A DNA stretch of 64,000 bases, taken from positions 25,556 to 89,555 of the forward strand of contig RWJK01001200.1 of the NCBI GenBank assembly GCA_004335835.1. The letters run 5' to 3'. A model generated the notes under the pieces. The model did no database searches. It had not been told where the DNA came from and saw only the letters and a program-made list of their open reading frames with translations. How positions within the stretch are numbered: position 1 is the stretch's first letter; every line of letters begins with the position of its first letter. This stretch comes from Scenedesmus sp. ARA3. Taxonomy: Eukaryota; Chlorophyta; Chlorophyceae; Sphaeropleales; Scenedesmaceae. The translations under genes and the position numbers were made by a program. This document shows positions 1 to 64,000 of the stretch, piece after piece.

Positions 1-71
1 CTGCCTGGTTGCAGGCTTCAACACTGACGTACTGTACTGTATGTTCTGTATGTATTGGTTAATGCATGTAG

Positions 72-1580
72 GGCGCATGACCTGGCACTGTTGCAGCCGG
101 TAGTGGTGCCCAGCACCAAGTTTGGGCTGCTGGAAAATGTGCTGTCGCACCTGGCCGCTGGCATTGACAGCAAGCGGCAGCTGGCGGTGGGGCTGGCCCG
201 GGGCCTGGCCTACACAATGGGCCCTGAGCACAGAAAAGACTTCATAGATCAGCTGCTTAGGTGAGGATGCCTTTGAGTTGACTGACAGCACGTGACTCAG
301 CCACTGTATGCATGATTTAGCAAAAGGCCTCGCCTACACGATGGACCCTGAGCACCGAAAAGAATTCTTAGATCAGCTGCTTACGTGAGGATGCGTTTAT
401 TGTAACTAGACAGCACGTGACTCAGCTACTATATGCATTATTTAGCAAAGGGCCTGGCCTACACAATAGGGCCTGAGCACAGAAAGGAGTTCTCAGATGA
501 GCTGCTCAGGCGATGATGATGACACCTTTGGTTGCTGTCTGACAACTGGTCTAACTGACACAACGTTACTCAGCCAGCGTACACATGATCCTGCAAAGGG
601 CTTTTCCAACTATCATGTTTTGTCTGACACGATGCGTTGCTGCTGTCATGCAGGCTTGCTGGCAGCGAGGTGGGCAGTGCTGACCTGCTGTCAGTGCCAG
701 CCTCAGATGACCCCCTAGCCTGCCTGCTGCAGCAGCAGCAGGACCCCGCTGACCTGGCTTTGCCCAACCCTGCGGCGCTTGACTACCTTGATCACCGGCT
801 GCTGGTGACGGATGATGTGCGGGCGCTGCTGGCAGTGCTGGCTCCATGGCTAGCAGGGCAGCAGCCATTCCTGCTGGTGAGCTTCATGATGCTGCCAGGA
901 GTGTTTACATCTGTCTGTTTGTGTCAGCACTTCTGACAGCTTGGGTTCTAGAGGGCTGTTGTGCACCGTCGGAAGAGGTAAGTAGTTCTCATAACTAGGC
1001 TGCTGGTGAAGGATGATGTGCGGGCGCTGCTGGCAGTGCTGGCTTACTGGCTGGCTGGGCAGCAGCTTTCCTACTGGTGAAACAACGCAATGATGTTCAT
1101 TGCTTGAACCTTGCGCTCATTTGTGCATCTGTTGTGGCTCATACTTTCTGAGGTGGTGCCAGCACCCAGATGTAGCTATCCTCTCTTTGTCATGCTGATC
1201 GGGACCTGACAGCTGGGAGTGGGATGCCGAAAGGCAACGCAAGCGCTTTCAGCCACAGATGTAACTGATGGCGGGCTGCTTTACATTGCTGCTGATATAC
1301 ATGCTGCGTATCAGTGTCTCATGCAAATTTTAAAGCATTGCTGCGCTGCTCGTACATGCTGCTGCTGCTGCTGCTGCAGGTGGGCCCCGAGGGCTGTGGC
1401 ATTTCCACACTGCTGGACTACTGCTTCGCGCAGCTGCCAGGCAGGGTCACTTGAAGTCAGTGAGAACTGCTGCTGCTGCTGCTGCCGCAGGTTGGCCCTG
1501 AGGGCTGTGGCAAGTCCACGCTGCTGAACTACTGCTTCACGCGGCTGCCAGGCAGGGTCACGTGAAGTCACTGAGCAATG

Positions 1581-1611
<31 letters not shown>

Positions 1612-1703
1612 AGGTTGGCCCCGCGGGCTGTGGCAAGTCCACGCTGCTGAACTACTGCTTTGCGCGGCTGCCAGGCAGGGTCGCATGAAGTCACTGAGCA
1701 ATG

Positions 1704-1746
<43 letters not shown>

Positions 1747-4700
1747 AGGTTGGCCCAGAGGGCTGCGGCAAGTCTACACTGCTGGACTACTGCTTCGCGT
1801 GTCTGCCAGGCAGGGTCACACTGGCCACGGTGCACTGCAGCGCGCAGACCAGCGCGGACACAGTCATACAGAAGCTGCTGCAGGTGAGCAGCTGCGTTGA
1901 ATCCTTATGAAATGTCACTGAATAAGGGCGTGCAGCACTGTTTTCGCTGGTGCGGTGCTGACTCCAGCATGCAAGCCATTCTGCAGTGACCAGGCCCAGC
2001 CTGTAGTAGCTGCAAATACAAGGCCGCTGATTGATATGTGATATCTCAAGCCGCCCTGTGGTGCATGGCGCAGGTGTGCGGCAAGCCAGTCACCACCAAC
2101 CAGGGCAAGTGCCTGCGGCCAGACGCAGGCCGCGTGATACTGTACCTCAAAGACATCAACCTGCCAAAGTTAGTACCACATTCAGTGTCAGTGTGTACAA
2201 GTGCACCAGTTGCGACTGGAATAGGCTCATTCAGCAGACATTTGGGGCCACATCTCAACCAGCATAGCCCTTGCAGTCAGCTCTACTGCTTGGAGCGCGC
2301 TACACAGACATGCATTACATTGCGTGCTTTCCTGCGTGTACAGGTCTGCATGGAATCAGTGGCCTCATCTGCTGCTGTGGTGTGCTGTGCTGCTGTGGTG
2401 GTCTGCTGTTCTGCTCTGGTGGTGCGCTGTGCTGCTGTGTTGTGTTGTGCTGCTCAGTGGCCTCACTGGCTGCTGTGGTGTGCTGCTTGCTGCAGGCCGG
2501 ACAAGTACCAGACGATGCAGGTGGTGGCGTTTGTGCAGCAGCTGCTCACGCATGGCGGCTACTATGATGAGCACCTGGAGTTCATACGCGTGGAGCGCGT
2601 GCAGGTAAGTGCACGTACGAAGAAGTTGCTCAAAAAACTACGTACCTTGCAGTAAACATCCTTCTCATTGAGCAGTCGCCATGCATGCACGGCCTCCATG
2701 TAACCTGTTGTGCTGTCACGCTTGTTGGCATACGTGACATAATTCATGAAGGCAATACTTCACCAGATCCACTGAATGAATTGATCGGCTCCTGCTGTCC
2801 CCGCTGCTGTAACCTGCCGCAGGTTGTTGCCAGCATGGTCCCCGGGAGCGCCGCAGGGCACAGCGTACTCAGCAAACGTTTCACCGCGCGCATGCGGCTA
2901 GCTGTGATGGGCTACCCTGATGCTCAGCAGCTGGAGGCAGTCTACACGCGCATGCTGCAGCAGGTGCGTTTGTATGTGAGGGTGTGCAATTAAGCAAGGA
3001 AAGCTAGGCTGAGCAGGTGTGGCTGACTGTGATGGGCTACCCTGAACCTCAGCAGCTGGAGGCAGTGTACACGCGTTGCTGCAGCAGGTGGGTTTGTAAC
3101 TGCGGATTTGGGGATGCATCTGGGCAACAGCTGTTTGCCTATGAAGCTGCAGTTGAGTTGCTGCACATGCATTTGAGCAAGTGCGGGTAGGCTGAGCAGG
3201 TGTGGCTGGCTGTGATGGGCTACCCTGAACCCCAGCAGCTGGAAGCAGTGTACACGCGCATGCTGCAGCAGGTGCGTGTCTGTTTTTGTTGTACAACACG
3301 CAGCTGTAAAGTGATTATGTAAACTGCTGAATCTGCCAAAAGGTTCATGTCAGTCCACTCACTGGCTGCGGTTGATGTGCTGTTGGGTTTTGTGCATGCA
3401 GGCGTTCGGCAGCAGCACTCAGAAGCAGGCCGCTGCGCTGGCAGGCCAGGCTGGCAGCTACGCACGCTGCCTGGTGCAGCTGTATCAGCAGGTGCAGGCG
3501 GCCTTTGGCAGCAGCTGTGGCAGCGGCGGCGGCAAGGTGCACTGCAGCTTCAACCCTAGGCACCTGACGTCGACTGTGCAGGGACTGCAGAGGTGAGATA
3601 GTCTGTGTGCATCACAAAGCACCAAAACCATGCAATGCGCAGTGACACAAAAACCATGTTCCAGGTGTGAGTACCTGTGCATTAAGCTTCATCATCAGTT
3701 TCTGTGTGCTGCTATGCCTCCACCAAGCTTCTGGCTGCCTTGTGTGCAACGTAACATCACATGTAAATAAAGTAACGTCATTGTTAAACATCTCTCTGGC
3801 TGCTTGCAGGTATGACCTGACCCAGGTTGATGTGGAGGCTGTCGCTGCTGAGGTGCTGGCCACCTTTGGCGGCTGCCTTGTGTGTGTCTGACGTAACACA
3901 ACGTAACATGATTTTAAATCTTCTGGCTGCCTACAGGTACGACCTGACCCAGGTTGATTTGGTGGAGGCTGTCGCTGCCGAGGCGCTGGCCACCTTTGGC
4001 GGCTGCCTTGTGCGTGCAATGTAACACAACATAACATGATTTGAATCTCGCTGGCTGCCTGCAGGTACGACCTGTCCCGAGTTGATGTGGTGGAGGCTGT
4101 TGCTGCTGAGGTGCTGGCCACCTCTCCGGCTGCCTTGTGTGTCTCTGACATAACATGACGTAACATTACTCAATCGAATCTCGCTTGCTGCCTGCAGGTA
4201 CGACCTGACCCGGGTTGATGTGGTGGAGGCTGTTGCTGCGGAGGTGTTGGCCACCTTCGGCGGCTGCCTTGTGCGTGTAATGTAACACAACATAGCATGA
4301 TTTTCAATCTCGCTGGCTGCCTGCAGGTACGACCTGTCTCAGGTTGATGTGGTGGAGGCCGTTGCTGCCGAGGTGCTGACCACCTTTGGCAGCTGCCCTG
4401 TGTGTCTCTGACGTAACATAACGTAACATTGCTTATGCAATTCTCTTTGGCTGCCTACAGGTATGACCTGTCCCAGGTTGATGCGGTGGAGGCTGTTGCT
4501 GCGGAGGCCCTGGCCACCTTTGGCGGCTGCCTGCCTGACGCAGCAGCACGGCAGCTGGAGGAGCTGCTGCTGGCTGCTCTCAGAAGCAGCCTGGGGTACA
4601 GAGGTGCGGATTTTGTTTCTCTTTAGGATCTGTGACCTTACCAGCAGCGCAGGAAATGCCTTCGCTGTAGAACACCTGTGATTTGATGCCAAGTGTAGCA

Positions 4701-7700
4701 TCCTGGAGCTTATGGTAAGCTGAACTCATCATGCACAGCAAAATCCAAGGCGATCAGTGTGAAGTAACACATACATGGATTCCTTTGCTGCTGCAGGTGG
4801 CCTGCCGTCTGGGCAGCTCTTCAGCAGCCTCGCGCTCTCCCCAGAGGCCCGCGCTGCTGCCGCTGCTGCCGACAGCCCTGTGCCCCTCAGCAGGCTCAGC
4901 CTGGATGATGCTGGTGGGCTGGCAGCTGGTGCGCTGCGCAGCTTCAGCCGAGAGGTGGCTGACACACCGCTGCTGCTGGTGCCACAGGTGCGGGCGGCAT
5001 AGAGATAGGGGGTCATATTGGTGTGAGCATGCATGCATCTCAGCAGGCTCAGCCTGGATGATGCTGGCGGGCTGGCGGCTGGCTTTCTGCGCAGCTTTAC
5101 CAGGGAGGTGGCAGACACGCCGCTGCTGCTGGTGCCACAGGTATTGGTTTGAGCTGAGTCGAGGGGCATGGCTATGCACAAAATGTCATAATGCAGCTAG
5201 ACTGCCCCAACAGCTTTCCCCTTGCTGGCACAATACGTGTGTACAGGGTGCATACCAGTGCCCGTCGGCAGCTCAAATCACGATGTGGCCTTTTTGTTCC
5301 ACCTGAGCTGTGTGAATATTATACCTTATCGTCTTGCCCCTGCACTTTGATGCACAGCATCATGCAGGCTCTGGATTGCATTGCAGCGCTGGACCCTTGC
5401 CTGTCACTGCCTGTGGTCAGCGCTTTCTGCTTCACCTAACCTATGTGAATCAACCTACCCTGCCCCGTCTTGCTGCTGCGGTGATGCACCACACAGGCTC
5501 TGGAGCGCATCGCAGCGCTTGACCGCTGCCTGTCCGTGCCGTCCGGGGCGGTGCTGCTAGTAGGCCCTGCCGGCAGCGGCCGCCGCAGCCTGGCGCACCT
5601 GGTGGCGCATGCGCATGGCATGACTTGGTGCAGCCCCCGCATTAGCAGGTGCGGTTGTTTGTAGGGTGATTAATGACTAGTCTACTGAACAGTGCAGGCT
5701 ACTGTCTGCTTCTGTGAAGCTTGTTCATACTCTGCTTCCTGTGTCATGCACATGGCATGGCCTGGTGCAGCCCCCGCATTAGCAGGTGGGTGTGATGCTA
5801 CATTGGGACGCCTGCAGACTAAATGGCGACGGCCGCTGCTAGTGCTGTGTGTCTGCGTTGACCCACCTGCTCCTGCGGTGATATTTGCTGTGGCTGTTCG
5901 TATGCATATGCATGCCCTTGCATGAATGCGTTGTTTTTCATCTCACCCTGCTACCTGTCCCAAGCACGCTGAACATTGGCTGTTGCTGCAGGCGCTTTGA
6001 TGCTGCTGCCTTCCGCTCGGAGCTGAAGGAGGTGCTGCGGGCAGCAGGCGTTGAAGGCACCCCGCTGCTGCTCTTCCTAGAAGAGCGGCACCTGGCTGAT
6101 GACCCAGGTAGGCGGGGTTATCTGTGCTTCGTTACATGAGCCTGCTGTCATTATAATCCTGCTGCAGCTGAGTGTTTTACAGCATACAGCTGCACGATTT
6201 TGATCTAGCTTTGAGGGCACCCGGCTGCTGCTGTGCCTGGAGGAGAGGAACCTGCCTGTTGACCCAGGTGGGTGGCAATTTTAAATGCTTAATCAATGAT
6301 CTCTGTTATGTTGTCACATATGTCAAGGTTCCATTGTCACAATGTTCAGGATGATGCTGTCACCAGCGTAACATAGCAGCAGCTGCTGCTTGCTGTTCTT
6401 ACTTTGGCAATTACACATTAAAATGCCAGCATGTGGTGAAATACTGGCGAACTTCCCCTGCTGCTGCTGCCAGGTCTGCTGGAGCTGCTGAACTGCCTGC
6501 TGTCTGTGAGCGAGGTGCCTGGCCTTTGTAATGCCTTGTTGACTTTGGCTGCCTCAGCTGACTCCACAACTATGTGCTGACAAACCATCATGCTGACACG
6601 CTGATGGCGCTTTCCCCTGCTGTATTTTGGCCAGGTGTGCTGGAGCTGCTGAACTGCCTGCTGTCTGCTGGCGAGGTGCCTGGCCTGTTTGGGCCTTGTA
6701 CTTCTGTATCAGGCCTGATGGTCTTGCACTGCTGACTCTTGTAACTATGCACTGACCTGCCGATAAACTTGACCTGCTGCCTGCTGCTGCTAGGTGTGCT
6801 GGAGCTGCTCAACTGCCTGCTGTCAGCTGGTGAGGTGCCTGGCCTGTTTGGGCCTGATGAGCTGGCCAAGGACATGGCAGCACTGGAGGCAAAGCGCGCG
6901 GCAGACAGCCACTACCAGGTAAGCTGCTTTATAATGGTGTGGCTGCTTATGTCACATATAGAATGATGGTTGACGAAACAGTTGCTGCCAGGAGATGACG
7001 CTTGCTGCTTGCTGTTGATTGACTGTGCACGCCTAGGTTTACAATCTGGCGATACGATAAGGGGCTCGTGAAGCAGTCATGCATACTTCCGCACCCACCT
7101 GCGCCGCCACCTGCAGAGTTGATGCTACTCAACCAGGACGACGTGCCTGCGTTTGACGTGTTCTATGTTTGAATCGCCCACAGAACCCGCCACGTAGCTG
7201 CGCCTACTTCCAGGCGCACCTGCGCTGCCGCCTGCAAGGCAGATGCCCATCACACACTAGAACAAGCCTATGTTTGGACCATCTCATGTGTTGTCCTGCT
7301 TTTTAAATCCACGCAGGGCCCACCCAGCAATTATGCCTACTTCCTCTCCCTGCTGCGCCGCAACCTGCGCATCACCATCGCCCTGGACCCCGCTGCTGAG
7401 GGTTTTGCAGCGCGGCTGGAGCAGAACCCTGCGCTGGTCAACCGCTGCAGCCTGCTGAGCTGGCAGGGCTGGAGCGATGCCAGCCTTACTGCAATCGCAC
7501 AGGGCAGGCTGCAGGTAAGCAGGAGCAGCAATTTTGTTATTCTGTGAGAGGTGGCTAGAGTGTGCTGCCATGCCAGAGCAGCCACAACGTGTGTCACGCA
7601 TGCACCCCAGATAGCTTGTTAGCCGGGTAAAGCATATATGTTTACTAGCCTACCATGGTGGCATTTGGACTAGCAAAGTGTGTGGGGGTCAAGGTNNNNN

Positions 7701-10135
7701 NNNNNNNNNNNNNNNNNNNNNNNNNNNNNNNNNNNNNNNNNNNNNNNNNNNNNNNNNNNNNNNNNNNNNNNNNNNNNNNNNNNNNNNNNNNNNNNNNNNN
7801 NNNNNNNNNNNNNNNNNNNNNNNNNNNNNNNNNNNNNNGAGGTGGCAGGGCTGGAGCGATGCCAGCCTGACAGCGATTGCACAGGGCAGGCTGCAGGTGA
7901 GCAGGACCAGCGGTTTTGCTGTGTTTGGTGGGGCTTATGCACGGGAACTGTCATGCCAGAACAGCCGCACGGTTATGTGCTTATTACAGCACTGGGTGGC
8001 GCAGACGCTAACTTAAAATAGCATGAACCACTACAAGCCGAATGTCTGCAGCAACTCCTGGTCTGCTGTTTCCCTGCAGGATGTGCTTTCAAACCTGGCA
8101 TGCTCTGAGCCAGAGCGTGCTGAGCTGCTGGCGCTGCTGCTGAAGCTGCACAACTCGGCAGCAGCTCAGCTGGGCGCTGCGCCTCGCCACTTCATGGCAG
8201 CGGCTGATCTGTACAGGGCCACCATCAGCAGCAAGCGGGAGCAGCTGCTGCAGCAGCAGCAGTTCCTCAAGGTGTGTGCTGCACAGCCTGTGTTTGCTGT
8301 TATGCATGCTGTGTTGCGTCCAAGCTTTCAGCAGCTGCTGGTAGTGAAAGGGTGGTTAATGCTAGCTCAGCATGCACATGTGCATCACAAGATATGGTCG
8401 CTGAGGATCAAGAGCACGGAGCGTCGGTCAATGAAGCAGTCGCAGCCCATCAATTTCTTGCATACTGCATCCATTGGGACAGTCCTGCTTGGCCCAGGTG
8501 ACCTGCGTTGACAACCTCTTGCACAACAACAACACATACACGTGTTGCTTGCCTGCCGTCACATCTGCCTCTTGCTCCCACCTCACCCAGGACCACACAG
8601 TGCGGCTTCAACCGCTTGGCTGAGGCAGCCGGCACAGTGGACGAGCTGAGCAAGCAGGCATAATTTACTGAAACGATCAACATATCTTCTCTGCTTTCTG
8701 CCTCTGCCCACTTCATGTGTAGGGTGGCCTCGACAGGCTGGCTGAGGCAGCCGGCGCACTGGATGAGCTAAGCCAGCGGACATATCTCATGTATCGTTCA
8801 ACACATACATCAACGGCTTCTGTCTGCCTCCTCCTCTCTCGCATGCAGGGTGGCCTTGACAGGCTGGCTGAGGCAGCCGGCACAGTGAACGAGCTCAGTC
8901 AGCAGGCAGAGGCGCAGCGCACTCTGCTGGCAGCAAAGCAGGGCGAGGCTGATGCGGCTCTTGGCAACATACAGGTGAGGCAGCGCCGCATAGACGTGCC
9001 GAGAAGGATCACACCAGTGTACCTTGTGCACTGAAAACTACTGGACTATAGGGGCAGTGTTGCAGCCAGTAGCTGCTGCTCTCGCGATTGTATCCTGTGG
9101 TGTGCAACTGCGATGGTAAACTTGCAATCATGATTGGAGCGCTCTTGCGCCAACCATCACAAGTCAAAAGAATGTGTATGTGTCTTCCCGTGCTGCAGTC
9201 GTCCATGGAGGTTGCTGCTGACAGGCGGCTTGAGGTGGAGCAGCTGGGGCAGCAGCTGGGCGAGACAGAGGTGGCGCTGCAGCAGCGGCGAGGTGGGTAT
9301 CTGGGAAAATGCAAAGTGACAGATTTAGGCATGGTAAATGCACAACTGCGCACCTGCAAGCAATGTTGGACCAGAAGGCCCCCTGCCCGAAGGCTCCTGG
9401 TGCTTCTTTGGGCTTCTTGGATGCACTTGAAGGCCTGCGCGCATGCTGCCATTCCCTGCTGCAACATCTGAGCTGAACAACTGCTGAAATTGTAATGTTC
9501 TGGCAGCAGCCTTCGATCGCGCAGACAAGCTGAGATGGTGCCACTGTTGCATGGTGCTGTGCTATCATTGGCATGCGCGCAGGTGATGTCGAGGCACAGC
9601 TGGCGGAGGTGCAGCCCCTCAACTGCTGCAGCTGCTGTGTTGCCATGCAAGCCAAGGCATGATCACACAAACCAGAGACATGATAATGGTGTTCGTCCAA
9701 TGCGCTGCTGCTGCTGGTGTGATGTATGCTGCTTGTGTGTATTTGCAGGCGGCGTGGAGGCGCAGCTGGCTGAGGTGCAGCCGCTGATTGATGCTGCACG
9801 CACTGCGGTGGGAGGAATCAAGGCAGACCACATCAACGAGGTGCGCTGAGCAGTCTTATTGAAGAACACATCCATTGTGTGCAGCTCGTGCGTGCGCTCA
9901 AAAGTGCCAACATATGCAGTCAACTTCTGGCTCATGGCGCCATCTGCAACGTGCTGGAGGGTGTGCTGCTGCTGCTGCTCATGAAATCTGTTGCTGCTGA
10001 TGCTGCCGCTGTCAAATGCCTTTCTTTGACTGCAGGTGCGCAGCCTGCGCATGGCGCCTGACGTAATCCGGGTTGTGTTGGGAGGGCGTGCTGCTGCTGA
10101 TGGGCCAGGAGGACACCAGCTGGTCTCACTGCTGT

Positions 10136-10170
<35 letters not shown>

Positions 10171-11039
10171 CAGGTCCGCAGCCTGCGCATGGCCCCAGAC
10201 GTCATTCGGGATGTGCTGGAGGGTGTGCTGCTGCTGATGGGCCAGGAGGACACCAGCTGGGCTGCCATGAAGGCCTTCCTGGGCAAGCGCAGCGTGAAAG
10301 AAGATATTGTGAACTACGACGCGCACAGGTGGGCAGAGGATTCTGTGGCATTTCTATTGGGCAGTGCAGTAGATGTACCTGTTGCCGCATGATGAGTGCA
10401 GCGCAGTGTGAAGCAGGACATTGTCAACTACGACGCACACAAATGCCGCATGATGAGTGCAGCGCAGTGTGAAGGAGGACATTGTCAACTACGATGCACA
10501 CAGGTGGGTAGGCAGTACAAAGGGCACGGAGAGCCTGATTGCGCACAACAGAGCAAACCATGATGTCCGCACAAATGCTTACTTGGTCATGTAGTGAGCA
10601 TATATATAATGTGCATTGTGCCGCTGCAGGATCCTGGCCACCCCTGGGCTGCGGGCCAAGCTGGACAAGCTCATGGCTGCCAAGGGGGCCTCAATCATCA
10701 TTATAAGCTATGGATCGAGCAACTGGCTGTCACTGATTGGCTCTGCTGCCTGCCGCTGCAGGATCCTGGCCACTCCCGGGCTGCGGGCCAAGCTGGACAA
10801 GCTCATGGCTGCCAAGGGAGCCTCTTTTGAGCGGGAGGTGGCCTACAGGGCCAGCCAGGCTGCAGGTGCGGTGGGCTGGGCAGCGCGTGGTTGTACACAC
10901 TTGCAGCATCTAAGCTACAGCAGCTGCTGCAGCTTAAACGTGCTGGAGGCATGCACGTGACGCATGCAGCTGGCGGCGCCAAGCCGCAAAAGCAGAAGTC
11001 ACATCCCAGAGAATCAACGCATGTGCGCTCACACTAGCA

Positions 11040-11132
<93 letters not shown>

Positions 11133-14100
11133 GACTGCAGGCCCCATGGCTGTGTGGGTGTCTGCCAACATGGCTTACAGCGAGGTGCTGAAGCAGACCG
11201 CACCCCTTGAGAAGGAGCTGGCTGCACTCAACAGCAGCCTGGCAGACAGCCAGGCACGGCTGGGGACCTGCCAGCAGGAGCTGCAGCAGCTGGACGAGCA
11301 GGTGTGTGCATTTGGATTTGTTTGAGACATTGCAAGTCAGAAGTCTTACGCATCGGAAGCAGGCAAGCCAAAAATCATGCCACTAGACCAAGCTCCCGCC
11401 CGAACGGGTCGCGCTGGGTCTGCGTATCCAGTGCAAAGGGTGCTGTGCCTGATACATCGGCACTTGCTTTCCTCAGCTGTGTTTGCATCCAGAGTGCGGT
11501 GCTTGACAGAACGGGACTCACATTTCTGAACCGGCACACAATCCATACATCGACTACGGGAGCTGCTGCTCTTGTGCCGTCGCCTCAAATCCCTCCCGCT
11601 GCATTTGCTGTGCGGGTGGTGCGGCTCCCACGTGCTCTGCTTGGATTCGTGCGTCTTGGCTGAGCATATTGTGTAAAACATGTCATCATGTTGCCGCCTA
11701 ATCTCTTCTGCTGCGCTTGCTGAGCAGGTGGTGCGGCTCAAGTCCGACTTCCAGGCGCGCATTCGGGAGGCGGAGGCGCTCAAGCTGCAGCTGGCGCGCG
11801 CTGAGGGCACTGTGAATGCAGCCTCAGGTGCGCATAGCTGCTGCGATAGTTTGACGCCAAAAAGCGCGCCGGTGCGCGGGCAGATTGTTATACGCAGCAT
11901 TACTAGTACTATGCATACAGCCCCGCTGCTGAACAGAATGAACCAGACTGCATTGCATGCCAGCATCTGCCTTGGGCTTGGTTGGTGTTGTCGGTGAGCT
12001 AATCAAGCCTTTTTCAGGCATCCATCGGTGTTCTTACTCCTTGAATTGGTTACATGGGTGCTGCTTCATTGCTTTGACGTCCCCTGCAGACCTGCTGTCC
12101 AAGCTCTCAGGGGAGCGCAGCCGCTGGGGCCAGCAGCTGGCAGCGCTGGACGGCCAGCTGCAGCAGCTGCCCCGCGCTGCACTGGCTGCTGCTGTGTTCA
12201 TAACGTATCTGCCTGCACATCCTGAGGATGTGCGGGAGCGAGTCATGCAAGGGTGGACCAGGTGCGTGATGTGACTGCTGCTGATGTACATGTGCAGGTC
12301 ATGCCTTGCAAGCTTGGCCTGTGTCGTTACATCAGCCTAGAGTGCTTCATCAGCACTATACAATTGTATCTAGCTTTTCCATAATCCTTGCATGCTGCTG
12401 CTGCTGATGCTCTTGTTTCTGTGCAGCCTTCTTTCCCTGCCCCCCAGCTTCAGCCTGGGCTCCTTCATGAGCACTGAGTCTGCTCAGCTGAAGTGGCAGG
12501 GCCTGCGCCTGCCCAGCAACCCTCTGACATTCTCCTCAGCCCCTCTCACTGTGCTGCTGATCCTCTCCACATGCGGGGGCTCCTGCACATCTTCAGTTAT
12601 CTATAGCTTGTTTCTAACTCTCACGTGTTGCTGCTACTGCTGCTGCTGCTGGTGCTGCTATTTCTATGCACAGCCTACTATCTTTACCCCCCAGTTTCAG
12701 CCTGGGCTCCTTCATGAGCAGCGAGGCTGCCCAGCTGACGTGGCAGGGCCAGGGCCTGCCCAGCGACGACCTGAGCGGGCAGAATGCACTGGCGATTCTG
12801 CATGGCGTGATGACGCCGCTCGTGATCGACCCCTCCTCGCAGGTGTGTTTCTTTGTGTGCAATCACCTCCCAACAACGCAAAGTTTGCCGCGGTGTTATT
12901 TGTGTATGCTGCGCAATGCCTTGCGCGTTCAGCTGTGCAGCAACTGCTATGCTGCAAGGCAGATTTCTGTCGGCACACATGTAGGTTTGTGCTGACTAGC
13001 AGCGCTGCTTAGGACAGTGTGCATGCTGTGTGGCCATGCTCTTTTGCAATTTGCTCTTGCTGCAGGCCATCGAGTGGCTCAAGGCGCATGTAAAGGCTGC
13101 CGGCCAGGCCCCCGAGGTGCTGCCACAGCACGACCTGCACTTCCAGAACAGCCTGGAGCTGGCTGTGCGCTTCGGCAAGGTGAGCTGGGGCCCGACCTCT
13201 GGTCCTGCCACACAAATATGTTTTTAGTCTTTGTGCACATGGGCATTGCAATGCAGCAGCTACTTCCAAAACAGCTTGGAGCTGCGGCCTGGCACAGGTA
13301 GTCCGGTGCAGCACAAGTGATCAGGTCAAAAGCTTCAGGCATTTAGCTGCTGCAACTCAGCAGCTGCTTGCAGAACAGCCTGGAGCTGGCAATGCGCTTT
13401 GGCTAGGTGAGCTGGGTCTGGCCTACTTCAGTGATTGTGGGCCAGTAAGGCAGCACTGAAGGGCTCAAGCCCTAGGCCTTGTGCACAGCAGCGGCTGCGC
13501 TGCAATCAGCTGAGCAAAGCTGAGCAAAGCAGCCTGCCAGGGTGCTCAGTGACGTTGCAATTCAGAGTTTTGCATTGGCATAACTAGAGAGTAGGCCTAG
13601 GCAACGCCCCACCCAGCACCATGGAGTATAGCTGCTGGTTCTTCTCCAGTTGAGGGTGCTTTGACAATGCTGCCGCTTGCTCTGTGGACTGATGCCATCT
13701 GACGCGGACTGCCGCAGGTGCTGGTCGTGTCTGAAGTGGACAGGGTGCACCCCATCCTGCACCCACTGCTGCGCGGTGACATCCAGAAGCAGGGCGGCAG
13801 GCTGGTGAGATCAGCATGGCTTTGATGTTGCTGAATGCAGTGATGTAGTTGCCAGCAACCTGTCTAGCCTGTATTGCACTCCACGCTGCTGGCAAGTAGG
13901 TCTGTTAGTGATCCTAGGCCTGATGTCAGCCTGTCGTCTATTTCAATGCAAGCCAGCACACACGCCCCAGAGCTGCAGTCAGAATCATAAGTAATTGCAT
14001 GGTTTGCATAGTTCAACCTTTTAAAAATGTGAACAAACATGTATGCTGCAGGTGGTGCCTGTTGGTGACAAGCTTGTGGACCACAACGCATCCTTCAAGC

Positions 14101-17100
14101 TGTACCTGGTCACGCGCAATGCCAGCCCGGCGCTGAGCCCCGACGTGCTGCCGCTGCTGACAGTGACCAACTTCAGCATCACGCGCAGCGGCCTGGAGAG
14201 TGAGTGACCCTCTGGACTGGCTGACAACCGGCTGTGATGTGCAGAATGCAGATGCAGCTCTTGTTGCTGGTCCTGTCTGCAGTGTGTACTCGTGCTGAAG
14301 TTCCGCAACATGCAAAGAGGTCCATGCCTCGTGTGGCACTTCATTACTCCCAAATCACCTTGGATTTGGGATCTCCTGCCCCTGTGATCAACTTGATGTT
14401 CAGTAGCAGGTGTCGTTAGGTGTAATTATCAGGGCCCAAGCAAAGTTGTTTGTCGCTGTCTTGCCGCCCTGCAGGCCAGCTGCTGAGCCTCACGCTGCAG
14501 CACGAGCAGCCGGAGCTGGAGTCCCGAAAGGCCGCGCTGCTTGCTTCAGAAGCAGGGCTCAAGCTGCAGTTGGCTGGGCTAGAAAAGCAGCTGCTGCAGG
14601 CGCTGGCTACCAGCAAGTGAGTTGGATGACTACACATGTAGACATATGCTGCAGCCTGTGAGCTGGCAAGTGTCAGCAACTGTGTCAGCACGCCTCCTTC
14701 TTGTGTAAAGAACAGCTTTGGTGAGCCAACAGCACCGTTCAGTAGAGTTGTAGAATATTTGGTAAGGCTGCGCTGCTTGCTTCAGAGGCAGGGCTAAAGC
14801 TGCAGCTGGCTGGGCTAGAAAAGCAGCTGCTGCAAGCGCTGGCCACCAGCAAGTGGGTTGTTTGCAACTATGACATGAAGCGTGTAGCCTGCAAGCTGGC
14901 ATATGTTGACTCGATTCCAACAGCGCATCAATGTACATGTACTCAACCTGTTGTGGCTCGTACCATGCAAGATGGTGCCAGGACCCACATGTAACAATCC
15001 TCTCTCATGTACAGATGTTAATCAGGTTGCACCAACTGCATGAGCCAAAGGATCATGTTGAACACGCTGTGTGATTGGCTGACGTGCGGCTGCGTGGCTC
15101 GCTGCGTGTGCAGGGGCAATCTGCTGGAGGACACTGCGCTGCTGACGTCACTGAACGACACAAAGTCGCAAGCCTCCAGTGTGGCAGCGGCACTGCAGGA
15201 CGGCCAGACGCTGGCAGCACAGCTGGATGAGCAGCGCAGCGCATACAGGTGTGTGCCTGTCACGGCTATCTTTAACAAATGCCTGCAGTGCGGCACACAT
15301 GTACATGTGGCCTTGCAGTGAATGCCCAACGACAGCATTGTGTGCTTGTGCTTGTGCTGATAGCTACTCTGAAACAAGCACACCCCTCTGGCAACAAAGA
15401 ACCCAAGTCACCCCAGCCTTCAGCAGATCGCTGCATTCTTTGTGCAGGCGACGTGACTCGCTTCGTGGCTGACTGCACATGCCTTCTTGTACTGCGTCCC
15501 TGCTGCACTGCATGTCACTCACAGATCTTGCTGTGCAACTGTGCTGTTGTGCTGCAGGCCGCTGGCAGCGCGTGGCAGCCTGCTGTACTTCACGCTGGTG
15601 CAGCTGCGGCAGCTGGACCCCATGTACTGCTTCAGCCTCAACGTGAGTGGGAAACATTGTTTTGCAGCCGACGCGACTTAGGCAGTTGTGTCGCAAGTAG
15701 CGCTTTGGCAGTGACAAACCAACACAGAGCCGTTGGCAAACCAGACATGTGGTTTTACCTTGTAGCGTGCACCACTATGATATATAAGAAAGAATTTAGA
15801 CACCCACCGAGTCCTGAGTACCACGTTGGATGCGTAACTGCGCGTATTGCTCTGCGCTGTTCTTGCATTGCCTGTTTGCCTCCGCAGGCGTTCCTGAAGC
15901 TGTTCAAGCAGCTGCTGCGCTGGGCAGCTCAAGCAGCCGGCCCTGCCAGCAAAGCAAACAGCAGCAGCAGCAGCAGCAGCAGCAGCCAGGCAGATGCTCT
16001 GGCTCGCAATGCGCTGCTATGTGACAAACTGTTAGAGTTGGTGCATGCATCTGTCAGCAGGGCAGTGTTCAACAAGGACCAGCTGACACTAGCAGTGCAT
16101 GTAGCTCGCAGCTTGCTGCCAGATCAGTTCCCGGCAGACGAATGGGCCGTCTTCCTGAGCTGCAGCAGCACTGGCAGCAGCAGTGGTACAGCTGCTGCAG
16201 CCGGCAGGCCTGGCTCTGCCACAGCAGCAGCAGGTGCTGGTGCTGCTGCTGTGCCGAGCTGGGTACGGGGCGACAGGGCTGCTGCTTTTGAGCAGCTTGC
16301 AGCAGCGCTGCCAAACCTTGTGGCTGCCGCGCAGCTGCATGATGCTCGCATTTGGGCACCTTGGGCAGCTGCAGTGGCAGGCGTAGCAGCTGGCAGCAGC
16401 AGCAGCAGTTTGGAGTTTGTGCCTGCTGCTGCTGCTGGGCGGCTGACCGGGCTGCAGCAACTGATCCTGGTGGCTGCACTCAAGCCCGAAAGGTGGGTAA
16501 TGAAGCACTCGTGTTCTATTATCATCCCACCTATGCGTGCTGCTGGGCAGCTTGGCAATGTGCCCTGCCCTGCTTTGCCGACCACATTGTATGAACTGCA
16601 GCCAGGTACTTGCTATGGATATCCCGCAAGCTGCTGACAGGTTGCCTGCTGCCCACTGCACGTTGCTGCACAATGTGCATCTACCTGCACAGCCTATCTG
16701 CTGCAGCTGGCAAGCTAGCATGCCAGCTGCTGCACCTGCCTGCGCTCGCGCCAGCGCCTCTCAGCATGAGGCAGCTGCTGGAGGCACAGGATGCCGGCAG
16801 CAGCAGCAGCAGCAGCAGCAGGGAGCCTGTGCTATTCATCACCACTCCGGGTGCTGATCCCAGCCAGGAGCTGGCTGCCTTTGCTGAGGGCCAGGTGCGG
16901 GCACAAACTGTAATTGTCACGTTGAGGAACATACTCCATTCAAAAATTTTGAAGTGATCAGCAGCCAAAAAATTTGAAGTGATCAGCAGCCACCTTCTCA
17001 CAGGATGACAGCAGCGCCTTGAGCAGCTTTGTAAATGCATCTACTTGTTGACGATGTGTGAAAGCCAACTAGATGCTCTGCTGAACCATACGACTTTGAG

Positions 17101-17152
17101 GTTATGCCAGTAAGCTACTGCCGCTCAGGGGTCTCACTGCTGCTGCTGTCAC

Positions 17153-17186
<34 letters not shown>

Positions 17187-19069
17187 ACAGGTTGGTCGTG
17201 AGCGGCTGCATGAGGTGGCCATGGGCCAGGGCCAGGCTGAGGTGGCGCTGCAGCTGCTGCGGGAGTGCCCAAAGACAGGTGCATTGCTTAGTTGGTGTAC
17301 ACCATTGTGCTGCGCGTGATGTACATCCGGCAGAGTGAGGAGTGTGTGATGGTGGCGTGAAGAGTACAAACAAACTTGTGTTGGTATATGCCTTCCTCGG
17401 CTCACAGCCACATTGCTGGAGTGTGCTGGGCATCTCAACCCATACCAGCACCCATGACTGAGATTGTGACACCATTGCGTGTCATTGCCGCCAAGCAGGC
17501 AGCTAGATGCAGCAGAACCACCTGCACGAACTGCAAATCCAGCACCCGCAACTGCAACACCTTGATACGCACCACAACTGCCAACTCTGCTGTGCTGCTG
17601 CTGCGCAGGCGACTGGCTGCTGCTAAAGAACCTGCACCTGGTGGTGGCCTGGCTGCCACTTCTTGAGAAAGAGGTGCATGGGCTGCCAGAGGCTAGTGTG
17701 CACCCAGGCTTCAGGCTATTCCTAACCACTGAAGCGCATGGACGCTTCCCGCCATCACTGCTGGAAGGGGCACTGAAGGTGGGTGGGAGTGTGGATTGGG
17801 AGGGGTTTATAGTGCACATGCAAGGATTCCTGTGTTAAGCTGCTTTGCTGGGGTTTTCCAAGATGTACAAGGCGGCATGGGCTGCCAGGGGCTAGTGTGC
17901 ACCCAGGCTTCAGGCTGTTCCTAACCACTGAAGCGCATGGACGCTTCCCGCCATCACTGCTGGAAGGGTCGCTCAAGGTGGGCGGGGGTGTGGGTTGGGA
18001 GGGGGGCAAAGAGCTTGCTGCGTTGTGCTGCGTGTTGGTCCTGTTCAAGGGGCGTAACCTCCTGTGAACAGGTGCACGGACGCCAGGGGGCAGCGTGCAC
18101 CCGTTTATCCACAGATGCAGCATTACGTGCCCCACTCAACAAGGAGTGGAAACCCCAACCAGGCATTACAGCAACAACCCGTGCATGCTGCTGCGCAGGT
18201 CGTGTTTGAGGCGCCTCCTGGTGTGAAGATGAACCTGCAGCGCACCTACTCCTCCTGGAGCACCGACTTCCTGGCAGGACACAACACAAGCAGCAGCCAG
18301 GCAGCAGCTGGCAGCAGCACGCTGCAGCAGCTGGCTGTGCCTGCAGAGCTTGTGCCGCTGCGTGCGCAGCTGCTGTTCCTGCTGGCGTGGTTCAACGCTG
18401 TGGTGCAAGAGCGGCGCAACTACGTGCCTTTTGTAAGTGTTTTGCAAGTGTGATGCTGCTTCCAGCCACAGCAGCGCACAGTGCACACCTGCGCCATCTG
18501 AAATGAGATCATGCACATGACTGTACTGCTTACACATCTGCTGCGTAGTGCTGCCATCATGTCTGCGCATGCTGGCTGGATTAGCATTTGTTCTTGGGCG
18601 CAAAACCAGAAAAGCTTCGCATGCCGCCACTGCTGCTGCTGCTGCTGCTGCTGCTGCGTGCAGGGTTGGTCCACTGCTTACGACTTCTCAGTCGCCGACC
18701 TGCGCGCAGCATCAGATGTAGTGGGCCGTGCTGCTGCGTGCAGCGGCCCTGGAGGCCCAGACTGGCGGCAGCTGCTGGGGCTGCTGCAGGTCATCTACAG
18801 CGGGCGCGTGGACACAAAGCAGGACACAAAGGTGGGCTGGCGCATGTGCCAATTAGTCGGGACGGTTTTGGCTGTTGTCCAACAAGAGCTGTGGACGGTT
18901 ATGGAGGATGTGCAACATTGCAAGCCTTGTCCGGCACTTGGCTTCAATACATGTACTCAAGCTGAGTTTAGCTGCAGTCGTTGATTAAGCACATGTATGG
19001 CTGGTATGCTGCGCAGGTGCTGCTGGCGCACCTCAACAGCATCTTCCAGCCAGAGCTGCTCACAGCCCT

Positions 19070-19102
<33 letters not shown>

Positions 19103-19129
19103 CGGCCGCAGCGCTTCAGGCCGCCGGCC

Positions 19130-19161
<32 letters not shown>

Positions 19162-21707
19162 TGCGGCTGCCTGGCCTCGCTGCTGCTGCTGGAGCCATGC
19201 CAGCGACAGGCAGCAAGCAGGACTGGCAGGCCTTCATTGCGGGGCTGCCTGATGCTGATGCTCCGGAGCTGTTTGGGCTGCCTGCAAACATTGAGCGGGC
19301 ACTGGCGACAGCGAGCAGCAGGCAGCTGCTGGCAGCGCTGCGGCAGATGGGCGTGGCACAAGTGAGGTGGTCCGCAGATGTGTATGAGTGTGCTAGAGGT
19401 TGTGCGCAGCTGCTGCAGAGGGCTGACATCTGTGACAGATGGAGGTGGCTGCGGCAGACAGCCTACAGTGGCATCGCTCCGCTAGACAGGCCATAAATTG
19501 CTTGGTTCGCCAACAAATGAAGTTGCTACTTTGCCTGTGCCGTCAAGTACCACCTTGTCTAGGTATAGGTATAGGTATCCATTGCCGCATATCCGCGCCG
19601 CGCACAACGCTGTGCTGTGCTGCACTCAACTGCAGGGCATTGCCGGCCGCTTTGACCGCGCAGCATGGGCAGCCCTCCTGCAGCCGTTAGTCAAGCTCTG
19701 GGAGCAGCTGCTAGCCCTCGCCCCAGCACCACTGCGCCAAGCTATCAGCAGCAGCAACAGCAGTGCAGCCAGTGCAGCAGCAGCAGCAGGCGGCAGCAGC
19801 AGCAGCCAGCTGGGTCCTGTGGATTCATTTGTGGGGCTGGAGAGGGCCTTTGGAGTGGCGCTGCTGCAGGTTGTAGCGCAGACGATGGCAGGCGTGAGGG
19901 CGGTGCTTGCTGGAGAGGCGCCCACAGCAGCCGTGCAGGTGAGCACTGTGGACACACGTGTCAATGCACAGCTGCAGTGTTCATCCATTGGAGCATTGTG
20001 CATATCAAATATGTTGCCACGGACTGGTACCATTCAGTCACAGATCCTGCAAGGCTGAACAGCGCACAGGTGTGCAGCAGCTAGCCAGCCTGCTCCGGTG
20101 TGTGCTTGGACGCTAGGCAGTTCAATCAGCTTTATTTCGAGCTTGACATGTGTGATGATTGGCTCGCTGTCGTGCCCTGCTGCCGTGGTATGCAGGCTGC
20201 TGCCTCTGCGCTGCTGCAAGGCCAAGTCTGCGCAGACTGGGATTCCCACTGGGAAGGCCCCGGTACCCCTGCCGACTACATGCGGGCAGCAATGCGCCGC
20301 GCAGCAGCACTGGAATCCCTCCACAACCTCAGCCAGCAGCCAGGCGGCTTACTGGCACATGCAGGAGCATCGCCAGACTCCCCACTAGACCTTGGGCAGC
20401 TGTTCAGGCCGAGTGCGTTCCTCAGTGCACTGGGGCAGCAGGCAGCACGCAATGCAGGGCTGCCGCTGGGGGTGCTAAGGCTGGCCAGCAGCTGGCAGGG
20501 AGGGAGGCTGCCGCAGCGCTGCCCGCTGGCGGTGACTGTTGGCGGGCTGCTGCTGCAGGGCGCGCTGTTTGATGGGCACAGCCTCAGCCCAGCATGGAAG
20601 GTGGGCGGACTGTGTGTTGCTGCGCAGTTTCAGCATGCAGCAGTTGCTGCATTATCTGCCATATGTTTGCTGTATTGGGCGTGCTAAAGTTTGGCCAGCT
20701 GCTGGCAGGGAGGTAGATTGTTGCAGCGCTGCCCGCTGGCGCTGGCTGTGGCCGGACTGCTGCTGCAGGGGGCGTTGTTTGATGGCCACAGCCTCAGCCC
20801 AGCATGGAAGGTGGGCGGTGTGCAGATTATTGCGTGTTGGGCTGCAGGCCTGCATAGAAGGTAGGATGGTGTGGATTGCCGCTGTTGTGTGTACTACTGT
20901 GCAAAAGCAAAGCTATGTGTGTTTTTTCGGGTGTGGGTGCTAAGAGTGGCCCTTTGCTGGCAGACAGGGAGGCTGCCGCAGCGCTGCCCGCTGGCGGTGA
21001 CTGTTGGGGGGCTGCTGCTGCAGGGCGCGTTGTTTGATGGGCACAGCCTCAGCCCAGCATGGAAGGTGGGTGGTGTGGCGGGTCTGTTGCATGTGGTGTG
21101 ATGCAGCTGTTGTGTGCTGGGTGCCTGCAGCCTGGGAACAGCATGTGGGCGGGCTGCTGCTGCAGGGGGCGCTGTTTGACGGGCACAGCCTGAGCCCAGC
21201 ATGGAAGGTGGGTGAACACAGGTTGCCTGTGTTGCTGATGCATGTGTTGCGCCCAGGGCTACCTTCAGCTGACGTGTCGCGTCACATGCAAGCTGGGCAA
21301 CTGAGCGTATCCCCCTGGCTTTGGCATCTGGCACGTGTGCTGGTCTGTGCGCCATTGGTGCTAAAGCTGATGCCTGTTTAATATATACTGCTGCTTGTTG
21401 GGCAGCAGCTTGCACACAAGATGTGCCGTGGCAGATAATCTCTGCTCAAGCTGAAGTTTGCGCTTCCTGCTGTTTGTTTTGCTGCTGCTTGCAGGATTCA
21501 CCACTTACCAGCACAGCACCGGTCTTCACTCTGGCCTGGCTGCCTCCAGATGCCCCTCCGCCACACCTCCAGGCTGTGCCAGTGCCCCTGTTCTTCAACA
21601 GTGAGGGGCGAAGCAGGGTCGTGGCAGAGCTGCAGCTGCCAGTGGCGAGCGCAGCAGAGCAACAGCAGTGGACGCTGGCAGGCGTTGGGCTGATGCTGCC
21701 AGATTAG
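72..21707 (+). CDS. DHC1b: Cytoplasmic dynein-2 heavy chain (IFT retrograde motor), C-terminal ~2264 aa, 5' end outside window
   Basis: ATPase motor that carries intraflagellar transport trains back from the ciliary tip. Exons: 72-260, 654-876, 1749-1883, 2074-2168, 2496-2604, 2823-2963, 3402-3592, 4461-4603, 4797-4987, 5497-5648, 5992-6107, 6794-6918, 7317-7514, 8080-8271, 8849-8974, 9199-9292, 9749-9840, 10174-10328, 10762-10865, 11141-11301, 11728-11827, 12090-12261, 12695-12842, 13066-13179, 13718-13804, 14052-14199, 14475-14616, 15114-15248, 15558-15642, 15888-16492, 16693-16894, 17191-17278, 17609-17778, 18199-18432, 18664-18831, 19017-19361, 19636-19938, 20196-20600, 21495-21707. All junctions are GT-AG and the phases close over 6796 nt. 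Dynein-2 hallmarks (family knowledge): AAA3 GPEGCGKST with [23 protein letters not shown]4 [43 protein letters not shown] and the C-terminal [15 protein letters not shown]. Low-complexity Ser/Ala/Gln insertions interrupt the AAA5-AAA6 region. The exon choice is inferred; many decoy exon copies lie in its introns. Confidence 0.95.
320..505 (+). repeat. Two decayed downstream copies of the end of DHC1b exon 72-260
   Basis: The exon end ([19 protein letters not shown] plus donor) recurs at about 325-388 and 440-507 with substitutions. The first copy keeps a GTGAGG donor; the second has a damaged junction. Both lack the 5' part of the exon and sit inside the intron, the pattern expected from tandem duplication of exon end plus intron start. 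A similar single copy of the next exon's end lies at about 1005-1080. Confidence 0.8.
1378..1748 (+). repeat. Acceptor-side tandem array: three decoy copies of the AAA3 P-loop exon start
   Basis: Copies of (CTG)n-CAG plus the first ~65 bases of the P-loop exon begin at about 1380, 1490 and 1614, before the full exon at 1749. The first copy has Lys replaced by Ile in the Walker A (GCG-I-S). The second and third still encode [12 protein letters not shown] but run into TGA after ...PGRV, with no donor at the exon's normal end. Only the last unit continues into the complete exon. The CTG tract grows from unit to unit. Confidence 0.9.
3021..3275 (+). repeat. Two downstream copies of the end of DHC1b exon 2823-2963
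   Basis: The exon end ([20 protein letters not shown] plus donor) is repeated at about 3021-3090 and 3201-3272, each followed by a GTG donor-like sequence. The first copy has lost one base near its end, giving a frameshift; the second is still in frame. Both are inferred to be intronic because the reading frame resumes at 3402. Confidence 0.8.
3790..4460 (+). repeat. Acceptor-side tandem array: five partial copies of the YDL exon, unit ~126-134 bp
   Basis: Acceptor plus exon start recurs at about 3810, 3936, 4065, 4198 and 4327, before the full exon at 4461. Every copy breaks off at the same point inside the exon (GGCGGCTGCC), then runs into TGTAACACAACGTAACATG-type intron sequence. The same GGCTGCCT stretch also precedes each acceptor CAG, which gives a microhomology at the duplication junction. 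Copies differ by several substitutions, so they are not an assembly echo. Confidence 0.9.
6470..6700 (+). repeat. Two upstream copies of the DHC1b exon 6794 start
   Basis: Copies of the acceptor region plus the part coding [17 protein letters not shown] begin near 6474 and 6634, before the full exon at 6794. Both diverge after the PGL codons into intron sequence. The acceptor dinucleotide is kept in the copies (CCAG|GT). Confidence 0.8.
7696..7838. other. Assembly gap (143 N)
   Basis: A run of N lies in the DHC1b intron after exon 7317-7514. The base sequence resumes in a copy of that exon's end (about 7841-7896, [15 protein letters not shown] plus donor GTGAGC). The gap therefore probably reflects unresolved tandem copies and not missing coding sequence: the frame closes from 7514 to 8080 without it. 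Confidence 0.9.
8849..12261 (+). other. DHC1b stalk coiled coil and microtubule-binding domain
   Basis: Exons 8849-9840 form the ascending coiled-coil helix (heptad-like [17 protein letters not shown], then [18 protein letters not shown]). Exons 10174-10865 hold the microtubule-binding tip ([30 protein letters not shown]). Exons 11141-12261 form the return helix and end with [14 protein letters not shown], the conserved entry to AAA5. The intron before 11141 ends in about 30 CTG units. Confidence 0.85.
11041..11132 (+). repeat. (CTG)~30 microsatellite forming the 3' end of a DHC1b intron
   Basis: About 30 uninterrupted CTG units end eight bases before the acceptor CAG of exon 11141. It is the longest such tract in the window. 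In the transcript it would be a CUG run occupying the polypyrimidine-tract position. Similar but shorter tracts abut acceptors at 1748, 10173, 17190, 35733, 37574, 43053, 43798, 45936, 47027, 47408 and 63304. Confidence 0.95.
12695..21707 (+). other. DHC1b AAA5, AAA6 and C-terminal region
   Basis: AAA5 begins at [14 protein letters not shown] (12695) and includes [19 protein letters not shown] (13718). AAA6 follows from the exon at 15888, with [10 protein letters not shown] in 16693-16894, [15 protein letters not shown] in 17191-17278 and [10 protein letters not shown] in 17609-17778. The C-terminal region includes the FGLPANI motif (19017-19361), a [20 protein letters not shown] block ending exon 20196-20600, and the terminal exon at 21495. 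Ser, Ala and Gln runs are inserted near 15960, 16160-16250, 16797, 18290, 19075-19165 and 19745-19806. Confidence 0.85.
20690..21210 (+). repeat. Three downstream copies of the end of DHC1b exon 20196-20600
   Basis: The exon end coding [20 protein letters not shown] plus its GTGGG donor recurs at about 20697-20811, 20960-21066 and 21138-21207. Each copy is truncated at a different 5' point. All keep the donor, so three strong decoy donors lie between the real donor (20601) and the acceptor at 21495. Confidence 0.85.
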
Positions 21708-21833
21708 GCTGTCCGCAAAGGGACAGCAGGGGTTGGGTCTGTAGGAGCTGTGATGTTGCTGCCATGCACTATTGCAGTGTCACGGCAACTGTTTACCTAC
21801 ATCTGGCTACACTTCCGCGGACGCGACTTGTCC

Positions 21834-21838
21834 TGTAA
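21834..21838 (+). terminator. Candidate TGTAA poly(A) signal of DHC1b
   Basis: TGTAA lies 127 bases after the dynein stop. This pentamer is the usual polyadenylation signal in green algae (established knowledge). Its use here is inferred from position. Confidence 0.55.
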
Positions 21839-21839
21839 A

Positions 21840-23083
21840 TTGTCGCCACAAGCATTCATACGGCCCCTGTCACTGACAAAAGGCGGTGGGCGGGAAAGCA
21901 GGGCCTTGCTTAGGGTTCAGGCGTTCTTCTGCCGTTTTATTCTCGTGTATGGCCCCGTGCATCATTTCTGACTCCCTACAGCGGAATTGTTCAGGCTCTT
22001 CTGTGGTGTCACTTGCACCGGGGGCACTGACCAGTGCTGCTGCGCAGCAGCCGCATGCATGCGGCTGCCTGCCAGGCTGCACTTGTGCGCAACATGGGGC
22101 ATGGGGGAGTTGCCATGCCGTGGAACGAGCCCTTGCATACTTTGACCCTCATGTAGAAATCGACGTGCAGTTGTACTGATCAGTCAGTCATGACTGCAAC
22201 AATTAGGCAGTCAGCATCTCAGTGATAATGTGTTACACCTTCGACAGCTGTGGTTGCAACCTTGTGGAAAAAGATGCTGGGCACGCCAGCTGCAGGGTAC
22301 AATACAGTACATGCACAAACATCGGGGCAATGCTACTGCAGCAGCGGCCCATCATGCAATGAGTTGCACACTGTAGTTAACGTTTTTTGCATGGCCTAAG
22401 ATAGGGGGCCGACCACTGGCCTGTGCCGCACAGGGCCTAGGCGGCCTAGGCATGTGCACGTGCAAAGGCATGCGCAGCAACTACAGGCTGTGCTTGGGCT
22501 TCCACGACATGCATGCATGCATCACATGCATCCTCCACCAGCACAACAATGACAGCACAACAGCATAAGGGGCAGGCTTGAGTTATAAAGGGAGAGAGAG
22601 TGGTGTTGTGCTACACAGCACCAACCAAACCACCATCGCCAGAACAGTGCAACTCTGCAACCGCAGGCAGCAGCTGGGAGCATGTTCATCATCGTGATGA
22701 TGCGAATGATTCGCATGTGTCGCCAGGCAGTGCTGCAAGCTCATCTGCACCACCAAGTTGCATGCTGCAGCAGTGGCGCCGCTACGCTCCGGCACCACCT
22801 GGCTCACTGCACTGTAAAGGCGAGGTCAACTCCACATGGGACAGCGGTGATCAACGCCGGGGACGTGGTGCGAAAGGGCCTGCAGCATGCGCAATGTACC
22901 AATGTGCGGTGTGCACTGCAGACAACCCTGCACTAGCCCCGGGGCCGCAAAATGACAAAGAACCATCTGCCGCGTGTTGCAAAAGAGATAACATCATGCA
23001 GCAAGTTATTTCCCTCAAAAAATTGCCACCACAGCGTGCACATCCGCAAACGGCCTACAGCTTGCAGCACCTGCTGTCAAGCC
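21840..23083. other. Intergenic, no gene recognised
   Basis: Open frames exist on + (for example 22600-23091) but show no family features and no convincing splice pattern. A TATAAA motif lies at 22584-22589 next to an AG-rich stretch. A TTACA at about 22231 would be a minus-strand TGTAA for the pair of genes upstream. Confidence 0.4.
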
Positions 23084-23647
23084 TCATATAATTGCCTGAT
23101 GTGTGTGGATGTTGCCGCTGCACCCTGCGGCAGTTGTCAGCCTTGGGCTGCACCAGGCTGCTGCCAGGCTGCCAGGCTGCCAGGGCCTGCACAGAGAAGC
23201 TGCACCCTGCAATCCTGAAACTGCTGCTGCTATGTACTGCATGCCCAACAGGCACTTGCTGAACTGCTTGTGCAGGCCCTGCCAGCCCTTGCTTGTAGGC
23301 AGACGCACAACCCTAGCACCAGTCATGACTGTTGCTTGAACGCTAGCAAAGCTGCCATGCACCATCCAAAGATCACAACGCTCGTCATAACGAATGCCAT
23401 GCGCCTAGGCACTGCCTCGTATAGTCTCAAATATGCAGTCTGCTGTCCGCTCCCATGCGCTGCTGTCGCTGCGAGGTAGCTTCCAGTGCATGCCGCTGTA
23501 CTCCAGCAGCACGTGCTGTGACATGGGCGTGGCTGCGATGCTGCTGACGCAGATGTCACACACAACTCTGATGTTGCAGACACTGGCCTTGCAGTCTTGC
23601 TTGAACTGCTGTGCAGCTGCACTGACAACTGCCTGTGCCAGGTCCAT
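23084..23647 (-). pseudogene. Diverged paralogue of the 24945-25415 gene with one in-frame TAG
   Basis: Reading from the ATG at 23647, the frame starts MDLAQAVVSAAAQQFK as in the neighbouring gene and stays alignable to the end (GWQGLHKQFSKCLLGMQYIA against GWESLREQFSAFVMGMRYMV). A single TAG at 23405-23407 interrupts it. By alignment it sits opposite a Glu codon, so GAG to TAG is a sufficient change. No frameshift is needed over the shared length. The frame continues about 35 codons past the paralogue's stop. Either a young pseudogene, a truncated protein, or a polymorphic or erroneous base. The function of the family is unknown to me. Confidence 0.6.
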
Positions 23648-24944
23648 GGGCGCTGTGCACATGTAAGGCTGAAAGATTAGAGGCAATCGTACAAAGACGC
23701 TGTTATGTGGCTCGACTTCTCTGAAGGCGCATGAACAATGCTTGGGACCCTTGGGACCCTTGTACCGGGATAAGAATCGGCGATCGATCGCGGGGTAATA
23801 ACATGCGTCCAATGTTTCACGATCGACGGGCGTTGAAATAGCCAGATACCAAAGCAGACTCGAACGCGCTGGAAGAAGCATATGAAGATGCATCGTTAGA
23901 CAACTACCACAACCCGCTGACTGTGCGTCCTGGTCCTGTCGGCGCTTGCTGCAAGCTATGGAGATGTCATTTTCGTCAGCCAGGTTACAATTTTGCACGA
24001 CATCACAGCAGTTCAAATTAAGCATTCCGTAGAACAGGTTGCATACAGTTACCCGCTTCAGCCTGTACACAGCCCTCGTGCATACATCCAGACCCATCCT
24101 CAATATCACAACTGGGTGAAAGCGTGGTGGTACACTGTGGTACTACTTCCACAGTTGTGGGCAGCCCCTGCGCATCTGCAAATGCTGTTGCAATTCAGCT
24201 ACATGATACTGTGCACTTATTCAACAATGCTGCTGCAGCAACGATCTACCATAAAGGGGAGTGCACACCTCAGCTTGTAAAGACGTCCATGCAATTGGGT
24301 CATGTGCTGACCGCAAATACATGTATAGGCACCAGCCACAGGAACAGGCGTACATAGTTCTGCTTGCGCTGCTGCCCCATCCATGGATGACTGCATGCGC
24401 ATGCATGCACCAGCATAATTTGGACAACAGTGTCGTGTAAAAAGCGTCAACAACAATACAATCACAGAGCTGGGTTGCCTTAACTACACAAATCTAACCA
24501 GTCTAAGAGTCACAACGTTGTGAAAGGTGCAACCATGTGCAACTGCTGGACTTTTGCGCAACAATGCACGGCAAGCAGTACAACAAGGCCTGCAGCGTAG
24601 ATGTGTGCTGCTGCATAGGTAAGCATGTGGGTTGCACTTGCTCTGGAGTAGTCCGACTGCTGCCTGACTGGTGCCATCCGCTGCGCATCTGCGGCATGCA
24701 ACATGTGCCATGTAACCAAGCCCAACATCGCAGGAAAAACCTTGCAGGCCTCTCCAACAGTTGCCAGCGTGGTGTGCGCAGCAAGACACAGCTTGCAGTG
24801 TGCTTCAACTATCAAATACCAGGTCCCATGCTGCCTGCCGAGCGGTGTTGCTGCTGAGGCGCAGCGCTGCGGCTGTCTGCTTCGGGCAGCAGCAAGTTGG
24901 TAGGGCTGTGCATGCAGAAACAAGCTGCGGCCGAAACACAGCGC
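23648..24944. other. Intergenic between the two paralogues
   Basis: No gene recognised. The minus frame of the downstream paralogue stays open upstream of its ATG to about 24109 but without similarity to the intact copy. A + strand TTACA near 23985 (TGTAA on minus) could be the poly(A) signal of the intact gene, implying a long 3' UTR. Confidence 0.35.
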
Positions 24945-25415
24945 TCACACAGCTGCCACCATGTACCGCATGCCCATCACAAATGCGCTGAACTGCTCCC
25001 GCAGGCTCTCCCAGCCATAAGGCCTACAAGAAAACAGAACCTCGTCGCCGACAGCAACTGTCGCAGTCACAACAGCGCCCAGGGTGTCGGCAAACACCCA
25101 GATCCCGGCCTCAGAGCAATAGTCGATGGCAGAAACCTCAGGGCCGTTGGTGACAGCCCTGTAGATGAAGTCTATGGTCTGCTGCCACGCGCCGCTGTCG
25201 TTGCGGGGCAGCTTCCAGGCCATGCTTTTGTACTGCAGCAGCACGTGCTGCGACATAGGCGTAGCTGTGATGGGGCATGGGCTGTCGAAGTCGACCAAGT
25301 CGCGGTCGCTTTCACGTTTAGGATCAATGGTGATCTTGAACTTGCAAACACCGGCCATGCATTCTTTCTTGAACTGCTGTGCAGCAGCACTGACAACTGC
25401 CTGTGCCAGGTCCAT
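24945..25415 (-). CDS. Unrecognised single-exon protein, 156 aa, intact member of a tandem pair
   Basis: I do not recognise this family. The protein starts MDLAQAVVSAAAQQFKKE. A central part reads TATPMSQHVLLQYKSMAWKL. The C-terminal half alternates hydrophobic strands (IWVFADTLGAVVTATVAVGD) and ends in an amphipathic helix (WESLREQFSAFVMGMRYMV). No signal peptide or membrane segment is evident. It is unusual here in having no intron and little CAG-repeat coding. Conservation of frame and of many residues in the damaged paralogue at 23084-23647 supports that it is, or was, a real gene. The ATG chosen is the one shared by both copies. Confidence 0.65.
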   Translation of the reverse strand: MDLAQAVVSAAAQQFKKECMAGVCKFKITIDPKRESDRDLVDFDSPCPITATPMSQHVLLQYKSMAWKLPRNDSGAWQQTIDFIYRAVTNGPEVSAIDYCSEAGIWVFADTLGAVVTATVAVGDEVLFSCRPYGWESLREQFSAFVMGMRYMVAAV

Positions 25416-26195
25416 GTGCGCTTTTAACAGATTAGATCGTAGATCTAGAACCCAAGACAGTACGGAAACGTTTTGCTGAGGCTCAACTTGGCCAATTGAT
25501 CACGTGCTGCTGGCACGAGGATATCAACCGGCGACACTGCTGCCTTGGACCTTCGTCCAATGTTGTGCGATTGTCGGAACGTTGACGGTTGTTAATTGAG
25601 GCTTGAAAACGAGCTTGGTGCAACGTGCTTGAATTCAATTCAAGCTATCAACATTGCATCAGGCTTATTGTAGCCGCTTGCCTCGTACTCGTGAGGCTTC
25701 TTGGAGTCCCCCGCCACTTGGCAGGTCACCGGGCACGTGATCAAGCTCAACCTGAACTCCAGGGTTCAAAAGCCTCAGGTCGTCCGTGATGCAGCGGCGA
25801 AAACGGAAGAGTTTGCCAAAGGACGTGTTCACCGGTTAAAACGTATTTATACGGCTCTGGGATCATGACAGCTTCTAACGTTTACCACAGAGCAGGCTGC
25901 CTTCGCAGCAGCAGCAACACAAACCCAGTACACCGACATCTCACAGCTGTAGTTCGACCGGTGATAGATGATGACCAGTACACAGCCATCATGTTCATCA
26001 CCATGTCCCATCTACCCTTGACCGCAAAGACACGACTGAGTCCTTGGTGTCTGAGGCATCCGCTCAACCAGCCCATACGTGCCTGGCCGCCATCCTCTTG
26101 TAACAACACTGCCTGTCACGACATACCTCCACCGACACACATAACACGGCCCTCCTCAGCGTCATACCGCAGCAACATCGCCACTCGCCAGAGCC
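25416..26195. other. Spacer between NUP88 stop and the small minus-strand gene
   Basis: Contains the NUP88 3' untranslated region on the minus strand and the putative promoter of the 24945-25415 gene. No other gene seen. Confidence 0.5.
25844..25851 (-). promoter_or_regulatory. Possible TATA box (TATAAATA on minus)
   Basis: A TATAAATA sequence on the minus strand lies about 430 bases upstream of the ATG at 25415. It could drive the small minus-strand gene with a long leader. It also lies in the 3' flank of NUP88, so the assignment is tentative. Confidence 0.3.
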
Positions 26196-29100
26196 CTAAA
26201 CCACGACCCTGCTGCTCCTCAGCCGCCCAGGCAGCTGCACCTCTGGGTGCTCCAGCCTGTACGCCTCCACCTCATCAAACAGCCCCGTCAGCTTCTCCCG
26301 TGCAGCCGTTATAACGTCATTTTGAGCCGCCAGCATCTCCTTCAGCTGCTGCAGCTTCGCAGGGTTCACTAAGCCCTGCGGCGGCTTAGTCACCTGGCGC
26401 CTGTCACGAGCCCTGTTAGATGCCAAAGCAGGAACCCCCAAAAAGGGGCTGCGGCCAGCACCTGCTGATGCAGGCGTCTGCTGCTGCAGCAGCGGGCTTG
26501 AGTAACCGCCGAAACTGCTGCCGTAACCGCCGCTGACAGGCGTGCCAAACCCAAGAGTGCTGCTGCCAGCAGGCCTCATGGGCGTCGCTGCTGCGGCGTG
26601 CTGCTGCTGCTGCTGCGCTGCTGCCGTGTATGCTTCCAGCCGCGCCTGCAGGGCTCTCCAGGAGGCCCTCAGCTGGTCGCGCCGCTGCTCCCACACCTGC
26701 AGCAGCACAGCAAACCACACACAAGATGTTACATAACGTTACTTGTGTTACACAGCAAGCCAGTCGTGCCTGCAGGGCTCTCCAAGAGGCCCTCACCTGG
26801 TCATGCCACTGCTTCCACACCTGCAGCAGCACAGCAAACCACACACAAGATGTTACATAACGTTACTTGTGTTACACAGCAAGCCAGTCGTGCCTGCAGG
26901 GCTCTCCAAGACGCCCTCAGCTGGTCACGCCACTGCTCCCACACCTGCAGCAGCACAGCAGCACACATCGTGTTACACAACGTTACTTATGTTACACAGC
27001 AAGCCAGTCGTGCCTGCAGGGCTCTCCAGGAGGCCCTCAGCTGGTCACGCCACTGCTCCCACACCTGCAGCAGCACAGCAGCAGCCGGTGATACAGCACG
27101 CGGTCACCTTACTGGGTTACTCCAGTGTAACCCCGCCAACGTTCTGTAGCACACTCACCCCGCACACCTCAAACTGCTTGTCCATCTGCCGCTCTGCCGC
27201 ACCCGCCGCGGCAGCTAACAGTACAGCTATAATACCACATTAACACCATACACCAACACAAACCCAGCCTGCGCACCTCAAGTGTGTGTTCTTGTGCTGC
27301 TCAGCTGCACTCATTGGAAACACACAAGAGCAGGCCGTCAACCAACCCACTCTGTAACACACTAAAACCCAGCATACCTCCAGCTGCTTGTCCATCTGCT
27401 GCTCCGCCGCGCTGGGCGGCCGCGGCAGCGACCAGTGCAGCCCCGCAAGCAGGCTGCTGCGCTCAGCCAGCCAACCGCCACCACTTCACCTCAAAGCACA
27501 GCACAGCATAGAAAGCACGGAAAAGCACAGCGAACTCTGCACACCTCACAACCTGCTTTCCCATCTGCTGCTCAGCAGCGCGACGCACATTCGCTGACGG
27601 CAAGCACAAACAAGGCACGCACCTCCAGCTGCTTGTCCATCTGCTGCTCTGCTGCGCTGGGCGGCCGCGGCAGCGACCAGTGCAGCCCAGCCAGCAGGCT
27701 GCTGCGCTCAGCCAGCGTGTCGGCAACAGAGCCCAGCCTCGCCAGCCTGCCAGCAATGGCCTCCTGGCGGTGTGCTGCTGCTGCTGCCAGCTCGCGCAGG
27801 GCGGCGATGGCTGCTGTCTGCTCATGCGACTGCAGGGGGAGGTGTGGCGCAGGGAGGTGCCGCAGTGTGACGTGTTTAGGCTAATATGACGAATGACAGG
27901 TGCAACTTGTGTGAAGTGGGCCATGCTTCACTGCATCATCAGGTCAGACCTATTGTCTGCTCGTGAGCCTGCTGGGCGAGGTGCGGCAGTGTAACGTGCT
28001 GTGGTTATGTGTTGAGTGGGGGTGCAGCTGGTGCTTGGTGAGTCATGCTTCACTGAAAGTCAATGGTCAGATCTCTTGAAACCTCCTGTAACGCTTGAGA
28101 TGTTGCCCGCTAGAAGCCACGCAGCAGCTGTGAGCAAGGAACAGCCGATAACAGCTGCAGGGCTCTCACCTCATGCAGCTGCCTGCTAAAACGCACGCAG
28201 CAGCTGTGATCATGCACCATGCATTTATCTGCAGACATAAATATGCACTGCTACCAGCCAGTTCGCCAAAAAAAACAGCTAGATGCCCCACCTCATCATG
28301 CAGTTGCCGCACCTCATCATGCAGTTGCCGCACCTCATCATGCAGTTGCCGCACCTCATCATGCAGTTGCCGCACCTCATCATGCAGTTGCCGCACCTCA
28401 TCATGCAGTTGCCGCACCTCATCATGCAGTTGCCGAGCGCGCTCAGTCAGGTCGGCATGCGCCCCATTCGCAAACTCCACATGTGTTCGCAGCAGCCAAC
28501 TGGCAACATCATTCAGGTATTGCAGGCCTGCAGGGTCTGCAGGGGTCAGCTGGGACAGGTTTGGGGGCCGCTGGGGGGCAGGCAGCCGGCGAGGTCCCCT
28601 GCAGATGTCTGCGTAGAAGTCCTGCAAGGAACGCGGTCAAACGTTCACAGCAGCGGTCAAACATGACGGTCAACACCGCGGTCAAATGGTCACGAGCAAT
28701 ACTCAGCGGTCATCAGGGCAGTGTCAGGCAGAGTGTCGGGCAGTGTAAACAGGGTTCCTTTGCAGCTAATCGCTTTCAGATGTGAAGAAGAGATAAGCAG
28801 AGAATTGGGGTGCTTCAGCATCGTATCGGCTACTATATCGTGTTGGACCTCCTCCATCATGTTTAGCACCCAAACCCTGAACCCTGGACCCTGCTCACCT
28901 CCATCCTGCCTTTTGCGTCAACCTCCTCAGGGCTTAGCGCCAGCTCCCCAAGCCCTAAACCCTCGCCCTCGCCTGCGCCCTCTCCTAAACCGCCAAGCAC
29001 GCCCTCTCCCAAAACCCCAGCAGGCCTGGGCCTCAGGAAGGTCAGGCAGCCGCCACTGCCGCTGCCAGCTGCAGCAGCAGCAGGGACGATTGCAGATCCT

Positions 29101-32100
29101 CCGCTGCCGTGCTGCTGCTGCTGCCCTGGTGCGGCCTCCAGCACAACACAGCCACTGCCAAGCAGCGCATTGCCAACCACACAGCTGCTGACAACAGCGC
29201 TGCCAGATACCAGCAGCTCCTGAAGCACAGGGGCCGCCAGCTGCTGTTGCTGCTGCTGTTGTAGCTGCAGCTGCAGCTGTAGCTGCCCAAGCGCTGCACC
29301 GTTTGCAGCAGCTGCTGCATCATCAAGCCGTGCAGCCAGCTGCTGCAGCCATCTGATATTGATACCCCAGCAGCCCTGATCATGGCATGCCCAAAACCTC
29401 CCTGGAAGCTCAGGAGCTGCATGCAACGTTACTTTTGTCAGCTGTAACAGCTGCTGATCTTCCAGATCCTCTGCTGCATCGTCATCATCACTGCCAAGCC
29501 CTAAACCGCCAAGCATTAAGCCGCCGCCCCTGCTGCTGCTGCCGTTGCGCTGCCTGCTGCTGCTGCTGCCAAAGCCACCCCTGGCAGCTGAAGGGTCATA
29601 GCCTGCGTCACTTTCTTCGTCACTGTCTGTTGCGCTTCCGCCTGCTGAGTCAGCGTCATCCTCAACTTCCCAGTCCGAAGTTCCCGCTGCTGCTGCTGGC
29701 GAGTGCAGGTTGATCTTCAGCACGTCCAGCAGCAGCAGCGGGCTCACAAGGCTGCCTGCTGCTGCTGCTGCTGCTGAGTGCGTGCCTGATTGCTGTTGTG
29801 ACTCCTCAGCAACAGGTGCTAGCCCTGCACCAAGAGAAGCATAGCACAGATGCCGATGGCAGCGCACGTCAACAACGTCAGATCACGTAGTAAATGGAAC
29901 GTCAGATGACATTGTCACAATGTGTCAAGCGTAAAATCAGCAGGTGAGCAAGAACAGCATAATCCACATCAGCTTGCAGCTGCTGCTGGCCCCAACATGC
30001 TGCTGGCGCCACACATGACACCTGCCAGCACGCTTGCATACACAACTCCTGGCGGTGAACCCATATCTGCCAGCAGCTGCTGCTGCTGCTGCTCAAAACC
30101 CTGCTTACGCACGCTGCAAGCGACTTGAACTCCTGGCACTGCCTCGCACGCCCTCATCTGCTGCTGCAGATGCGCAAGGCACTGCCTCGACTTGAAAGCG
30201 CACAGCTGCCAGCTGCTGCTGCTCCTGCAATATAGGCGCCCCGCCTCAAAGCGCGCTGGCAGCAACATTCAAGCCACCCAAGCACGCCCTCACCTGCTGC
30301 TGCAGGAGCGCAAGGCACCGCCTCGACCTCATAACGCACCGCTGCCACCTCCCCTTTCTTGTCATAGGCACACTGCGGCGCGCCATCCAGCCACACCGGC
30401 AGCACCTGGCCCAGCTCCAGCGCATGCGCATACACGCTGCCATTGCTAAACCCCGTGGCCACCACACTGAACCCTGAACCCTGGCCGCTGCCAGATCCAG
30501 GGTTTAGCGACAGGCCGGCTAAACCGCTGGAGGCGCCGCCGCCGGTGCTGAGAGCCAGGGTGCAGGCTACACTGCGCAGGGCTCGCTGCTTGAGTGATTC
30601 GGCACCGCTGTTGAGGGGCCCTTGTAGGGCTGGTGCTGCTGTCTCTAGCATGTGGGGGCGTGCTGAGACTGCCTCAGACTCGTGTGACAGCACAGACAAG
30701 AAAGCGGCCTGCAGCGGGGTGTGGCAGCGCAAGTACAGCAGCGGAGCAGGGGGTGAGGGCGTAATTCCGTTAGGGACACTTCTGGTGATGCAGCAGGTGC
30801 AGCGGGACGCAGCGGGGTGCTGTCGCTGCTGCCATGTGAGAAAGTGCAGTACAGCACACAAACAGCAGACAGGCAGCGGGTGGGATAGTGTACATGGTAA
30901 GGAAGAGCGCCAGAAGGGCGCAACTAACACACACAAGCTAGTGAGTCTAAACTCACCAGCAGCCATGCGTGCGCGGTGCTGTCGCTGCTGCCATCCAGCA
31001 GCCGCTGCAGCGCCCCGGCCGCCACGCGCATGCCAAACGGCGCCACCGGGCACAGCACATACACGCCGCCATTGCTCGCCAAAAATAACACCGCCAGGCT
31101 CGCCCAGCCGCTGCTAGGCGGCCCAAACGCAAACGACGTCAGCCGCGGCGGCAGTCCTCCACCGCTGCCGCTGCTGCTTGCGGCGCCAGATGCGCCAAAT
31201 GCTGCGCCCCTGCGCAGGCCGACTGACTGCTGAATGCCTGGCAGGCGCAGCGCAAAAGTCTGCTCTGCCTCTGAGAGGTGGCTGGTGTGGTAGAGGCGCC
31301 AGCGGTTGTCGGAGGACAGCGCCGCAAAGTGGCTTGGGCTGCTGGGGTGCCACGCAGCCTGCAGCAGCAGCAGCAGCAGCGAGGCGTTATATAGTAGCAG
31401 TGTGCAAGAATTTGGACCCTATCATTCACACAGCAGCCCACCACCGGCTGCTGAAGCGTTTATCAAGTACAAGCAGCAGGGACAATTTCTGTCTGCACCA
31501 CCCTTGTTCATAAGAGGCGATAAGCAAACAAGATGCCTGGTATCTCAACCTGTAGATTGTATTCTTGTATTCTGGCTCACCTTCAGGATCCTCATGCTGG
31601 GCCGCTCCCTGTACAGGCCCCGGTGCACATGCAGCAGGCTCGCAACGCGCTGCTTGGCTGCCGGGTGGCTGCTGCTGCTGGCGCCTGCTGCTGCTGCTGC
31701 TGGCTGGGAGCCGTACAGGTCCACGAGTGCCAGCACGGGTGCGGCATCTTCCTGCGAGCAAGCAGTAGATCAGGTGTGTAAGGAACAAGCAGCAGCAGGC
31801 ACTGCAGGCGTGACTTGCAGCAGCAGTACAGGTCCACAAGTGCCAGCACGGGTGCCGCATCTTCCTGCGAGCAGAAAACGCCCAGGGGTGTAGGAAGCAA
31901 GCAGCAACAGACATCGCAGGTGCTCACAGCAGGGTAACTTGCGCAGCACACATATACACAAGAGCCAGCACGGGTGCGGCATCTTCCTGCAAGCAGACGT
32001 GGGCCAGCAGCAGCAAGCATTGCAGGCGCAAATGCAGGCATGAATTGCAGCAGACTGGTGATACAACATTCTGTGCGGTGCTGCAGCGTACCAGCTGCTG

Positions 32101-32750
32101 GCCGCCAAGACGCTGCTGCTTTGTAGTGAACAACCCAGCTTGCATCTGCAGCGCTGGCACCGCATGATGTATGCAAGTTGACTGCCTGAGCAGCCCTGCG
32201 CCTCTCTGAACACCACCAAACAAACACATGACAAACAGAGCGCCGTGCGTTCTGCAGTGTTCCTGGTTACCGTGGCTCGGGTGCTGCAGTGCTGCTGCCT
32301 GTTGAGCTGCCTGCCTTGTTATACTGCAGCAAGCAGCAGCTGCGCACCTGTCTTGTTGCGCCCACCAGCAGCAGCTGATGCCCGTCTGCGGACGCTGCTG
32401 CAGCTGTGATGTCGAAATCGATTGCTGGCACAGTCTGCACCACCTGCACCACTGGCACGTCATTCAACAGCACAGCTGCTTCCTGCAAGGCAAACAGTGG
32501 GGGTTGCAGCAGGTGGTGATGTGTTGACAGGTGCGCAGCTGCACGGATGGGTGTGTACTGCAACAGTAGTGCCATTGCAGTGACCTCTCCATCTGGCAGT
32601 GCATGCGAGGATTCAGAGAGCTGTAAAGCTAGCAAGATCACTCTCCTGGTCCTTACCTGTGCATCTGTAGTCTTCAGGGCATCTGGGTAGACATCTGCCA
32701 TCCAGATAGCAAAGGTCCCTGGGTGCACATCCGATCTGGCCACTCCATAC
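26196..32750 (-). CDS. NUP88: Nucleoporin NUP88 / MOS7 homologue
   Basis: Structural nuclear-pore protein of the cytoplasmic face: N-terminal beta-propeller, C-terminal coiled coil. Exons, in transcript order: 32750-32657 (tentative), 32482-32348, 31751-31581, 31358-30957, 30708-30294, 29824-28899, 28621-28292, 27829-27623, 26696-26196. All are GT-AG and phases close. Recognisable from plant MOS7: SADGHQLLLVG, AWHPSSPSHFAALSSDN, GGVYVLCPVAPFG, APALQGPL and WACHDQGCWGINIRWL. The tail has a helical region with seven identical heptads, then FG/GS-rich sequence and a last helix (EKLTGLFDEVEAYRLEHPEV). The initiator is not settled: an ATG at 32701 would give 1043 aa, but the exon stays open to an acceptor at 32750, so an upstream exon is likely. 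Divergently arranged with the acyl-CoA oxidase at 33341. Confidence 0.9.
26700..27075 (-). repeat. Acceptor-side tandem array in NUP88: three copies of the last-exon start, unit ~120 bp
   Basis: Copies of CTGCAG|GTGTGG plus the codons for EQWRDQLRASWRALQARL occur at about 27075-27003, 26955-26884 and 26830-26760 (minus), before the full exon at 26696. Each copy then runs into the same TTGCTGTGTAACACAAGTAACGTTATG-type intron sequence. The copies are very similar to one another, so the array is recent. Confidence 0.9.
27150..27600 (-). repeat. Donor-side copies of the NUP88 exon 27829-27623 end
   Basis: The exon end coding PPSAAEQQMDKQLE plus donor recurs at about 27590-27545 (degraded), 27475-27378 (long, near identical) and 27205-27160 (degraded). 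All lie downstream of the real donor in the same intron as the acceptor-side array, so this one intron is built largely from copies of its two flanking exons. Confidence 0.85.
28291..28437 (-). repeat. 21-bp x7 coding tandem repeat (RQLHDEV heptads) containing a donor site
   Basis: Seven essentially identical 21-bp units on the minus strand encode RQLHDEV. One unit is exactly one coiled-coil heptad, so copy number changes keep register and frame. Each unit also contains GAG|GTGCGG, a usable donor in phase 0, and the inferred exon ends at the last one (GAG|GTGGGG, 28292). A further decayed copy with a stronger GAG|GTGAGA donor lies at about 28185-28168. Confidence 0.9.
31830..31995 (-). repeat. 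Two upstream copies of the NUP88 exon 31751 start
   Basis: CAG|GAAGATGC plus the codons for APVLALVDLY recurs at about 31866 and 31990 (minus), before the complete exon at 31751. Each copy keeps its acceptor and drifts into intron sequence after 12-14 codons. Confidence 0.85.
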
Positions 32751-33340
32751 CTGCATGTCCAGCCAGTTCATCGTTATCACCTTGATCCATACAGTTGCTT
32801 TATGCATACTGCCGTCAGGTAGCTTACAAGCGTCCTGTTTCATCTCCAGCTATAGCAGCACACTGTGCCCAGGCCATCTGGCCCACTAGCTTGGTGCTAG
32901 CGCTATCTTGCGTGATGAAACGTATCAACACATTAAATCCGGTTCATTCTTCTTGTCACAGACTAAAAGGAGAACTTGCTGCTGCCAGCTGAAGTTTGTA
33001 CTGCCAGCCCAAGCACCAGAACAGCTGATCCACTGGCAAAACCGACAAGCTAAGCACAAAGTAATCCAAGCAGCACTCGCTGAACTGCACAAAGACAGCA
33101 CGTAACAACATGTGTCTGCTGGTATTCTCATTTTCCGCGTCAGCAACCGAACGGTGTTTACACGTGCCTTAGCAAATACTCATGCGATTCTATCTTGCTG
33201 CACAATGTAAGTAGGCATCAGTCTGTTTGCAGTGACACCGCATATCTTTTTCACCCGCCTTTGCATCACCAAAGTGGCAGCCTGAGCACGTTGCCCCTCA
33301 ACTGCATTTGATTGCGCTCCCACAAGGAGTCGCAGCAACC
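32751..33340. other. Divergent spacer NUP88 / acyl-CoA oxidase
   Basis: About 590 bases between the first supported NUP88 exon (minus) and the oxidase ATG (plus). Presumably holds both promoters and possibly a small 5' NUP88 exon. No clear TATA box seen. Confidence 0.45.
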
Positions 33341-36300
33341 ATGTCTAGGCCGGTGGATGAGCGCACACGGCAGCTGCAGGCGCCAAGCACTGCACTGGTC
33401 ACCAAGCATGCTGAGGACCCAGTGCAGGACCTTGCCAACGAGCGTAAGCGCGCTTCGTTCAGCTCCCAGGAGCTGTGTTACTTTCTTAATGGAGGCAAGG
33501 AGAAGGTGGAGCGCAGGTGGGGCCTGGAGCTGGCCTGGACCTGGGGCTGTTGCATGGTGCTGTTGTGTGTGGTTGCTGATGTGTGCATCACAGTGGCGCA
33601 TGGTGAACAGAATCGTCAGCTGTGCTGTTCTGATGCATACAAATGCACTGTTGGACCTATAGCAGCAATGGGATGCAGGCATGTTGTGATGATGCCATCC
33701 TGCAAGCTGTGTAGCCTGAAGGCAGCCGGTGAAAGAAGCCGCAGCAACAGCTACAGCACCTACAGCACCTGCATGCACCACACATCATACGCGCAATTGT
33801 CACGGCATGCATGGAAGTGGTCAGCCACAGCAGCAGCAGCCAGCATCAGCAGAGAGTAGCCCTTGCATGCGCATGGGCCGCTGTTGGTGTGTGAATGCTC
33901 AGCTGCACTGCGCCCATGCAGTGTCCTGCAAGCTGCCGTCATTGCTGGGTGCACGGCCGCCCCATCATCGCCTGTGCCACTGAAACTGGTTGTATCACCT
34001 CCATCTAGCACACAACAGTGGTGCAGCGGGGGATACATACTCCTACAATCCCCGCATGCAACGCTAGCAAATGCTAGACACAGTTGCATGGCAACCATTG
34101 GGGTTCCCTGTCGCTTTCTGTCACTTCCTGTTGGGTTCATTTGCTGAGGTGCTGTGCAGACTAGCGGGGCCGGCAAGGAGCAGCATCATTGCCAGCATGT
34201 TGTGTGCAATGCCTGACAAATGTTATACGCAAATTGCTGCTGTTCCTGCAGGGCGCAGTTTGCTGAGGTGCTGTTTAAGACCAGCTGGGCCAGGAAGGAA
34301 CAGCAGTACTGCCAATTCATTGTGCGCAATGCCTGACACTATTATACGCCAACTGCCGCTGTTCCTGCAGGGCGCAGTTTGCCGAGGTGCTGTCCAAGAC
34401 CAGCTGGGCCAGCAAGGAGCAGCAGTACTTCCACACGCGCGAGGAGGAGTACGTGCACAACCTGCGCTGCTCGTTGGGCATCTGGTGAGGCGCAGTTGGG
34501 CATCTGGTGAGGCGCAGTTGGGCATCTGGTGAGGATCAGTTGGGCATCTGGTGAGGCGCAGTTGGGCATCTGGTGAGGCGCAGTTGGGCATCTGGTGAGG
34601 NNNNNNNNNNNNNNNNNNNNNNNNNNNNNNNNNNNNNNNNNNNNNNNNNNNNNNNNNNNNNNNNNNNNNNNNNNNNNNNNNNNNNNNNNNNNNNNNNNNN
34701 NNNNNNNNNNNNNNNNNNNNNNNNNNNNNNNNNNCAGTTGGGCATCTGGTGAGGCGCAGTTGGGCATCTGGTGAGGCGCAGTTGGGCATCTGGTGAGGCG
34801 CCAGAGGCCATCGCAGTTGGTTGGGCTGGGGTTGGCTGCGCACAGCAACAGCAGCCGTGTGGCAGTCAGCCGGTGCTTGGGTGGCGCACAACCTGCGCTG
34901 GAGGCCAGGCTCATACTATGTAGTACTAGTTGACAGCGCTTGAGGCCAGACTAGCTGGCTGCGCTTGGGGCATGGGTGGTTGGGCGCAGCGGCAGTCCTC
35001 TGGCAGTTGGACAGTGCAGGGGCGGTGCTGCTTCTTAGGGTTGGGGTGGAGTACACAACCTGCGCTGCTCGCTGGGCATTTGGTGAGGCGCCAGAGTGCA
35101 GTTGTTTCATTTTGGTTTGCAGCTCATGTCAGTCTTTCCCACAGCAGCAGCGCAGGACTTGAAGCCGGCACGTGCCTGGCTGGCCTGCACACAGCAGCAG
35201 CGCAGGGTGATCAGGTCCCCAGTTCCTGAGGTGGATGATGATGGTGACTGTAATGCTCTGTTCATTGGCTGCAAGCAGAAGATGACGAGTGAGAAGCTGT
35301 CCATGGACGACTGGCTGACGACTGCCTGGCAGCAGGTTGATAGTATGTAATTTTCGCTGTCATGTTTTGTTCATTGCCTGCAGGCAGAAGATGACGAGTG
35401 AGAAGCTGTCCATGGATGACGGGCTCATGATGCGTACACTGGCAGACAGCCCGGGAGGCCTGGAGCTGCACATCGGGGTGAGACGGCAGCAACTGCTGCT
35501 GCAGCCCATATCACCAGCACACTGTGTGATGTGGTAAAGAAGGCCCGCACCTCCGTTGCCTGACTGTATGGCAGCTGCACCGTATGTGTGCTCTTGGTGC
35601 CGCTTTTAAGAGCAGCATGTGTGGACCTGCTAATCCTCTTGGTGTGTTGCATGTGGACGGCGGCGCTTGGCTCACCCTGTTGTAACTGCCGCCGCCGCTG
35701 CTGCTGCTGCTGCTGCCGCTGCTGCTGCTGCAGATGTTCATGCCCACCATCATGTCGCAGGGCGATGCTGAGCAGCAGGCCAAGTGGATCCCGCCCTGCC
35801 TCAACCTGCAGGTGGGCGTGATGCGATCCTTGGCAGTGGCCATGGCGTGCCAGACCGCTGCATTTGATTGTTGTTTGTGTTGTGATGCGTGGCAGCGTTA
35901 ACTCTGGTAGATGGTGGAGCACTGATCTGCCTCTATAGCAGTGTGGCAGCTGCGCATGCCATGTCGCACCACATGACGTGTATATGTGCTTCAGCGGACT
36001 CATCATCCTCAAAGATACTTGCTGTTGTGCTGCACTGGCTCTGCTTTGCGCAGATTATCGGCACGTACGCGCAGACGGAGCTGGGCCACGGCACCTTTGT
36101 GCGCGGCCTGGAGACCACCGCCACCTACGACCCAGCTAGCCAGGTGAGGCAGCAGCAGCAGAGCAGCAGCAGCAGCAGCATCTATCTCTGGGCTCAGCAC
36201 CAGTAGCTGCGCCTGTTTGCTCCGCACACTGTGCGCCAGCAGCAGCTGAAGTACTCCGCACAGCTACTGTGCACCACTGCATCCTGAGCTTCACGTTGAA

Positions 36301-39300
36301 GTTACCGGTCAAAACATATGCTGCTGTGCCTGTTTCTCGCCGCCAGGAGTTCTTGAAGTGCTTGCCCACTCTCCCATCCACCGAGCGGTGGCCGGGGTAG
36401 CAAAGCTGATTTCAATTACGGTGTGCTTGCCTGAAGATATATCGTGTTTTTTATGTGTGCACTGCAGGAGTTTATCCTGCACTCGCCCACACTGACCAGC
36501 ACCAAGTGGTGGCCAGGCGGCATGGGCAAGACAGCCACACACGCAGTGGTCATGGCGCGGCTCATTCTGGGTGGCAAGGACCATGGGCCGCACGCCTTCA
36601 TCGTGCAGGTGGGGCTTACCAGTGCTTGCTGCCAGCTGGGTTTTTGTTCTTTGTAAGCCTTTGCACAATGCCTGCAGCCGTATTTGTATGTTGTCCATGC
36701 TCAGGTGACTGCCGCGCAGCCTGGCGGACCACTTGCCATGCCCGGCATCACTGTCAGGGACATACACAGACCTGGAGATGCTGTGATTGCCCTTTTTGAT
36801 CTGAACCTCTGCTCCGCTTTGTGCTTTGTTGTGCCCGCAGCTGCGCAGCCTGGCGGACCACATGCCCATGCCCGGCATCACTGTGGGCGACATCGGGCCC
36901 AAGTTTGGCTTCGGGGGCGTGGACAACGGCTTTATGCGCATGGACCACGTGCGCATCCGTGAGTAGCGCGGTCCAGGGTTTTGGTATGACGTTCTGGGTA
37001 CACGCTGTCGCTTTGCGGGGCATGGACAACTGGTTCATGCCCTTGGACTGCGTGCGCATATGAAGTCATGGGTTGATTGCAATGTCACACCCTTTTGCAA
37101 GTTTATTTCAAACTCACACATCATCTTGTTGTCTGTGCCTGGGGTTTCTAAACCCTGCAGCGCGCGGCAACATGATGAGCCGCTTCAGCAAGGTCACCCC
37201 TGAGGGCACCTACGTGCCGCCCCCGCCAGCCAACGCCAAGGCCAGCTACGCCACCATGCTGTTTGTGCGTGCGGACATCGTGCGCAACAGCGGCGGCGTG
37301 CTCAGCAAGGCAGCCACCATCGCAGTGCGCTACGCGGCGGTGCGCCGCCAGACTGCGCCAGGGCCAGGTGCGCACGACAGCGGATGTGTCTTGGTGGTGC
37401 ATCCACATTGTATGCAGTCCGGTTTTTTGGCATGCTGGGTCTTGCCACTGTGGGCTGCTCATTTCATTAGCTTGTAAATGTGCACTACACAAAACAGAAA
37501 GGGCAATTGGCCTACACAATACGCATTTCAGTTGATGTTGTTTGCTGCCGCTGCTGCTGCTGCTGCTGCTGCAGGCCAGCGGGAGCTGCAGGTGCTGGAC
37601 TACCAGAACGTGGCCAACACGCTGATAGGGCTGGTGGGCTCTGCATATGCCTGCTGGTTCATGGGCCTGGAGATGCAGGCGCGCTATCAGCGGTGAGGCG
37701 CTGTTGATATTGCAGATTGACACTGGTAACAGTGGAATGTCAGAAAACAGCATCAACTCGAACAGCAAAAGCATGTGATGTTCATAGATGATCAACCTAC
37801 CTGAGCTGCACACGCGTGAAATTGGTGCACGTGTTCAGGGCCACCTGTACTACAGGCACTCACGCGCTACTTCTGTATGCTGTCTTGATTGTTCACACCA
37901 CCCTACAGGTTTGAGGCTGACAGGGACGAGGGTGTGTTCAGCGACCTCCCCGAGCTGCATGCACTGTCCTCCGGCCTGAAAGCCGCGTGCACCAGCACCA
38001 CGCAATTGGTGTGGTGCTTGGCGGCTGTCGCGCTAGTCTTGACCATATGTATCGTGTCCTGCTGTTGTGCCGCAGTTTTGAGGCCGATCGCGACAAGGGA
38101 GTCTTCTCAGATCTGCCAGAGCTGCACGCGCTGTCATCCGGCCTGAAAGCCACCTGCACGGGCACCACAGCGGACGGCATTGAGGCCGCGCGGCGCTGCT
38201 GCGGCGGGCACGGCTACAGCGCGCTGAGCGGGCTGCCGCGGCTGTTTGCGAGCTACGTGCAGAACGTGACCTGGGAGGGCGACAACAACGTGCTGTACCT
38301 GCAGGTGCGTGGAGTGTTGTGCACCCTGTGTGGAGTGCGTGCAGTATGCTTGCAGTGCATGTATGGTTTCTGACAGAAATATAATATAGACATCAGATAA
38401 GGTCCAGCAATTTTACATCAATGTCAAACATCAAACGCCATCCAACTTGGCTGCTTGCTTGTGTACGTGTCTGCCGCAGACGGCGCGCTACCTGCTCAAG
38501 GCGCTGGCGGCCGGCCAGTCTGGCAAGCCCGTGGGCGGCAGCGCGGCCTACCTGGGGCAGCTGCAGCAGGAGCTGCGCAGCAGCTGCAGCGCACGCGGCG
38601 CAGACTGCTGGGGAAACCCAGGTACGGTTGCCCTGCCGGTGTTACAATTCCCCAAACTAACACCAGGGCTCGCAGCGGGCGCAGCAGGGATTCGCAGCTG
38701 CGAGCAGCGCTTGACAGATTTATGTAGTTTGGGGTCAGATGTACTGTGGAGTATGCAGCTGGCATTTGGCGTGCCTGTACAGCTCTGCTGCCTGTGTTTG
38801 CCTCTCTAGTTTGTTGACTGAAGACTTGTTGTTTTTGTTGTGCTGCAGCACTGGCGCTGGCGGCACTGCGGCATCGTGCGGCGCGCCTGGCAGTGTCAGG
38901 TGCAGCCACGCTGCAGGCAGCCAGCAGCGGTGCTCGTGCCCCGCTGAAGTTTGAGGGGCCTGCCTGGAACAGCAGCACGGTGTCGCAGATCGCGATGGCC
39001 AAGGCACATACAGAGATGGTGCTGCTGCAGGTGCGGTGATGCAATGATTGGCGTTGCGGGGGTGTGGGGTGCTGGGCTGTACGCTGCATGTTCATGTGCA
39101 GCTGTGTGCTGCAGGGGGTCTAGGCGATGACAGCAGCCTGGCTGTTGCTGCGTGCATACAGCCGCATGTCATACTGTCGCTGCTGCTGTTGTTGCTCTGG
39201 AGGTCCGTCCGACGTTGTTAAGCACTGAGTCTGCAGGTGATATCCGCCGTACGCGTCGACACGCTGCGCCATCCTTGGTTGCTAGGCTTCAAATCAAGTT

Positions 39301-40877
39301 CATCAGATCTTGCTGCTTGATGACCTTGCTGCTGCGTGCAGACGTTCATGGACACGCTGCAGCAGGCGCGCGATGCTGGCAACTTCAGCAGCAGTGGCGT
39401 AGCCACATGCATTTTGATGGCAGTGTTAGTTGCTTCTCACCATACTGCTGCTCCTGACCATGCTGCTGCACTGCAGACGTTCATGGACACGCTGCAGCAG
39501 GCGCGTGATGCTGGCAGCCTGAGCCCGCCCGTGCTGGCGGTGCTGGGGCGGCTGTGCTGCCTGTTTGGGCTGGGGCTGGTGGAGGCCGGCTCGGGTGATC
39601 TGCTGGAGGCCAGGTGGATGACAGGTAGGGTTTGTAGGGGTGAGGGGTTTGTGGATGCATTTGTTAGGCTTTAGGTCATGCCGGTGGAGGTTTGATTGTG
39701 CCTGTTTGGGCTGGGGCTGGTGGAGCTGGCTCGGGGGGCCTGCTGGAGGCCGGGTGGATGATAGGTTGGGCTTGTAGGGTTGGGAATATGTTTGTTGGGT
39801 TTGGGGCTGGCAGTGCTTGCAGCTGAGACAGCAACATAGCATGCATGGCGGCCTCTGCTGGCATGCTGCTGCTTGTGCTGTTGCGGGTGTGTGTGCCCCT
39901 CCACAGATAAGCAGGCAGCCGTCGAGCTTACACAGCACTGGGCGCTGCTAACATCTGCTCTGCGCCTCTGTTTACGATTTCGCTGTTGACAACAGGCGAG
40001 CAGGCTGCTGCCGCGCGCACACAGCACCGGGCGCTGCTGGCTGCTCTGCGCCCTGAGGCAGTTGGGCTGGTTGACGCGTTCGGCTGGGAGGACTATGCGC
40101 TGAATTCTGCGCTTGGCAGGCAGGACGGCGACGTGTACAAAGCCCTGCTGGACATGGCCACGGTGCGTGGCTTGCTGATGCTATGAATGTTTTGGCTGTT
40201 GGTGTGCTGGGTATCCGGCCATTGGTCTGCTGTTTATTTGGCTGTTGGTGTGCGCATTTGTGTTTGGCTGTTGGCTGCGACTTGAGGCTGTAGGGCTGGT
40301 TGACGCGTTCGGCTGGAAGGAGTGTGCGCTGAATTCCGCGCTGGGCAGGCAGGACGGAGACGTGTACAAGGCGCTGCTGGACATGGCCACGGTGGGTGCA
40401 TATTTGCGTGTGTTTGACCAGGCGCTGAACAGCGCAGTTTGGGGTTTGTGTGCATGTGCGGTCGGGGCGTGGGGAGGCCGAATGTTTGTTTCTGTGCTGT
40501 TTGGGTAGCGTGTGTGAGGCTGTGGCCTGGTGGACGCCTTTTGCTGGGAGGACTACGCGCTAAATTCTGCGCTGGGCAGGCAGGGATGGCGATGTCAACA
40601 AGGCGCTGCTGGACATGGCCAAGTGCGTGTCTGTTGCTTGGGGGCAAGTGTTAGTATTTACAAGGCAGTGGGCTGCTGGTTGCTTGCATCTGGGAATGAA
40701 GCTTGCCTTGGGTCTGCATCGAGGCTAGTGGCCAGCAAACATGCAAACCAGCTGCCGTCTCATCACTTGCTGCTGCTGTCGCTGCAGGTGTCCCCGCTGA
40801 ACCGCACGCAGCAGGGCCCCGCCTGGGAGAGTGTGCTGAAGCCGGTGCTGCACCGCAAGCCGCTGCCAAAGCTGTGA
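33341..40877 (+). CDS. ACX: Peroxisomal acyl-CoA oxidase, 697 aa
   Basis: FAD enzyme of the first step of peroxisomal beta-oxidation: acyl-CoA + O2 to trans-2-enoyl-CoA + H2O2. Exons 33341-33516, 34371-34484, 35384-35477, 35734-35811, 36054-36143, 36468-36608, 36841-36958, 37161-37367, 37575-37692, 38076-38304, 38480-38621, 38849-39030, 39477-39624, 39996-40162, 40788-40877; all GT-AG, frame closes. Family motifs: [95 protein letters not shown] (its GIE glutamate is the expected catalytic base from rat ACOX1) and [14 protein letters not shown]. The C-terminus PKL fits the plant-type PTS1 consensus, so a peroxisomal matrix location is inferred. Length is close to plant ACX1. Several introns hold decoy exon copies. 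Confidence 0.95.
34140..34330 (+). repeat. Two upstream copies of ACX exon 2 start
   Basis: The start of exon 34371 (GCAGTTTGCCGAGGTGCTGT and following) recurs at about 34138-34200 and 34251-34318. The second copy retains the CAG acceptor and about 20 codons. The units end in CATTGTGTGCAATGCC-type intron sequence shared with the stretch before the real exon. Confidence 0.8.
34472..34800 (+). repeat. 22-bp minisatellite made of the ACX exon 2 splice donor, interrupted by an N gap
   Basis: The exon 2 end and donor (TTGGGCATCTG|GTGAGG) is the first unit of a 22-bp tandem array. About six units precede the gap at 34601-34734 and about three follow. Because 22 is not a multiple of 3, only use of the first donor keeps the frame. 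One further decayed copy of the exon end with donor sits at about 35050-35090. Confidence 0.9.
34601..34734. other. Assembly gap (134 N) inside the 22-bp array
   Basis: The gap lies within the donor minisatellite, so the true array length is unknown. No coding sequence is predicted to be missing. Confidence 0.9.
37908..37985 (+). repeat. Upstream copy of ACX exon 38076 start, ~26 codons intact
   Basis: Acceptor plus [20 protein letters not shown]... is repeated before the real exon, differing at a few positions. The copy has no donor at a frame-preserving place. Other single upstream copies in this gene precede exons 35384 (35274-35340), 36468 (36345-36400), 36841 (36712-36770) and 39477 (39343-39385). 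Confidence 0.8.
40280..40630 (+). repeat. Two downstream copies of ACX exon 39996-40162 end
   Basis: The part coding [20 protein letters not shown]...LLDMAT recurs at about 40287-40395 and 40515-40625. The first is in frame with a donor-like GGTGGG; the second carries an indel (CAGGGATGGC). Both are inferred to be intronic. Confidence 0.8.
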
Positions 40878-41298
40878 GCGGCAGCAAGCAACGACTTCAG
40901 CAGCTGCAGGATGCTGGCAGGTAGCAGCTGCTGCTGCAGCACACGGCAGGAACAGCGGCGTCACGCACCGCAAGCCGCAGCAGTGCGCTGCCAAAGCTGC
41001 AGCAGCTTCAATGCTCACGCAGCAGCAGCAGCAGCAGCAGCAGAAGCAGAAGCAAGCGAGGCTGGTGTGCAGTCCTTCTTTGATAGGATGCTGCCTTGCT
41101 GGTTTGGCAGCCGTTGCTAGTTATACGGCCCTACGGCAATGTGAAATGGCGAGTTTGCTCCTTGAGGTTGGGCAATGGCATGGGCATTTCAAGGCCAGAT
41201 AGCAGCCATGGCAAATAGCAACCATTCTTTGACGATGCCATGCTGTTACGCCAGTGTTGTGCCTATTCAAAGTGACAGTTACAGTTTAGGTTCACTTG

Positions 41299-41303
41299 TG
41301 TAA
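41299..41303 (+). terminator. Candidate TGTAA poly(A) signal of ACX
   Basis: TGTAA about 420 bases after the oxidase stop; assignment by position only. Confidence 0.35.
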
Positions 41304-41404
41304 CGTATGATATTTATTGATGTGTCACGAAAGTTTGTGTTGTTCCCTGCTGTGAATCAGCAGCAGCATGTATAATGACAGTTGCCCAAGGAAACTTTCA
41401 CACA

Positions 41405-41605
41405 CGGTACTTTCACATAGGGCTTACACGTGTTCACGTGGCAAGGGGGCTTACCGCCCGGCCTGCTGGTAAGGGTGGGGGCTTACATATGTAAGCCCCC
41501 CTAACCGTGTAAGCCCTAGCCACAATCGGAGACCTTACATATGTAAGGGTTATCCCTTACATATGTAAGGGGGTTGCCGGGGTAGTGATACGGTACTGTC
41601 ACATA
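41405..41605. repeat. Palindrome cluster flanked by near-identical 15-bp direct repeats
   Basis: Perfect palindromes with the core CTTACATATGTAAG occur three times: 41477-41500 (24 bp), 41533-41548 (16 bp) and 41554-41571 (18 bp). An additional inverted pair has arms at 41419-41430 (AGGGCTTACACG) and 41506-41517. The whole is bounded by CGGTACTTTCACATA at 41405 and CGGTACTGTCACATA at 41591. It is compatible with a small non-autonomous mobile element or a repeated regulatory operator. It encodes nothing. Confidence 0.75.
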
Positions 41606-42144
41606 CGGTATGTTGCTGCGCTGTAGGTCAAGCAAGCGCTTGCATGCAGTTGTTGGAACCACAGCTGCCTACGACCATACAACACTGCGAACAGAAGCTG
41701 TGCTGAACACGTTTGTGCAGGGCCGTGCACGCCTGATGTGCATCAGGCTGATCAGGCTGATCACTTGTCACAATGAATGACTTGCAACGTCCTGCAGCAG
41801 AGATAGAATGTGCTGGGGCATGTTCTCATGTGGTAATTCGAATCAAATCATATATCCGACACTTACCCGTCCTGCTGACGGCGACAGCAGTTCTGCAAGC
41901 CGTTCTGCTGCGTGCTGTGGTTCAAGCACTGAGGTGTGGCACAAGGGTGACCGTCCCCACAGCTTCCAAGTAATTTTGGTCAGGCTCAGCATTTAGCAGT
42001 TGCATGCTTAAGCAGTTTAAAGATTTCCAAGTGTACTTCGTCAATTAATCCCGATATCATAATCCTGCAGGCGTACGTCTCGGCTGCGCGCTCCTATCTC
42101 GACACATTACTGGACGGCAACTGGTTCACCCACGTATCTGCGCA

Positions 42145-43009
42145 ATGGCGGCCATTTTCAGAACCTTTCGCAACGCCCGGGCTGCAATTGTAGGTGCATG
42201 CAGGCTGCAGCAGTGCCAGCAACAGTGCTGCTGCTTCTCAGCAGCAGCACCAGCAGCATGCAGCAGCAACTGAATGACACGGCTCCTGCTGCTGTGCGTC
42301 TGCAGGGTCGCCAGGCTTCTTGCTCAGCTCCCATTGTTAGCAGACGCGGTATGCTCAGCCCCAGCACTCATGTAGTGTGTGAGCTGATACATGCTAGACT
42401 AGCATTGCTAGTGACAGTGCTGGTGGACAGCAATTGCACTGCAGCCTGCATGCTGGCTGCTGATGTAGCTACACCAGTCGCAGCTTGCAACAGCCACCAC
42501 TGCCATCAAATCATGCATGTGAGTAGTAACTTCTGCTCATGTCGTGGGGGCCTGACAGGGCTCATATGCATGCGCAAATGCCGGTGTGTTGACCTACGTG
42601 ACCTGGATTCGGCTGCTGTTGGTGCAGGTGGCCTGCAGCGCCAGCTACATGTGTCGGTCTGCTGTGCTGCTGCTGGCAGCGACCTAACAGTGCGCATCAA
42701 AGATGACATGAAGGTGAGGCCTCTGAACTTCCCAGGTTCACAATGTAGGGCAGAGTGGGACAGCAAAGGTTACTATCAATCACGACAGTGTGCACTAAAC
42801 ACAAGGATGGAGGTGGGGTGCCTGACCTTGCGTGCAGCAGCAGCTGCCGGACTACCATGTCAGTTAATTCCGCAGACTGTCTGCAAACACACAATAGCTT
42901 TGCTGCGCCCACGTCAGTGCTGCGCATGCACTTTGATGCTTTTTTGCAGTTGGTCACTGCCAACACTTGCTGCTGCTGCTCCTGCTGCTGCCGCCGCCAC
43001 TGTCGCCAC

Positions 43010-43051
<42 letters not shown>

Positions 43052-43743
43052 AGGCTGCAATGAAGGCGAAGGATGCGCCCCGCCTGGATGCCATCCGCTT
43101 CCTGTCAGCAGCCATCAAGCAGCGGGAGATCGAGCTGCGAGAGAAGGGACAGGAGGTACGAGTTCTGTCGTACTGTTACGTTACAGTGTTATTTTGTTTA
43201 TTGAGTTAATTTATGTGATGCCAGCATGTGAGCAGCTGTCAGCAGCGCCAGATTGAGCTGCGCAAGTCGGGCAAGGAAGTGTGTTATGTCATACGGTTAC
43301 GTCACACTGTTATGTTGCAGTATTTTGCAGGAATGATGTGTTAAAATGCCAGCATGCTGGCAGCCATCAACAAGCTGAGTGGGCAATCGCTGCCACTGCT
43401 GCTGGTTGCTGCTGCTGTTGCTGCAGGTCAGTGATGCCGAGGTGCTGTCGGTCATCCAGAAGATGGCCAAGCAGCGGCGAGACTCCATCGACCAGTACAA
43501 AGCTGGGGGCAGGGACGACCTTGCAGGTGCGCTGGCATTGCTGATGCATGGATCTGGTGGGCTGCTACTGCATTCAGTTGGTTGCTAGTGACCCATCATG
43601 TGCAAGGGATCTGCTGCAGGCAGAAGAGCGGTTGAGCTGAGGGTGGCTGGCTCGCAAAAGGGGCAGCCTGATGTACGTGTCTGTGTACTGATTGTTTGTT
43701 TACTGGCTATCTGCATAGCCAGCTGAGCTCCAACCTTTGAGCA

Positions 43744-43796
<53 letters not shown>

Positions 43797-44019
43797 AGGC
43801 AAGGAGGAGGTGGAGCTGCAGCTGCTGCTGTCCTACCTGCCAGCTCAGCTGAGCAGGGAGGAGCTGGCTGGCATTGTGGCAGCAGCAGTGGCAGAGGCAG
43901 GGGCGAGCAGCGTGAAGCAGATGGGGCAGGTGATGAAGCTGGTGACTGCAAAGACAGCGGGCGCTGCTGATGGCAAGATGGTCAGCGAGCTGGTCAAAGC
44001 AGCGCTGACGCAAAAGTAA
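42145..44019 (+). CDS. GatB/YqeY-domain protein, organelle-targeted, 198 aa
   Basis: Exons 42145-42189, 42306-42348, 42628-42713, 43054-43155, 43427-43526 and 43799-44019; frame closes. The YqeY fold runs from LTVRIKDDMK to the end, with family landmarks RLDAIRFLSAAIKQREIELR, KQRRDSIDQYKAGGRDDL, LLLSYLPAQLSREEL and the C-terminal ADGKMVSELVKAAL. YqeY is the stand-alone relative of the GatB tail domain of tRNA amidotransferase; its exact role is not established, and yeast AIM41 is the mitochondrial relative. The N-terminus MAAIFRTFRNARAAI is Arg-rich without acidic residues, so mitochondrial (or plastid) import is inferred. Exons 2-3 in the presequence are less certain than the rest. Two introns end in long CTG tracts. 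Confidence 0.88.
43745..43798 (+). repeat. (CTG)~17 at the acceptor of the last YqeY exon
   Basis: Seventeen CTG units run directly into the acceptor CAG at 43798. A second tract (43012-43053) ends at the acceptor of exon 43054 in the same gene. Confidence 0.95.
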
Positions 44020-44709
44020 AAACTACCACGCAGTATTGCGTCCTCAGGGTTTGACGGAGACGTGAGCAAGCAGCGCTAACTGACAAGTGAGGAGATGCAG
44101 AGGCTATTCACAGTGCGATTGCACTTTGCATGTAAGCAGTCTACATGTAAGCAATCTATGCGCCTAGGGGGAGCTTGCGCATGCGGCCAGTGTCTTTGAT
44201 GCATGCAGTGGCAGATCGCCCCGTCAAGTCGGGGCATGGTTACAGGACTCACGTCAGCAGGTGACCTTTTGGTGATTGGCCAGAGTAAAACACTGCACCT
44301 GACAGGCTAAGCCTGCAAGCGACCTGCTGTATGCACGCAGCACATGCAGCAGTACATGTACTGCTGCCGTATTTACTGTCTAAATGGTAAAGCCCCGCTC
44401 CTGAGAGTTGTTATTACACTGCACGTATTCTCTAGCAATCGATCCACTCCCAAACCAAGCAGTGCTCCGGATAGCGTGCAACTGTCCAGGCCGTGTACCC
44501 TGCTGGTGCCAGGCCCTGAGGCAGCTTTGGGGTGAGCGGAGCATGGGCTGCATGCGGATACTTATCTAGTTTTAGCTGCTCACTTTGTCAATTGTTGGAA
44601 GGTCAACAGGGACTAGCAGCCGATCTTTCACTGCGAGTGACACCAGTAAGATCTCCGCAATTGCGTCGTGCAGCGAAGCTCCGCCCAGCACCAACCGAAT
44701 CCAAACATC
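44020..44709. other. Spacer YqeY gene / TPR gene
   Basis: Nothing recognised beyond the poly(A) motifs. A duplicated TACATGTA-type motif occurs around 44352. Confidence 0.4.
44131..44135 (+). terminator. Candidate TGTAA poly(A) signal of the YqeY gene
   Basis: TGTAA 112 bases after the stop, with a second TGTAA at 44146-44150. Confidence 0.5.
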
Positions 44710-45892
44710 ATGCTGTGCCCAGTAGCGCGCAGCGCAGCAGCTCAAGGAGCTCGCATGGCGCGCACCTGCCAGCCAGCAGCTGCTGTGCACCCAACAGCAG
44801 CAAGGCGCCACAGCACCATTGCTCGCAGTGGCGAGGGCGTTCGTGACTTGATCAGTCGCGACAGGAAGTAAGTGGTATGCTTGTTGCCATGCATGCCTGA
44901 GGCTACCCACAGGCGGGGTAATGTGATGTGCAACCACTACTACATGTGTCAGCTGCTGCTGCAGCAGCTCTTTCGGTTTGCAACATCCAGCTATGCAGCT
45001 CTCTGTTTGTGGGCTTGTTGAAGATGGTTGCTAGCCTTCATTAAGAAATCTCATAGACATGCACTGGCAGCATCTGCTGCCAACAGGTGCATCACACCAT
45101 GCAGGACTTGCCAACATGCGGTATCAACGGCGCCGGCAGGTTCACTGGTGCATGCTAGCGTGAACATTTTAGTTGCTTATGCCCTTGGCTTCACACATCA
45201 TCACAAGATACACATGTTGTACTGCTTTTCTCCTTCCAGGGAGGTTGAGCTGACTGATGCCTTTGAGGAGAAGCCAGCAGCACCAGCTGAACCAGCAGCA
45301 GCAGATGCTTCATCATCAGCCAGCAGCAGCACCACCACCACAGCAGATGCTCCCAGCAGCAGCACCCGCAGCAGCAGCAGCAGCGCCAGGCGCCGCACAG
45401 GCGGCTTCAAGACTCGCAAGCAGCGGCAGGCAGACATGGCACAGGCAGCAGATGCAGAGGACGCCCCAAGCAGCAGCAGCAGTGATGCACCAGAGCGGCA
45501 GTTCAAGCGCTGCAAACAGGTGGGTACATCAGAAGCTTTGTGGCTATCTCAGCCTTCTTCTTGTTGCTTGGATTTGTTGTGATTCAGCAACTATCAACAT
45601 GCCGAGCTTTTCATGCTGTTGTGCCACAAGCCCTGCAGCCAAGGTGGCGTCATGGAAAAGTATGTCCAGTGGCTCTTTCCTGCAAGCAGTACACTTGCAC
45701 AGACCCTGCCCCTTTCCTGCAACCAGCACACCTACACAGCCTCTCTCTGCTGCAGTCATTTTTGTAGCAGCAGGCTACTCTGCCGCTGCTGCTGCTCCTG
45801 CTTGACCTCTCCTCAGCTGCGCAGCATGATGTGCTGTTCCCGCACAGGCAAAACAACTCTTCGCTCCAACTGGCTGCTGCTGCTGTTGCTGT

Positions 45893-45934
<42 letters not shown>

Positions 45935-46987
45935 AGGCCATTGATGCTGGGCTGGAGGCTTTTGCGGCAAAGCAGTACAGCCAGGCCATTGACCTGTTCA
46001 ACCTGGCCCTGGAGCTGCCTGGCAACGGTGAGCCTCTAAGTACCAGCTAAGGCTTTGTTGTTGTTGACTAGACTTGGACATTGATGTGGCTGTCACTGTA
46101 GACCTTTGCTGTTTACAGCAGGGTAGTCAGACCTGTTCAACCTGGCCCTGGAGCTGCCGGGCAACGGTGAGGGGATGAGTGTCTGTTGGTGCTAGCTAGA
46201 ACAGGTCGTCACTGCTGTTGTGACGAAGCTGCCTGTCTGTCACAGGAACTTCCCCAACCCGATCTTGGAGCTGCCAGGCAATGGCGACTGCATGATTGCA
46301 GCATTGCAGCAGCTGCGGTTGTGGTGTTGCTGGCAAGAACATGCCGCTGATGCAATTATGCCACAGCCTTCACTTAGCTGCGTTGACTGGCCCGCTTGCG
46401 TCCTGCAGCTCTGTGCAGGTGCGTACCAGCTGTCTGGCTGTCCTCGTGAGTACGTGCGTGCCCCACTTTCGGCCTCTTACATGGCTCCACCTTGCTCACT
46501 GCTCTGCCTTTCTGCTTCTGCTGTGTGTGTCTGTGCAGGTGCATACCGGCTGTCTGGCAGTCCCCGCGAGTACGCCTGCCCCAGCGATGCAGAGGAGCAT
46601 GCGGCGCTGTACAACATGGCTTGCTGTTACGCGCAGCTGGGGCAAAAGGCGGCGGCGCTGACCTGCATTGAGTCGATCCTGGAGACAGGTATGATACGCT
46701 GGCTGTTGGTGCTTCTTATAGGTTGCTGTGGCAGCGGACTTGTTCTGTTGTGATATAGGCTGGAAGGGCAGCATGTACAGCTATGCGCAGCTGGGGCAGA
46801 AAGCAGCGGCGCTGACCTGCATTGAGTCCATCCTGGAGACAGGTGCGTTATCACAGAAGTAACAACATATGGCAGACTAGGTTTGATGTGGCAGCGGGTC
46901 TCTTGTGCAGCCTTTGCTGGCTCACCTGGAGTGCATCCTGCAGACAGGCCTGCCATGTTAAAACACATATAACTTACGAAGCGCAAC

Positions 46988-47025
<38 letters not shown>

Positions 47026-47361
47026 AGGCTTCAGCGACATTGCCACCATCACCTCAGATCCCGACCTGAGGCCGGTGCAGGGGCCTGAGCTGCAGGCAGT
47101 CATCAACAAGTGAGCGGGCTTGAGAGTGGCAGTGTAGAGCTTCAACACCTGCGTTAATGGCAGTGAAAAAAAAGTGCCTGCCTAGCGCTCAGCACCAGCG
47201 TTAGAAGAATTGCATGCAGCTGTCGCAGCAATATTATGCGCCCATTGGATGCAGCAAAAGCGTGCTGCTGCTTTTGCTGCTGCACACACAAGGTGCTGTT
47301 TACTTCCAAGCAACCACAGGCACCTTTTGCTGACAACTGCTGTTGACTCACAGCTGTATTG

Positions 47362-47404
<43 letters not shown>

Positions 47405-47511
47405 GCAGGCACACTGGCATCGGGGGTGTGTTCAGCAAGCTGCTGCGCAAGGACAAGGAGGAGGTGCTGGTCAGCGACAGCAACAAGAACAAGCCCTGGA
47501 TCATGTGGTGA
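44710..47511 (+). CDS. TPR protein with probable organelle transit peptide, 287 aa
   Basis: Exons 44710-44867, 45240-45519, 45937-46027, 46539-46688, 47028-47109 and 47409-47511; frame closes. The first ~45 residues are rich in Ala, Arg, Ser and Thr and poor in acids (MLCPVARSAAAQGARMAR), typical of a plastid or mitochondrial presequence. A Ser/Thr/Ala-rich linker follows, then a TPR unit (AGLEAFAAKQYSQAIDLFNL) and a second (AALYNMACCYAQLGQKAAAL), then FSDIATITSDPDLRPV and a basic tail ending in NKPWIMW. The TPR plus DPDL arrangement resembles plant chloroplast TPR proteins of the LPA1 type, but this is a weak analogy and I do not name the gene. Its role is inferred to be protein-protein interaction only. 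Confidence 0.8.
46130..46290 (+). repeat. Two downstream copies of TPR exon 45937-46027 end
   Basis: The exon end FNLALELPGNG plus donor recurs at about 46132-46170 (with GTGAGG) and, decayed, at 46258-46285. Near-copies of the next exon flank it on both sides: start copy at 46416-46460, end copies at 46779-46842 and 46926-46948. Confidence 0.8.
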
Positions 47512-48235
47512 TTATTTTTAAACAAAGATTGGAACCTGATGGCTGTGCACCTCATGATGATGGTGATGCACCTCAGCATTATGATGGTGGCCATGCGGTA
47601 ATGCAGCGTTTTTGCCATGGGAGTGCTGCCACATGGCTGGTCTTGAGCCGCCTCCGAAGCACTGATGAGCACTGTGGAGGGCAGGTGGCGCGTTGTGTGA
47701 ACTATGCGGAGTAAAATACGCGCGACATAGGTCAAACTGATGTAACCTTTGGATTTCAGACTTAGTTGCAGCGATGTTTGAACAGAGTGACAAGGTGTGT
47801 GACCGCTAACTGCGTCTTGGACCGCATGTGTTGCTGCTGAATCCGCTGCAGCTGCTGCAGCTAAGGCTCAAGGTGTGGTCCATTTGCTTTAACTTGAGAC
47901 TGCAGCGCAGGGCAACTGATGTTGCAGAGACTCTTGCTTGTTGTCAAACCCCAGGCACCTGAACCGCGTGGCCTCATCAGGGTTGTTTGGCGGGTGCAGC
48001 AGCAGTGTGTTGCACGCTTGCAACCGTGTCGTTTCCTAAGAGAAGTGTTACTGATTGCAGATGCACTGTGATACACCGCATCACACCTGCCGTGCAACTC
48101 ACCGCTCTTTTTGAGGAACCGATCTGTCCTGTTTGGTCGTTCAAACATGTAGTTTGATACTATAATTAACTCAACTGTATCTCAGCGGCACAGCGAAGCC
48201 CTCAATTGCGTGTAGTGCGAGGGCTGATAGTCACG
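47512..48235. other. Spacer TPR gene / MRS2 gene
   Basis: No gene or RNA recognised apart from the poly(A) motif. Confidence 0.4.
47741..47745 (+). terminator. Candidate TGTAA poly(A) signal of the TPR gene
   Basis: TGTAA 230 bases after the stop; positional inference. Confidence 0.45.
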
Positions 48236-49816
48236 ATGTCTGTCGACTCGAGAGATGAACACCTGCGCCTGCTTGACCATGCCTTCGAGCAGAACATGCC
48301 GCCAATGCATCCGCCGCATGTGAGCATCCCCGTTGCTGCTGGAGCTGGAGGCGTCCTAGGCAGCACTAGCACAGGCAGCACCCTCACCCATGGCTCGAGG
48401 AGTGCCAAGCAGAAAGGGCGAGACAAGGGGCAGAAGAAGTCGCGTAAGATGGCGTGGCTACTGATCCACAACACGGGCGAGCTGCAGACCATCCACATGG
48501 ACAAGCGGCAGCTGATCCAGGTGGGCAGGCAGCAGCACAGCGCCACTTGGCCATGTGATGTACTTGATGACAAAAGCTGTGCTGAATTCTATGCATTCGT
48601 AGAGCCTGTGATTTGTTGGCAATATTGAGCAGTGTTGGCTGCATGACGGGAGCCTGCTGCTGGTCGAAACAAGATGCGCTGCTGCTACATGTATGTGCAC
48701 TGCAACACTGCAGTAGTTGTCCAGACTGGTAACAGTTCGTTGCGCGTGACAGTCTGCCAGTGCAGCAAAAGCACAAAGTTTGTGGTTCAATGTCGCAGGC
48801 ATCATTTTGCAGCACATTTGCAAGGCAGCAGTCACTGTGTTTGCTTGCAGGACGACAGCTGTGGACGGCAAACCCTAGTTGCAGTGGCACCTTCTATCCT
48901 CCAAAGGATGCATTTGACCTTGTTTTTGAACCCCTTACTGCGAATGAATGTACCAGCACGTCATAAAAGCACCTTAGACACACTCACTGCACTGCAGTTC
49001 CCACACAGGACACCCCGCAGCAGCAACAGCCACTTGGCTGTCGTGTTCCATCATCATCATGTTGGCTGTCGTGTTTGCCTGTTAAACCACAACTTGATAT
49101 ACATCACTGTTACATAACAGTGTAACAACGTATCTCATAACGCAGGTGATGGGCCTGGAGATCCCCATGCGTGACCTGCGGCTGATGGACCCCGCGCTGT
49201 CCTCATGGGACAGCTTTGCGCAGATCTTGGTGCGAGACAACGCCCTGGTCATCAGCGCAGAGCATGTGCGGCTCATTATCACATGCGACAAGGTGAGCAG
49301 CGCTGTTGCTGTAGCTGCAATGGTGGCTTCGATGGTAGCTTGGTGGTGGTGTTGTGTTAATGCATTGGTCATCAGCGGGTCATCATAAGATGTGACAAGG
49401 TAGGGCTGACGACGGGGCTGCGAGGTGTGCTGGCGCAGCTGCTGGCGCTGGCGCAGCAGCTGCTGCAAGCCAATGCAGTGTTGGTTGCCAGAGCTGCTGC
49501 CTGGTGGCTGCTTCCAGAGCCATTCCTGGCCTGGGTCCACAGCCAGTGTTACCTCAACATCCCTGCAACTGCCTTTTCGAACGTGTGCCAGGTCATCTTC
49601 CCGCTCGATTTTGAAAAGACGGAGGCCAGCCAGCGCTTCATGAAAGCCATAGAAGGCATCATCCGGGAGCGGCCAGACTGCACAGGACCCAACTCAACAG
49701 CAGCACAGGCGGCAGCAGCAGCAGCAGCGCTCGACACACCCCTGCAGACGCCGGGAGCTGGCGCAGGCCCTGAAGGCCTACCGCCGCCACTTAACAGCAG
49801 CAGCAGAGCGCCAGCT

Positions 49817-49847
<31 letters not shown>

Positions 49848-52800
49848 GGCAGCAGCAGGGGCCGTCGGCAATACCGCAGGAGCTGCTGCTGCCGCATGAG
49901 CTGCAGCATGCGGGCAGCTTGCGCATGCACCGCAGCAGCACAGCGCTGCACTACAGCAGAGACCCTGAGCTGCTGCCGTTTGAACTCAACATGCTGGAGG
50001 CTGCACTAGGTGAGTCTTAAGTGTGCACGGTGCTTGACCTCGTGCAGGACAGTGGATAGCCCCAGCACACGCTGTGTTGCAAGAGTAGCTGTGAGTGTTG
50101 CACAGCAGGGCTCTGTTCAATTCTGGTTCTGCCGTACGTTCCATCTTGCCACCCTGCTATAGACGCTGCTTCTGTGCGGCCTGCTGCTGCTGCTGCTGCT
50201 GCCAGGCGAGATCACGCGCCACTACTCCTCGCAAACAGCCACGCTAGAGAGCCTGGCGCACCCCGCGCTTGATGCGCTGATGCGCAAGTGCAACAGCACC
50301 AACCTGGAGCGGGTGCGCAAGATCAAGACACAGCACCAGCGGCTGCTGGGGCGCTGCCAGGTGCGTTGTTACGTAACGTTACATTGGGTCACATACTCCA
50401 CTCAGACAAGGAGTGGGAACCCAAATCAGGAGCCAGCGAGAGGCTTATAGGGGGAGAAAACACCAAAGAACAGTTCAACAGGATGGTTCTTGGATGGTGT
50501 GTTGAATGGTGCAAGGGTATGGTGTTGCAATGCTGTGTGTGATGGTATGCTTGCTTGGGAGTTTCTCTTACAGGAGATGCCAGGCACGCCAGTCACTCGC
50601 AGCATTGCAGTTGATATGTTAGGCAGGTCATACTGTAGTGAGAGGTCTGCATTCCTTTTGTTAAGTTGCTCCGCAGAACTTTGTAATGTAGTTGAGCCTG
50701 GGGTGTCGCATAATGTGTTACATCATTGTTATTTTCCTGTCACTTTCAGGGTCTGCGCGAGATCCTGGAGCGCTACATGGAGGACGACCAGGACATGTAC
50801 CGCATGTGCCTCAGCAAGTGGCGGGACGCTGAGCTGGAGAATGCGGATGCGGGCAGCGACAACACGCTGCTCATAGGTGGGCATGATGGCATTGTATGTT
50901 AGAATGTCCTTGTGTATCAGATATTTGTAGTTCAAGCTGGTGAATGCAGACGCGGGCAGCGGCAACACGCTGCTCATAGGTGCGGATCATGGCAATACAT
51001 CTTTCAGTGGCCTGTGTATCAGACGTGTGTAGTTCAAGCTGGAGAATGCAGACGCAATCAGCGACATCACGCTGCTCATAGGTGCGGTTTGTATGGCACA
51101 CATTTGCTGCATCATGTGCTGTGGTGATGTTTGGTTCAGGCAAGTGAATGCAGACGCGGGCAGCACAACACACTGTTCATAGGTGGGGATCATGGCAGTA
51201 CATCTTCGAGTGACCTGTATATCAGATGGATGTAGTTCACGCTGGGAAATGCAGACGCGGGCAGCGACATCACGCTGCTTATAGGTGCGGTTATATGGCA
51301 CACATTGGGTAGATCATGTGCTTTGGCTATGTATGGCTCAGGGAGGTGGATGCAGACGCGGGCAGCGACAAACACGCTGCGCACAGTTGCGGCTCATGGC
51401 AGTACATCTTCGAGTGACCTGTGTATCAGATGGATGTAGTTCACGCTGGAGAATGCAGGCGCGGGCAGCGACAACACACTGCTCATCGGTGCGTGGTATG
51501 GCATGCGACAGGGTCATCGTGCTTTGGCTATGTATGGTTTGAGGGGGTGAATGCGGGCACAGGAAGCAAAAACACTCTGTAGTTAGTATATTTGGGCGCA
51601 AGGGGTGTTAAGGGTTTATGCTAACATATTATGTGCATCAAACACGTGCGGGTCACAGACTCGTGCTTGTGCTGTGCATTCTGGTGCTCGCGGCAACAGA
51701 GCTGTGCACTGTGTGCCGTACTGTGTGATTCGTCAACCTTCTGGCTGCAAGCTGCTCATAATCGGCTGCACACTGCTGCTGCTGCTGCCACTGCTGCTGC
51801 TGCCAGGCCGGCGAGAGACCATGGGCTGGGGCGGCGGCGCACTGCCGCGCCGCGCGACAGTGGCCAACCTGGCACGCAGCCCCACAGGCATGATGGAACG
51901 CTTCCAGGTGAGGCTTAGGGTGGGAACAATCATGGAACGGTTTGGAAGGCCATAGTGGCCAACCTGGCACGCAGCCCCACTGGCATGATGGAACGCTTCC
52001 ATGTGAGGGATAACATCAGGGTTTGGGGTTTTTACATGGCCAGCAGGTGGCTGCGTAGGCTGTAGACACTCAGCAACAGGGGGTCATTCCTGTGGCTGCT
52101 GCTTGGCCTTTTCTTTCCCCACAGCATGCTGCAGATGCTGCGGCTGTGGCTGCCTGTTTTGTAACGACAACATGTCATGCACTTTGTTGCGCAGGGCATG
52201 TCGTACGGCGGGCGCGTGCGCGGCGGTGACGGCAGCAGCAGCTCCTCCAGCAGTAGCAGCAGCAGCAGCCGCTCCACCAACGAGCATGACCTGCTGGAAG
52301 TAGAAAACCTGCTGGAGTCCTACCTGATGATGGTGGACGGCACGCTGGCCAAGCTGGCAGGTGCGGCCTGGGGTTTTTACTGGGGTTTGACTTTGGTTTG
52401 ACTGGGGTGTTACTTGGGTTATCATCTACCCTGTTGGAGGTGGAAAACCTGCTAGAGAGCTACCTCAAGGTGGTGGACGGCACGCTGGCCAAGCTGGCAG
52501 GTGCGGCCTGGGGTTTTGACTGGGCTTTGACCGTTGAGTCCATAGACGCCAAGGAGGAGTACATCAACATTTAACCGGATGGCAGCTGCTCTTGGCTGCA
52601 TCTCAACACTCGTGACGTAACACCATATTGACACACTCACGTTGCCTGTCTGTCTGTCATAACACTCTCTTGTCCCTCTCTTGTAACAAAGGCATCGGCG
52701 AGTACATTCACGACACCGACTACATCAACATTGAGCTGGACTACAACCGCAACCGGCTGCTGCACCGCAAGCCTAAGCATAACACCAAATATAACACGTG

Positions 52801-53110
52801 CTGTCTGTCATGAATCTCTTATAACGCAGGCATCGGCGAGTACATTGATGACACAGAGGACTACATCAACATCGAGCTGGACTACAACCGCAACCGGCTG
52901 CTGCGCATTGAGATCCTGCTGACAGTAGCAACCTTCAGCCTTGCGATATACAATCTGGTGGCTGGAATCCTGGGGGAGAATCTGGTGCTTCCCAGCAGCT
53001 GGACGGAGGACATTCGGGGTTTCATCATCATCAACTGCACGACGGTCACCGTGTGTGCTGCGGTGTTCATCGCCTGCTGGAAGGTGATGGTCAACAAGAA
53101 GCTCATCTGA
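48236..53110 (+). CDS. MRS2: MRS2/CorA-type Mg2+ transporter with GEN in place of GMN, 559 aa
   Basis: Two-transmembrane pentameric Mg2+ channel family. Exons 48236-48520, 49146-49292, 49592-50009, 50206-50360, 50750-50876, 51807-51907, 52195-52360 and 52830-53110; frame closes. Family features: MGLEIPMRDLRLMDPALSS, NALVISAEHVRLIITCDKV, LPFELNMLEAALGE, LERYMEDDQDMYRMCLSKW, HDLLEVENLLESYLMMVDG, YNRNRLLRIEILLTVATFS. Two membrane helices close the protein: TVATFSLAIYNLVAGILG and FIIINCTTVTVCAAVFIACW. The loop motif that is GMN in nearly all CorA/MRS2 proteins reads GEN here (LGENL, 52972-52986). A Gln/Ala/Pro-rich insert (50 or more residues, 49690-49870) separates the N-terminal domain from the helical part. 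The N-terminus lacks an obvious mitochondrial presequence, so location is open. Confidence 0.93.
50920..51585 (+). repeat. Seven downstream copies of the MRS2 exon 50750-50876 end, unit ~100 bp
   Basis: The exon end ELENADAGSDNTLLIG plus donor recurs at about 50936, 51038, 51140, 51241, 51344, 51447 and 51545. Most keep a GT after CATAG. In the fifth copy GT became TT, and the seventh is heavily decayed. Reading frames break in several. It is the largest donor-side array in the window. Confidence 0.9.
51953..52790 (+). repeat. Further MRS2 junction copies (exons 51807, 52195 and 52830)
   Basis: A copy of the exon 51807-51907 end (ATVANLARSPTGMMERF plus donor) is at 51953-52003. A copy of the exon 52195-52360 end (ENLLESYLKVVDGTLAKLAG plus donor) is at 52430-52501. 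A copy of the exon 52830 start (GIGEYIHDTDYINIELDYNR) is at 52691-52770. Each has the truncation expected for its side of the intron. Confidence 0.85.
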
Positions 53111-54622
53111 GTTGGCTCGGGTTGGTTGAGTTGAGTGCGGCGGGCCGAGATGAGTTCCGAGCGAGTTGAGTGAGCGGCAGTGCAGGGAAGTGGTGATGCG
53201 GATGTGGCAACTCACATTGTTGCGTGAGCAAGTGAGCTTGCAGGAGCCGTTAGTGCTTGCAGGAAAACCAATTGAGCCATAGCACCAGGCATTGTGCTGT
53301 GCAGCCGTGTCAAATGATTGTGTCTGCAGACCTGCCCTTGCATCCGCAAAGGTTGATTGGGCAATGTTTGTGTGTGCTGAGCTGTTTGCTTTTGTTGCCA
53401 GTGCTGAGCAAGTTGTGTTCGGTGCGTGCAGCCGCCAGCGTGGCTGCCTGCCTGGTAGCAGCAGGCCGTTGTGCTACTGACAAGCCCTCCAAAATACGCA
53501 CTCTATTCACAGCTGTGCACAATGCATGTTGCTGGGCGCGGCTGGTGCAGGCCAGGCAGTGCCTGCGTGCATGCTCACTGTGTAGGCTGCTGTCTCTCCG
53601 AACAGTGTGTTGTCACAGCACAGCTGTGTGGTCCTTACAGGTAGTGGGTGGGCCTCCTCCCTTTGAGGTGCTCATATTGCTGCTTGTGTGCAAGCTTTAG
53701 CGCCAGCCGCTGATTGTCACCAACGATTGATAGACACGTACATAGCTATGTGCATGTGTGCGGTGCTGTGTGCTTCCACAGGGCTTCATATGCATGCAGA
53801 TGTAGGGTTGCTGCTGCGCCATGCCACAGACTGGTGTGGCTTTGGCCTGCGCTTCAGGTGGTGATTTGCCAGCCTTTGCAGGCACGGGCAGCTCGCTGAG
53901 AGCTCAGCTGCTTTGTCTGCACAGTTTCACGAAGTGAAACCCACTTGCACATGCACAGGAAGCGGCTGTGGCGTGGCAGTAGCATCTGCAGTTGCTGTCA
54001 GCAACTTTGTGTGCCGCTTGACAGGCGTGGGTGGTTGCTGGCAGCTGCTGAGCCTTCAAACATGTATAGTGTGTGCTGGCGTGCAGGGTATATAGGGCAC
54101 GTGGTACTGCTAGATTCTTCCACACTTACACATCGATGTGTGGCTGATGCCTCAAGCCCTGTTCTTCGTCTGCTGCAAGCATATTGCTGGACTGCACATG
54201 ACGTGACCTGCTGCTGCGCTCCAGCATTCTGGGGCTTGCAGCTGCGTTGCCGAGCAGTACATGCAGCAGATATCTTGGGGTGTGCGTGATTTGTGGCATT
54301 ACTTATGTTGGGCTCGGCCCTGGCTGTATGTCAGGAAGTCGTAACTGCTGCAACCACCACTCTCTTGCATGTTGGCACTTACCGTTTTGCTCCTGACATG
54401 GGCCCCATATCAATCTGCGGGAATCGTAGTCACGAGTTCAGTACAACCTTCTCCGCACAGCCGGCTGCTCAGCAGCCCCTGCTGGCAGCAGGCTGCTGGG
54501 ACTGGAACGGGTTTTGTGCTGAGCACTGCTTTGGGAAGGTCATATGCTAAGGGACCGCAGAATACCCTCCAAACAGGCAGTGCTAGCGAAGTAGAGTGTT
54601 GTTTCATGCTCTTCTGAAAACC
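53111..54622. other. Long spacer, no gene recognised
   Basis: Contains a 147-codon open frame at 53257-53700 with Cys/Leu-rich, non-family-like translation. I consider it non-coding. No TGTAA was found close after the MRS2 stop. Confidence 0.4.
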
Positions 54623-57600
54623 ATGGCGGTGAAGGAGCTCTCAGGCATCCTTTCGGACCCGGGAAAGTGGGAAGCCACTCTCGCAGCATTGGCTAGCGTA
54701 GAAAGCGATGTTGAGACCCTTCGGATATATCACAACACACCAAGTCAACTTCAATCCGCATGCCGTGTACTTGGCTGCAACAGCAGCGTCAGGACCATAG
54801 ATATTGGGGATGCAGCAGCAGAAGGTGCAATTGCTCTTGAGAAGTTGCTACAGGTGAACATGCTGAAGCTTGCTATGATGTTATGTGCTCACATGAACAT
54901 AAAAGCAGCCATGGCGTATGTGAATAGCCGCCTGCATGCTCACCATCGTGCCAGCTGGCAGCTGCTGTGAACCTCGGAATATCTCTGCTGCCTGAGCTGC
55001 TCTGCTGTGCAGCGCAATTCATGTGCTCGGATCTGCCATTCCTGCTACCAATACCAACACTGCGACTGCTCGTTGTTCTCCATGCCACACACAGGCCAGC
55101 ACCAGCCTCAGCTGCTTAAAGGTGCAGTCCTTTGACTGCCAAGCTGATGCCAGCAGCGCAGCAGCTGTCATCCGCGGCCTGGCATGCAACAGCAGCTTGC
55201 AGGAACTCTGCCTTCAAGGCCTCTCTGCGGCATCAGTCAAAGACCTGGCGGGTTGCATCGCAGCAGGTCCCTTGGCTGGCAAGCTGCAGCAGCTGCGGCT
55301 GCCATGCTGCAGGTGAGAGCTCCTGCAGACACTGCATGCAGGCTGTTTGGTGTGGAGTCTGCTCTCTATCTTGTGCACCTGTGCGACAGCATCACCCTTT
55401 GAAGTCCTGGCGGACTGGCTGTCTTGGCTTGGCGGCCGCTTGCTGCAAACATTGCAGGATGATGCTGCTCACACACAGCTGCTGCATCCTCTGTATGTTG
55501 TGCTGCTGCGTTCCTGCAGGCTGGACTCAACAGCAGCTGGCGCCCTGCATGATGCACTGCTAGCTACTCCTTGCTTGCAGCTGCTCAGCTTGCAAAAGGC
55601 AGTGCTTGAAAGTAACAGCAGCAGCACACTGCCTAGTCTTTTCAGTCTTGCACTGGCAGCCCACCCCACACTAGCAAAGCTGGAGCTGCAGCAAGTCACG
55701 GGCCTGCAGCAGCACGGCTGGCAGCAGCTGGGCGCCTATGTGGCGCAAGCACCTGTCCTGCAGGAGCTGCTGCTGCAGGAAGCTCAGCTTGGGCCCGATG
55801 CAGCTGAATCCTTTGCAGCAGGCCTGCTGCCACAGCAGCAGGGACAGCTAACGCAGCAGCCAGCACCAGCACCATCCCCGGGCTTGAGGGTGCTGGACTT
55901 GAGCAGCTGTTCACTCGGACCAGATGCTGCTGCGCAGCTTGGAACAGCACTAGGCGCCCGCTGCAGCAAGCTGGCAGTGCTGCGGCTGGGCCAGACTGAG
56001 CTGGGGCCTGAGGGGGCAGCTGGGTTGTGTGCTGGGCTGGCTGCTGGGGGCTGCTGCTGCAGGCTGGAGCTGCTGGACTTATCAGGCAACAAGCTGAAGG
56101 GTGAGCGGCTGCGGTCGTGTGTGGCTGGCTGCAGGTGGTAATACGACACACATAATGGAAAGCAGCAGGTGCAGTGCAGGTGCCTGGTTGGTGCTGATGT
56201 TGTGTGTTGCGCATATGTTTGCCTAGCTCAGTCACCAATGTCACTAGGTTGGCGGCTGGCACTGCAACGATTTTGAAGCACTGCCGCGCCACGGTTGCGA
56301 CTCCTCTGCATATATGCTGCTATTGTGCTGCCTGTGTGGCTCTGCAGGTGCCGAGGGGCTAGCAGCGTTGCTGCGCAGCCCTGCCGGCCAGTCCCTGAGC
56401 ACCCTCAACCTCGCCAACAACTGCTTCGGTGACGAGGCAGCATCACAGCTGGCGGCAGCAGCAGCAGCCAGCAGCAGTTTGGTGGTGCTAGACCTCTCCT
56501 GCAACTGGATAGGCGATGAGGGTGCAGCTGCACTGGCAGCGATGCTGCAGCAGCACAGCAGCCTCACCACGCTGCTGCTGCAGAAGAACCGCATCCGCAG
56601 GGGTGGCATAGATGTGCTGGTGAATGCAGCGCTAGCAGCACAAGGGCCCGTGGGGGAGGTGCGGCTAGAGGGCAACAGAGCAGTGGATGCCATGAGCAGG
56701 CTGAGCTTGCAGGACCTGGCTAGGGTTCTGGCGCAGCGGCGGCAGCAGGGTTTTGGAGCGAGCAGCAGCAGGAGAGCTTCAGCAGCAGGTGTAGCAGCAG
56801 CAGGTGTAGCAGCAGCAGAGGCAGATGCAGAGGGCAGAGCAGTGGATGCCAGTGGTGTAGGCAGCGCTAGCAGGAGTGATGTCAGCAATGCAGTGGCAGT
56901 AGGAAATGACGAGGGGTGTATCAGCCCACGCGCCAGCAAGGTGGCCCGTGTTGGTAGCTTAGCAGGCAGCAGCAGTAGCAGCATGTTGATGTATGTTGAT
57001 GCGGCAGCGGAAGAAGATGCTCCTGCAGCAGCAGAAGCAGCAGCAAGCACATCAGCACCTGCGAGTCCCTTTGCTGGTGCAGCTGCCTTTGGCAACAACA
57101 GCAGCAGTGGTAATCAAATGACAGCAGGTTTCTTCGCGTACATGGCAGCAGCTGGTGCTACAGCTGCTGAGGATGCCTCCGGAGCTGGTGCTGCATTGGT
57201 AGCAGGACTGCCGTCATTGGCATCAAACGCAGCAGCAGATTTGGCAGCGGCAGCAGCAGCAACAGCAGATCCCACCAGCTTGTTTCAAGTGCCTGCAGGG
57301 TTTGCGCATCGGCTGCTTGAAAGGGTGGGCAACAGCAGCAGGCAGCGCAGCTACAGCTTTGAGCACTGGGCGAAGGACAAGCAGCAGAAGCAGAAGCCGC
57401 AGCAGCAGCAGCAGCAGCAGCGGCCGGCCAGTTGCCCGGACATGGCAGCAGCCAGTGCAGCGCTGCAGTCTCTTTTCAAGCAGTTGGATGCCAGTAGGGG
57501 CAGCAGCAGGTCCAGCAGTGGTGTGCTGGCTGGCATGTTTGCGGGCACAGCTGAGCAAGAGCTAGACAGTGTTGCAGCAGCGGCAGCAGCAGCAACAGCA

Positions 57601-58221
57601 GCAGCAGCAGCAGGCCAGGCGTCTGGCATGGATCCAGCTCTGGTGGAGTCGCTGTCAGGCTGGCTGCTGGAGGCTGCAGGTGCAGCCAATGTGGTGCTGC
57701 CGGCAGAGCTGCTGAAGTGCGCTGGCGGTGGCAATGACAGCGGCAGCAGGCAGGGCAAGCGCGCAGTATGTCCGGCAGTTGCTGCTGCTCAGCTTGGTGG
57801 CAGCAGTGAGGATGACAGCAGCAGTGATGCAGGTCAGAATGTTGGGCGTCTCAGGGTGCGCTGTCGGGGCGGGGGCAGCAGCAGCAGGGATGGTGGTGCA
57901 CGCAGCCCACACTTCTACAGCTGCAGCAATGGCAGTGAGTGCGGCAGTGAGAGCGGGTGTGAGAGCGAGAGTGAGTCAGGCACTGGTGGAGAGCACGGCA
58001 GCAACTGCAACGACAGCAGGGCAGCGACTCCCGGTGCAGCTGCTCGCTGTGCTGTGCGCAAGCTGGATAGTCCACGCAGCAGTGTGGTGGTAGCAAAGGC
58101 GGCGGCTGCAGCAGCAGCGGGCGGCAGCAAGCGCCTCTCGAGGTTTGCTGCAGCTGCTCAGCAGGAGACAGGCGCGGAGGCGGCGCCACATGCAAGTGGT
58201 GCAACACAGCCGCTGTTATAG
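54623..58221 (+). CDS. Leucine-rich-repeat (ribonuclease-inhibitor-like) protein with long Ser/Ala-rich tail, 967 aa
   Basis: Exons 54623-54853, 55095-55312, 55520-56100 and 56348-58221; frame closes. Residues ~75-420 form RI-type LRRs: LRVLDLSSCSLGPDAAAQLG, LAVLRLGQTELGPEGAAGL, LELLDLSGNKLKG, LSTLNLANNCFGDEAASQLA and LVVLDLSCNWIGDEGAAALA at 28-30 residue spacing. No NACHT, kinase or membrane segment is visible, so this is an LRR-only protein and not a NOD receptor. The tail from ~430 on is low complexity, with poly-Ala, poly-Ser, a Gln-Lys stretch and an acidic-serine patch (SSEDDSSSDAGQ). It is probably intrinsically disordered. A protein-interaction role is inferred; the specific function is unknown. 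It is unusual here in having few junction copies. Confidence 0.85.
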
Positions 58222-59797
58222 GTCACAGGTCCAGTTGCACGATGCGTGCATGAGTGGAAGCTACACCACTTCTTGTTGACTTTGATATGGTATGAAGTGG
58301 TGCTTGTGTACAGCCTGTGGTCCGTTCTGTGCAGTCACGGGCAGGCGTGACATTCAATATATACCTGTTTTTGCAGTCAAGGGATGGGTGTGGCGTTGTG
58401 GTGTGCATAACGGCTGTATGCTGGTGCCATGTTGCTGCTGCTGCCAAGGCAGCCGGACGAGCAGTAAAAAGTCAAACATTGGCTGTTCAACATACGCGTG
58501 TATACAGCGGCTGCGCGGGAGAGCTGAGCTGACGGGGCTGTTTGATGAGGTGGAGGCTTACAGGCTGGAGCACCCAGAGGTGGAGCTGCCTGGGCGGCTG
58601 AGGAGCAGCAGGGTCGTGGTTTAGGGCTTTGGCGGTGCAGTGTGTTTCAGTGGTTTGGCGAGGTCAGCAGCTTGCTATGTCATTGCGTGTGGCCCGGGGC
58701 GGTTTGACCCGACGGCCGCAGACACTGGGAATGCAACATGCCTGATAATCAAGTTGCCATTGAAGTGCAAAGGTATACTGAGGCTCTACGGCTCCGCTTC
58801 ACGGCAGTAGCACTCCTTTTAAGTCTATGCTAAAGCACTCAGACACTCTGGCAGGCTGCATCCTACCTGTAGGCTTACAGGCTGGAGCACCCAGAGGTGG
58901 AACTGCCTGGGCGGATGAGGAGCAGCACGGTCGTGGTTTGAGGCAGGTTGTGGTGTATGGGTCTGGCCAGTGCAGCCGGTCAGTGGGATCGTTGATGGTG
59001 TTATGTCACTGCATGTCATGTTTTGGGAACAGCATCCATCTTCAAGCCACCAAACAGGCTCCTGAGCAACCTCCTGTAAAAGTATCAGGCTCTGGAGAAG
59101 TGTGCTTCTTTCAGGTTTTTATCCTCATCATCAACACAACGTCCCGGAGGTTGACAGGCTGTCAGTGGTGCTCAGTGATCACTCCTTCATGAAGGACGCA
59201 CTTGAAGTCAGGCTCCGGGATGATACCCGAGCCACGTACACTGAAAACTCCGATGCAAACAAAACTAAATTAAAGCGTCTCAAGCGTTTTTGGACAGACA
59301 CCTACAATGCGGTCTAGTGTCAGCGGAGTCCAAGGGGTTGCTCTTCTTCCGCACGCACCTGGCCGAAGCAAACGCGCTTTCGGACAGAATATCTGTTGAA
59401 CTGCAGATCAACCTGTCAACTGTTTTGGTCTGCCGCTGTTCGTTGTGCTTCAAAGGCAAAGTGGCCATCACGCACTGCCCTCTGCGTGTTGCCCCTGGCT
59501 TTTGCAACCTAGAGTCCTCTCGTGTCGCAAATTCACTGCAAAAAAGTTACAGTGAGAAATTCAAGCTACGATGTACAGTTTTTTTTTGCGAGCGGGCAGC
59601 TTGGCGTGCGACAAAACCCCTACCACTCACCAGTCACCACTGCCCGGTTCGAGCAGCAGTTGACATTGTCATGGCATCATGATCTCAGGCAGCAACATCA
59701 CGTGTCCCAGTGCTACGTTTTGGGTTTTACTAGTTTATGTAAAGGGTTGTGCACGGCCCAGTACTCGACAGGCGTCTCGGAATGCAACCACATCACG
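58222..59797. other. Spacer with NUP88 fragments; uncertain open frames
   Basis: Besides the NUP88 fragments, frames at 59102-59317 and 59290-59682 read without interruption, with charged, non-repetitive translation (for example TKLKRLKRFWTDTYNAV and NSLQKSYSEKFKLRCTVFF). I recognise no family, and start and splicing are unclear. A TGTAA at 59075-59079 might serve the LRR gene. Confidence 0.35.
58498..58942 (+). repeat. Two dispersed copies of the NUP88 3' coding end
   Basis: Position 58498-58640 closely matches the last ~130 bases of the NUP88 coding region plus a few 3' bases (GLFDEVEAYRLEHPEVELPG ... SSRVVV, TAG). Position 58870-58942 holds a second, shorter copy (AYRLEHPEVELPGRMRSSTVV, TGA). 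Parent at 26196-26330 is on minus, the copies on plus, about 32 kb away. There is no poly(A) tail or upstream exon, so retroposition is not indicated. No promoter or start is attached. Confidence 0.9.
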
Positions 59798-61850
59798 ATG
59801 CCACACAGCAGCAAGCAGAAAGCCAGCCGGAAGTCGTCTGTCAAACCACTTAAAACAAAGCCTGGCGTGGCAAGTGCTGCAGATGTGAAGAAAATGCATC
59901 GACAGGTCCTGCGGCAGGCTTGTCAGCTGTCGCTTGAAGAGCGATCCATGGAGCTTGCCAAAACGCGACACATGGTAAGAATAAGCCCGCACCAGTTCTT
60001 AAAGGAAGAGACGGGCCGTGTTCCCGCGATCCTGTGGCAGAACGTGGCCTGCAGCAGTAGAGCAGCTGGATTACAACAGCTGAACCAGGAACAGCTGGCT
60101 CACACTGCTCATGAGCGTTGTCACACGTGCCCTTGCAGGTCTTGTGCGATTTTGTGGTGCATCAGGTGAGCGAAGCCTGGAATGAGACGCAAGTGTCCGC
60201 TGACCGCAGCAGTACAGGCATTCTAGCAGTGACGTTTGGCCAACGACGCACGTCCACTGCTGCAGAGCAGCGCTACGCAGCAGCTGTGCATGCCAAGCTG
60301 TTGATCAGAGCAATTAGGGATGACAATTTCAAACGCCTTACCTGCTTTGACCTGATTTGACCGCGGTGACCATGTTGACCAGTACTGAACATCAGTGCCT
60401 CCCTGAGCTGGCACAAAGCACCATAATGCCTTGCAGCCTTTGACAAAGACATCAGTATGAATTGCATTGCAACCTTCTGCAGCTATGGCCTTTTCACTTG
60501 GGCACAGTGCACTAACGGTAGGAGGCATGGAGGCGCATGAGGTATCCTCATCGCCACACACGTCCCCTTCCTTAACTTACGCGGGTGTTAAGTGTGAACA
60601 CACCACGCTCATTCATTCATTCACAGTGCACAAGATCTGCCTGGCCTCAGTGGAAATGTTCGCGGTGATGCTGTGGTGTTAGCTGCTCCTACACTGCGTA
60701 ACGCTCCATGACACTAACCGTATGCTGAAGTGGAATGTAGTTGCTCACTTTTTGAATTCTAATTCGAACGTTGCCTCTTGCAGGAGCTTGTAGTGTATGC
60801 ACTGCAGCACGGCCTGCCCCTGCCACCCCTGCCAGCCCACCCCACCACCAGCAGCAGCAGCAGCAGCAGCGGCAGCAGCAGCACCCATGACAGCCACAAC
60901 AGCCAAGCGCCACTCCCCCAGCCTGCACCGGCAGCAGCAGCAGCAGCAGCAGTGCTGGCAGCAGCAGGCGCCGGCTGCAGCAGCAGCACCCCCATTGCCG
61001 CCAGTTACGTGGCTGTCATGCTGCGCCGCGTAAGCCCTGAGCAGCTGCAGCAGGTGCGAGACTGGTCTGGCGAGGAGGACGTGAAGAAAATGACGCAGGT
61101 GAGCCAGATTTTGGCCGTATCTGGCCCTGGCTTGTGGGTTCGCACTCACTGGTTAGGAATCACGTCAGGTGCCCCCTCCCTCCTCCAGGTTCACCTCTTG
61201 CTATGAATATATGTAATTGATTGATTGATTGATTGAGCAAGGCAGATAGATCGTTAGAAGATTGGCTAATGACGCAGGTGAGCCAGGCAGATAGATCGTT
61301 AGAAGATTGGTTAATGACGCAGGTGAGCCAGGCAGATAGATCGTTAGAAGATTGGCTAATGACGCAGGTGAGCCAGGCAGATAGATCGTTAGAGGATTGG
61401 CTAATGGCGCAGGTGAGCCAGGCAGATAGATCGTTAGAAGATTGGCTAATGGCGCAGGTTGCTGTCATGACCTGATGTAATGGTTTGATACAATACTTGA
61501 TGTAAGTTGGGTGACTTGATGTAATGACTTGATGTAATGACTTGATGTAATGACTTGATGTAATGACTTGATGTAATGACTTGATGTAATGACTTGATGT
61601 AATGACTTGATGTAACACTGTTACTGACTTCATGTTAATTGGGTGACTTGATGTACTCTCTCTGGCACTGCCATCTCAAGGACCATTTGTAGCAGCATCT
61701 ATTCAGATGCTGCCATACACCGCACTGTCAGCATCACTTCACCGTTTGCTGCTGCTGCTGCTGCTGCTGCAAATGCATGTTTTCCGCAGACGCTGTTCCA
61801 CCAGCTGGTGGCTCTGTTGGAGCTGATCCAGCGGCAGGACGATGAGGAAG

Positions 61851-61898
<48 letters not shown>

Positions 61899-62309
61899 GC
61901 GACATGGCGCAAGATGCGCCATCAAACACAGCAGCAGCAGCAGCAGCAGCAGCTGCTGCTTTCGCTGCAGCCGGCTTTCCAGGTGGTGCTGACAGTGCCA
62001 GGCGGCAGCTAGAGCATCTGGTAGACGATGCAATGACAAAATTCGCAGTGGGGATGATCTTCAACTGCCGGGTCTTCGTGGAGTCAGCCTGCAACCATCA
62101 GATGCACGAGGGCTCGGTTCCTGTGGTGGCGCCCCAGTGTGAGTTGTTATTTTGGTTGGTACTTTGTTACTTTGCTCAGCGTGTCGGTAGCTTGCCGATG
62201 ACATACATACCATACATATGTTGCATGCCATACATGCCATACACATTGCACTTTGTTCTGGCCTTGGAACAACACTACATAGCATGCCTGTCTATATTCA
62301 GCGCCGCTC

Positions 62310-62343
<34 letters not shown>

Positions 62344-62537
62344 CTGCAGCCCACTGGAAGCGTGTGGCAAGGCGGCTGAAGCTCACCCAGGAGCAGCTGC
62401 TGCTGCTGCGCATCGCAGCAGACGAGTACAGCTGTATGGTGCAGCAGGAGCAGCGGGAGGGGCGGGTGCTGTTGCAGCTGGCGGCGGACTACCTGCCTAG
62501 CACCAACCTGGCCATCAAGGCTCAGCAGGAGTCTGCT

Positions 62538-62569
<32 letters not shown>

Positions 62570-62724
62570 GAAAGACGAGGATGAAGCAGTGGCAGCAGCA
62601 GTGAAACAGGAGCAGGGAGGACGTGAAGCAGGAGCAGCGGGTGCGAGCGGGATGGCAGGGCAGCTCCCAGCTGCTTGCAGCGCAGACCATCGACTCAGAG
62701 CTAGTGGTGATGCCAGCAGCTCTG

Positions 62725-62778
<54 letters not shown>

Positions 62779-62795
62779 AGTCAGCACTCTGTGGC

Positions 62796-62829
<34 letters not shown>

Positions 62830-63267
62830 GCGTCGAGTGCACGGACGCAGCAGCTGGTGGCAGCTTTGGCAGCAGCAATGAGGATCTAGGGGCTGCGTGG
62901 CAGAGGCACGTGGACCTGCGGCTGCTGCACATGACCGTAATCAGCTTCTTCCTGCTCAACACGCTCAGCAAGCAGCAGATCGCACAGGTGCGGCGCACAT
63001 GACACAAATAACACACATGTAACACTTGTGACACATGTAGCGCAGATAACGGTGGTCAGCTTCTTCCTGCTCAACACGCTCAGCAAGCAGCGGATCGCAC
63101 AGGTGCGGCGCACATGACACAAATAAAACGCATGTAACACTTGTATGACATGTTGTGCACATGTAATGCACATGGTAGTGATCAGCCTCTCCCTGCTCAA
63201 CACACTCAGCAAGCAGCAGATTGCACAGGTGCGGCATGGGCTGCATGTCTGCTTCTCACTGCTTGTC

Positions 63268-63302
<35 letters not shown>

Positions 63303-63640
63303 AGATGATCGTTGCGTCCTTTCCTGTACAGGTCATCTGTGCCGCAGTAGTGGAGGCGGCAGCAGACCTCTGCCGGCAGCAGGAGCAGCAGCAGCACTCG
63401 CTGCTGCAGCAGCAGCTGCTGCAGGACCCTCCTGATGATCTAGGAGTGGCAGAGCAACCAACAGCAGCAGCAGCAGCAGCTGTAGCTGAGCAGCAGCGTG
63501 GCACAGCCGCTAGGCTGTTGACTAACCCGGGTCACCAAATGCAGCACAGCCGTGTGCGGCAGACTGCCATGCAGCAGCAGGTGCGTGCGTGGTGGCGTGC
63601 AATGGGCGCCGAACCGCCAGACTTACCGGAGACGCAATGA
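59798..63640 (+). CDS. Unrecognised protein with poly-Gln, poly-Ala and helical regions, 613 aa
   Basis: Exons 59798-59974, 60139-60165 (27 nt), 60784-61098, 61790-62138, 62350-62987 and 63305-63640; phases close. The N-terminus is basic (SSKQKASRKSSVKPLKTKPG). Helical segments follow (KKMHRQVLRQACQLSLEERS, ELVVYALQHGL, YVAVMLRRVSPEQLQQVRDW). After a poly-Gln run (61856-61898) come EHLVDDAMTKFAVGMIFNCR and HWKRVARRLKLTQEQLLLL, then poly-Ala, then LLHMTVISFFLLNTLSKQQI. The basic N-terminus and Gln-rich helices would suit a transcription-related protein, but I see no bZIP, Myb or other named domain and assign no function. The 27-nt exon is the least certain call. Confidence 0.65.
61229..61462 (+). 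repeat. 45-bp x5 minisatellite encoding a 15-aa unit and carrying a splice donor
   Basis: Five near-identical units start at 61241, 61286, 61331, 61376 and 61421 and read in frame as SQADRSLEDWLMTQV. The end of each unit (AATGACGCAG|GTGAGCCAG) matches 19 bases across the real donor of exon 60784-61098. The array lies in the following intron, right after a short TTGA repeat (61216-61236). Confidence 0.9.
61512..61616 (+). repeat. 13-bp tandem repeat, about 8 units (TGACTTGATGTAA)
   Basis: Perfect or near-perfect tandem units in the same intron as the 45-bp array. Each unit contains a TGTAA pentamer, the algal poly(A) motif. Confidence 0.9.
61856..61898 (+). repeat. CAG run coding poly-Gln (~14 residues)
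   Basis: Uninterrupted CAG on the sense strand within exon 61790-62138, following an acidic stretch (DDEEEE). Alanine-coding GCA/GCT runs follow at 61930-61965, 62538-62570 and 62728-62780. Confidence 0.9.
63050..63235 (+). repeat. Two downstream copies of exon 62350-62987 end
   Basis: The exon end ISFFLLNTLSKQQIAQ plus GTGCGG donor recurs at about 63053-63105 and 63177-63230. Both retain the frame within the copy and a donor, and are separated by ACACAAATAACACATGTAACACTTG-like intron sequence. Confidence 0.85.
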
Positions 63641-63785
63641 GGCCTCAAAACCATCTGCGGCTAGGCGAATGCGCGCTTGTTGCACCACGTTTAGATAATA
63701 TTTCAGTTGGTGGCCGGATACAGCACCATGTGATGCTGGTGGTTGCGTTGAAGTGCAGTTCTTTCGGCTGTTGTTTGTTTGTTGC

Positions 63786-63790
63786 TGTAA
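63786..63790 (+). terminator. Candidate TGTAA poly(A) signal of the last gene
   Basis: TGTAA 146 bases after the stop at 63640; no gene seen from there to the window end. Confidence 0.5.
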
Positions 63791-64000
63791 TTGGACGAGG
63801 TGGGTGTGTTGTTGTTAGGCGAGGCTGGCAACGGTCCCGCATGCTGCGCTTGTTCTTGCATCAATGACTGTCATTGCTTGCATGCAGTTTGCATGCTTGC
63901 CATCTTTAATCAGGCGTGTGCGGTCACGTTGCGGTGTAGCGTTAGCCTACATCAATGCACTGAGTTGCAACCGACAGGCGTGCCAAATGTCAGGGGGGAG

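What the first reader, a model, noticed from the sequence alone, without database searches (positions are those of the whole stretch)
72..63305. Window-wide tandem duplication of splice junctions creating arrays of decoy exons
In seven of the eight multi-exon genes, on both strands, introns contain tandem partial copies of the adjacent exon plus its splice site. By eye I count about 26 donor-side and 20 acceptor-side junctions affected. Geometry is uniform: donor-side copies are 5'-truncated and lie after the full exon; acceptor-side copies are 3'-truncated and lie before it. That is what a tandem duplication straddling an exon-intron boundary must give. Copies range from near identical to barely recognisable, so the process looks continuous. 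It lengthens introns, and it demands that splicing consistently use the outermost site of each array, since that alone yields the family-like protein. I know of tandem-duplication models for intron gain, but not of a genome where existing junctions are amplified at this density.
Basis: partly seen in the sequence, partly recalled or inferred. Interest (0 to 1): 0.9.

Follow-up and report, generated by a model that had tools for sequence, protein, structure and literature searches.

The report
Splice-junction copies crowd algal introns
In this green alga, half of the introns in the two genes checked most closely contain leftover copies of the end of the neighbouring exon with its splice site, which go with longer introns and offer the splicing machinery a choice of look-alike junctions.

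Summary
The window comes from Tetradesmus obliquus or a very close relative. In two homology-checked genes (dynein-2 heavy chain, acyl-CoA oxidase) 16 of 52 donor and 16 of 52 acceptor edges have a copy in their own intron, against 0 of 5204 comparisons with other introns. 46 of 48 copies reach the exon boundary; in 6 of 6 introns with both kinds, donor copies come first. Copy-bearing introns are longer (median 451 against 246 bp). Known proteins require the outermost site; using a copy would shift the frame or add a stop in 42 of 46 cases. Copies decay without regard to the protein. Elsewhere, 18 of 172 predicted introns carry copies, so the density here is locally high. In 21 of 46 no flank homology was detected although the exon part is 78-96% identical. 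Neutral tandem duplication does not readily give that: either introns decay unusually fast, or something copies or refreshes exon sequence only. No RNA or read data were available.

The parts
97..21707 (+). Cytoplasmic dynein-2 heavy chain gene (3' part; 39 curated exons, gene starts upstream of the window)
   Evidence: tblastn with P0121/P0122, GHMM, splice consensus
33327..40877 (+). Acyl-CoA oxidase gene, 15 curated exons
   Evidence: spliced model 694/697 identical to P0001
326..509 (+). two donor-side copies of exon 97-260 (326-383, 450-509), intronic flank homologous
998..1076 (+). donor-side copy of exon 654-876, no flank homology
1380..1685 (+). three acceptor-side copies of exon 1749-1883 (1380-1450, 1491-1561, 1614-1685); the first reads GIST where the exon has the P-loop GKST
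3018..3271 (+). two donor-side copies of exon 2823-2963 (3018-3087, 3201-3271)
3810..4397 (+). five acceptor-side copies of exon 4461-4603 in a ~130-bp-period array with homologous flanks
5039..5140 (+). donor-side copy of exon 4797-4987, no flank homology
5368..5411 (+). acceptor-side copy of exon 5497-5648
5745..5785 (+). donor-side copy of exon 5497-5648, no flank homology
6208..6267 (+). donor-side copy of exon 5992-6107, no flank homology
6474..6696 (+). two acceptor-side copies of exon 6794-6918 (6474-6525, 6635-6696)
7072..7114 (+). acceptor-side copy of exon 7317-7514 (AG lost)
7839..7896 (+). donor-side copy of exon 7317-7514, directly after the N run 7696-7838
8723..8777 (+). acceptor-side copy of exon 8849-8974
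9588..9619 (+). acceptor-side copy of exon 9749-9840
10036..10126 (+). acceptor-side copy of exon 10174-10328
10400..10503 (+). two donor-side copies of exon 10174-10328 (10400-10441, 10461-10503)
10630..10692 (+). acceptor-side copy of exon 10762-10865, 95% identical, flank similarity ends after ~11 bp
12427..12520 (+). acceptor-side copy of exon 12674-12842
13367..13406 (+). donor-side copy of exon 13066-13179
14764..14852 (+). donor-side copy of exon 14475-14616
17875..17977 (+). donor-side copy of exon 17609-17778, 95% identical
20692..21207 (+). three donor-side copies of exon 20196-20600 (20692-20810, 20956-21065, 21144-21207)
34140..34314 (+). two acceptor-side copies of ACOX exon 34371-34484 (34140-34185, 34252-34314)
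34473..34801 (+). 22-bp tandem repeats that each carry the donor site of exon 34371-34484 (interrupted by N run 34601-34734)
35051..35082 (+). donor-side copy of exon 34371-34484
35275..35316 (+). acceptor-side copy of exon 35384-35477 (AG lost)
36714..36763 (+). acceptor-side copy of exon 36841-36958
37017..37059 (+). donor-side copy of exon 36841-36958 (donor GT lost)
37910..38001 (+). acceptor-side copy of exon 38076-38304, no flank homology
39342..39389 (+). acceptor-side copy of exon 39477-39624
39699..39764 (+). donor-side copy of exon 39477-39624 (one-column gap against the exon)
39910..39966 (+). acceptor-side copy of exon 39996-40162
40275..40621 (+). two donor-side copies of exon 39996-40162 (40275-40391, 40515-40621), no flank homology
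46130..46166 (+). donor-side copy in the TPR-like gene, 97% identical over 37 bp, no flank homology
46419..46465 (+). acceptor-side copy in the TPR-like gene
51954..52001 (+). donor-side copy in the MRS2-like gene, 98% identical over 48 bp, no flank homology
52430..52763 (+). donor-side (52430-52500) and acceptor-side (52692-52763) copies in one MRS2-like intron
27004..27471 (-). minus-strand gene: donor-side copy 27378-27471 (96% over 94 bp, no flank homology), weaker copies read by eye further on, and acceptor-side copy 27004-27064 of the array 26636-27083
30158..30214 (-). donor-side copy, minus-strand gene
31822..31864 (-). acceptor-side copy, minus-strand gene

Best explanation
In Tetradesmus obliquus, or a very close relative, short stretches of DNA that cross an exon-intron junction are repeatedly duplicated in place. 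The extra copy carries an exon edge plus its splice site and falls inside the intron, after a donor or before an acceptor. It is tolerated because splicing at the outermost junction still yields the normal protein. The copies are not protein-coding exons. They persist as spliced-out look-alike junctions, lose coding sense and, in most cases, splice-site strength with time, and make introns longer. Shown: the location, the geometry, specificity to the own intron, the association with longer introns, protein-level decay, and homologous flanks in about half of the copies. Inferred: that birth is by tandem duplication; that survival is filtered by the outermost site staying in use; that the copies cause the extra length; and that some exon-anchored process, fast intron turnover or exon-templated refreshing, removed flank homology from the other half.
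For: Own-intron edge copies 32/104 against 0/5204 in other introns. 46/48 copies reach the boundary. Donor copies precede acceptor copies in 6/6 introns that hold both. Introns with copies 26/52, median 451 against 246 bp, p=9e-8. 21/46 copies, at 14/32 junctions, have intronic flanks homologous beyond +6, including the five-copy array at 3810-4397. At amino-acid differences a relative agrees with the exon in 73, with the copy in 13 and with neither in 28; 39 changes fall on residues conserved in both relatives. Copy donor sites are weaker than real ones (7.6 and 5.2 against 9.9 bits; random GT -3.2); copy acceptors average 0.7 without flank homology but 10.3 with it, against 10.0 for real sites. 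Using a copy gives a frameshift or stop in 42/46. Nearest copies lie 85-175 bp away in 22/32. Published mean intron length of T. obliquus is 462 bp against 230-302 bp in three other Sphaeropleales and Chlamydomonas (PMC5966456 Table 1, passages seen).
Against: 21/46 copies lack detectable flank homology, with a step from 0.92 identity in the last 10 exon bases of donor copies to control level by +11; the step recurs in 15/39 copies of other predicted genes. Under neutral decay at 0.06-0.10 per branch none of 60 simulated flanks scored <=2, against 20/46 observed. Indels: 1 in 932 exon-part columns, 25 in 1094 flank columns, where a neutral copy predicts about 11 in the exon part. No junction-independent intron duplications were found (random expectation 27%). 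Codon positions 55:32:137 (one copy per junction) depart from the 1:1:2 of a neutral copy, p=0.0004. No RNA evidence.
Confidence: 0.68

Rival explanations
1. Exon-limited copying or refreshing. After (or instead of) tandem duplication, copies are overwritten from the real exon, by ectopic gene conversion anchored in the constrained exon or by spliced RNA/cDNA acting as template, so that similarity ends at the exon boundary while introns drift freely.
For: Homology stops at the junction in 21/46 and in 15/39 copies of other predicted genes, although exon parts are about 89% identical on average and up to 98%. In these copies the first three intron bases match their parent's no better than other junctions' sites (donors 0.79 against 0.80). 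Adjacent copies differ at 113/983 exon-part columns but 250/769 flank columns, over 14 pairs.
Against: No copy examined runs on into the next exon, as a spliced template might. Some copies retain 12-25 bp of flank. Flankless copies have the more decayed splice sites, as if simply older. Codon patterns differ little between classes: S/N Fisher p=0.018 over all copies, no difference with one copy per junction.
Confidence: 0.3
2. The copies are selected splicing elements (decoy junctions) that regulate intron removal, which is why their exon part and splice consensus outlast the flanks.
For: 38/46 copies keep GT or AG. Donor sites of copies without flank homology average 5.2 bits, which corresponds to about 0.15 substitutions per site although their flanks look far more diverged. 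Indels are depleted in exon parts.
Against: Acceptors without flank homology are near background (0.7 against -1.8 bits for random AG). Gaps and changes at conserved residues are tolerated. Very uneven between genes, 0/16 and 0/18 in two long ones.
Confidence: 0.15
3. Unequal exchange between diverged alleles: the duplicate comes from another haplotype whose exons are similar but whose introns are not.
For: Would give junction-limited homology, a synonymous excess and undetectable intron-only duplications; third-position excess 86:51:209 over all 48 copies.
Against: No second version of the ACOX gene or of the one dynein stretch searched was found in the assembly. Needs introns that evolve far faster than synonymous sites.
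Confidence: 0.12
4. Assembly artefact: two haplotypes or homeologues concatenated in introns.
For: Draft assembly with gaps; one copy (7839) adjoins an N run.
Against: Concatenated alleles predict acceptor copy before donor copy; the reverse holds in 6/6. Multi-copy arrays at about 10-18% divergence. Copies have decayed at conserved residues. Single locus in the searches made. Only 1 of 46 copies adjoins a gap.
Confidence: 0.06
5. Ordinary alternative or duplicated exons.
For: Four of 46 copies, all acceptor-side, would keep the frame open; the gene finder picks some as micro-exons.
Against: Copies lack the far end of the exon. P0001 and the relatives' proteins hold each stretch once. 42/46 would shift the frame or introduce a stop.
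Confidence: 0.04

Closest known systems
Tandem genomic duplication across an intron-exon boundary, potato RdRp gene (PMC4974935; abstract, introduction and results section read)
   Same: A tandem duplication crosses a splice junction and inherits its splicing signals; the 3' splice site and pyrimidine tract come from the parental intron.
   Different: One event that created a new, used intron. Here dozens of copies that, by the homologues, create no new intron; they stay inside the old intron.
Rogers/Hellsten intron gain by exonic AGGT duplication (as described in the PMC4974935 introduction and PMC3443670 passages)
   Same: Local direct duplication with splice signals, protein unchanged.
   Different: There the duplicated segment is exonic and the new intron lies between the two AGGT sites. 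Here pre-existing junctions are amplified.
Introners (PMC9860276; search listing and two passages seen; 'Tetradesmus' and 'Scenedesmus' have no occurrence in its main text)
   Same: Mass alteration of introns, reported there mainly in fast-evolving lineages such as green algae.
   Different: Introners are dispersed similar introns. Two copy-bearing stretches searched here gave no dispersed family: one matched itself and a neighbouring copy, the other itself, a neighbouring copy and one 58-bp hit elsewhere.
Decoy exons that promote intron retention in vertebrates (search listing only; details recalled)
   Same: Look-alike splice sites inside an intron.
   Different: Those are individual regulatory exons; here they are degenerate copies of the neighbouring exon edge, with no test of function.

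Membership tests
Tandem duplication straddling a splice junction | Copy next to its source, direct orientation, containing exon edge plus splice site | tested here: met
   46/48 copies reach the boundary; GT or AG kept in 38/46; 0/5204 in other introns; reverse-complement control 1/104
Tandem duplication straddling a splice junction | Both exon and intron parts of the unit duplicated | tested here: inconclusive
   Flank homologous in 21/46, not detected in 21/46, intermediate in 4
Intron gain by tandem duplication (Rogers type) | New intron lies between two duplicated AGGT sites | tested here: not met
   Copies lie inside introns next to their own junction, donor copies before acceptor copies in 6/6
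Intron gain by tandem duplication (Rogers type) | Intron absent from relatives | not tested
   only relatives' proteins were available, not their genes
Introners | Similar intron sequence at many unrelated loci | tested here: not met
   Two copy-bearing stretches searched in the whole genome gave no dispersed family; the other copy-bearing introns were not searched
Tandem exon duplication / mutually exclusive exons | Complete exon copies with both splice sites | tested here: not met
   Copies are truncated on the side away from the shared junction
Regulatory decoy exons | Affect intron retention | not testable with these tools
   no RNA data
Assembly artefact | Copies vanish with long reads | not testable with these tools
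   indirect evidence against

The most novel reading that the evidence does not exclude
Exon edges are copied into, or refreshed inside, introns by an exon-limited process whose template ends at the splice junction, for example spliced RNA/cDNA-templated repair or exon-anchored gene conversion. This would give a lineage in which introns are continually seeded with fresh pseudo-junctions, leaving a running record of exon-to-intron sequence transfer.
Probability: 0.2. Interest if true: 0.85.

Novelty: new variant of a known kind. Interest (0 to 1): 0.62.

Why it matters
It offers a concrete, testable reason why T. obliquus introns are longer on average than those of related algae. It shows a genome where junction-crossing duplications are common enough to study birth, decay and splice-site choice statistically instead of one case at a time. 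Each array is a natural competition experiment between near-identical splice sites. The exon-limited class would, if confirmed, point to a copying route that the intron-gain models named in the papers seen here do not describe.

Tried and rejected
Haplotype-bubble misassembly was the most serious mundane idea, because it predicts junction-limited homology and synonymous differences. It was set aside on order (6/6 donor copies first), absence of a second gene version in two searches and decay at conserved residues. Coding constraint on the copies: the third-position excess 86:51:209 first suggested it, but copy-copy differences also show one (31:26:56), relatives side with the exon (73 to 13), and the third-position share does not differ between flank classes with one copy per junction (51 of 84 against 86 of 140). 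'Flankless copies are simply older' is not fully rejected: their exon parts are no more diverged (0.114 against 0.111), but their splice sites are more decayed (donors at about 0.15, acceptors at about 0.25-0.30 substitutions per site in the decay simulation), and at 0.25 per branch 38% of simulated flanks score <=2. The self-trained gene finder drifted to micro-exons over iterations and its models were not used for the two curated genes; exons were set by homology. A phase mismatch line for dynein exon 30 to 31 and 15 stops in the naively joined dynein frame were left; each exon's frame was set separately. Literature: ten searches; nothing in their listings reports junction-copy arrays in this genus or elsewhere. 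The library holds open-licence papers only, and I saw titles and abstract openings except where stated. The third protein search (MRS2) gave relatives, but that gene was not curated further.
Full report
Setting. The window is a 64-kb stretch of contig C861 in an 87.3-Mb, 1567-contig genome, 54-60% G+C. A spliced acyl-CoA oxidase (ACOX) model from the window is identical at 694 of 697 residues to P0001, which its source labels Tetradesmus obliquus. The organism is therefore that green alga or a very close relative. The gene at 97-21707 is cytoplasmic dynein-2 heavy chain (P0121, 87% identical over 67% of the query, Scenedesmus sp. NREL 46B-D3). Its upstream part lies in L009 (assigned from AAA1-type motifs, recalled). 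Other genes: a YqeY-like gene, a TPR-like gene, an MRS2-like magnesium transporter and an LRR-like gene on the plus strand, and nucleoporin-like genes on the minus strand. Apart from MRS2 these names are my reading of the translations and were not searched.

Are the repeats there? Self-blastn found 77 direct repeats within 3 kb, none inverted within 3 kb, and one distant direct repeat. There are 43 clusters covering 15.9 kb.

Do they sit on splice junctions? I fixed exon models for two genes by homology, to P0121 and P0122 for dynein and to P0001 and P0003 for ACOX: 39 and 15 exons, 52 introns. P0122 is labelled a transcript; P0001 may be a gene prediction. For each exon edge (up to 120 bp) I looked for a copy in the adjoining intron against 100 dinucleotide shuffles. 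16/52 donor edges and 16/52 acceptor edges qualify; the reverse complement qualifies once in 104. With one score threshold for all comparisons, the own intron again gave 32/104 and non-adjacent introns 0/5204. Wrong-side comparisons gave 21 hits in 100; their matched ranges show that all are correct-side copies seen again because the 120-bp windows overlap in short exons. Iterating over secondary copies gives 48, of which 46 reach the exon boundary within 12 bp; the other two were dropped from the flank and site analyses. In the six introns with copies of both neighbours, the donor copies come first in all six. No local duplication independent of a junction array was found inside the 52 introns at E<1e-3 after removing CAG/CTG-rich matches. 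A placement model predicts 27% of such events, so none among 32 has P=4e-5 if intron-only repeats are equally detectable, 0.004 if half as detectable and 0.06 if a quarter.

Consequences. Introns with copies are longer, median 451 (26 introns) against 246 bp (26 introns), Mann-Whitney p=9e-8. Published mean intron length is 462 bp in T. obliquus UTEX393 against 230, 302 and 284 bp in three other Sphaeropleales and 270 in Chlamydomonas (PMC5966456, Table 1, passages seen). That the copies contribute to this difference is inference. Splicing into a copy would cause a frameshift or in-frame stop in 42 of 46 cases, and P0001 and the relatives' proteins hold each stretch once, so the outermost site is the one that gives the known protein. 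No transcript of this species was examined.

How do the copies evolve? Over 48 copies and 3158 aligned columns there are 346 differences: 86, 51 and 209 at codon positions 1, 2 and 3; 207 synonymous, 137 missense, 2 stop; 11 gap events. One copy per junction (32) gives 55:32:137, which departs from the 1:1:2 of a neutral copy and a constrained exon (p=0.0004). Differences between adjacent copies also lean to third positions (31:26:56, 14 pairs), which suggests higher mutability there, so constraint is not required, but it is not excluded. At amino-acid differences the nearest relative sides with the exon in 73, with the copy in 13 and with neither in 28. 39 changes fall on residues conserved in both relatives; one copy of the dynein P-loop reads GIST instead of GKST. 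The copies are therefore not held to the protein. Copy donor sites average 7.6 bits (7 with flank homology) and 5.2 (15 without or intermediate) against 9.9 for real and -3.2 for random GT sites. Copy acceptors average 10.3 (14) and 0.7 (10) against 10.0 and -1.8. GT or AG is kept in 38/46.

The difficulty. If a unit of exon plus intron is duplicated in tandem and one copy decays neutrally, the intronic flanks should stay recognisable about as long as the exon part does. 21 of 46 copies, at 14 of 32 junctions, show flank homology beyond +6 (p<0.02 against flanks of other loci; in 5 of them over only 12-25 bp), 21 show none (p>0.1) and 4 lie between. The banded extension test can miss homology broken by large indels: the array at 20692-21207 scores as flankless there but has a strong unanchored match (z 23.9), so 21 is an upper figure. 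In flankless donor copies (13) identity is 0.92 in the last 10 exon bases, equals the control from other junctions at +1..+3 (0.79 against 0.80), and is 0.28-0.29 from +11 (control 0.24-0.30). Flankless acceptor copies (8) go from 0.75 in the exon to 0.28 by +7. The exon parts are equally diverged (0.111 in 13 copies with flank scores of 14 or more, 0.114 in copies with scores of 5 or less). In simulation (60 flanks per rate), 0.06-0.10 substitutions per branch never gave scores <=2; 0.15 gave 7% and 0.25 gave 38%; 20/46 observed copies do. Against my reading, the splice sites of these copies have decayed by about 0.15 (donors) to 0.25-0.30 (acceptors), so part of the class may simply be old. 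Among clearly tandem copies, indels are 1 in 932 exon-part columns and 25 in 1094 flank columns; a neutral copy predicts about 11 in the exon part, P=3e-4. Repeat-rich flanks may inflate the flank figure. In independent predicted genes the same step appears in 15 of 39 copies, while 18 have flank scores of 10 or more and 6 lie between. So either intron sequence turns over far faster than the copies, or something copies or refreshes exon sequence up to the junction. I could not separate ectopic conversion, spliced-RNA templates, exchange between diverged alleles and selection on the copies.

How general is it? In 22 genes predicted in 16 of the 10-kb stretches elsewhere, 18 of 172 introns carry copies, with 2 of 2802 control hits in non-adjacent introns; in L009 (same dynein gene) 9/17 with 1/480; in the other window genes 10/48 with 2/2348. 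Of the 42 edge hits behind these counts, 39 are anchored at the boundary and 3 are not. These models are predictions without homology check, and I judge three of the twelve window hits doubtful. The load is uneven: 27/55 for dynein with L009, 8/14 for ACOX and 18/172 for the rest, p=6e-11 (note that the first two rest on curated models or the same gene). The window has 6.7 clusters per 10 kb against 2.6 on average in 20 stretches. Those stretches were not a random sample: they lie on contigs that had matched an earlier query or on the window's own contig, and one (L009) belongs to the same gene.

Artefact? Concatenated haplotypes would predict acceptor copy before donor copy, a second gene version and no decay. 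The opposite was seen in each respect. One of 46 copies adjoins a gap. Reads were not available, so this stays open at low probability.

Known parallels. A single tandem duplication across an intron-exon boundary made a new intron in potato (PMC4974935; abstract, introduction and results read). A review calls tandem genomic duplication the one intron-gain mechanism shown in vivo (PMC3443670, passages seen). Here, by the homologues, no new intron is made; existing junctions are amplified in place. Introners do not fit the two stretches searched. Nothing in the listings of ten literature searches describes such arrays, within an open-licence library.

Verdict. I rate it a new variant of a known kind, with an exon-limited process as the bolder reading.

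Noticed in passing
window 1129-1186 and 14936-15009: A 58-74-bp element in two copy-bearing dynein introns, downstream of the donor-side copies, has at least 40 relatives across the genome at 81-95% identity (lower bound); possibly a small mobile element.
   Followed up: no
window 28284-28435: A 21-bp repeat, 7 near-identical units, inside an open frame of the minus strand, encoding a repeated heptad (QLHDEVR).
   Followed up: no
window 26196-26330 (-), 58551-58622 and 58868-58939 (+): By eye, the end of the minus-strand nucleoporin-like frame recurs in inverted orientation about 32 kb away, where it is itself locally duplicated.
   Followed up: no
window 23433-23654 and 25165-25422: Two related segments about 71% identical, 1.7 kb apart; looks like a tandem gene duplicate.
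   Followed up: no
window-wide: Acceptor sites are often preceded by (CTG)n tracts ending in CTGCAG, so the pyrimidine tract is largely a trinucleotide repeat.
   Followed up: partly
window 61234-61615: Satellites of 45 bp (5 units) and 13 bp (8 units) side by side.
   Followed up: no
L013, L017, L023: Predicted genes with 16, 18 and 13 introns and no junction copies, in contrast to dynein-2; the unevenness between genes is unexplained.
   Followed up: partly
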